This document shows, in pieces, positions 1 through 41,338 of a DNA stretch of 41,338 nucleotides. Under the pieces are notes generated by a model. That model did not search any database. It saw only the letters and a program-made list of their open reading frames with translations, and had not been told where the DNA came from. Position numbers and translations under genes: made by a program. Position 1 is the stretch's first letter. Each line of letters starts with the position of its first letter. The DNA is from Sulfurivirga sp. (GTDB lineage Bacteria > Pseudomonadota > Gammaproteobacteria > Thiomicrospirales > Thiomicrospiraceae): assembly GCF_015490265.1 (NCBI RefSeq), contig NZ_WFYD01000035.1, forward strand, positions 1 through 41,338, given 5' to 3'.

Positions 1-2
1 AG

Positions 3-572
3 TCATCCGAATATGACTGGCGTTTCGCCGCCTTCATCCTCGCCTGCGGTGTGCCGGGGGTCATCACCGGCGCGCTGGTGATCCTCTCCATTCCCGACCG
101 CATCTCGCAGCTGGCGCTGGGCGTGCTGACCCTGGGGCTGGGGCTCTACTCCGCCTTCAAGCCGCAGCTGGGGCTGGAGAGCGCTCCGCGCAACCGCCAT
201 GCACGGGGCATGCTGATCGGCGGATTGGTGCTGTGGGCCATCGGTGCGCTCAATGGCTCGCTGACCTCCGGAACCGGTCTGTTCGTCACCCTGTGGCTGG
301 TGCGCTGGTTTGGGCTGGACTACAGGACGGCCGTCAGCTACACGCTCATTCTGGTGGGGATCGTGTGGAATGGTACAGGCGCATTGACATTGGGGTTGCA
401 GGGCGCGATCCGTTGGGACTGGCTGCCGGCGTTGATCGCCGGCTCGCTGCTGGGCGGCTATCTGGGCGCGCATCTGTCTATCGTACGCGGCAACCGGCTG
501 GTCAAGCAGGCGTTCGAGGTGATGACCGTGCTGGTGGGGCTGGCGCTGATGCTGCGCTCAGTGGCAGCCTGA
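3..572 (+). CDS. TSUP (TauE/SafE) family sulfite/anion exporter, C-terminal part; 5' end lies outside the window
   Basis: Frame is open from position 3 (SSEYDWRFAAFILACGVPGVITGALVILSIPDR...), upstream of the listed ATG at 51; repeated hydrophobic segments with the typical GGYLGAHLS..RGNRLVKQAFEVM C-terminus. Confidence 0.8.
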   Translation, partial: SSEYDWRFAAFILACGVPGVITGALVILSIPDRISQLALGVLTLGLGLYSAFKPQLGLESAPRNRHARGMLIGGLVLWAIGALNGSLTSGTGLFVTLWLVRWFGLDYRTAVSYTLILVGIVWNGTGALTLGLQGAIRWDWLPALIAGSLLGGYLGAHLSIVRGNRLVKQAFEVMTVLVGLALMLRSVAA

Positions 573-1037
573 GGTGATGCCCCGGCGGGCGAAGTATTTC
601 TGGTGATAGTCTTCCGCCGGCCAGAAGGTATGGCGTGCGGCATCATCGATCTGGGTGACGATGGCGCGAGAAAAGTGGGGCGTCCAGCGGGTGATGGCCT
701 GTTCCGCCAGCATGCGCTGCACCGGCGAGGTGGTGAAAATGGCGCTGCGGTACTGGGTGCCCACATCCGGCCCCTGCCGGTTCAGCTGGGTGGGGTCGTG
801 CATCTGGAAGAAGAGATCCAGCAGGCGCGTGTAGTCCACTTCCGTGGGATCGAACACCACCCTGACCGTTTCCGCATGGCCGGTGGTGCCGGTGCACACC
901 TGTTCATAGGTGGGGTGATCCACATGGCCGCCCATGTAGCCAACGGTGGTTTCCAGCACACCGGGCGTCTGGTCAAAGCGCAATTGCACGCCCCAGAAGC
1001 AGCCGGCGGCAAAGTAGGCGGTTTCGGTCCGTGTCAT
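558..1037 (-). CDS. msrA: Peptide-methionine (S)-S-oxide reductase MsrA
   Basis: MTRTETAYFAAGCFWGVQLRFDQTPGV..TTVGYMGGHVDHPTYEQVCTGTTGHAE; GCFWG active-site motif. Confidence 0.96.
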   Translation of the reverse strand: MTRTETAYFAAGCFWGVQLRFDQTPGVLETTVGYMGGHVDHPTYEQVCTGTTGHAETVRVVFDPTEVDYTRLLDLFFQMHDPTQLNRQGPDVGTQYRSAIFTTSPVQRMLAEQAITRWTPHFSRAIVTQIDDAARHTFWPAEDYHQKYFARRGITSGCH

Positions 1038-1041
1038 GGCG

Positions 1042-2481
1042 CTATCCCGGCAGGTGTTGAATGAACGGCAAAAGCTGGGTCGGATCCAGCCCCAGCCGGC
1101 CATGCCGCGCGGTGGCCAGATCGCCGGCGGCGGCGTGCAGGCAGACGCCGCTGCGGGCGGCGTCGGCGGGTGACAGGCCCTGCGCCAGCAGTGCGGTGAT
1201 CACGCCGGTGAGCACATCGCCCATGCCGGCGGTGGCCATGCCCGCATTGCCCGCGCCGCAGATGTAGGTATCCGTGCCATCGTCAATGACTGTTCCGGCC
1301 CCTTTGAGGACAATAACCCCGCCGAAACGCCGTTGCAGCGTGCGGGCCGTGCTCAGACGGTCGCCCTGTACCTGGGCGGCGGTGGTGCCCAGCAGACGGG
1401 CCGCTTCGCCCGGATGGGGTGTCAGAATCCAGTTGTCGCTGCGCGAAGGCGTGTCGGCCAGCAGCGTCAGGGCATCGGCATCCAGCACTCGGGGGCCGTC
1501 CCAGTGGAGCACCTGCCGGAACAGTTTTCGGCTCCAGTCGCTGCGGCCCAGTCCGGGGCCGATGCCGACCGCATCCGCCTGATCCAGCGGCAGGCTGTCC
1601 GCCCCGTGCAGCAGCAGGGCCGGCTGGCGCGCCAACAGCAGGGCATGGTGCGCCGCGTCCGAGACCACGCGCACGTAGCCTGCGCCTGCGCGCATGGCCC
1701 CTTCCGCCGCCAGCGTGATGGCGCCCGGGTAGTCCGGTGCGCCGCCGATGAGCAGCGCCGTGCCCGCCGTTCCCTTGTGGGCGAAGGCGGGCCGTGCGGG
1801 GCGGGGGCAGTCACGCCAGTCCGTCAGGTAGGCCCGGGGCGGGCAGGTGGCGTAGATGTCCGCCGGTACGCCGAGATCATGGAAGTGAATCTGCCCGCAC
1901 AGTTCGCGGCCCGCCTCCATGTGCAGGCCCATCTTGTGGCCGATGAAGGTGGCGGTATGGGCCGCCTTGACCGCCACGCCCAGCACCTGCCCGCTGTCGG
2001 CATGCAGGCCGGAAGGGACATCCAGCGCCAGCACCGGGGTGGCGCTGGCGTTGATGGCCTGGATGGCCTCGGCGTAGTCGCCTTCAATGGGGCGGTCCAG
2101 CCCGGTGCCGAACAGGGCGTCCACGATCACGTCCGCCTCATTCAGCAGGCCAGCATCGAAGGGCAGGCCGCCCAGCCCCAGATCGGACAGTTCATGCAGC
2201 ATGGTGAGCGCATCGCCGCGGATGCGGCTGACCTGCCCCAGCTGCATGATGTGCACTTCCAGCCCGGCCAGATGGGCATACTGCGCCAGGGCAAAGCCGT
2301 CACCGCCGTTGTTGCCGGTGCCGCACACTACCACGACCTTGCGTGCGTGGGGAAACTGCCTCCGCAGCACCTCAAAGGCGAAGAAGGCGGCCCGTTTCAT
2401 CAGCAGCACGCCGGGCAGGCCTTGCTCCATGGCGAGGCGGTCGAGGGTGCGGCTCTGTTCGGCGGTGTAGAGCGGGGTCAT
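1042..2481 (-). CDS. nnr: Bifunctional NAD(P)H-hydrate epimerase / ADP-dependent NAD(P)H-hydrate dehydratase
   Basis: N-terminal YjeF epimerase domain ([23 protein letters not shown]) and C-terminal dehydratase domain ([29 protein letters not shown]). Start chosen at MTPLYTAEQ. Confidence 0.93.
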
Positions 2482-3245
2482 CGGTAGAGCACCAGCAGCA
2501 GGAGGCCGAACAGGATGCGATACCAGCCGAAGGCGCGGAAGGTGAAGCATTCAAGGAAGGTGAGAAACAGCTTCATGGTCAGCCATGCCACCACGAAGGC
2601 GACCACGAACCCCACCGCCAGCGGGGCAAAGCCGGTGGCGGCGAAGTCCTCATAGTGGCGCAGGAAATCGAAGCCGGAGGCCGCCGCCAGCACCGGCAGC
2701 GCCAGCAGGAAGGAGAACTCCGCCGCCGTCTTGCGGTCCAGCCCCACCGCCAGCGCGCCAATGATGGACGCCCCCGCGCGGCTGGTGCCCGGAATCAGCG
2801 CGAAGGCCTGAGCGATGCCGATCCAGAAAGCCTGTCGCAGGCTCACCTGCTCGATGTCCCGCGTGCGGTGGGTGCCTTCGGTGTAGAGCGCCTCGGCAAT
2901 CAGGAAGATGACCCCGCCGATGATGAACATCCACGCCACCACGGTGACGGAAAACAGTTCTTTAATCTGGTGATGAAACACCAGCCCCAAAAGCCCGATG
3001 GGCACGAAGGCCACGGCAATCTTGATCCACAGCGGCAGGTGCGCCGGGGAAAACTTGTCGCGATAATGGCTGATGACCGCCAGAATGGCGGCCAGCTGGA
3101 TGATGACTTCGAATGCCTTGTTGTCGGCGTTCTGGGGCAGACCAAGCCAGTCGGCCACCACGATCAGATGACCGGTGGAGGAGATGGGCAGGAATTCCGT
3201 CAGCCCTTCGATGAGGCCCAGAATAGCGGCTTGAATGAGATCCAT
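2478..3245 (-). CDS. uppP: Undecaprenyl-diphosphatase UppP (BacA)
   Basis: [29 protein letters not shown] and [14 protein letters not shown] motifs; overlaps nnr by 4 nt. Confidence 0.97.
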
Positions 3246-3270
3246 GTCACACTCCTTGGCGAATGACAGG

Positions 3271-3299
3271 ATTATGGCAGGGGTCCGGGTCCATGACAA
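3271..3299 (-). promoter_or_regulatory. Candidate sigma70-type promoter for uppP
   Basis: Minus strand TTGTCA (3299-3294), 17-nt spacer, CATAAT (3276-3271), about 26 nt upstream of the uppP start; overlaps the merA leader. Confidence 0.5.
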
Positions 3300-3313
3300 T
3301 TGGAGGAAAGCAC

Positions 3314-4744
3314 ATGAGCAGCTGTTGCAGTGGAGCGGCCTGTCGGGCTGATGAAAAGACTGTCGTGATCATCGGCAGCGGGTCGGCCGCCTTTGCCGCC
3401 GCCATCGAACTGGCCGAGGCGGGCCGGCAGGTGGTGATGGTGGAGCGCAGTCCCATTATCGGCGGCACCTGCGTCAATGTGGGCTGCGTGCCTTCCAAGA
3501 TCATGATCCGCCAGGCGGAGGTGGCTCATTTGCAGGCTCAGCCCCCCTTTGCCTCCATCACCGCCTGTGCCTCCCAGGTCGATCATGCAGCCCGGGTGGG
3601 TGAACTGCGGGCGAAGGTGGAGGCCCTGCGGGAGCAGAAATACCACCACATGCTGGAGATCTATCCGCAGATCAGCCTCAGACAGGGTGAGGCGCGGCTG
3701 AGGGACGCCCACACTGTGGAGATCGATGGGCCGGAAGGACGAGAGACGGTCAATGCCGGCCATATCCTCATCGCCACTGGCTCCCGTCCCCATGTGCCGG
3801 ATCTTCCGGGCTTGAATGAGACCCCTTTCTGGACCTCCACCGAACTGCTGTTTGCCGAAGAGCCACCTGAACATCTGCTGGTGCTGGGGGCGGGCGTGGT
3901 GGCACTGGAGCTGGCTCAGGCTGCCGCTCGGCTGGGCAGCCGGGTCACACTCATCGCCCGCAGGCGGCTGCTGTCACACCTGCCGCCTGAGGTGGACGAA
4001 ACCTTGCGTGCCGCATTGGCGGAGGAGGGCATCGAGGTGATCACCGGTTCGCCGCGGCGGGTCGATTACGCCGCCGGTCATTTCACTGTTGAGATGGAAA
4101 GTCATCAGCTCATTGGCGACCGCCTGCTGGTGGCCACGGGGCGGGTGGCCAATACCGACGGTCTCAATCTGGCGGAAGGAGGTGTGCGAACGGATGAACA
4201 TGGTGCCATTGAGGTGAATGAACACATGCAGACCAACGTGCCCGGCATCTACGCCGCCGGTGACTGCACCACCCTGCCACGCTTCGTCTATGTAGCCGCG
4301 GCAGGTGGCAAGACCGCCGCGCGCCATATGCTGGGCGACTGCTGCGCCCGGCAGGATCTCGCCGTGCTGCCACAGGTGGTGTTCACCGACCCGCAGGTGG
4401 CCACGGTAGGGCTGACGGTGGAGCAGGCGGCCGCGCAGGGCATTGAGGCGGACAGCCGCCGGCTGCCGCTGGAGCAGATGCCCCGTGCTCAGGCCCAAGG
4501 CAGCCGTCACGGTTTCGTGCAGCTGGTGGCCGAGCGGGGCGGCGGTCGGCTGCTGGGGGCGCAGATTGTCGCCCCGCAGGCGGGCGAGATGATTGAAGCG
4601 GCGGCGCTGGCATTGCGGGCAGGCATGACGGTGCGCGATCTGGCCGGTGAACTGATGCCTTATCTCACCTGGGCGGAAGGGCTGAAGCTGTGCGCCCAGA
4701 CCTTCTTCAAGGATGTCAGCCGCCTGTCCTGCTGCGCTGGATGA
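3314..4744 (+). CDS. merA: Mercury(II) reductase-like flavoprotein without an N-terminal HMA domain
   Basis: [30 protein letters not shown]; redox motif [14 protein letters not shown]-terminal RLSCCAG vicinal cysteines typical of MerA. Confidence 0.9.
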
Positions 4745-4764
4745 TGGGGTCTCCCCCATTTTTG
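4745..4764 (+). terminator. Candidate intrinsic terminator after merA (within the repeat)
   Basis: TGGGG-TCTC-CCCCA hairpin followed by TTTTT, immediately after the stop codon. Confidence 0.5.
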
Positions 4765-4920
4765 CAGAGTCGGGTTTTCGGCCGCACTGGCAGCAGCTGA
4801 AAATGGCAGGGAAAAAGCCGAAAAACAGCCATTACAAGCCGATCGAATGGGGTCTCCCCCATTTTTACTGGATCAATTTCCAGCCGCGCTTCAAGTGGCC
4901 GAGAAAAACCTTGCAAAACG
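4746..4920 (+). repeat. Box element, paired copy: GGGGTCTCCCC at 4746-4756 and 4849-4859 (103-bp period)
   Basis: Both boxes continue CCATTTTT; first interior GCAGAGTCGGGTTTTCGGCC...GAAAATGGCAGGGAAAAAGCCG aligns with the copies at 20454 and 20921. Starts directly after the merA stop codon. Confidence 0.85.
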
Positions 4921-4939
4921 GTGCCTGCGGCGTTATAAA
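4911..4939 (+). promoter_or_regulatory. Candidate sigma70-type promoter for the copL-copA-copB genes
   Basis: TTGCAA (4911-4916), 17-nt spacer, TATAAA (4934-4939), about 50 nt upstream of the 4990 ATG; the -35 lies in the tail of the second repeat copy. Confidence 0.6.
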
Positions 4940-4989
4940 CAGGGTGAGGCCGCTGAAAAGCGCCGAATTTCCACGGACACGGTGTTGCC

Positions 4990-5343
4990 ATGCGCAAGTT
5001 TCTGATTCTTCTGCTGCTCTCTCTGCTGCCCTTTGTGGCCGGGGCGGGGGAGCAGGTGCGCGCAGTATCCAATGCAACACCGGCGCATGCTGCCATGCAG
5101 ATGGGCAAGGCTGCCCATGACATGGCCTGCTGTGACGGCCATACCACGCAGTGCGCTACCCATGACTGTGATCAGGGGTGTGACGCCAGCTGCTTTCTCA
5201 CCCACTGCACTTCCAGCGCGCACGTCATCATGCCGATGGCTATGGCCGTGCCTGAGCTGGTGGCCCGGTCCATCGCGCCTGTACTGATCGAATCCTTCCA
5301 TTCCGTTGCCGCCATTCCCGTCACCCCGCCTCCGCGGGTCTGA
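4990..5343 (+). CDS. CopL-like secreted Cys/His/Met-rich small protein
   Basis: Signal peptide MRKFLILLLLSLLPFVAGAG; CCDGHTTQCATHDCDQGCDASC cluster; directly upstream of copA/copB as in Xanthomonas copLAB. Confidence 0.65.
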   Translation: MRKFLILLLLSLLPFVAGAGEQVRAVSNATPAHAAMQMGKAAHDMACCDGHTTQCATHDCDQGCDASCFLTHCTSSAHVIMPMAMAVPELVARSIAPVLIESFHSVAAIPVTPPPRV

Positions 5344-5463
5344 ACCTTCCGTTGATTTTCCGCAGGATCAGTGTGTCCGTCTGATGCGCATCCCGTGCGT
5401 CCGACGCATCTGATCCGCACATGAAACCCTCTTGAATCAACCGCATGACGGAAGGAGTGCACC

Positions 5464-7383
5464 ATGAAAGACAAGTATCTGTCCCGTCGCCGCTTCATCA
5501 CTGGCGTGGCGACCGGCATCACCGCCAGCGTGCTGGGTATGCGCATTCCCAGTGTGTTCGCCGGAGAAATGACCCACCGCGGCCATCACGGCATGGGCAT
5601 GCGCCCCATGGCCCGCAGCGCCCCGCGCATTCTCAATGGTGAGCATGACATGGGCCCCGCCGACATTCTCACCGGCACCGAGTTCCATCTCACAATCGAC
5701 CGCACACCGGTCAATATCACCGGCAGGAAGGCCTGGGCCACCACCGTCAATGGCCGGATTCCGGGGCCGGTGCTGGTATGGCGCGAAGGGGATGAGGTGA
5801 CGCTGCATGTGACCAATAACCTGGATGAGGACACCTCCATCCACTGGCACGGCATCATCCTGCCCTACGACATGGACGGTGTGCCTGGTGTGAGCTTCCC
5901 GGGCATCAGGCCGGGTGAGACCTTCACCTACCGCTTCAAGGTGCAGCAGAGCGGCACCTACTGGTATCACAGCCATTCCGGCTTTCAGGAGCAGACGGGC
6001 CATTACGGCAGTATCGTCATCCTGCCGAAGGAGCCGGAGCCCATCGACTATGACGTGGACTACGTGATCCAGCTGTCCGACTGGTCGGACGAGGATCCGG
6101 AGACCATCTACGCCCATCTGAAGAAGAAGTCGGACTACTACAACATCAAGGAGCGCACGGTGTTCGACTTCTTCCGCGAAGTGCAGGAGAAGGGCTTTTC
6201 CAAGGCCTGGGCGGATCGGAAGATGTGGAACGAGATGCGCATGTCCGACCGGGATCTGTCGGATGTGACCGGCTATACCTACACCTATCTGATGAACGGC
6301 GCCAGCCCGGCGGCCCATTTCCGCGCCCTGTATCAGCCGGGGCAGAAGGTGCGCCTGCGGGTGATCAACAGCTCCGCCATGACCTTTTTCGACTTCCGCA
6401 TTCCGGGGCTGAAGATGACCGTGGTGGCCGCTGACGGTCAGCTGGTCAAGCCGGTGACGGTGGACGAGTTCCGCATCGGCGTGGCGGAGACCTACGACAT
6501 CGTGGTCGAACCCGGGGATGAAGGCCCCTATCCCATCTTCGCCCAGGCCATCGACCGCACCGGCTATGCGCTGGGGTCGCTGACCACCGATCCGAAACGG
6601 CTGGCCAAGGCCCCGCCCATGGATCCGCTGCCGGTGCTCACCCATGCCGACATGGGCATGGCCATGCACGGCATGAACCACAGCGGCATGGACATGAAGC
6701 AGGGTGGCCACGGCATGGGCGGCATGCGGCACGACGGCATGCAGATGAAACACGACATGCCGGGCATGAAGCATGAGATGGGCGCCATGAAACATGGCAT
6801 GGACATGGGCGATGAAAAGGTCATTCCCATGGACATGAACCCCGAGCTGCCGCAGGCCGATCTGCCCATCAGGAAGGGGCCGCACACCACCATGTGGGTG
6901 CAGAACCCGCAGTACCGGCTGGACGATCCGGGCCCCGGCCTGCGCAACAACGGCCGACGCGTGCTCACCTATGCCGATCTGAAGAACTACTACCCCACTG
7001 CCCACTGGCCTAAGCCGGAGCGGGAGATGGTGCTGCATCTGACCGGCAACATGGAGCGCTACATGTGGTCCATCAACGGCATTCCCTATGAGGAGGCCGA
7101 TCCGCTGGAGTTCATCTACGGCGAGCGGCTGCGGGTGACCTTCATCAACGACACCATGATGAACCACCCCATGCACCTGCACGGCATGTGGTCGGATCTG
7201 GAAACGGGCGATGAGAACCACATTCCGCGCAAGCACACGGTCATCGTCCAGCCCGGCGCCAAGCTTAGCATCCGCGTCAATGTGGATGCGCCCGGCCGCT
7301 GGGTGTTCCACTGCCACCTGCTCTACCACATGGGTGGCATGTTCCGTGAAGTGACCGTGGTCGACATGAAGCGCAAAGCATAA
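5464..7383 (+). CDS. copA: CopA-type copper resistance multicopper oxidase (Tat-exported)
   Basis: Tat motif SRRRFITGVATG; IHWHGI, HSHSGFQEQ, HPMHLHGMW, HCHLLYHMGGM copper motifs; Met/His-rich insert MGMAMHGMNHSGMDM...MKHGMDMG. Confidence 0.95.
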   Translation: MKDKYLSRRRFITGVATGITASVLGMRIPSVFAGEMTHRGHHGMGMRPMARSAPRILNGEHDMGPADILTGTEFHLTIDRTPVNITGRKAWATTVNGRIPGPVLVWREGDEVTLHVTNNLDEDTSIHWHGIILPYDMDGVPGVSFPGIRPGETFTYRFKVQQSGTYWYHSHSGFQEQTGHYGSIVILPKEPEPIDYDVDYVIQLSDWSDEDPETIYAHLKKKSDYYNIKERTVFDFFREVQEKGFSKAWADRKMWNEMRMSDRDLSDVTGYTYTYLMNGASPAAHFRALYQPGQKVRLRVINSSAMTFFDFRIPGLKMTVVAADGQLVKPVTVDEFRIGVAETYDIVVEPGDEGPYPIFAQAIDRTGYALGSLTTDPKRLAKAPPMDPLPVLTHADMGMAMHGMNHSGMDMKQGGHGMGGMRHDGMQMKHDMPGMKHEMGAMKHGMDMGDEKVIPMDMNPELPQADLPIRKGPHTTMWVQNPQYRLDDPGPGLRNNGRRVLTYADLKNYYPTAHWPKPEREMVLHLTGNMERYMWSINGIPYEEADPLEFIYGERLRVTFINDTMMNHPMHLHGMWSDLETGDENHIPRKHTVIVQPGAKLSIRVNVDAPGRWVFHCHLLYHMGGMFREVTVVDMKRKA

Positions 7384-7394
7384 GGAGGTTCATC

Positions 7395-8099
7395 ATGAAA
7401 CGGCATATTCAGGCATTCATCACCGGCGTCACCCTCATGGCCGCATCCCCCGGCAGCTGGGCCATGAAGACGGCTGACCCCTTCCTGGTCAAGTTCATGG
7501 CCGACAAGCTGGAAGTGGCCAATGACGCGGACAACACCAAAAGCTGGGACGTGCAGCTGTGGGCCGGCAAGGACTGGCACAAGCTGTGGCTCTATTCCGA
7601 AGGTGAGTCGGCAAAGGGTCAGACAGCGTCAGAGAACATGCTCGCCTACAGCCATCCCATCGCCCCCTTCTGGGACGCCCAGATCGGCTTTGGTCGGGAC
7701 GAGGCGCCCGGGGCCAGCTACAACTGGGGTGTGGTGGGCGTCAACGGTCTGGCGCCCTACTGGTTCGAGACCCGCGCCCATCTGCTGGTGGGCGAGGATG
7801 GCACCGCAGGGCTGCGGGCCAGTGCTGAGTATGAGGCGCTGCTGACCCAGTTTCTCATCCTCACCCCGGAGGTAGCAGTATCCGCCTACAGCGGCGACAT
7901 TGAAAAGATGGGCATAGGCAGTGGTCTGTCCAGCCTGTCTTTCGGCCTGCGGCTGCGCTATGAGATCCGCCGTGAGTTCGCCCCCTATGTGGGCGTGCAA
8001 TGGTCGCAGACTTACGGCAAAACCGCAGACTTCCGCCGTGCGGAAGGTGAAAAGACGGGCGACACCACCCTTGTGGCCGGTGTGCGCATCTGGTTCTGA
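7395..8099 (+). CDS. copB: CopB-type outer-membrane copper resistance protein
   Basis: Signal peptide; SWDVQLWAGKDWHKLWLYSEGE, GLRLRYEIRREFAPYVGVQW; follows copA. Confidence 0.9.
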   Translation: MKRHIQAFITGVTLMAASPGSWAMKTADPFLVKFMADKLEVANDADNTKSWDVQLWAGKDWHKLWLYSEGESAKGQTASENMLAYSHPIAPFWDAQIGFGRDEAPGASYNWGVVGVNGLAPYWFETRAHLLVGEDGTAGLRASAEYEALLTQFLILTPEVAVSAYSGDIEKMGIGSGLSSLSFGLRLRYEIRREFAPYVGVQWSQTYGKTADFRRAEGEKTGDTTLVAGVRIWF

Positions 8100-8113
8100 A
8101 AGGAGGGAATGAC

Positions 8114-8593
8114 ATGAATACAAAGCTACATACACTCACGCTGGCCACTCTTCTGGGGGCTTCCACAGTTTTTGCAGGCGGCAGTCATGATGGCGGCCAT
8201 GGCGACAGCCACTGGACGGCACCGCCCGAGGCCCAGAAGTTGCAGAACCCCATGCACAGGACGAAAGACACGCTCAGTGTCGGGCGCAAACTGTTCGGAC
8301 AGAACTGCGCCAGTTGCCATGGCCCATATGGTGAGGGAAATGGCCCCGCAGCCGCCAGCCTGAACCCAAAGCCCGCCAACCTGCGTGCCATGGCCGGGCA
8401 GCATCCGGATGGGGATTTCTTCTGGAAGATTGCCAATGGGCGTGGTTCCATGCCCGCCTTCAAGGGACGGTTGACGGACGCGCAGATCTGGCAGCTGGTG
8501 ACTTACATCCAGTCGTTGCCATTTACCGCGCCGCAGAAACCGTCACCCTTTGACCTCAATCATGGGCATGAAATGAAAAAAGGACATCACTGA
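8114..8593 (+). CDS. Periplasmic c-type cytochrome
   Basis: Signal peptide; heme motif CASCH (GQNCASCHGPYGEGNGPAA) and distal GSMPAFKGRLTDAQIWQLVTYIQSL. Confidence 0.9.
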   Translation: MNTKLHTLTLATLLGASTVFAGGSHDGGHGDSHWTAPPEAQKLQNPMHRTKDTLSVGRKLFGQNCASCHGPYGEGNGPAAASLNPKPANLRAMAGQHPDGDFFWKIANGRGSMPAFKGRLTDAQIWQLVTYIQSLPFTAPQKPSPFDLNHGHEMKKGHH

Positions 8594-8599
8594 CCATCA

Positions 8600-8622
8600 G
8601 GCCGCCGTCGGGCGGCCTTTTT
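8600..8622 (+). terminator. Intrinsic terminator after the cytochrome c gene
   Basis: GGCCGCC-GTCG-GGCGGCC followed by TTTTT. Confidence 0.85.
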
Positions 8623-8639
8623 GCAGGAGCCGAGAGAAC

Positions 8640-10148
8640 ATGAAAAGAAGAGACCTGATCAAACTCCTGGCCACCGGTGCTGTGATGCCGGCAGCCTCAC
8701 AGGCCATGAGCGGCATGGGGCCCATGATGATGGGCGGGCCGGGTGGCATGATGGGGGCGCGCATGCACCGCACCGCCCTGACCCCCGTGTCCGGCCAGCC
8801 GTTGCCGATTCCGCCTCTTTATGAGGGAGACATGAAAGCGGGCGTGCGCCACTACCGCCTCACCATCGGTGAGGCGGAGCTGCCCCTGTTTGCGGACGCC
8901 ATCACGGAGAGCTGGGCCGTGCAGGTACCCGGGACGGCACTGCCGTTTCTCGGGCCGACACTCGTGCTCAATCGGGGCGAGCAGGTGGCCCTCTCATGGC
9001 GCAATCATCTGGATACGGCCACCACCATGCATGGGCACGGCATGCATGTGCCGGGCGAAGCCGATGGCGGCCCCCATCAGTTGATTTTGCCAGGTATGGA
9101 CTGGACGGCCCGTTACCGGGTGGAGCAGCCCGCCTGCGCCAACTGGTATCACCCCCACCGCATGGGGATGACCGCCGAGCATGTCTATCGGGGGCTGGCG
9201 GGACTGCTGCTGATTCGGGACGGGTCTGAGGAGGCGCTGAATCTGCCCCGCACCTACGGTGTGGATGACATTCCGCTCGTGGTGCAGGACCGGGTCTTTG
9301 ACGCCGCCGGTCAGATTCATTACCGCCCCACCATGCACGATGTGCGCCGGGGCTGGTTCGGGGATGTGCTGCTGACCAATGGCGCGGTATCGCCAGTGTT
9401 CACCGCCCGGGCGGGACTGCTGCGGCTGCGCCTGCTCAATGGCAGCAACAGCGAAATCTGGCGCTTCACGCTGGACGATGGCAGCGTCATGCAGGTGATC
9501 GCCGGGGACAACGGTCTGATTGACCGGCCCATGCCGGTGCGCAGCGTCATGCTCAGCCCGGGCGAGCGGGCAGAGGTGGTGCTGGATCTCAATGGACGGG
9601 CCGGTCAGCGCCTGCGTCTGCGGGTAGAAGGTCTGATTGCCGGGCTGCGCAAAGATGCGTTGCGCATTGAAGTCGGCAAGCGTCCCGCGCCGGTCAGCCA
9701 ATTGCCTTCAAGCCTGACAGCCCCTGATCCCGTACCGGCACCTTTGGCGGAACTGCCGCGTCGCCACTTCACTCTGGGCGGGATGATGAACCTGACCATC
9801 AACGGCGCCAGCATGGACATGGACGTGATCAATGAGCGGGTGCCGCAAGGCCGCTGGGAAGTCTGGCAGGTGCGCAATGAAGGCATGGGCATGATGCGCA
9901 TGATGGGCATGCATCACAACTTCCATGTCCATGGCGGCAGTTTCCGTCTGCTGGCCCGCAATGGAAAGGCGCATTTCGCACCCCATGAGCGGGGGCTCAA
10001 GGATACCGTTCATCTGGCACCAGGGGATGAGGCCACCCTGCTGGTGCGCTTCCGCCACGCCGCGCCGGACAGCTCGCCGTTCATGTACCACTGCCACTTC
10101 CTCGAGCATGAGGACGCCGGCATGATGGGGCAGTTCACTGTTGCATAG
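8640..10148 (+). CDS. Second multicopper oxidase (CueO/FtsP-like), Tat signal, Met-rich N-terminus
   Basis: MKRRDLIKLLATGAVMPAA; MHGHGMHVPG, NWYHPHRMG, NFHVHGGSF, YHCHFLEHEDAGMMGQF motifs. Confidence 0.9.
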   Translation: MKRRDLIKLLATGAVMPAASQAMSGMGPMMMGGPGGMMGARMHRTALTPVSGQPLPIPPLYEGDMKAGVRHYRLTIGEAELPLFADAITESWAVQVPGTALPFLGPTLVLNRGEQVALSWRNHLDTATTMHGHGMHVPGEADGGPHQLILPGMDWTARYRVEQPACANWYHPHRMGMTAEHVYRGLAGLLLIRDGSEEALNLPRTYGVDDIPLVVQDRVFDAAGQIHYRPTMHDVRRGWFGDVLLTNGAVSPVFTARAGLLRLRLLNGSNSEIWRFTLDDGSVMQVIAGDNGLIDRPMPVRSVMLSPGERAEVVLDLNGRAGQRLRLRVEGLIAGLRKDALRIEVGKRPAPVSQLPSSLTAPDPVPAPLAELPRRHFTLGGMMNLTINGASMDMDVINERVPQGRWEVWQVRNEGMGMMRMMGMHHNFHVHGGSFRLLARNGKAHFAPHERGLKDTVHLAPGDEATLLVRFRHAAPDSSPFMYHCHFLEHEDAGMMGQFTVA

Positions 10149-10159
10149 GGGGCGTAGAA

Positions 10160-10393
10160 ATGGAGTTTCACGGGTTTGGATTCATGGGCATCTGGGGCTT
10201 TCTGTTCTGGATTGTCATGTTCGTGGTCATGTTCTATCTGCTGCGTCTTTTGCTGTCTCCCTTTTTACCGCAGGGGCGTACCAGGCGGGACGAGCGGGAG
10301 GAGGCGCTTGCAATCCTGAAGAAGCGCTTTGCCCGAGGTGAAATTGACGAGGAAGAATTTATCCGGCGCAAGCGCGCACTGGAGGAGGAATAG
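10160..10393 (+). CDS. SHOCT-domain small membrane protein
   Basis: One transmembrane segment followed by EREEALAILKKRFARGEIDEEEFIRRKRALEEE. Confidence 0.85.
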   Translation: MEFHGFGFMGIWGFLFWIVMFVVMFYLLRLLLSPFLPQGRTRRDEREEALAILKKRFARGEIDEEEFIRRKRALEEE

Positions 10394-10397
10394 GGCT

Positions 10398-12419
10398 ATG
10401 AGTACGCACACCCACGAACACCACGGGCATGACAGCAGAACACAGCATGCTGTGCATGAGCATGTCGGACACGACCATGCCGCCCACATGCACGATTTTC
10501 GCCGGCGTTTCTGGTGGTCCCTGCTATTGACGCTGCCCGTGCTGGCGCTCAATGAGGATATCCAGCGCACTTTGGGATTCACCCTGTCAGCACCGATGTG
10601 GGTGGTGCCGACACTGGCTACGGTACTCTATCTTTACGGAGGAAAGCCATTTCTCACGGGCGTCTGGTCGGAGTTGAAAGCCCACAATCCAGGCATGATG
10701 ACCCTGATCGCCGTGGCTATCACTACCGCCTGGGCTTACAGCATGGCGGTGGCGGCAGGAGTGACCACCGGCAAGCCGTTCTTCTGGGAACTGGCCACAC
10801 TGATCGACATCATGCTGCTGGGGCACTGGATCGAGATGCGTTCAGTGCTGGGGGCGGCCAGTGCGTTGGAGGCGCTTTCCCGTCTTATGCCTGCAGAAGC
10901 CACGCGCCTGCGTCCGGACGGTGAACTGGAAACCGTGCCGGTCAGTGCGCTGCACAAAGGGGATCGCGTGGTCGTGCCGCCCGGTCAACGCATTCCCAGT
11001 GATGGCGTGGTGGTTGAAGGACGCTCCAGCGTGGATCAATCCATGCTGACGGGGGAGTCTCAGCCCGTGCCTGTGGGTGAAGGCGTGGAAGTCGTCGGCG
11101 GCTCGGTTAATCAGGAGGGGCTGTTGACTGTCGAAGTGACTCGCTTGGGTGAGGAAAGTTTCCTCGCTCAGATGAAGACGCTGGTCGAAGCAGCGCAACA
11201 ACGCCGCTCACGCACACAGGACTTGGCTAATCGAGCGGCCCGATGGCTGACAGGTATTGCGTTAGCCAGTGGTGGTTTGAGTCTTGCAGGATGGACTCTG
11301 GCAGGAGCACCTCTGGCCTTTGCCGTGGAGCGGGCGGTGACGGTCATGATCATTGCCTGTCCGCACGCGCTAGGGCTGGCGGTGCCGCTTGTGGTGGCCG
11401 TTTCCACCGCGCGCGCCGCGCAACAGGGGTTGCTCATCCGTGACCGTAATGCTTTTGAGCAAGCGCGGCATCTGGATGTGGTGGTCTTTGACAAGACCGG
11501 CACGCTGACCCAGGGCGCCTTTGCGGTGACGGATGTGATCAACCTGTCTGCAGAACATGATGAGCAGACATTGCTTCAACGTGCGGCGGCATTGGAGCAG
11601 ACTTCAAACCACCCGGTGGCGAAAGCACTGGTGCAGGCTTGGAGCAGGCCGCTGCCAAGTGTGGGCGAGTTTGAGCAGCTGCCTGGTGAAGGTGTGTCTG
11701 GACAGGTCTCGGGCAAGACGGTTCAGGTGCTCAGCCCAGCGAGCGTGAAAAAGCGCCTGGGGGTCGATATTGAAGCCCATGAAGCTTTCAGGCGGCTCAG
11801 TGATGCAGGCAAGACCGTAGTGGTGGTCACGGATGCGCGGCAGGTATTGGGACTGATTGCTTTGGCTGATCAGATCCGCCCCGAAGCGCGAGAAACTGTG
11901 GCGCAACTGCATAAAATGGGGGTAGAAGTGCACATGCTCACTGGTGACCATCCGGCTGCGGCATACTATATTGCCGATCAGCTGGACTTGGATGGGATCC
12001 GTGCCCAGGTGCTGCCGGCAGACAAGGCGTCCCATATCGAAGGTCTGCAGCAGCAAGGTAAAAAAGTGGCCATGGTGGGCGATGGCGTCAACGATGCCCC
12101 GGCTCTGGCTCAGGCTGATGTGGGGGTGGCCATTGGTGCAGGCACGGATATAGCCGTCGCTGCTGCGGATATTGTGTTGGTGCGCAACGATCCGACAGGC
12201 GTGTCCAGACTTATCCATCTTTCCAGAGCGACCACGAGGAAGATGGTGCAGAACCTCTGGTGGGCGGCAGGCTACAACATTCTGGCCATTCCCGCTGCGG
12301 CAGGGGCTCTGGCCTGGGCAGGTGTGATGATCAGCCCTGCAGTAGGTGCTGCGCTCATGTCGGCCAGCACCGTCATCGTCGCCCTCAATGCACAGTTATT
12401 GCGCCGTTCACCGCTCTAA
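10398..12419 (+). CDS. Copper-translocating P1B-type ATPase (CopB-type, CPH motif), His-rich N-terminus
   Basis: MSTHTHEHHGHDSRTQHAVHEHVGHDHAAHMHDF; IIACPHALGLAVP; DKTGTLTQG; GDGVNDAPALAQADVGVAIG. Confidence 0.95.
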   Translation: MSTHTHEHHGHDSRTQHAVHEHVGHDHAAHMHDFRRRFWWSLLLTLPVLALNEDIQRTLGFTLSAPMWVVPTLATVLYLYGGKPFLTGVWSELKAHNPGMMTLIAVAITTAWAYSMAVAAGVTTGKPFFWELATLIDIMLLGHWIEMRSVLGAASALEALSRLMPAEATRLRPDGELETVPVSALHKGDRVVVPPGQRIPSDGVVVEGRSSVDQSMLTGESQPVPVGEGVEVVGGSVNQEGLLTVEVTRLGEESFLAQMKTLVEAAQQRRSRTQDLANRAARWLTGIALASGGLSLAGWTLAGAPLAFAVERAVTVMIIACPHALGLAVPLVVAVSTARAAQQGLLIRDRNAFEQARHLDVVVFDKTGTLTQGAFAVTDVINLSAEHDEQTLLQRAAALEQTSNHPVAKALVQAWSRPLPSVGEFEQLPGEGVSGQVSGKTVQVLSPASVKKRLGVDIEAHEAFRRLSDAGKTVVVVTDARQVLGLIALADQIRPEARETVAQLHKMGVEVHMLTGDHPAAAYYIADQLDLDGIRAQVLPADKASHIEGLQQQGKKVAMVGDGVNDAPALAQADVGVAIGAGTDIAVAAADIVLVRNDPTGVSRLIHLSRATTRKMVQNLWWAAGYNILAIPAAAGALAWAGVMISPAVGAALMSASTVIVALNAQLLRRSPL

Positions 12420-12517
12420 TAGCTTTGGATTTTATCAATCTGTTTTCGGACGCTTGATTAACTTTGGAAGGGCGGTTGGTAAAGGAACAGTGTCTTTTCT
12501 ACAAGGCTACGAGCGAA

Positions 12518-12541
12518 AGGGGAGATGTCTCCCCTCTTTTT
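12518..12541 (+). terminator. Intrinsic terminator between the converging ATPase gene and efflux operon
   Basis: AGGGGAGA-TG-TCTCCCCT followed by CTTTTT. Confidence 0.75.
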
Positions 12542-12580
12542 GTCAGGTCGACAATTTTCTCCTTCCGTCACGAGAGGAGA
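12518..12580 (+). repeat. Diverged relative of the GGGGTCTCCCC element (tentative)
   Basis: GTCTCCCCTCTTTTTGTCAGGTCG resembles GTCTCCCCCATTTTTGCAAGGTCG of the copy at 20921; a second hairpin TCTCCT/AGGAGA (12558-12563 / 12575-12580) follows at a similar offset. Confidence 0.45.
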
Positions 12581-12598
12581 CGAGTCCTGTAGCTGGCC

Positions 12599-12910
12599 TC
12601 AATCACCCAGCGTGCCCTGGTTGAGTATCGGCAGCACGCGCCAGGCGAGGGTAAGGGCGGGCAGGGCATCGCTGAGCTTTTTCAGCAATGCTTCTACATC
12701 CGCCTGCGGCAGTTCCAGTTCGAACTTGACCTTGCGCTGGGCGCCGGCCACCTGTTCGTCCGGCGTCAGCTGCTCGTGGGGCTGGCCGTAGCCGGCCAGT
12801 TCCACGGCGGTGAAGAACGGTGTGTGCCGTTCCGCCAGCAGGAAGTCGCTCAGCAGGCTGGCCTGCCCGGCGGGCGCCACCAGCTGCATCAGCACCATCT
12901 GTTCATTCAT
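12599..12910 (-). CDS. DUF3240 family protein, efflux-associated
   Basis: MNEQMVLMQLVAPAGQASLLSDFLLAERHTPFFTAVELAGYGQ; last gene of the HME-RND operon, overlaps the pump gene by 4 nt. Confidence 0.75.
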   Translation of the reverse strand: MNEQMVLMQLVAPAGQASLLSDFLLAERHTPFFTAVELAGYGQPHEQLTPDEQVAGAQRKVKFELELPQADVEALLKKLSDALPALTLAWRVLPILNQGTLGD

Positions 12911-15900
12911 ACGGCGGCTCCTTGTTCAGCCTTGCGCAGTTTGAAACGCTCCACCATGCGATAGACGATGGGCAGGATCACGAGCGTCAGGGCGGTGGAG
13001 GTGATCAGTCCACCGATGACCACGATGGCCAGCGGTCGCTGGATTTCCGAGCCGGGACCGGTGGCCAGCGCCAGCGGGATCAGACCCAGCATGGCGATGG
13101 AGGCGGTCATCAGCACCGGGCGCAGGCGGCGTCTGGCCCCTTCCACCACCACCTCGTCCAGCGGCAGGCCCCGTTCGCGCAGCTGGTTGAAGTAGCTGAC
13201 CATCACCACGCCGTTGAGCACGGCGATGCCCAGCAGGGCAATGAAGCCCACCGAGGCCGGCACGGAGAGGTATTCGCCGGTGACCCACAGGGCGACAATG
13301 CCCCCGATCATCGCCAGCGGCACATTGAGCATGATCATCAGGCTTTCGGCCACCGATTTGAAGGTGGCGAACAGGATGATGAAGATCATCGCCAGGGCGA
13401 TGGGCACCACGATGCTCAGGCGTTTGGCCGCGCGCTGCTGGTTCTCGAAGGTGCCGCCCCACTCGAAGTAGTAACCGGTGGGCAGTTTCAGTTGTGAGGC
13501 TTTTTGCTTGGCCTCTTCCACAAAGCCCACCAGATCCCGGCCTTCGATATAGGCGATCACCACCGAATAGCGCTTGCTCATCTCCCGCTTGATGGAGACG
13601 GGGCCTTCCACCGGCACCGCCCTGACCACTTGACTGAGCAGCACGCTCTCGCCATTGTCCAGCGGGATTTCCAGATTGAGGAAGTCACGCCGTGCCCGGG
13701 CGATGTCGCCACCGGTCTTGATCAGCAGCGGGATGCGGCGGATGTCCTTGTAGATCACACCCACCGGCAGGCCTTCCAGCTGGGCGCGCAGCAGATCCTC
13801 TATCATTTCCACATCCAGCCCCAGCCGGCCGGCGGCCATACGGTCAACTTCCAGCTTCAGATAACGGGAGCCTTCATTGACCGGCGTGTAGACATTGGCC
13901 GCGCCCGGAATGGTTTTGAGTACTTCCACCAGCTGTTTGGCCACCTCATTGAGCTTCTCCGGATCGTCGCCGAACACCTTGACCGCCAGATCGCCGCGCA
14001 CGCCGGTGAGCATCTCATCCACCCGCATCTGGATCGGCTGGGTGAAGGCGTAGTTGACGCCGGGGAAGTAGGTGTCCATCACCTTCTTGATCTCCGCCTG
14101 CAGCTCGGCCTTGGTTTTCATGCGCCATTCCGATTTGGGCTTGAGCACCATGAAAGTGTCGGTGTCGTTCAGGCCCATGGGGTCCATGCCGATCTCATCA
14201 GCGCCCACCCGGCCGATCATGCTTTTGACTTCCGGCACATGGGCCATGATGGTGGCCTGAATGCGCTTGTCCAGGGCCATGGAGGCGTCCAGACTGATGG
14301 AGGCGGCCTTCTCGATCTGCAGCACGATGGTGCCCTCATCCATCTGGGGCATGAAGCTCTTGCCCACCTGGGTGAAGATTACGCCTGCGCCCACCAGTCC
14401 GGCCAGCGCCAGACTGAGGACAAGGGCCGGGCGTCGCAGCGCCTTTTGCAGCAGCGGCGTGTAGGCCGCGAGCAGCTTGCGGATCAGCCAGGGCTCCTCA
14501 TGGCTCACCTTGCCCAGCAGCAGGGAGGAGAGCGCCGGGATCACCGTCAGCGATAGCACCACCGCCGCGCCCAGCGCGAACACGATGGTGATGGCCACCG
14601 GCGAGAACAGCTTGCCCTCCAGTCCCTGCAGGGTCAGCAGCGGCAGGAAGACGATCATGATGATGCCGATGCCGGAGATCACCGGCACTGCCACCTCGGA
14701 GGCGGCGCGCCAGATCAGGTGCAGCCTGGGCAGCCCGGCCCGGTCTTTCTCCATGTGGGTGACGATGTTCTCCACCACCACGACGGCGGCATCCACCAGC
14801 ATGCCGATGGCGATCACCAGCCCACCCAGGGACATGAGATTGGCCGACAGGCCATACCAGCGCATCAGCACGAAGGTGAGCAGAATGGCCAGCGGCAGAA
14901 TGACCGCCACAGACACCGCCGCACGCAGGTTGCCGAGAAAGACGAACAGCATCAGGATGACCAGCACGATGGCCTCGATCAGCGCCTTGCTCACTGTCCA
15001 GGTGGCCTTGTTGACCAGATCGGAGCGGTCATAGAACACGTTGAGGCGGATGCCCTTTGGCAGTGCCGGCTTGAGCTGCTCGAGCTTGGCCTTGACGCCT
15101 TCCACCACCTCGCGGGCGTTGGCCCCTTTCAGGCCGATCACCAGCCCCTGCACGGCTTCCGCCTTGCCGTCCTTGGTGACGCCGCCATAGCGGGTCAGAT
15201 GGCTGACGACCACATCGGCCACATCGCGCACCAGAATGGGCGTGCCATCTTTCCCCGTGCGCACGACAGTGTTTTCAATATCCGCACGGGTGGTGAAGTT
15301 GCCGGATGTGCGCACCAGCAGCACCTCTTCACCCTCGGTGAGGCGGCCGGCGCCGTCATTGCGGTTGTTGCGCTCCAGCGCTTCCCGCAGCTGTTCGAAG
15401 GTGACCCGGTGGGCGCGCATTTTCGCCATGTCGGGGCGCACCGCCCAGGCGCGGGCGTAGCCGCCCAGTGCGTTCACGTCCGCCACCCCGGGCACGGACC
15501 GCAGTGCGGGACGGATCACCCAGTCCAGCAGATCACGCTTTTCCATGTCAGTCAGCGTGTCGCCTTCGATGGTGAACATGAACATGTCTCCCAGCGGGGT
15601 GGCGATGGGGGCCATGCCGCCGGTGACGCCCTTGGGCAGCTCCGCGCCGCTGAGCCTTTCGCTCACCTGCTGGCGTGCCCAGTAGATGTCCACGCCCTCC
15701 TCAAACTCCAGGGTGATGTCGGCGATGCCGTATTTGGCCTGAGAGCGCAGCAGGGTTTCCCCCGGAATGCCCAGCAGTTCCATTTCCAGCGGGGCGATGA
15801 CGCGGTCTTCCACCTCCCGTGGCGTCATGCCCGGGGCCTTGAAGATCAGTTTGACCTGTGTGGGCGATACATCGGGGAAGGCGTCAATGGGGGTTTTGGT

Positions 15901-15996
15901 CATGGCCAGCCAGCCGCCGCCGACGATGGCCGCCACCATCATCAGCACCAGCAGGCGTTGTGACAGAAAGAACCGGATCAGTCGCTCAATCATCAC
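12907..15996 (-). CDS. Heavy-metal efflux RND permease (CzcA/CusA family)
   Basis: 1029 aa; MIERLIRFFLSQRLLVLMMVAAIVGGGWLAMTKTPIDAFPDVSPTQV; AIGMLVDAAVVVVEN; QPIQMRVDEMLTGVRGDLAVKVFG. Confidence 0.95.
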   Translation of the reverse strand: MMIERLIRFFLSQRLLVLMMVAAIVGGGWLAMTKTPIDAFPDVSPTQVKLIFKAPGMTPREVEDRVIAPLEMELLGIPGETLLRSQAKYGIADITLEFEEGVDIYWARQQVSERLSGAELPKGVTGGMAPIATPLGDMFMFTIEGDTLTDMEKRDLLDWVIRPALRSVPGVADVNALGGYARAWAVRPDMAKMRAHRVTFEQLREALERNNRNDGAGRLTEGEEVLLVRTSGNFTTRADIENTVVRTGKDGTPILVRDVADVVVSHLTRYGGVTKDGKAEAVQGLVIGLKGANAREVVEGVKAKLEQLKPALPKGIRLNVFYDRSDLVNKATWTVSKALIEAIVLVILMLFVFLGNLRAAVSVAVILPLAILLTFVLMRWYGLSANLMSLGGLVIAIGMLVDAAVVVVENIVTHMEKDRAGLPRLHLIWRAASEVAVPVISGIGIIMIVFLPLLTLQGLEGKLFSPVAITIVFALGAAVVLSLTVIPALSSLLLGKVSHEEPWLIRKLLAAYTPLLQKALRRPALVLSLALAGLVGAGVIFTQVGKSFMPQMDEGTIVLQIEKAASISLDASMALDKRIQATIMAHVPEVKSMIGRVGADEIGMDPMGLNDTDTFMVLKPKSEWRMKTKAELQAEIKKVMDTYFPGVNYAFTQPIQMRVDEMLTGVRGDLAVKVFGDDPEKLNEVAKQLVEVLKTIPGAANVYTPVNEGSRYLKLEVDRMAAGRLGLDVEMIEDLLRAQLEGLPVGVIYKDIRRIPLLIKTGGDIARARRDFLNLEIPLDNGESVLLSQVVRAVPVEGPVSIKREMSKRYSVVIAYIEGRDLVGFVEEAKQKASQLKLPTGYYFEWGGTFENQQRAAKRLSIVVPIALAMIFIILFATFKSVAESLMIMLNVPLAMIGGIVALWVTGEYLSVPASVGFIALLGIAVLNGVVMVSYFNQLRERGLPLDEVVVEGARRRLRPVLMTASIAMLGLIPLALATGPGSEIQRPLAIVVIGGLITSTALTLVILPIVYRMVERFKLRKAEQGAAV

Positions 15997-17113
15997 CTTC
16001 GCCCTCTCCGCCTTCCATCATGCCTTTGAGGAAAATGGCTCCGAAGCTGACCACACGGGCGTCCGCATCCGGCTGCTCGCCCAGCGCCACAATGGCCCAG
16101 CGGCCATCCCGGTCGATCAGCTCCACGGGGCGGGCTTCGATGTGTTTGCCTTCGCGCACGAACACCGCCGGTGTCCCTTCCAGATCCACCACCGCGCGGT
16201 TTGGCACGCGCCAGGCGGGCGCAGGGGTGCCTTCCACAAAGTGAACGCGGATGAACTGGCCGGGCAACAGGCGGCCCTTGGCATTGTCAAAGCGCACATG
16301 CACGCTCACCCGCTGGGTTTCCGGGTCCGCCTGTCGGGCGATGTAGGCCACTTGCCCGTGGATGGGCAGGCCGTCGACGGTCACCGTCTGGCCCAGATGG
16401 ATGTTCTTCACCTCACTCACCGGCAGAGCCACATCTGCCACCACCGGTTCGATTTCGCCCACATGGGCCAGTGGTGCGTTGGCGTCCACCCGCTGGTTAC
16501 GTTCCACCTGCAGATCGAACAGCAGGCCGTCCTTGGGCGCGTGCAGAGTGAGGGTGCGCACCGGTTTTCCGCCGCCGGCCAGTGCCTTGATCTGGCCGAG
16601 GGTCAGGCCGGCATTGAGCAGGGCCTCGTAGCGGGCCAGTTTGTCGTTGCGGGCGGTTTCCAGCGCCGTACGCGCGGCCAGATACTGCTTCTGGGACAGG
16701 CTGCCGGCCTTGTAAAGGCGCTGGGCGCGCGCAAAGTTCTTCTCCGCCTGGGTCAGGCGGGCGCGGGCGTCCAGATAGGCCTGTTGCATTTGCACCAGTT
16801 CGGCGCTGTCCAGCTCGAACAGGGGTTGGCCTTGCTTCACCGGCCCGTGCACCACATGGATGCGGGCGATGCGGCCGCTGACGGGGGCGGCGACCAGATC
16901 CCGGTGCGCCAATGGAATATCCACCTGTGCCGGCCAGGCGTAGCCTTCAACCCGCGCCACCGGCTCAAAGGGGGCGAACTGCAGCCCCAGCGCCTTGACC
17001 TGTTCGGCATTCAGTTCCAGTCCGGCTGCTGCCTGATGGCCTTCTTCGGCCCAGAGGGCGGGGGCCGTGCTCAGGGTCAGCGCCAGTGCGCCAGTGATCA
17101 TCCAGTGCTTCAT
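15986..17113 (-). CDS. HME-RND periplasmic adaptor subunit (CzcB/CusB-like)
   Basis: Signal peptide MKHWMITGALALTLSTAPALWA; GRIARIHVVHGPVKQGQPLFELDSAEL adaptor signature; start supported by AGGAG upstream. Confidence 0.92.
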   Translation of the reverse strand: MKHWMITGALALTLSTAPALWAEEGHQAAAGLELNAEQVKALGLQFAPFEPVARVEGYAWPAQVDIPLAHRDLVAAPVSGRIARIHVVHGPVKQGQPLFELDSAELVQMQQAYLDARARLTQAEKNFARAQRLYKAGSLSQKQYLAARTALETARNDKLARYEALLNAGLTLGQIKALAGGGKPVRTLTLHAPKDGLLFDLQVERNQRVDANAPLAHVGEIEPVVADVALPVSEVKNIHLGQTVTVDGLPIHGQVAYIARQADPETQRVSVHVRFDNAKGRLLPGQFIRVHFVEGTPAPAWRVPNRAVVDLEGTPAVFVREGKHIEARPVELIDRDGRWAIVALGEQPDADARVVSFGAIFLKGMMEGGEGEGDD

Positions 17114-17115
17114 GT

Positions 17116-18324
17116 TCATTCTCCTGCCTGCTGATTCAGATTGCGGATGGCTTTGTGGACGGCCAGCTCGGCCAGCGCGGCGTTGAGGGCGGCGTCCAGC
17201 TGCGCCTGCTGGGCCAGCAGCAGATCGCGCAGGGACAGTTCGCCTTGCTGCCATGCCTGTTCGGACAGTTTCAGCGCCTCGTCGGCGGCGGCGAGCTGTG
17301 CTCTGGCGGGCGCAAGACCGGTGCGGGCCTGCTCCAGTTCGGCCTTGGCGGCAATGAGCGCCTGTTTCAGGTCCCGCTTCGCCACCGCCAGGCGGGCGGC
17401 GTTCTCCCGCCGGGTCAGCGCCGCCCCAGCCCGGCTCAGCTGCAAATCGGAGGATTTGCCCAGGGGCAGCGAAATTTCCGCCACGATCAGTGTGTCGTCC
17501 GGCGTGTTGTCGGCGCTTTCCCGTCTGGCGCCCAGATAGAGTTCGTAGTTAGGGCGGGCTTCCCATGCCGCCTTGTCCGCCTGAGCGCTGGACAGTTTCA
17601 GCTGCGCCCTGAGGTGGCGGATGCGGGGGTGGCGTTCGATGATGGCAGTCAGGTTGGAGAGATCAGCGGCCCTGGGCTGTTCATTGAGAAGCGCGGTCAG
17701 CCGCTGTTCGGTCAGAGTGATGCCCCATGCCTTGAGCAGGGCGCGGGCGGCATTGAGGCCTGCTTCCGCCGCGGCGGCGCGGGCCTGTGCCTCACTCAGG
17801 CGCTGGCGAGCCAGTGCCAGATCCAGTTTGCTGCCGGCTCCGGCGCTCACCTGGCTTTCCACCAGAGAAAAAAGGCGTTGCGCCTGTTTAAGCCGTTGAT
17901 GGGCATTGCGGGCGATCAGCGCCTTTTCCGCCACCGCATCCAGCAGGCGGCGGGCAATGCCGCGGGACTGCCAGGCCAGATACGCCTGCTGTGTCTGGCT
18001 CAGCTGGCTGAAGCTGTCGGCCAGCCTGCCATAGACCTCACCCTGATTGAGGCGCTTGAGTGGCAGGGTGAGGCCGGCTTCGAAGTTCATCACCCCTTCG
18101 CGGCCAGCGATCTGGCCGTTCTCGTGGTTGAGCGTCAGCGTGCTGTTGCCCAGCAGCGTGTCGCCGGCCGTACGGGCGTTCTGTGCCAGCGCATCATAGG
18201 CTTCGGTCAGGGTGCGTTCCGGCTGGTGCTGCAGGATGGTTCGGCTCCAGTCGGTCACCGTGTCGGCGAGGCTGAGGCCGGGCAGCAGCGCTGCGGTCAG
18301 CATCAGGGTCAGTCTGAATTTCAT
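17116..18324 (-). CDS. TolC-family outer-membrane factor (CzcC-like)
   Basis: Signal peptide MKFRLTLMLTAALLPGLSLAD; paired coiled-coil regions; first gene of the RND triad. Confidence 0.88.
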   Translation of the reverse strand: MKFRLTLMLTAALLPGLSLADTVTDWSRTILQHQPERTLTEAYDALAQNARTAGDTLLGNSTLTLNHENGQIAGREGVMNFEAGLTLPLKRLNQGEVYGRLADSFSQLSQTQQAYLAWQSRGIARRLLDAVAEKALIARNAHQRLKQAQRLFSLVESQVSAGAGSKLDLALARQRLSEAQARAAAAEAGLNAARALLKAWGITLTEQRLTALLNEQPRAADLSNLTAIIERHPRIRHLRAQLKLSSAQADKAAWEARPNYELYLGARRESADNTPDDTLIVAEISLPLGKSSDLQLSRAGAALTRRENAARLAVAKRDLKQALIAAKAELEQARTGLAPARAQLAAADEALKLSEQAWQQGELSLRDLLLAQQAQLDAALNAALAELAVHKAIRNLNQQAGE

Positions 18325-18368
18325 GGCCCACTCCTTGAGGATGTTGTGGGTCAGTCTATGCGGTCAAG

Positions 18369-18385
18369 CTGAAAGCAGGCTGAAA
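18369..18385 (-). promoter_or_regulatory. Candidate OmpR-family response-regulator operator upstream of the efflux operon
   Basis: Minus strand TTTCAG-CCTGC-TTTCAG, direct hexamers 11 bp apart, about 45 bp upstream of the czcC-like start, followed by CTTGACCGCATAGACT. Confidence 0.45.
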
Positions 18386-18386
18386 A

Positions 18387-19724
18387 TCAGGCGGGAAAGG
18401 TGAGCGTGACCCTGAGGCCGCCGTGAGCGCTGCGGGAAAAGTCGAGCCGGGCGCCATACTGACGGGCGATGTCGCTGACCACGGCCAGCCCGATGCCGTT
18501 TTCCGAACGGCGCTCGTCCAGCCGGCGACCACGCTGACCCAGCTGAGGCAGCTGCTCATCCGGCACGCCGGGGCCGTCGTCTTCCACCGTCAGGGTGAGA
18601 GAGCCCTTATCATGCCGCAGGGTGAGCCAGACGGTATGCCGCGCCCATTTGCAGGCGTTGTCCAGCAGATTGCCCAGCAGTTCAAAGGCGTCCCCCCGCT
18701 CCAGCGGCAGGGTGGTGAGCGGGCCTGTGTCCAATTGCAGAACGCAGTCTGGATGGAGGCGCTTCAGGCTGTCGATGAGGCCAGGCAGGTCGTCGGTCAG
18801 GGAGAAGGCCGCCTCACCCAGGGTGCCGCCGGCCACCCGGGCCTGACGCAGGGTGCGTTCGCTGATCGCCTGCAGCCGCTCCGCCTGTTGGCGCAGCCCG
18901 TCACGCACCTGCGGGCAATGGTTCAGGGCCGGGTCCTCCAGCTGCTGAAAGAGCAGCTGCAGGGGCGTTTTCAGGCTGTGGGCCAGGTCGGCATTGGCGT
19001 GGCGGAAGCGTTCCAGTTGCTGGTGCAGCTGGCCGAGGGTCTCCCGCAGGGTGTCCACCAGTGGGGCCACTTCGGCGGGCAGGTCAGGGGGCGGCTCGTC
19101 GAGGACATGCGGCGACTGATGGGCCCGTGCGATGCGTCGCTGTACCTGTTGCAGCGGTGCGAAACCGGTGCGCAGCACATGACGCACCCACAGCAGCATG
19201 CCGGCGAGTGTGATGAGCGCCAGCAGGGAGAACAGCAGGTCGAAACGGTGCAGCGCCTGCTGAATGGGCATGTGGTTTTCCGCCACGAAGACGTGGATGG
19301 AATGGCCGTCGATTCGGGCGGGGGTGTGCAGCACCAGCACCTTCTCTTCGCCCCCGTCCGGTGCGGGGCCGAGGGTTTCATAGGGGTTGTCCGGTGGCGG
19401 CTGGGGCGTCCACAGGTGATAGCCGTTCAGCGAAGGCGAGGCGAGTCGCTGCCCGTCGGCTTCGACCACATAGTAGTGGCCGCTGCCCGGACGCAGGTAG
19501 ATGGATTCGATGGCGTTCTGCTGCAGCGTGAGCCGCCCCTGCTGGAAGCGCACATGACGCAGCAGCTGTTCGGTGTCGTGTTCCAGACGGGTGACCAGAT
19601 ACTGTTCCACCAGTGTATGAATCGTCCAGGTGGTCGCCCCCCATAGCAGAAGCAGCAGGGTGGTGAGTGCTGCCAGCAGTCCGATCTGCAGCCGTTGTTG
19701 CAGACTGCGGCGTTCAGCGGCCAT
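18387..19724 (-). CDS. Sensor histidine kinase of a metal-responsive two-component system
   Basis: HisKA-like FRHANADLAHSLKTPLQLL, N-box LLGNLLDNACKWA, G-box VEDDGPGVPDEQL. Confidence 0.93.
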   Translation of the reverse strand: MAAERRSLQQRLQIGLLAALTTLLLLLWGATTWTIHTLVEQYLVTRLEHDTEQLLRHVRFQQGRLTLQQNAIESIYLRPGSGHYYVVEADGQRLASPSLNGYHLWTPQPPPDNPYETLGPAPDGGEEKVLVLHTPARIDGHSIHVFVAENHMPIQQALHRFDLLFSLLALITLAGMLLWVRHVLRTGFAPLQQVQRRIARAHQSPHVLDEPPPDLPAEVAPLVDTLRETLGQLHQQLERFRHANADLAHSLKTPLQLLFQQLEDPALNHCPQVRDGLRQQAERLQAISERTLRQARVAGGTLGEAAFSLTDDLPGLIDSLKRLHPDCVLQLDTGPLTTLPLERGDAFELLGNLLDNACKWARHTVWLTLRHDKGSLTLTVEDDGPGVPDEQLPQLGQRGRRLDERRSENGIGLAVVSDIARQYGARLDFSRSAHGGLRVTLTFPA

Positions 19725-20388
19725 TGTCCGTCTCCGTCAGGCGGTAGCCCTGCCCGCGCAGAGTCTGGATGCGTTCAGGGCCGATCAGTTTGCGCAGGCG
19801 GCGCACATAGACTTCCACCATGTTGGTGTCCCGTGCGTCCGGGTCGTCGGTGATCGCCTCCAGCAGGGCGAGTTTGTCCACCACCTGTCCGGGGCGGCGC
19901 ATGAGCGCGCGCAGCAGGGCGAATTCCGCCGCCGTGAGGGTGTGGAGGTGGCCGTCCACCTCCACTTCGCGCCGATCCAGATACAGGGTGAGGTCACCGG
20001 CCCGCAGCGTCTGGCCGTCGTCACTGTGGCCCAGGCGGCGCAGCAGGGCGGTGACGCGGGCCCGCAGTTCCTCGAAGTGGAACGGCTTGCCCAGATAGTC
20101 GTCGGCACCTGCTTGCAATCCCTCGACCCGCTCCTGCCAGGCGTTGCGGGCGGTGAGAATCAGCACCGGGGTGGTGTCGCTCTCGGCACGGCGGGTGCGC
20201 AGCAGTGTCAGCCCGTCGGTGCCGGGCAGCCCCAGATCCAGCAGCACCAGATCGAAATCCTGTTCACGCCAGTGCCACAGGCCGTCATCCCCGTCGGTGG
20301 CGGTGATGACTTCGTACCCCTGCGCTTCAAAGCGTTGTCTGAGGTGGGCGGCAATATCCGGTTCGTCTTCGATCAGCAGCAGGCGCAT
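19714..20388 (-). CDS. OmpR-family response regulator
   Basis: MRLLLIEDEPDIAAHLRQRF; LVLLDLGLPGTDGL; winged-helix C-terminus TNMVEVYVRRLRKLIGPERIQTLRGQGYRL. Confidence 0.95.
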   Translation of the reverse strand: MRLLLIEDEPDIAAHLRQRFEAQGYEVITATDGDDGLWHWREQDFDLVLLDLGLPGTDGLTLLRTRRAESDTTPVLILTARNAWQERVEGLQAGADDYLGKPFHFEELRARVTALLRRLGHSDDGQTLRAGDLTLYLDRREVEVDGHLHTLTAAEFALLRALMRRPGQVVDKLALLEAITDDPDARDTNMVEVYVRRLRKLIGPERIQTLRGQGYRLTETDNGR

Positions 20389-20453
20389 GGCATGTCCGGC
20401 AAGTGGAGATGGAAATATTGTGCCGCAAAGGGGCGTCGAAGTCCCGTCTCAAT

Positions 20454-20625
20454 GGGGTCTCCCCCGATTTTGCAGAGTCGATTTTTCAAGCGTCCGGCTT
20501 GAGGCAGAAATAGCAGGAAAAGGCGGAGAAATGGTTGTCCAGGGACGCAGGAATGTTTTTGCAAGGTCGGTGTTTCGCCGCGCTGGAATGCGCGGTGAAT
20601 CGCCCTGAAAAGGCGGCTGTATGGG
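20454..20625 (+). repeat. Box element: full box at 20454-20464, second unit at 20556 with the box deleted
   Basis: GGGGTCTCCCCCGATTTTGCAGAGTCGATTTTTC...; second unit reads AATG|TTTTTGCAAGGTCGGTGTTTCG, as if 12 bp (GGGTCTCCCCCA) were lost. Confidence 0.8.
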
Positions 20626-20629
20626 GGTT

Positions 20630-20896
20630 TCAGGTGTCTGTGTAGTAGAGACGGGCGATCAGGTCGATCAGCCGTTCCAGCTGCAGCCCGAAGGCGTTGG
20701 GCGTGTCGTCTTCATTCAGCCCCTCGGTGGCCAGCAGGTCGGACAGGGCGTCCAGCAGCCTTTCCATGGTGTCGCGGTCCAGTTGCACGCCATGTCTGTC
20801 TCCTCGCAGGGGATGGGTCTTCAGAGGCATGATGCGTGTGTTGATCAGTTCAAGCTCGCTGCTGTTCAGAGTAAGCGTTGTCCGTGCAGGGTTCAT
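20630..20896 (-). CDS. 88-aa protein of unknown function, flanked on both sides by the box elements
   Basis: MNPARTTLTLNSSELELINTRIMPLKTHPLRGDRHGVQLDRDTMERLLDALSDLLATEGLNEDDTPNAFGLQLERLIDLIARLYYTDT; GGAGG 6 nt upstream of the ATG. Confidence 0.65.
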   Translation of the reverse strand: MNPARTTLTLNSSELELINTRIMPLKTHPLRGDRHGVQLDRDTMERLLDALSDLLATEGLNEDDTPNAFGLQLERLIDLIARLYYTDT

Positions 20897-20920
20897 GGCG
20901 TTCCTCCGGCTGCAGAAGAC

Positions 20921-21085
20921 GGGGTCTCCCCCATTTTTGCAAGGTCGGTGTTTCGTCGCGCGCCTCGACGCCGGGAAATGGTCGCAAAAAGCGGGCAAAT
21001 GGCCATTTCAGTGCGCTGGAACGGGGTCTCCCCTGATTTTACGGGATCGTGTGTCAGCCGCGCGGAACGGTGTCGGGGAAATGCG
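20921..21085 (+). repeat. Box element, paired copy: boxes at 20921-20931 and 21023-21033 (102-bp period)
   Basis: GGGGTCTCCCCCATTTTTGCAAGGTCGGTGTTTCG... and GGGGTCTCCCCTGATTTTACGGGATCG; interior GAAATGGTCGCAAAAAGCGGGCAAATGGCCATTTC aligns with the 4746 copy. Confidence 0.85.
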
Positions 21086-21088
21086 CCG

Positions 21089-21661
21089 TCAGGCGGGTTT
21101 TCGCGCCACCAGCCAGGCGTAGCGGCGTTTTTCGCCGTCTGTGTCTGGCAGCCAGCCTTCGCCGTGCACGTCCACCGTCCAGTCAGCGAAAACGGCAGTC
21201 AGCTCGCCGCTTTCGAGGTAGTAGTCGGGATTTTTCGGGGCGTTGGGCTGCACCGGGGCGAGGAAGGTCTGCCACAACAGCAGGCCGCCCGGCCTGACCA
21301 GCGCCCGGATGTCGTCGAAGGCGCTGCGGTCGAGCCAGCGGCTGATGGCCACCACGTCAAACTGCGCCTCGGGCCAAGGGCGCTGCTCCAGATCCACCTG
21401 CCGGGCGGTGATGGGCAGTTTGTAAGCCTGAGCATAGCGGTTGAGCAGCTCGACGGCCCGGTCGCTGATGTCCCAGGCGTCCACCTGCAGGCCGCAGCGG
21501 GCGAGAAAACGGGCGTTGCCGCCGAGGCCTGCGGCCAGATCCAGTGCCGTGCCGGTTAGCGGCAGCAGGCGGGTGTGCTGGCGCACCACCCAGGCCGGCT
21601 CGGCCAGGGTGGACAGTTCGGCGTCGCGGTATTTTTCGTTCCACTTGTCGCGAGTATGCAT
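21089..21661 (-). CDS. Class I SAM-dependent methyltransferase
   Basis: MHTRDKWNEKYRD; ALDLAAGLGGNARFLARCGLQVDAWDIS; FDVVAISRWLDR. Confidence 0.85.
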   Translation of the reverse strand: MHTRDKWNEKYRDAELSTLAEPAWVVRQHTRLLPLTGTALDLAAGLGGNARFLARCGLQVDAWDISDRAVELLNRYAQAYKLPITARQVDLEQRPWPEAQFDVVAISRWLDRSAFDDIRALVRPGGLLLWQTFLAPVQPNAPKNPDYYLESGELTAVFADWTVDVHGEGWLPDTDGEKRRYAWLVARKPA

Positions 21662-21665
21662 GGTG

Positions 21666-23117
21666 TCAGGCTTTCCAGAATGCGCGGGTGAAGATGACCA
21701 GCAGGGTGAACAGTTCGAGGCGGCCCAGCAGCATGGCGAAGGTGAGCAGCCATTTGGCCGCGTCCGGCAGGTGCTGGAAGTTGGCGCCGACTTCGCCGAG
21801 GCCGGGGCCGAGGTTGTTGAGCGTAGCGGCCACGGCGGAGAAGGCGGTGACGGTGTCCAATCCCAGCGCCATGAGCGCCAGCCCCAGCGCGCCGGAGATG
21901 AACACATAGAGGGAGAAGAAGCCCCACACGGCGGAGATGACGCTTTCGGGCACCACGCGACCGTTGAGTTTGAGCGGCATCAGCGCGTTGGGGTGGAGCA
22001 GGCGGACGATCTCGCGCAGGCCCTGCCGGTAGAGCAGCAGCACGCGGATGACCTTCATGCCGCCGCCGGTGGAACCGGCGGAACCGCCGATGAAGCTCAT
22101 CATCACCAGCATGACGGGCACGAAGGCGGGCCAGCTGAGGTAGTCGGTGCTGGCAAAGCCGGTGGTGGTGGCCAGCGAGATGGTCTGGAAGCTGGCGTAG
22201 CGCAGCGCCGTCTGCCAGTCGGGGTAGGTGTGGGTCAGCAGCAGATAGCCGGTGCTGATGAGAATGCCGGCGCTGAGCACGAAGGCGTAGGCGCGGAACT
22301 CCGGATCCAGCAGGTAGGTGCGCAGGCTCAGATGCCGCCAGGCGGTGAAGTGCAGGGCGAAATTGACCCCGGCGATGAACATGAACACCATGGCGATGGT
22401 CTCGATGGCCACGCTGTCGAAGTGGCCGATGCTGGCGTCATGGGTGGAGAAGCCGCCGATGGCCACGGTGGAGAAGGCGTGTCCGATGGCGTCGAAGGTG
22501 TTCATGCCGGCGGCCCAGTAGGCCAGTGCGCACAGGACGGTGAGGGCTACGTAGATGAGCCACAGGGTGCGTGCCGTCTCGCTGATGCGCGGGGCCAGCT
22601 TGCTGTCCTTCATGGGGCCGGGGGTTTCGGCGCGGTAGAGCTGCATGCCGCCGATGCCCAGCATGGGCAGGATGGCCACCGCCAGCACGATGATGCCCAT
22701 GCCGCCGAGCCACTGCAGCTGTTGGCGGTACCACAGAATGGCGTGGGGCAGGTCATCCAGCCCGGTCATGACAGTGGCGCCGGTGGTGGTTAGGCCGGAG
22801 AAGGATTCGAAGATGGCGTCGGTGATGCTCAGCTCCACGCCCCGGGCGAAGTGCAGCGGAATCGCACCCACCAGTCCCAGAACCGTCCAGAAGGTGATGA
22901 CCACCAGAAAGCCGTCCTTGATCTTGAGATCGGCGCGGGCATGGCGGGTGAGGTACCACAGCAGCCCGCCCACCGTAAGCGTCAGCAGCAGGGTGGCGGA
23001 AAAGGAGAACAGCGCCCCGTCGCCGTAGATGAGCGCCACCACGATCGGTGGCACCAGACTGAGACTGTAGACGGTGATCAGGATGCCGATGATTTTGAGG
23101 ATCATCTTCAGGTGCAT
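21666..23117 (-). CDS. trkH: Trk potassium uptake protein TrkH
   Basis: [59 protein letters not shown]; selectivity-filter segments [15 protein letters not shown] and [15 protein letters not shown]. Confidence 0.95.
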
Positions 23118-23118
23118 G

Positions 23119-24534
23119 TCACAGCCACCAGTGCTTCCGTGCGGTTTCTTCGGGCGCGAACAGTTCGTAGACCGCCTCCAGGCTTGCCTTGCTGGCGGCG
23201 AACAGCACGATGTGGTCTTCGGCTTCAATCACCAGATCCTTACGGGCGAAGATGACCTGGCCCTCGCGCACGATGGCGCCGACGGTGACTTCCTCCGGCC
23301 AGGGAATGTCGATCAGGCGCCGGCCGATCACCCGTGAAGTGTTTTCGGAGCCATGCACCACCAGTTCGATGGCCTCCGCCGTGCCGCGGCGCAGGGTGAC
23401 GGCGCGCACCGTGTCGCCGGCGCGCAGGTAGTGCAGCAGCCGGTTGGTGGTGATGCGGTCGGCGGAGATGGCGACATCAATCTGGTTCAGATGGAGCAGG
23501 TCCACATAGGACTGGTTGTTGATCAGCGAGATGACCCGCTTGACCCCCAGCTTCTTGGCCAGCAGGCTGGAGATGATGTTGGCCTCGTCCCGGTTGGTGA
23601 CGGTGATGAACAGGTCGATGTCGTCGATGTTCTCGTCCTGCAGCAGCGCCTTGTCGGTGATGTCACCGTGCACCACGATGGTGTTGTCCAGCTGTTCGGC
23701 CAGAAAGCGCGCCCGCTGCAGGTTATGCTCGATCACCTTGACATTGTGGTCGTGCTCCAGCTGGCGTGCCAGCGCCAGGCCGATATTGCCGCCGCCGGCG
23801 ATCATGATGTTGCGCGAGTCGCTGCGGCGGTTCTTCTGGCGGCGCAGCGCGCGGGAGATGGCGTCGATGTCCTGCGGACGGGCGAGGAAGAACACCTCGT
23901 CGTTTTCCCGGATGACCGTATCGCCCCGGGGCAGCACCACTTCGTTGTCCCGGTAGATGGCCACGATGCGGGTTTCGATGCCCTTGTCCAGCAGCTGCTT
24001 GAGCTCGGCGATGGTGTGGTCCACCATGCGGGCGCCGTATTCGGCGCGGAAGGCCACCAGCCGGAGCTTGCCGTCGGCGAAGTCGATCACCTGCAGTGCG
24101 CCCGGATGGCTGACCAGCCGCAGAATGTGCTCGGTGACCAGGTTCTCCGGACTGATGAGCACGTCCACCGCCAGCGCGGCGTCGTTCTCCTCACGGCGGA
24201 ACAGGGCCGGGTGGTTCAGATAGGCGGTATTGCGCACCCGGGCGATCTTGGTGGGCGTGCGGTGCAGGATATAGGCCAGCTGGCAGGCCACCAGGTTGGT
24301 CTCGTCGGAGCGGGTGACGGCAATGAGCATGTCGGCCATCTCCAGCCCGGCCTCCTCCAGCACGTCCGGGTCGGAGGCGTGGCCGGTGACGGTGCGGATG
24401 TCCAGATGGTCCTGCAGCTTCTGCAGGTAGACCGTATCAAGGTCTACCAGCGTGATGTCGTTATCCGGCTCTCGGGCGAGCATCTCTGCCAGTGAAGTGC
24501 CCACCTGTCCGGCGCCGAGAATGATGATGTTCAT
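23119..24534 (-). CDS. trkA: Trk system potassium transporter TrkA
   Basis: MNIIILGAGQVGTSLAEMLAREPDNDITLVDLD; second RCK domain IMIAGGGNIGLALARQLE. Confidence 0.97.
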   Translation of the reverse strand: MNIIILGAGQVGTSLAEMLAREPDNDITLVDLDTVYLQKLQDHLDIRTVTGHASDPDVLEEAGLEMADMLIAVTRSDETNLVACQLAYILHRTPTKIARVRNTAYLNHPALFRREENDAALAVDVLISPENLVTEHILRLVSHPGALQVIDFADGKLRLVAFRAEYGARMVDHTIAELKQLLDKGIETRIVAIYRDNEVVLPRGDTVIRENDEVFFLARPQDIDAISRALRRQKNRRSDSRNIMIAGGGNIGLALARQLEHDHNVKVIEHNLQRARFLAEQLDNTIVVHGDITDKALLQDENIDDIDLFITVTNRDEANIISSLLAKKLGVKRVISLINNQSYVDLLHLNQIDVAISADRITTNRLLHYLRAGDTVRAVTLRRGTAEAIELVVHGSENTSRVIGRRLIDIPWPEEVTVGAIVREGQVIFARKDLVIEAEDHIVLFAASKASLEAVYELFAPEETARKHWWL

Positions 24535-25880
24535 GGCGCTTTGGGGTCGATGTTGAGTTGTTTGAGCTTGCGGTAGAGGTGCGTGCGTTCCAGTCCGGCC
24601 CGCTGGGCGGTCTCCGACATGTTGCCGCCGGTCTCCCGCAGCAGCTGGCGCAGGTAGGCCGCCTCGAAGGCCTCACGGGCTGCTTTCAGTGGCAGGCTGG
24701 TGTCAATGGCGCCGGCGGTGGGCTCCGCCTGCGGCGCCTGCAGCAGGCCCTGAACTTCCTCAGCCGTCACCGGCCCCTCTCCCTGCAGCAGACAGCGCTG
24801 GATGAGGTTCTGCAGTTCCAGCAGGTTGCCGGGCCAGCTGTGCAGGCGCAGGGCGTTGAGGGCGCTGATGTCGAAGGGCCGCCAGGTGAGGCCCTGGGTG
24901 CGCGCCAGCCGATCGGTGAAGTATTCCACCAGCTCCGGCAGGTCGTCGAGGCGCTGGCGTAGCGGCGGCACTTCGATGGTGGTCAGATCAAAGCGCTGCG
25001 CCAGCTGGGGCAGAAAATCTTCGTGGTGGGACAGGGGCGCATCGCTCAGTCCGAACAGACGCACATCCAGCTGCATGGGAGCCTCCGTGCCCGGTCGCTT
25101 GAGCGTCCCGTCCTGCAGCAGGCCCAGCAGGGTGCTCTGCCACTCGGCATCCAGCCGGTGGATGTCGTTGATCACCAGCGTGCCGCCATTGACCCGGGCC
25201 AGCTCACCCAGCTGCAGGGCGCCGTCCTCACCGGCCTGCCCCAGCCAGTGGGTCTTTTCGGCATTGAGCTGCTGGGCGTCCACCACCAGCAGCGGACGCT
25301 CCTTGCGGGGGCTCTGTCGATGCACGGCGCGGGCGAACTGGTGGCGGCCACTGCCGCGCTCGCCCAGCAGCAGCACCGGCATGGTGTAGCGGGCCAGCCG
25401 CTCGGCATCGGCCCGCAACGCCTGCATGGCGCGGCTCTTGCCGATCAGCTCGCTGTCCCAGTGGCGCTGACCGTCCAGCTGACGCTCGCGCCGGGCCAGT
25501 TTCAGGTGCTTGAGCGCCCGCTCGGTGGCCACCAGCAGGCGATTGAGAGAGATGGGTTTTTCCAGAAAATCCCATGCGCCGAGGCGGGTGGCCTCCACCG
25601 CGGTGGAGATGGTGCCGTGGCCGGAGATCATGATCACGTTGGTGTGGGTCAGCAGCCCTTCGTCCTTCATCTGCCGCAGCAGGGTGATGCCGTCGATGTC
25701 GGGCATCCATACGTCGAGAAAGACCACGTCCGGTACCTGCTGGCGCCACGCCTCGCGGGCCTGCACGCCGTTGGCGGCGGTGGTGACCCGGTAGCCCTCG
25801 TCCTGGAGGATTTCGCCGATCAGTTCGCGGATGTCCCGTTCGTCATCCACGACCAGAATGTCGCCGCGGTGACTGCTCAT
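24531..25880 (-). CDS. NtrX-like sigma54-family response regulator
   Basis: Receiver DILVVDDERDIRELIGEIL; diverged AAA+ domain (GERGSGRHQFARAVHRQSPR); Fis-type HTH at C-terminus. Confidence 0.88.
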   Translation of the reverse strand: MSSHRGDILVVDDERDIRELIGEILQDEGYRVTTAANGVQAREAWRQQVPDVVFLDVWMPDIDGITLLRQMKDEGLLTHTNVIMISGHGTISTAVEATRLGAWDFLEKPISLNRLLVATERALKHLKLARRERQLDGQRHWDSELIGKSRAMQALRADAERLARYTMPVLLLGERGSGRHQFARAVHRQSPRKERPLLVVDAQQLNAEKTHWLGQAGEDGALQLGELARVNGGTLVINDIHRLDAEWQSTLLGLLQDGTLKRPGTEAPMQLDVRLFGLSDAPLSHHEDFLPQLAQRFDLTTIEVPPLRQRLDDLPELVEYFTDRLARTQGLTWRPFDISALNALRLHSWPGNLLELQNLIQRCLLQGEGPVTAEEVQGLLQAPQAEPTAGAIDTSLPLKAAREAFEAAYLRQLLRETGGNMSETAQRAGLERTHLYRKLKQLNIDPKAP

Positions 25881-28027
25881 CGGGTGTGGGTGAGGGGCAA
25901 GGTGATCATAAAGCAGGTTCGCTGTCCGCTGCGGGTGACTTGTATCGTTCCATTATGCTCTTCGACGATTTTTTTGACAACCGCGAGCCCCAGCCCCGTG
26001 CCCTTGGGCTTGTCGGTGGCGTAGGGTTCGAAGATCCAAGTCAGCTCCTTCTCGCCCAGACCGGGGCCGTTGTCGCACACCGACAGGGTCAGCACGCCGC
26101 CTTCGCAGCGGCTGGCGAGCCACAGGGTCGGTTCGGGCTGCTGCTCGCACGCCTCGATGCCGTTCTTGATCAGGTTGTGCAGCAGCTGACGCAGGCGGTT
26201 GGGGTCCGCCTCCACCTGCGGGCAGGCGGGATCGGTGTCCAGCTGCAGGGTCAGGCCGGGGCGGGTGTAGAGCTGGATCATCTGCTCCAGCAGCGTGTTG
26301 ACGTCCACCGGCTCCAGCGCCAGCTCCGGCGAGCGGGCGTAGTCGGCGAAGGCGTCCACCAGCGTCTGCATAGTGACCACCTGATCCACGATGGTGCCGG
26401 TGAGCTTCTCCAGCAGCGCCCGTTCCTCCTCGGGCAGCTGGCGTCCCAGCTTGAAGGCGAGCCGCTCGGCTGACAGGCGGATGGGGGTGAGCGGGTTCTT
26501 GATCTCGTGGGCCAGGCGCACGGCCACCTCGTGCCAGGCGGCGTGGCGCTGCGCCTGCACCAGATCGGTGATGTCCTCGAAGATGACCACATGCCCGCCG
26601 GTATGGCTGCTGGTCAGCGGTGTGCCCTGCACCAGCAGGATGCGCTCGCCCGACGGGGTGGACTGGTTCAGCTGCAGCTGCCAGTGGCCATGAGCCTCAT
26701 GGATCAGCGGGGCGATCTGCTGCCAGAAGGGGCGCAGCGCCAGAAACGGCCCCTGTTCCACCAGCCGGGGCAGCGGCGTCTGGCCGGCCTCCTCCAGCGG
26801 AGCGCCCAGCAGTTGCTCGGCGCGCTGATTGAAAAGGCGGATGCGCAGCTGGCTGTCGAGGGTGATGACGCCGCTGGTGAGGCTGGAGATGATCGCCTGC
26901 AGGTAGGCGCGCTGGATCTCCACCTGCTGGTGGTTGACCCGGGCGGTGTGCTGGGCGCGCCTGAGCTGGCGCACCATGTCGTTGAAGGAGCGGATCAGCT
27001 CGCCCAGTTCGTTGTCCGGCCCTTCGTGGCGGATGGGTTCCATCTCGCCGGCGCTGACGCGGCGGGTGGCGCGGGTGAGCTGACGGATCGGGCGGGTGAA
27101 GTTGCTCACCAGCTGAATAGTGAACAGCAGGGTGGACAGCAGCGCCAGCAGCAGCACCAGCGTGAGGGAAACGGCCATGGCGGTCTTGAGCGGCTGGCGC
27201 AGATAGGCGCGCTGCTGATACTGGGCCAGCGCCGTCTGCACCGTTTCGGCCAGCTGGGTCTGTTCCGCGGGGATGGGGAAAATGGCCTGCAGCATGCGCG
27301 GGCGGGGGCCGAGCTTCAGCGGAATCATCACCCGGTAGAAGGCGCGGCGCAGTTCCCCCTTGCCCTCTTCCTCAATGGCGGCGTAGGTAAGACCCTTGCG
27401 CACCTGCTGGACGATGTTCTCCGGCGGCGGGTGGGGCAGGGCGCTGGCGGTCTGGCTGGTGGTGCTGAAGGCGATGGGTTGGCCGTCGTCGCTGAACAGG
27501 GCCACTTCCTCGGCATTGAGCAGCTTGCGCAGGCGGTCCAGCGCCAGCGCGGGAGTCTGATCCAGCTCGGTGGCGAAGGTCTGAGCGCTGGACTGGGTCA
27601 GGTTGAGCAGGGTGCGCGTCTGGTTGTCCAGCGTCATGCGGGTGAGGCTGACGGCGTTCTGCAGGGCGGTTTCCGTCTTGACGTCAAACCAGGCGTCGAT
27701 GCCCTGATAGAGAAACTGCAGGGCGAACAGGTAGATGACCAGCACCGGTGCGCCCACCAGCGAGGTGATCAGCAGTGACAGGCGCAGGGTGATGCGGCTG
27801 CCTGGGCGGTGCTCGCGCACCTGGCGGATGAGCCGCCACAGGGTGCGCACCAGCAGCGCCAGCAGTACGATCAGGCCGCCTGCGGCGGTCAGCAGCAGTG
27901 TGGCATAGGTGCCGGCGAAGCTGGCCGCCTGCTGCAGGCTGCTGCTCAACAGCGCCAGCGCCACCAGCGTCACCGCCGTAAGCGCGCTGACCGGGCCGTA
28001 CTGGCGCAGAAGACGGAGCGGATTCAT
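25877..28027 (-). CDS. NtrY-like membrane sensor histidine kinase
   Basis: Multiple transmembrane segments, HAMP, PAS, HEIKNPLTPIRLSAERLAFKLG, GTGLGLAVVKKIVEEHNGTI. Confidence 0.93.
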   Translation of the reverse strand: MNPLRLLRQYGPVSALTAVTLVALALLSSSLQQAASFAGTYATLLLTAAGGLIVLLALLVRTLWRLIRQVREHRPGSRITLRLSLLITSLVGAPVLVIYLFALQFLYQGIDAWFDVKTETALQNAVSLTRMTLDNQTRTLLNLTQSSAQTFATELDQTPALALDRLRKLLNAEEVALFSDDGQPIAFSTTSQTASALPHPPPENIVQQVRKGLTYAAIEEEGKGELRRAFYRVMIPLKLGPRPRMLQAIFPIPAEQTQLAETVQTALAQYQQRAYLRQPLKTAMAVSLTLVLLLALLSTLLFTIQLVSNFTRPIRQLTRATRRVSAGEMEPIRHEGPDNELGELIRSFNDMVRQLRRAQHTARVNHQQVEIQRAYLQAIISSLTSGVITLDSQLRIRLFNQRAEQLLGAPLEEAGQTPLPRLVEQGPFLALRPFWQQIAPLIHEAHGHWQLQLNQSTPSGERILLVQGTPLTSSHTGGHVVIFEDITDLVQAQRHAAWHEVAVRLAHEIKNPLTPIRLSAERLAFKLGRQLPEEERALLEKLTGTIVDQVVTMQTLVDAFADYARSPELALEPVDVNTLLEQMIQLYTRPGLTLQLDTDPACPQVEADPNRLRQLLHNLIKNGIEACEQQPEPTLWLASRCEGGVLTLSVCDNGPGLGEKELTWIFEPYATDKPKGTGLGLAVVKKIVEEHNGTIQVTRSGQRTCFMITLPLTHTR

Positions 28028-28028
28028 C

Positions 28029-28628
28029 TCAGCGTTGCCATAGTTTGCGTTGATCCACGGATTCCTCCACCCAGCCGCTGTCCAGCCGCCAGGTCGGGTC
28101 GGTCAGGCTCTCCAGCCACAGGGCGGCCGGCAGACGGTTGCGGTCCAGCTGCAGCCGCAGGCGCAGGCGGTAGTCGATGCCAGGGTGCAGCTCCGCCTGG
28201 TCCACCAGATGAATGTCGCTGAAAGTGCCGAGAATGTCCAGCGCTTCTTCCAGGGTCTCCGCCTCGCTCTGACGGCCGTTGCGCAGATTGGTCAGCAGCC
28301 AGCGCCCTTGCAGGCGCGCCCGCTGAAGCCGCACCGGCACCTCCCGCTCGATGACCGTGCGCTGCCAGGGAATGAACCCCATCAGCGGGCTGTGCTCCAC
28401 CAGGCGGAAACGGGTGATGAAGTAGAGGGGGATGTCATGTTCCAGCGCGTCCCGCTGGGTGGTGGAGAGCTTGATGCGCACCCGGGCGTCCACCATCAGC
28501 TGACGCTGTTCGATATGGTGCTGGAAAAAGAGCACCGTGACCTGCGCCAGGTGCTCGTGCTCCGCCCGGGCAGGCATCAGCGCCAGTGTGAGCAGCAGGC
28601 CGCTAAGGAGACTTTTCCAGCAGCGCAT
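28029..28628 (-). CDS. DUF4390 family secreted protein
   Basis: Signal peptide then EHEHLAQVTVLFFQHHIEQRQLMVDARVRIKLSTTQRDALEHDIPLYF; located between rsmB and ntrY. Confidence 0.8.
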   Translation of the reverse strand: MRCWKSLLSGLLLTLALMPARAEHEHLAQVTVLFFQHHIEQRQLMVDARVRIKLSTTQRDALEHDIPLYFITRFRLVEHSPLMGFIPWQRTVIEREVPVRLQRARLQGRWLLTNLRNGRQSEAETLEEALDILGTFSDIHLVDQAELHPGIDYRLRLRLQLDRNRLPAALWLESLTDPTWRLDSGWVEESVDQRKLWQR

Positions 28629-29901
28629 GGAAGAATCCGTCCATCTCCTGCACGCCGGGCAGCAGCTGGCAGCCGGGCGTGCCGTGGCAGGGCAGGTGAT
28701 CGATGGGCACGAGGCGGGCATCCGGCGTGCGTGTCAGGAAGGCGTTGATCTGTCCTCTGTTTTCAGCCGCCAGCACCGAGCAGGTGGCGTAGAGCATCCG
28801 GCCGCCCGGTTTGAGCAGCGGCCACAGGGCGTCCAGAATGGCCGCCTGCGTGCGGGTGAGGGCTTCAATGTCTTCGGGTGTGCGGTGCCACTTGATGTCC
28901 GGATGGCGGCGGATGATGCCGGTGGCCGAGCAGGGGGCGTCCAACAGAATGCGGTCGAAGGGTTCGCCGTCCCACCAGTCGTCGGGGCGGGCGGCATCTC
29001 CCTGGCGCACCTGCGCGTGCAGGCGCAGGCGCTCAAGGTTTTCCTGCAGCCGCTCGATGCGTGCGGGGTCCTTCTCCAGCGCCAGCACATGGGTCTGATC
29101 GCGGGTCAGTTCCAGCAGGTGGGTGGTCTTGCCGCCCGGCGCGGCGCAGGCGTCCAGAATGCGCTCGCCCGGCCGCGGATCGAGCAGGTGGGCCGCCTGC
29201 TGGGCGGCGGCGTCCTGCACCGAGAACCAGCCCTCATCGAAGCCGGGCAGGCGGCGCACGTCCGTGCCTTCCCGCAGCACCACCGCCTGAGGCGCCAGCG
29301 GATGGGGCCGAGGATCGAGCGCCGCCACATCCGGCAGGGCCATGAAGGCATCACGCTCGATTTTCAGCGGATTGACCCGCAGCGTCAGCGGGGGGTCTTC
29401 GTTGTTGGCCTCAAGGATCTGCGACCAGTGGTCGGGCCAGTCCCGTTTCAGCCGGTCGATCAGCCAGTCGGGGTGGCTGTAGCGGGCGCGGTCGCAGCAG
29501 GCCAGCCAGCGGGCGCGTTCTGCTTCATCGGTGCGGGTCAGGTTGCGCAGCACGCCGTTGATCAGCCCCCGCGCCCACTGTTTCTTCTTCGGCAGCAGGC
29601 GGATGGTTTCGTTGACGGCGGCGTGGGCGGGAATGGCATCCATGAAGTGGAGCTGAAAGGCGCCCAGTTCCAGCAGCAGGCCGATGTCCGCGTCCCGTGC
29701 CTTGAGGGGCCGTTTCATCAGGGGCTTCAGCAGCGCCTGCAGGCTGCCGTGCCAGCGCAGCACGCCGAACAGCAGCTTCTGCAGTAGCGGGCGCGCCTGC
29801 GGCGGGCAGCGGGACAGCAGTTCGGACTGCACGGCGCTCAGCGAGCGCCCCTCAAGCAGAACGGCCTTCAGACCCTCGAACGCCAACGCGCGGGCATTCA
29901 T
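28603..29901 (-). CDS. rsmB: 16S rRNA (cytosine(967)-C(5))-methyltransferase RsmB
   Basis: ILDACAAPGGKTTHLLEL, ILLDAPCSATGIIRRHPDIKW, YATCSVLAAEN. Confidence 0.96.
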   Translation of the reverse strand: MNARALAFEGLKAVLLEGRSLSAVQSELLSRCPPQARPLLQKLLFGVLRWHGSLQALLKPLMKRPLKARDADIGLLLELGAFQLHFMDAIPAHAAVNETIRLLPKKKQWARGLINGVLRNLTRTDEAERARWLACCDRARYSHPDWLIDRLKRDWPDHWSQILEANNEDPPLTLRVNPLKIERDAFMALPDVAALDPRPHPLAPQAVVLREGTDVRRLPGFDEGWFSVQDAAAQQAAHLLDPRPGERILDACAAPGGKTTHLLELTRDQTHVLALEKDPARIERLQENLERLRLHAQVRQGDAARPDDWWDGEPFDRILLDAPCSATGIIRRHPDIKWHRTPEDIEALTRTQAAILDALWPLLKPGGRMLYATCSVLAAENRGQINAFLTRTPDARLVPIDHLPCHGTPGCQLLPGVQEMDGFFHALLEKSP

Positions 29902-30176
29902 GCGGCGTGTGAGTCGCTGCCGGCGGTCAGCGTGTTTTCGTACAGGTCAATGATGGGGAAGCAGAGTTCGAAGTCGTCCCATTCCAGATCCCCGTCCGTA
30001 ATGCGGAAACGTGTAAAGTGTTCCGGCTCGGCATAACGGCGGATCAGAGGATTGGGATGCCGTACCAGGAAGGGAGCAAAGTCCACCTCACGGCTTTCAC
30101 CCGTATTGAATGTAAGCCGCAGTTTGAGCGGTCCGGTCTGTTCTGCATGCGTGATGGCCAGATAGGGCGCGTTCAT
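29898..30176 (-). CDS. DUF2442 domain protein
   Basis: LKLRLTFNTGESREVDFAPFLVRHPNPLIRRYAEPEHFTRFRITDGDLEWDDFELCFPIIDLYEN; overlaps rsmB by 4 nt. Confidence 0.8.
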   Translation of the reverse strand: MNAPYLAITHAEQTGPLKLRLTFNTGESREVDFAPFLVRHPNPLIRRYAEPEHFTRFRITDGDLEWDDFELCFPIIDLYENTLTAGSDSHAA

Positions 30177-30478
30177 CGGATGCTACCCTCAATTTCGATG
30201 CATTTGAGCGGGCGGTGGTAGACGAAATAGTCCACCCAGCTTCTGACAATTGTATCAGCAAAGGCGTTGACGACCGTTTCGAACGCCTTGCATTTGGCTG
30301 GCGGTAGCGGGCGTTTGCCACGGACGGGCAGAATCTCGATGCTGCGGATTTGTCCATTTTCGATGTGGAAGACGGCCTTGTTTTCACAGCCCTGAAAACG
30401 GCCATGCACATGAACGGGCTCATGCTCGTTGCTGTAGAAGAAAACCAGCACCCCAAGATACCTGAACAGCTTGGGCAC
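30173..30478 (-). CDS. DUF4160 domain protein
   Basis: MPKLFRYLGVLVFFYSNEHEPVHVHGRFQGCENKAVFHIENGQI; overlaps the DUF2442 gene by 4 nt. Confidence 0.82.
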   Translation of the reverse strand: MPKLFRYLGVLVFFYSNEHEPVHVHGRFQGCENKAVFHIENGQIRSIEILPVRGKRPLPPAKCKAFETVVNAFADTIVRSWVDYFVYHRPLKCIEIEGSIR

Positions 30479-30481
30479 GGT

Positions 30482-31405
30482 TCAGCCTCCCAGTCGTTTA
30501 CCGAGCAGGGCGTGACCGTTGGCGAAGTCGGCGGCGGGCATGGGGCGCTTGCCAGCGGGCTGAAGCGTGTGCACCCGCAACAGGCCTTCGCCGCAGGCGA
30601 TGTCGATGCCGTCCCGTTCCACCAGAATGACCTCGCCCGGGGTGTCATGGTGCGGGCCGGGCAGGGCGGTGGCGGTCAGCAGCTTGAGCGGCTTGCCGTC
30701 CAGTTGGGTGAAGGCGGTCGGCCAGGGGCTGAAGGCATGGATCTTGCGGCGGATGACTTCGGCCGGCTGAGACCAGTCGATCTCACCTTCCGCCTTGGTG
30801 AGCTTTTTGGCGTAGGTGGCCTGGCTTTCGTCCTGCGGTTCGGGCGTGAGCCGGTCCAGATTTTCCAGCGCCTCGACGATGGCCTCGGCGCCCAGCGCGC
30901 TCAGGCGGTCGTGCAGGGTCTGGGCGGTGTCCTGCGGGGTGATGGGTGTGGTCTTTTTCAGCAGCATGGGACCGGTGTCCAGGCCTTCGTCCATCTGCAT
31001 GATGGTCACGCCCGTTTCCGCATCGCCCGCCTCGATGGCGCGCTGAATGGGCGCGGCGCCCCGCCAGCGGGGCAGCAGCGAGGCGTGGATGTTGAGACAG
31101 CCTTTTTTCGGCGTGTCCAGAATGGCACGGGGCAGGATGAGGCCATAGGCCACCACCACCATCACTTCCGGTTCGAGGGCGGCCAGTTGCGCCCGCGCTT
31201 CGGGTGTTTTCAGGGTTTCCGGCTGAAAGACGGGCAGGCCGTGTTCCTGCGCCACCTGCTTGACGGGACTGGGACGCAGTTTCATGCCGCGGCCCGCGGG
31301 CCGGTCGGGCTGGGTGTAGACGCCGACGATCTGGTGGCCGGCGTCGATCAGCGCCCGCAGGGGGGCGACGGAGAATTCGGGCGTGCCGGCGAAGACAACT
31401 CTCAC
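30482..31405 (-). CDS. fmt: Methionyl-tRNA formyltransferase (GTG start)
   Basis: [61 protein letters not shown]. Confidence 0.97.
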
Positions 31406-31896
31406 GCTTTCCGTTCCTTGCGGTATTTCTGCAGCAGGCGGTTGCGCTTGAGGCCAGAGAGGTGGTCGATGAACAGCACGCCGTTGAGATGGTCGATCTC
31501 GTGCTGCAGGCACACCGCCAGCAGGTCTTCCGCCTCGATCTCCACCGGCTGACCGTCACGGTCCAGCCCGCGCACCTTCACTTTGGAGGGGCGGCGCACC
31601 TTGGCGTAGATGCCGGGCAGGGAGAGGCAGCCCTCTTCGTATTCGATCAGCCCGTCGCTGGCGACGATCTCCGGATTGACCAGCGCAATGGGCTGGCTCT
31701 TGTCCTCGGTGACGTCCGCCACCAGCACGCGGATGTCACGACCCACCTGCGGGGCGGCTAGGCCGATGCCCGGGGCGTCGTACATGGTGTAGAGCATGTC
31801 GTCGATCAGATTGGCGATCTCGTCCGACATCTCCACCGGCTTGCACTGGGTGCGCAGGATTTCGTCAGGGTAGAGGCGGATGTCCAGCTTGTCCAT
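31402..31896 (-). CDS. def: Peptide deformylase
   Basis: [41 protein letters not shown]. Confidence 0.98.
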
Positions 31897-31907
31897 GGGG
31901 CGGTGTG

Positions 31908-31936
31908 TTCAATTCGTTGTCCGGACGTTTATTATA
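31908..31936. promoter_or_regulatory. Candidate divergent promoter region between def and dprA
   Basis: Minus strand TATAAT at 31936-31931 (towards def); plus strand TTCAAT-N16-TATTAT at 31908-31935 (towards dprA). Confidence 0.4.
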
Positions 31937-31942
31937 GGCGCC

Positions 31943-33034
31943 ATGGACGAGATGACCCGCATCTTCTGGCATCAGGCGCTGCAGGCTGCACTGACCGCGC
32001 CACAGGCGCAGGCGCTGTGGCAGACATGGGGGGCGACGGCGGTGGAGGTACCCGTGGCCGAACTGGTGGCGCAGGGGCTGACGGACAGTCAGGCGGCCCG
32101 TTTCCGGCAGGTGGATGATGAGGCGCTGGGCCGTTTCGAGGCATGGCTGGGGCAGGAACATCACTGGCTGATGACCTGTCTGGATGCGGACTGGCCGCCG
32201 CTGCTGGCGCAGTTGAGCGACGCACCGGCGATGCTGCTGGGGCTGGGCAGCCGTGCGTTGCTGTCGGATCCACAGATCGCCATTGTGGGGGCGCGCCATG
32301 CCAGCCGAGAGGGGCTGCGCAACGCGGAAACCTTCGCCGAGGCGCTGTCGCAGGCGGGCATCGCCGTCACCAGCGGGCTGGCGCACGGCATCGATGCGGC
32401 CGCCCATCGGGGGGCGCTGAAAGGACCGGGCGGCACCGTGGCGGTAGTGGGCACCGGGCCGGACCGGGTCTATCCGGCGGCCAACCGCGAGCTGGCTCAC
32501 CAGATTGCCGAACAGGGTGCGCTGGTGTCGGAGTTTCCGCTGGGCACGCCGCCCAGGGCGCAGAACTTTCCCCGCCGCAACCGCATCGTCAGCGGCCTGA
32601 GCGTGGGCACGCTGGTGGTGGAGGCGGCCGAACGCAGCGGCTCGCTCATCACCGCCCGGCTGGCCAGCCAGCAGGGGCGGGAGGTGTTCGCCATTCCCGG
32701 CTCCATCCACAACCCCATGGCTCGGGGCTGTCACAGGCTGATCCGTCAGGGCGCCAAGCTGGTGGAGACGGCGCAGGACATTCTCGAAGAGGTCTTTCCC
32801 CAGTTGCAGGCGCGGCTGGCGCTTGATGAGACGGCGCCTGCCGTGGATACGGCATCGCTTTCGACCGAGGCGCGGCAGCTGCTGGATCAGGTGGACTTCG
32901 ACCCGGTGTCGCTGGACGAGCTGGCAGTGCGCACCCGCTGGCCGGTGTCCAGTCTGCAGGGGGCGTTGCTGGAGCTTGAGCTGGCCGGCTGTGTGGAGGC
33001 GCTCCCCGGCGGGCAGTATCGAAGAATTTGCTGA
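31943..33034 (+). CDS. dprA: DNA processing protein DprA
   Basis: IAIVGARHASREGLRNAETFAEALSQAGIAVTSGLAHGIDAAAHRGAL; FPRRNRIVSGLSVGTLVVEAAERSGSLITARLA. Confidence 0.96.
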   Translation: MDEMTRIFWHQALQAALTAPQAQALWQTWGATAVEVPVAELVAQGLTDSQAARFRQVDDEALGRFEAWLGQEHHWLMTCLDADWPPLLAQLSDAPAMLLGLGSRALLSDPQIAIVGARHASREGLRNAETFAEALSQAGIAVTSGLAHGIDAAAHRGALKGPGGTVAVVGTGPDRVYPAANRELAHQIAEQGALVSEFPLGTPPRAQNFPRRNRIVSGLSVGTLVVEAAERSGSLITARLASQQGREVFAIPGSIHNPMARGCHRLIRQGAKLVETAQDILEEVFPQLQARLALDETAPAVDTASLSTEARQLLDQVDFDPVSLDELAVRTRWPVSSLQGALLELELAGCVEALPGGQYRRIC

Positions 33035-33123
33035 TCGGCGCTTGTGGCGGTGCGTTTTTCCGCTACCTTATTAAATAAACACGCAGGCGCATGCTGCGCC
33101 ATGATCACTATCTGGAAGCGTCT

Positions 33124-35490
33124 ATGAAGAATCTGGTCATTGTGGAATCGCCCGCCAAGGCGAAGACCATCGAGAAATTCCTCGGCAAGGATTTCACCGT
33201 CCGTTCCAGCTACGGGCATATCCGCGATCTGCCCAAGAAGGGGATGGGGGTGGACATTGAACACGGCTTCAAGCCCACCTATGAGATCTCGCCGGACAAG
33301 AAGAAGGTGGTGGCCGAGTTGCGCAAGCTGGCCAAGGAGGCGGAGGCCGTCTGGCTGGCCACGGATGAGGACCGCGAGGGGGAGGCCATCGCCTGGCATC
33401 TGGCCGAGGCGCTCAAGCTGGACAAGGCGACCACGCGGCGCATCGTGTTCCATGAGATCACCAGGCCGGCCATCGAGCAGGCGGTGGCCGCGCCGCGCAC
33501 CATTGACATGAACCTGGTGGACGCCCAGCAGGCGCGCCGCATTCTCGACCGCATCGTCGGTTTCGAACTCTCACCCATTCTGTGGAAGAAGATCCGCACG
33601 GGGCTTTCCGCCGGTCGGGTGCAGTCGGTGGCGGTGCGCCTGATCGTGGAGCGGGAGCGGGAGATTCAGGCCTTCGAGCCGGAGATCAGCTTCAAGGTGG
33701 CCGGCGAGCTGCTCAATGGCAGCGGCGAGGTGGTGCCCGTGCGGCTGGATGCGGCCTTTGACTCCGAATCCGCGGCCCACACTTTTCTGGAGGCAGCCGG
33801 ACTCAGCCGCATGACCGTGGCCAGCGTGGAGAAGAAGCCGGCGAAACGCAGCCCCAAACCACCGTTTACCACCTCCACCCTGCAGCAGGAGGCGGCGCAG
33901 AAGCTGGGCTTTTCCGTGCGTCAGACCATGAGTCTGGCCCAGCGGCTGTATGAGGCGGGCAAGATCACCTACATGCGTACCGACTCGGTCAACCTGTCGG
34001 AGCTGGCCATCGCGCAGGCGCGGGAGGTGATCAGCGCCGAGTATGGCCCTGAGTTCGTGCAGACGCGCCACTACAAGAGCAAGAGCGCCAATGCGCAGGA
34101 GGCCCATGAGGCCATCCGACCCACGGATCTGGCCGCAGAGGTCGTCTCCTCCGACCGCAATGAACAGCGTCTGTATGAGCTGATCCGCCGTCGCACGCTG
34201 GCCTCCCAGATGGCAGACGCCCGTCTTGAGCGCACCACGGTGCAGGTGACCCTGTCGGAGCGACCCGAGAAACTGGTGGCCAAAGGGGAGGTGATCCAGT
34301 TTCCCGGCTTCATGCGCGCCTATGGGGATGAGGAGGCCAAAAACACCCTGCTGCCGGCGCTGACCGAAGGGGAGGCGCTGTCGCTGGGCACCCTCAGCGC
34401 CCGTCAGAGCTTCAGCCGCCCGCCTGCCCGCTACAACGAGGCGGCGCTGGTGCGCACGCTGGAGGAGCTGGGCATCGGCCGGCCGTCCACCTACGCGCCT
34501 ACCATCGACACCATTCAGCAGCGCGGCTATGTGGTCAAGGAGGATCGCGAAGGCGTCGAGCGCAGCTACCGGGTGCTGACGCTGGATGACAGTGGGCAGG
34601 TGACCTCGGAGACCCGCACTGAGACTACCGGCGCCGAGCGGGCCAAGCTGTTCCCCACCGACATCGCCGGGGTGGTGACCGACTTTCTCGTCAAGCACTT
34701 CGGCGAGATCATGGACTACCACTTCACCGCCCATGTGGAGGAGGAGCTGGATGAGATCGCCGCCGGCGAGCTGGCCTGGCGCAGGATGCTGGAAGCGTTT
34801 TACGCCCGCTTCCATCCCAAGGTGGAGGCCGCCGAGCATGTCTCCCGCGAGGAAGCGGGTCAGGTGCGTCATCTGGGCACCGACCCGAAGACCGGCAAGC
34901 CGGTGATGGTCAAGGTGGGCCGCTATGGGGCCTATGTTCAGCTGGGCGATGGGGGCGAGGATGGTGAAGAAAAGCCGGTCTTTGCCAGCCTCAAACCCGG
35001 TCAGCGCATGGACACGCTCACGCTGGAGGAGGCGCTGGAGCTGTTCAAGCTGCCGCGGGAAATCGGCCGGATGCCGGAGGATTTTTCCGTCACCGCCGCC
35101 GACGGCACCCTGTTCGAAGTGAAGAAAGGGGCGACGCTGACCGCCAAACGCGGGCCCTTCGGGCCCTATCTGGAGTTCGGCCCCAAACAGTATGCGCCGC
35201 TCAAGGGCTATGACCCGCTTTCCATGACGCTGGAGGAAGCGGTGGATGTGGTCAAGGCTCATCTGGCGGCGCAGGCGGACAAGATCGTGCGCAGTTTCCC
35301 GGGCACGAGCATCAAGATTCTCAAGGGGCGCTGGGGACCCTACATCACCGATACGGAAACGAAGAAGAACGCCAAGATCGCCAAGAACGAAGATCCCCTG
35401 GCGCTGACGCTGGAAGAGTGCCGAAAGCGCTTGGATGAAGCGCCGGAGCCGAAGCGTCGCGGGCGTCGCGTGGCACGCAGGAAATCCTGA
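33124..35490 (+). CDS. topA: DNA topoisomerase I
   Basis: MKNLVIVESPAKAKTIEKFLGKDFTVRSSYGHIRDLP; GKITYMRTDSVNLS; C-terminal basic repeats without obvious zinc ribbons. Confidence 0.97.
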   Translation: MKNLVIVESPAKAKTIEKFLGKDFTVRSSYGHIRDLPKKGMGVDIEHGFKPTYEISPDKKKVVAELRKLAKEAEAVWLATDEDREGEAIAWHLAEALKLDKATTRRIVFHEITRPAIEQAVAAPRTIDMNLVDAQQARRILDRIVGFELSPILWKKIRTGLSAGRVQSVAVRLIVEREREIQAFEPEISFKVAGELLNGSGEVVPVRLDAAFDSESAAHTFLEAAGLSRMTVASVEKKPAKRSPKPPFTTSTLQQEAAQKLGFSVRQTMSLAQRLYEAGKITYMRTDSVNLSELAIAQAREVISAEYGPEFVQTRHYKSKSANAQEAHEAIRPTDLAAEVVSSDRNEQRLYELIRRRTLASQMADARLERTTVQVTLSERPEKLVAKGEVIQFPGFMRAYGDEEAKNTLLPALTEGEALSLGTLSARQSFSRPPARYNEAALVRTLEELGIGRPSTYAPTIDTIQQRGYVVKEDREGVERSYRVLTLDDSGQVTSETRTETTGAERAKLFPTDIAGVVTDFLVKHFGEIMDYHFTAHVEEELDEIAAGELAWRRMLEAFYARFHPKVEAAEHVSREEAGQVRHLGTDPKTGKPVMVKVGRYGAYVQLGDGGEDGEEKPVFASLKPGQRMDTLTLEEALELFKLPREIGRMPEDFSVTAADGTLFEVKKGATLTAKRGPFGPYLEFGPKQYAPLKGYDPLSMTLEEAVDVVKAHLAAQADKIVRSFPGTSIKILKGRWGPYITDTETKKNAKIAKNEDPLALTLEECRKRLDEAPEPKRRGRRVARRKS

Positions 35491-35501
35491 AGGAGGGGGC
35501 C

Positions 35502-35972
35502 ATGAAACCTGAACCGAACCGGGAGACGGAGGTCAAGCTGGACATCGGCCTTGCGGTGCTGCTCACCATGGTGGGCGTGGTATTGCTGGCGGTGCTGCTG
35601 CTGGCGCTGATGGCCTTCGCGCCGGTGATTCTGGCGCTGCTGTCGGCGTGGATCGCCTGGACCGAGTGGCGCCGCACTCGCCGGCTGGGGCTGGACCATC
35701 GGGGCTACCGCTGGCTGGGGCGGTTCTGGTTCGTGGCTTTCTGGAGTATTCTCGGCGTGGCCGGCGTGCTCATCTTCGCCGCGTGGATGGAGTATGCGCT
35801 GGTCTACAACGAGATTAGGGTGGCCATCGCGACCGCGTGGCACAAGTACACTTGGCCCTATCTGTGGACCTTCGGCGGCGTGTTCGTGCTGGTTCTGCTG
35901 GTGCTGGGCGTCGAGCGGGCGTGGATTACGGTGAGGGGGCGCTTCGAGCAGTGGGTGCGTGCCCATGAATGA
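35502..35972 (+). CDS. Small membrane protein of unknown function
   Basis: 156 aa, multiple hydrophobic segments; AGGAGG upstream (gaaggaggggccATG). Confidence 0.6.
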   Translation: MKPEPNRETEVKLDIGLAVLLTMVGVVLLAVLLLALMAFAPVILALLSAWIAWTEWRRTRRLGLDHRGYRWLGRFWFVAFWSILGVAGVLIFAAWMEYALVYNEIRVAIATAWHKYTWPYLWTFGGVFVLVLLVLGVERAWITVRGRFEQWVRAHE

Positions 35973-36375
35973 ACGCCGGCGGCAGATCGGCATCGGTCTG
36001 ACGGGACTGATACTGTGGGCCATGAGCCTGCCGTGGGTCGTGCAGATCGTGCAATTCGGGCTGGCGCGGGGCACCGGTTCCGCCATGGACATGCTGGTGG
36101 TGGCGGCCATGATCGCCATGAGCGTGTCGGTGCTGGCATGGATCTGTCAGCTGTGCCTGCCCGGTCGGGTGGGGCGGCTGCGCTGGTGGCTGATCGGCGT
36201 GCTGCTGGGGCTGGCGGTGTATGGCTGGATCAGCGTCAATGTGCTCATGGCGCCGGAAAAGGTGTTTGACGGCATGCCGCTGTGGCAGGTTGCGGTGATG
36301 ACGCTGGGGCCGGTGGGGCTGACCGGCTGGCTGCTGCTCAGTCTGCCCTATTACTGGGGGCTGTTCCGCCGCTGA
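35965..36375 (+). CDS. Small membrane protein of unknown function
   Basis: MNERRRQIGIGLTGLILWAMSLPWVVQIV; four hydrophobic segments; 8-nt overlap with the preceding ORF. Confidence 0.6.
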   Translation: MNERRRQIGIGLTGLILWAMSLPWVVQIVQFGLARGTGSAMDMLVVAAMIAMSVSVLAWICQLCLPGRVGRLRWWLIGVLLGLAVYGWISVNVLMAPEKVFDGMPLWQVAVMTLGPVGLTGWLLLSLPYYWGLFRR

Positions 36376-36417
36376 GCCGGCCGGCATCGCGCTGGTCGGG
36401 CGCTGTTCCGGGGCCGG

Positions 36418-39222
36418 TCAGATGCTGTCGTCTGCCTGCAGGCGTGCTTCCATTTCTTCGGTCAGCAGTGGCCTGCTGAACAGGTAGCCTTGGAGCAGAT
36501 CCACGTTCAGCTGGTGCAGGGCCTCGGCCTGCTCTTCGGTCTCCACACCCTCGGCCACCACTTCCAGACCCAGCGCATGGGCGAAGTTGACCGCGTGTTC
36601 CACGATGATGCGGTCCTTGTCGCTGTGGAGCATGCCTTTGACGAAGCGCAGGTCAATCTTGAGCTGATCCAGCGGCAGGCGGCTGACCAGGTCAAGGTTG
36701 GCGTGGCCGGTGCCGAAGTCGTCCAGCGACAGGTGACAGCCCATCTGGTCGAGCAGGTGGATAGCCTCGTTCACCTCCGGGCTGTCCTCAGCCACCATGG
36801 TTTCGGTCAGCTCGAGCGTGGCGTCGGCCGGAGCGATGCCGTGCTTTTCCAATGTGGGGCAGATCTGCGCCATGTAGGCGCGGCTGCGCAGCGTGGCGGC
36901 GGAGAGGTTGAACGCCAGCGAGCGGCCGCGGGTCCAGCCCTGCTGCTGCCAGCGGCTCCAGGTGGCCAGCGCCGTGTGCAGCACCCATTCGTCAATGCCG
37001 CGGATCAGTCCGGTCTCTTCCGCCAGCGGGATGAATTCCGCAGGTGAGACCCATTCCCCTTCATGCTGCCAGCGCAGCAGCACCTCGAAGCTCTCCCAGC
37101 GTCCGGTGCGGGCATTGACCTTGGGCTGCCATGCCAGCTGGAAACCGTCGGTGCGCAGGGCGTGTCGCAGCCCGGCCAGCAGGCGGCTGCGTCGGTCCAG
37201 ATCCTGTGCCAGGGAGGCGTCATAGACGCGCCAGTCCTGATCGCGCACCTTGTGCTTGATGGAGAGCATGGCCGCATCGGCGGCCTTGATGAGGGTGACC
37301 CAGTCGTCGGCGTGTCGGGGCCAGGCGGCGGCGCCGATGGTGATGCCCACCTGCAGGGTCATCTTCTCGATGGCGAAGGGTTCGCGCACGGCTTCAGAAA
37401 TGCGGGCGGCCAGTGTATCCGGCGTGTCGGCATCACCGGGCCAGCAGAGCAGGAACTCATCCCCGCCGTAGCGGCCGACGAAGGCATCTTCCGGCAGCAG
37501 GTTTTTCAGTCGATGGGCCAGTTCCTGCAACAGGCGATCGCCCACCGGATGGCCGAGACTGTCGTTGATGGCCTTGAAGTTGTCCAGATCAAGAAACAGC
37601 AGCCAGAAGGGGCGTTTCTGCTCAATCTGCCGACGCAGCTGCTCAATGAAGGTGTGGCGGTTGAGCAGTTCGGTGAGCGGGTCCAGCCGGCTGAGCCGCT
37701 CGATTTCGGCGCGGGCCCGTTCTTCCTCGGTGATGTCGGAGAAGATGCCGATATAGCCGATCTTTTCGCCCCGCTCGTCCTGGAGCACGGCCGCGGTGAG
37801 CCGTTCCGGGTAGATTTCGCCATTGGCGCGGCGGTTCCACAGCACCACCGAGATGCTGCCTTCGCGGCAGAGGGTCTGCCAGAAGCGTTCGTAGAAGGCT
37901 TTGTCATGGCGGCCGGATTTGAGCAGGGTGGGGCTTTTGCCCAGCACGTCTTTCTCCCGGTAGCCGGTGATTTGCTCGAAAGCGGGGTTGACGGCGACGA
38001 TGCGGTTGTCGGGATCGGTGATCATGATGGCCAGCGGGGCGTGTTCGAACAGCTGGGCGTAGATGGTCAGCTGCCGTTTCTGCTGCTCCAGCTGGTCGAT
38101 CTGCTCGCGGGTGCGGCTGAGCAGCTGGCTGAGGGTGCGGCTGAGCACGCCCACTTCGTCCTTACGCCGCAGTTCGGGGAGCTTGAGCGGCTCGTGCCCG
38201 GCGAGGATGCGGCGGGCGTGTTCAGTGAGTGTTTCCAGCGGATGAAAGAAATGGTTGACCAGCACGAAAAACAGCAGAGTGATGGTGGCCAGGGCGACGA
38301 TGAGCACGGCGGTGCTGTTTTCCACGAAGCTCCGCGCTTCGGCAAAGGCGCTCTCCACCGGCTGGCGCACGGCGATGATCCAGTCCAGTCCGGGCAGTTC
38401 GTGGTGCGCCTTGTAGAGGAATTGAGTCAGATAGGGGCGGTTGTCGTCCGGCCAGACGGTCACACCACTCCAGCCGCCGCGCAGCACGGCCTGACGGAAG
38501 GCGGTCATGCCGTCAAAGGTCATGGCGTGGGAGGGCAGTTTTTCGGTGCCCATGAGCAGGCGGCCGGTGTGGTCCAGCACCAGAATTTCGCTGTCGCCGA
38601 TGTGGCTGAGTTCGGCAATGCGGTGGCGGGCGGCGAAGGCGAAATCCCAGCCCAGATGCATGCACAGCACGCCAGCCAGCTTCCCGTTGCTGTCGAGCAC
38701 GGGGGCGGAGATGTCCATCAGCCGCAGGGGCAGGTCGTCCCATTTGGGTTTGGGCATCAGCTTCGCCAGCAGAAAGGCGTCGTGCACATTGCCTAAATGC
38801 AGCCCTTTCTTCCCTTCGATGAACCATTCCCGATGGGCGACGTTCTTGCCGGTGAGCAGGTTGCCCGTGTCCACGATGATGGTGCCGTTGGCGTCGGTCA
38901 TGCCGATCCAGGCGATGGTGGGGTCGGTGTCGCGTATCCGTTCGAGCAGTTTCCGCCGGTCGGCCATGGAGATGTCGGGGTCGGTCAGGCGGGGCAGCTG
39001 GCTGAGCAGTTGCACCTGATCGGCGTGGGTGCGCAGGGTGGCCACCAGCTGGTCGTTCATGCGCTGGGCGATCTGGCACAGCAGCTCGGCGGCGTGCCGG
39101 TGAATCAGCGCTTCGGTCTGGCGGGTCTGGTACTGGGTGACCCAGACGAGCATGAGCGCCAGCGCCACCACCAGTGCGGCCAGCAGTCTGAAGCGAATGG
39201 AATGGAGGTTGAAAAAGCCCAC
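36418..39222 (-). CDS. Membrane-bound Cache-PAS-GGDEF-EAL cyclic-di-GMP protein
   Basis: Two flanking TM segments around a periplasmic sensor; PAS (YAQLFEHAPLAIMITD); GRYGGDEFLL; EVLLRW, LELTETMVAE, LDDFGTGHANL, GYLFSRPL. Confidence 0.92.
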   Translation of the reverse strand: MGFFNLHSIRFRLLAALVVALALMLVWVTQYQTRQTEALIHRHAAELLCQIAQRMNDQLVATLRTHADQVQLLSQLPRLTDPDISMADRRKLLERIRDTDPTIAWIGMTDANGTIIVDTGNLLTGKNVAHREWFIEGKKGLHLGNVHDAFLLAKLMPKPKWDDLPLRLMDISAPVLDSNGKLAGVLCMHLGWDFAFAARHRIAELSHIGDSEILVLDHTGRLLMGTEKLPSHAMTFDGMTAFRQAVLRGGWSGVTVWPDDNRPYLTQFLYKAHHELPGLDWIIAVRQPVESAFAEARSFVENSTAVLIVALATITLLFFVLVNHFFHPLETLTEHARRILAGHEPLKLPELRRKDEVGVLSRTLSQLLSRTREQIDQLEQQKRQLTIYAQLFEHAPLAIMITDPDNRIVAVNPAFEQITGYREKDVLGKSPTLLKSGRHDKAFYERFWQTLCREGSISVVLWNRRANGEIYPERLTAAVLQDERGEKIGYIGIFSDITEEERARAEIERLSRLDPLTELLNRHTFIEQLRRQIEQKRPFWLLFLDLDNFKAINDSLGHPVGDRLLQELAHRLKNLLPEDAFVGRYGGDEFLLCWPGDADTPDTLAARISEAVREPFAIEKMTLQVGITIGAAAWPRHADDWVTLIKAADAAMLSIKHKVRDQDWRVYDASLAQDLDRRSRLLAGLRHALRTDGFQLAWQPKVNARTGRWESFEVLLRWQHEGEWVSPAEFIPLAEETGLIRGIDEWVLHTALATWSRWQQQGWTRGRSLAFNLSAATLRSRAYMAQICPTLEKHGIAPADATLELTETMVAEDSPEVNEAIHLLDQMGCHLSLDDFGTGHANLDLVSRLPLDQLKIDLRFVKGMLHSDKDRIIVEHAVNFAHALGLEVVAEGVETEEQAEALHQLNVDLLQGYLFSRPLLTEEMEARLQADDSI

Positions 39223-39249
39223 CTGTGGTTCACAGCCTCACCAAAACAT

Positions 39250-39290
39250 GGGGTCTCCCCTGATTTTACCGGGTGGGCTCGGCACTGCTC
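39250..39290 (+). repeat. Solo GGGGTCTCCCC box element
   Basis: ATGGGGTCTCCCCTGATTTTACCGGG; matches ACGGGGTCTCCCCTGATTTTACGGG at 21021. Confidence 0.75.
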
Positions 39291-39348
39291 CAAAAAAGAC
39301 TGATGAATAATTGATATTTATCAGGTTTGGGGCGGTTTTTAGGGAAAT

Positions 39349-39798
39349 TTATGACTTGTCGGTGTTTTTGGCGCCGTAGAGGGTGTTCGGGTCTATATCC
39401 GGGTCCGTGAGAATGGCGGCCGGCTCCGGCCACAGGCGGGTGTAGAAGCAACTTTTTCGACCGGTGTGGCAGGCGGGGCCAGTCTGATCCACCCGCAGGA
39501 GCACGGCGTCACCGTCGCAGTCGATACGGATCTCCTTCACATGCTGAACCATGCCGGATTCCTCGCCCTTGCGCCACAGCTTCTGCCGGGAGCGGGACCA
39601 GTAGCAGGCGCGGCCGGTGGCGAGCGTCTCGCGCAGGGCGGTCTCGTTCATCCAGGCGAGCATGAGCACCTCACCGGTGTCATGCTGCTGGGCGATGGCG
39701 GCCACCAGCCCGTTGGCGTCCCATTTGAGGCTGGCGATCAGCGCGTCCGGATTGAGCTGGGTGCCTTTGGGCAGTTTTTCCCGATCGTGCGCGTTCAT
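39349..39798 (-). CDS. hisI: Phosphoribosyl-AMP cyclohydrolase
   Basis: LMLAWMNETALRETLATGRACYWSRSRQKLWRKGEESGMVQHVKEIRIDCDGDAVLLRVDQTGPACHTGRKSCFY. Confidence 0.96.
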   Translation of the reverse strand: MNAHDREKLPKGTQLNPDALIASLKWDANGLVAAIAQQHDTGEVLMLAWMNETALRETLATGRACYWSRSRQKLWRKGEESGMVQHVKEIRIDCDGDAVLLRVDQTGPACHTGRKSCFYTRLWPEPAAILTDPDIDPNTLYGAKNTDKS

Positions 39799-40880
39799 GA
39801 CTTCTGTTTGGCCTGGGCGAAGGCAAGCGCCAGCAGGTTGTTGCTCACCTGCGGCTCCTTCTTCTTCGGTTTCTTCTTGGGCTGGATGTCCGCCTTGCGG
39901 CCCCGCTCAAGCATGGCGTGGAACAGTTCCATGGTGGCGCGGGCATCATCCAGCGCGTCGTGGGCGTCACCCGGGAAGGGCCGGCCCAGCACCTTTTCGT
40001 AGGCATCGGTCAGTTTGGGTGTCTTGAAGAACCAGTACTGGCGCTCGCTGTGCCAGCGCATGGCGCCCACCAGGTCCCGGGCCAGTTCGGCCACGTCGAT
40101 CCAGGTGGCGTAGTCCAGCTCGAAGGGCAGCTGTTTCTTGCCGGCGGTGTTTTCCAGATAGGCGAAGTCGCTTTCGGTGCTGTAGGCGAGCACGTGGTCG
40201 GCGTCCAGCAGCAGCTGGTGGAGGCGGTCCCAGATCTGGGTGGCGTAGGGAGCGTCCTGCACCATTTCGGTGGTGATGTTGTGCTTTTCGTTCTCCGGAA
40301 TGTCGTAGCCCGGGTTGATCAGCTGGTTGAGCACCTCATCGCCTTTCTCATCGCACAGGGAGACCTGAATGATGTCCGCCTCCGGCTTGGTGGAGACGTC
40401 GGTGGCCTCGATGTCGATGCACAGCAGCTTCTTGCCATCCAGATCACGGGCCAGCTGCTTGAGTTTGTAGAGGGCGTCATTGCGTCGTTGGCGGATCAGC
40501 TCGATGGCCTCGCTGGCGAGGAATTCCTTCACCAGCTTTTCCACCTGCTGGCGCAGCTTGGGGATGGAGCGGCGCAGCGCCTCGCGCACGGCTTCGTCCT
40601 CGCTGGCCTGCTCGATCAGCGCATCAAGCGGCACCGGCTGCTCCGGTTCGATCTCGAAGCGGTTGAGGGTGGCCTCGACGATCTTTTTCAGGTTGAAGTC
40701 GTAATCTTCCAGCGGCGGCAGCACCAGCTGCGCCTTGAGCAGGGCGGTCTCACCCTTGGCGGGGGAGGCCATCACCTCCACGCCGCGCAGGGTGAGGCCG
40801 TCGGAGGCGGCCACGGCCACCAGATAGTCCTTGAGGGGCTGGGAGCGTTTGTCCAGCAGAATGAGTTGTGCGTTCGACAT
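39795..40880 (-). CDS. DEDDh-type 3'-5' exonuclease with an approximately 160-aa N-terminal extension
   Basis: Exonuclease motifs LLCIDIEATD, VLAYSTESDFAYLENTA, GDAHDALDDARATMELFHAML; extension MSNAQLILLDKRSQPLKDYLVAVAASDG... Confidence 0.82.
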   Translation of the reverse strand: MSNAQLILLDKRSQPLKDYLVAVAASDGLTLRGVEVMASPAKGETALLKAQLVLPPLEDYDFNLKKIVEATLNRFEIEPEQPVPLDALIEQASEDEAVREALRRSIPKLRQQVEKLVKEFLASEAIELIRQRRNDALYKLKQLARDLDGKKLLCIDIEATDVSTKPEADIIQVSLCDEKGDEVLNQLINPGYDIPENEKHNITTEMVQDAPYATQIWDRLHQLLLDADHVLAYSTESDFAYLENTAGKKQLPFELDYATWIDVAELARDLVGAMRWHSERQYWFFKTPKLTDAYEKVLGRPFPGDAHDALDDARATMELFHAMLERGRKADIQPKKKPKKKEPQVSNNLLALAFAQAKQKS

Positions 40881-40952
40881 GAAATGCGGGCCCTGATGAT
40901 GAGAGGGGAATTTTACGGGATCGGGCGCAGGGCTGCACGCCGGCAGAAACGA

Positions 40953-40978
40953 AAAAGCCGGGCTGGGGCCCGGCTTTT
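40953..40978. terminator. Intrinsic terminator of sodB (symmetrical)
   Basis: AAAAGCCGGGC-TGGG-GCCCGGCTTTT, 11-bp perfect stem. Confidence 0.85.
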
Positions 40979-40999
40979 CGCTGTGGTCGAAAGGGTGGA

Positions 41000-41338
41000 T
41001 CAACCTTTGGCGTTGGCGTAGTTTTCCGCCACCTTGTCCCAGTTGACCACGTCCCACCATGCCTGCAGGTAGTCGGGACGGCGGTTCTGATAACGCAGGT
41101 AGTAGGCGTGCTCCCATACGTCCACGCCAAGAATGGGCGTGCCCTTGACTTCGGCCACGTCCATCAGCGGGTTGTCCTGGTTGGGGGTGGAGGTGACCAC
41201 CAGCTTGCCGCTGTCATCCATCACCAGCCATGCCCAGCCGGAGCCGAAGCGGGTCAGGCCGGCCTGAATCAGCTGCTGCTTGAAGTCGTCGAAGCTGCCG
41301 AAAGTGCTGTCAATGGCCTCACGCAGCTCGCCGGCAGG
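41000..41338 (-). CDS. sodB: Fe/Mn superoxide dismutase, C-terminal part; 5' end outside the window
   Basis: [29 protein letters not shown]...[43 protein letters not shown]. Confidence 0.95.

Follow-up and report, generated by a model that had tools for sequence, protein, structure and literature searches.

Boxes and genes in the window

The window, the whole stretch of 41,338 bp analysed here from a Sulfurivirga genome (G000), carries six exact copies of the box GGGGTCTCCCC, all on the + strand and, as a sequence-only reading of this DNA had reported, including two pairs whose members lie 103 and 102 bp apart. The first pair comprises unit 1 (4744..4848, +; box at 4746-4756, T-tract at 4759-4763 and a phased tail running to the next box) and unit 2 (4847..4975, +; box at 4849-4859, T-tract at 4862-4866 and a phased tail with an approximate right end). 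Unit 3 (20452..20555, +; box at 20454-20464 and a phased tail) has an orthologous box in the related genome G001. It adjoins a box-less unit (20556..20670, +; right end approximate) in which the TTTTTGCAAGGTCGG head and the tail are kept; 12 bp are missing from G000 precisely where G001 has its intact box. The second pair is formed by unit 4 (20919..21022, +; box at 20921-20931, with tail) and unit 5 (21021..21140, +; box at 21023-21033), the tail of which overlaps the 3' end of a methyltransferase-domain gene (21089-21907, -). Unit 5 is absent from G001, which has one unit fewer. Unit 6 (39248..39375, +; box at 39250-39260) is solo, and its A/T-rich tail, with an approximate right end, runs to the 3' end of hisI (39349-39798, -). 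The window also includes dprA (31880..33034, +; DNA_processg_A plus DprA_WH), a competence-associated gene still kept in G000.

We found no Rfam match within the window, and the fold z-scores lie near zero (-0.33 to 0.35), with no unusual RNA fold; an RNA structure or terminator was rejected on these grounds. A promoter was rejected as well, there being no upstream conservation past position -3 of the box. A literature search found no relevant paper on the family, and the earlier statement that it matches no named family agrees with these results.

Abundance and strictness of the box

The material analysed consisted of the stretches around listed box copies together with whole-genome counts. 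The whole genome contains 210 exact copies of GGGGTCTCCCC (106 + and 104 -) and none of the reversed control, and 101 copies were found in a 346-kb sample for which an order-3 Markov model predicts 0.12. With a 30-bp weight matrix, 111 copies score at least 14, lowering the threshold to 4 adds just 6, and Markov-simulated sequence yields about none; the match scores thus show a sharp gap, decaying copies being absent. The family is real, numerous, mostly intergenic and regularly spaced, as had been proposed. The further claim that all boxes lie between genes is true of the window but not of the genome, where ~31% of the boxes fall inside open coding frames (88% for random positions).

A one-sided, helically phased tail

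Each unit is one-sided, the head ACGGGGTCTCCCCYRWTTTTRC being followed by A/T tracts with a 10.5-bp period that reach ~+127. Tract centres in G000 are at 14.8, 30.6, 45.3, 56.4, 67.2, 77.0, 87.1, 97.5, 107.3, 117.3 and 127.3, and the regular 10.5-bp region is ~80 bp long. Phase coherence of the tracts is R=0.87, against a null maximum of 0.29, and R=0.92 for 30 copies within coding frames. Tails are alike in phase rather than in sequence identity, and a bend model with provisional parameters predicts for those of G000 a curvature roughly double the value for shuffled DNA (55 versus 26 deg). Solo copies and copies within genes have the same architecture of head plus phased tail.

These observations alter the picture given by the sequence-only reading, which took the unit to be an interior of 92 bp with a box on either side. 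The interiors do resemble each other, but what they share is the A/T phasing and a conserved head (~25 bp). The same kind of tail also follows solo boxes and the box that ends each array, so the bracketed unit must be given up. Nor does a solo box look like the product of recombination between two boxes, since the solo copies (35/111) retain full phased tails.

Within arrays, box-to-box spacings fall into helical-turn steps of 80-83, 90-94, 102-103, 111-115 and 121-123 bp (quantisation R=0.82 at a period of 10.1, for 35 adjacent spacings <130 bp), so that the arrays keep helical register. Strong DNA gyrase sites and BIME-2 elements have comparable features, namely a length of ~130 bp, A/T phased at ~10.5 bp and intergenic arrays, and BIMEs are bound by gyrase (PMC6379681). 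It might be thought that the boxes are themselves strong gyrase sites, the phased DNA being wrapped by the GyrA C-terminal domains as in BIMEs and the Mu strong gyrase site, a reading that we consider unlikely. The 130-bp gyrase motif with periodic G/C flanks (PMC6379681) and species-specific cleavage by gyrases (PMC12324340) would fit it, as would genus g4 (G006), in which a palindromic core has phased tracts on both sides (phased-flank box ACCAGGCCTGGT). However, gyrase motifs are symmetric and degenerate about the cleavage centre (47+36+47 bp), whereas the present units combine a strict, non-degenerate and species-specific box with a one-sided tail and its shorter regular region, and we rejected the gyrase reading on this mismatch of architecture. 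Nor would a strict box be expected to be replaced in concert between congeners if its reader were so conserved an enzyme.

Different boxes at the same sites in related genomes

Between G000 and G001, mismatches amount to 5/187 in the box and 289/1570 in the tail, and to 8.9% in the flanks, the box figure being biased downwards because selection of the 17 pairs compared required a recognisable box in each genome. The congeners G002 and G003 lack GGGGTCTCCCC and possess boxes of their own, GGGGTCCCCGACTTTTT and GGGGTCCCCCTAAWWTTT, whose tracts are arranged in almost the same way, so that three boxes are distributed across three congeneric lineages. The G002 tract centres are at 14.5, 29.0, 44.7, 55.5, 65.6, 76.1, 86.3, 95.9, 105.4, 116.9 and 127.2, and the geometry in G003 is similar (20 sites).

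Where flanks can be aligned, G002 sites match the G000 boxes in position and orientation; 7 of the 8 projectable sites lie <=200 bp from a G000 box, compared with 1 of 65 random positions (Fisher P=4e-8). At hemD, coaBC, murE and lpd the G002 box occupies the alignment column of the G000 box to within one residue, and at hemD and murE the local alignment contains no net insertion of element size, which indicates that the sites evolve in place. An empty-site search in G002 and G003 upstream of window position 21096 met with a loss of synteny at that place. The G002 sites are evenly spaced, ~11 kb apart (CV 0.56 versus 0.97 expected, on contigs C4, C5 and part of C6 only), and box density is 0.08-0.12/kb. 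A polar signal of the Chi or KOPS kind was rejected on the mixed strands in G002 (61+/75-).

The mobile or amplified element suggested by the sequence-only reading, with direct boxes at its ends, would imply orthologous sites that are empty in relatives, and what hemD and murE show is an occupied site with a different box. A family of this kind, whether MITE-like or of the REP/BIME type mobilised by a RAYT transposase, seems to us highly improbable, and for individual sites it is already largely refuted. High copy number, mostly intergenic location, tandem units and the gain and loss of units within arrays between G000 and G001 are what it would predict, and an in-frame expansion of 3 units in the prmC loop is an exception to the insertion-free pattern. 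Against it stand the coding-sequence sites that share a column in congeners with different boxes, the score gap and the tails that agree in phase rather than identity; a MITE or other insertion was rejected on the first two of these, and REP/RAYT on the finding of no Y1 (IS200-type) transposase (PF01797) in the genome by a search in which positive controls were detected.

Among other relatives, no clear enriched box was found in a 98-kb sample of G004 or a 120-kb sample of G005, and a candidate box in G007, GGGACTGGGGATTTTG, has no phased tails (6 copies). The G000 and G002 boxes had no match in viral contigs. Matches to a 20-mer in Clostridiales and Dehalococcoidia MAG contigs were taken as chance because these contigs have 48% GC and are without arrays or a phased tail. 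The motif CAGGCCTG occurs family-wide, with 400-1170 copies in many genomes; it is an over-represented palindrome, lacks phased flanks in G008 and is about as genic in relatives as random positions. Such a motif recalls cyanobacterial HIP1, which is likewise genome-wide and replaceable by alternate palindromes in related species (PMC4390886). That the boxes themselves are HIP1-like iterated motifs, kept by a methyltransferase and mismatch repair, is nevertheless very improbable: HIPs are plain palindromes, and the boxes of the window's genus, GGGGTCTCCCC included, fall short of full palindromes, are under-represented in genes and belong to a longer asymmetric unit with a ~110-bp phased tail.

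Resemblance to DNA uptake sequences

Several of these traits are found in the uptake signal sequences (USS) of Haemophilus and other Pasteurellaceae, in which a strict core is followed 3' by two AT-rich segments about one helical turn apart, subclades have their own dialects, and the dispersed and relatively evenly spaced sites are not insertions, those in genes evolving in place (PMC1626085, PMC12616744, PMC7811141). Neisseriaceae DUS also show dialects (PMC3630211), as genome-wide boxes differing by species, but they are ~10-13 bp long and lack a flanking AT motif (PMC3630211, PMC1626085, PMC12616744). The boxes might thus be USS/DUS-like signals read in natural transformation, with a species-specific core, helically spaced 3' AT tracts and dialects spread through biased uptake and recombination. 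We regard this as possible but doubtful. Both the lineage-specific core, with dialects at sites that are not insertions, and the 3' tracts in helical spacing from the core are indeed present here. Dialects at orthologous sites, the even G002 spacing and the family-wide abundance of CAGGCCTG also speak for it, and G002 has ComEC, a secretin and a PilB-type ATPase. Yet the corresponding domains (PF03772, PF00263 and PilB-type PF00437) were not found in G000 or G001, between which the boxes are conserved, and G003 is without secretin and PilB; of the competence genes considered, G000 has DprA but no detectable outer-membrane secretin, PilB or ComEC. The boxes are, in addition, about ten times sparser than USS (~1/kb), about 10 phased tracts extend over ~110 bp where USS have 2 over ~20 bp, and the studies cited here describe no USS arrays in helical register.

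A possible signal of chromosome architecture

Related species use a different box but retain these sites, which suggests a protein that reads and wraps such DNA. We propose, with a probability of about one half, that the boxes mark a directional signal of DNA architecture present throughout the chromosome, and that they are recognised by a putative DNA-wrapping protein that organises the nucleoid or chromosome and for which they would act as architectural anchors. This proposal would accommodate the computed copy number, one-sided phasing, helical quantisation and box constraint between G000 and G001. It would equally fit boxes that differ by species and keep almost the same tract geometry, the conservation of site position and orientation, and the even G002 spacing. 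The strict head of ~20 bp would be read by a sequence-specific protein and, since A/T tracts follow at helix-repeat intervals over ~110 bp, bending or wrapping of the DNA would start on that side of the box and stay in one plane. As neighbouring boxes of an array lie 8-12 helical turns apart, successive complexes would share one face and leave the phased track unbroken.

Noc/NBS, SlmA and MatP/matS provide general precedents: in each, a single chromosomal protein reads short, strict sites that number from dozens to hundreds. To our knowledge, a phased ~110-bp tail is lacking there, and the sites are regional in distribution. Rather tentatively, then, the boxes may represent an undescribed class of architecture site, in which, every ~10-15 kb, a strict box fixes the register of a one-sided wrap of ~110 bp. 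Such a site would be multiplied into arrays in helical register in some species, be re-coded in concert with a putative recogniser in each lineage, keep its positions and orientation, and be independent of DNA uptake.

The architectural proposal is strained by the change of dialect at ~100 sites, which is more easily explained for uptake sequences than for a structural site because biased uptake spreads a new form. The signal might have arisen as a DNA-uptake-type sequence, or share ancestry with one, before the uptake machinery was lost from the lineage; it would then have been retained, and multiplied into arrays, after the loss of transformation genes. A chromosome-wide signal with so precise a mechanical signature, in which ten phased A/T tracts accompany a box, occurs in at least four species, and could serve as a test case for whether bacteria use phasing of the nucleosome-positioning kind to place a specific wrapped complex. 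The box switches between species as the sites stay put, and the system may therefore also be a test case for the joint change of a recognition code and more than 100 sites.

Copy number and anatomy of the box

The sequence-only reading had listed six intact copies of an 11-bp box, GGGGTCTCCCC, in the window, and each was confirmed as an exact match on the + strand (4746, 4849, 20454, 20921, 21023 and 39250). The genome to which the window belongs as contig C35 (G000; 1.72 Mb in 141 contigs) contains 210 copies of this word and none of its reversed control. Copies of the longer word GGGGTCTCCCCYRWTTTT number 183 in G000 and 42 in the congener G001 (Thiotrichales MAG, JALVTA01), and none was found in the remaining relatives tested. 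The sample examined in detail, 346 kb, comprised the window and 40 stretches surrounding listed copies. In it, a weight matrix spanning positions -3 to +26 detected 111 copies at a score of at least 14, 99 of them with a perfect box; lowering the score to 4 added only 6 copies, no tail of decaying boxes was seen in the scores of this sample, and Markov-simulated sequence yielded about none.

The consensus of the box and its first flanking bases is A-C-GGGGTCTCCCC-Y-R-W-TTTT-R-C. Downstream, the A/T fraction oscillates with a period of 10.4-10.6 bp until about +127, in solo boxes as well as in array boxes at the first, middle and last positions; upstream of solo boxes no such oscillation was found. 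Individual tails agree in phase (R = 0.87, versus a null maximum of 0.29), and for the 30 copies inside coding frames R reaches 0.92, so that coding sequence accommodates both the box and its tracts.

Between G000 and G001, whose flanking DNA is 91.1% identical, 17 box pairs mismatch at 5 of 187 positions in the box (a figure biased downwards, since the pairs were selected for recognisable boxes in both genomes), 4 of 85 in the T-tract, 22 of 136 from +18 to +25 and 289 of 1570 in the tail. The gap in the matrix scores backs constraint on the box independently of these pairs.

Gain and loss of units in arrays

Same-strand neighbours are spaced by 80-83, 90-94, 102-103, 111-115 or 121-123 bp, with longer spacings near 200 bp; adjacent spacings below 130 bp (n = 35) give R = 0.82 at a period of 10.1, and arrays thus keep helical register. 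All five opposite-strand neighbour pairs found were convergent. Most arrays correspond between G000 and G001, with units gained or lost: box 21023 and its unit are absent from G001, and at 20556 a box-less unit has a 12-bp gap exactly at an intact G001 box, plausibly a loss at a GGGG..CCCC hairpin. Between the box clusters lies a small conserved ORF (20630-20897, - strand; MNPARTTLTLNSSELEL...), whose conservation with G001 exceeds that of its surroundings. In the prmC/hemK gene of G000 (L080 2984-3180, C15), three boxes set 93 bp apart, equal to 31 codons or about 9 turns, form an array that expands a loop in frame and leaves the reading frame open; its ortholog in the congener G003 (L153) has a single unit.

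Dialects at orthologous sites

The most enriched words in 400 kb of the congener G002 belong to a different box, GGGGTCCCCGACTTTTT, which has 136 copies in that genome and was not found in any other genome searched, and the box of G003 is GGGGTCCCCCTAAWWTTT (18 exact copies). One G003-type box also lies in a viral-collection contig (L218, IMG/VR 3300024520_000887, 3988-4005). The one-sided tail is common to all three dialects, with tract centres at 14.8/30.6/45.3/56.4/67.2/77.0/87.1/97.5 in G000, at 14.5/29.0/44.7/55.5/65.6/76.1/86.3/95.9 in G002, and at similar positions in 20 G003 sites (R = 0.88 at a period of 10.8).

Flanks could be aligned to the G000 sample for 8 G002 sites. For 7 of these a G000 box is found no more than 200 bp away, versus 1 of 65 random positions (Fisher P = 4e-8), and for 6 of the 7 it lies within 26 bp in identical orientation. 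The two boxes share an alignment column in hemD, coaBC and lpd and are one column off in murE, and neither hemD nor murE has a net element-size insertion around the box in the G000/G002 alignment, which argues that the sites are old and have evolved in place while the box sequence was replaced. On contigs C4, C5 and part of C6, the G002 sites occur at even intervals, with a mean of 11.4 kb and a CV of 0.56 versus 0.97 +- 0.11 expected.

Possible functions of the box units

These sequence facts are firm. The best-supported reading, to which we assign a probability of about one half, is that a sequence-specific protein might read the box and then bend or wrap the ~110 bp that follow, keeping helical register, the sites spread along the chromosome acting as architectural anchors. 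Gyrase sites resemble the box units in that phasing extends over ~130 bp, but differ in being symmetric and degenerate (PMC6379681).

The main rival, which we consider rather unlikely, is that the boxes are an uptake sequence, perhaps ancestral. They fit the description of the Pasteurellaceae uptake signal sequences, which have a core and 3' AT segments at helical spacing, differ in dialect between lineages and are not insertions (PMC1626085; PMC12616744). However, the defining uptake machinery, namely ComEC (PF03772), the secretin (PF00263) and a PilB-type ATPase, has no match in the whole genomes of G000 and G001, where the boxes are nevertheless conserved, so that uptake alone is insufficient as an explanation. 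That neither of two independent MAGs yielded a match is strong evidence of absence, though not conclusive. GspH was likewise not found in G000; DprA is present there, encoded inside the window. A PilT/PilU-like pair was found at C8:2562-4454 of the same genome. All three components are present in G002; G003 has ComEC, and its secretin and PilB were not found.

Motifs in the wider family

Among 63 genomes of the same family (G008, G009, G061 and G077 are examples), a palindrome, CAGGCCTG, reaches 400-1170 copies in many and tens or fewer in others, and members of one genus can differ in this way. It may be an uptake sequence or a HIP-like palindrome, and is treated here as a related layer that is possibly distinct from the genus boxes. 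Flanks vary between genomes: ACCAGGCCTGGT in G006 (genus g4) has phased A/T tracts on both sides, G009 shows mainly one tract per side, and G008 none. The G008 motif falls in genes about as often as random positions do. The G009 sample (L190-L195) contains ACCAGAACCAGA-type words in 15 copies, which probably belong to a single tandem repeat. In G007 (genus g5) the word GGGACTGGGGATTTTG is enriched, and a head-to-head pair forms a perfect palindrome (L172 3512-3521); phased tails were not shown in 6 copies. G006 has, in addition, a further family of palindromic repeats, AGGCTAAAGCCT / GCCTTCGCCCC / CCTGCGCCCC, which forms arrays with periods of 84-156 bp (L180, L182 and L183).
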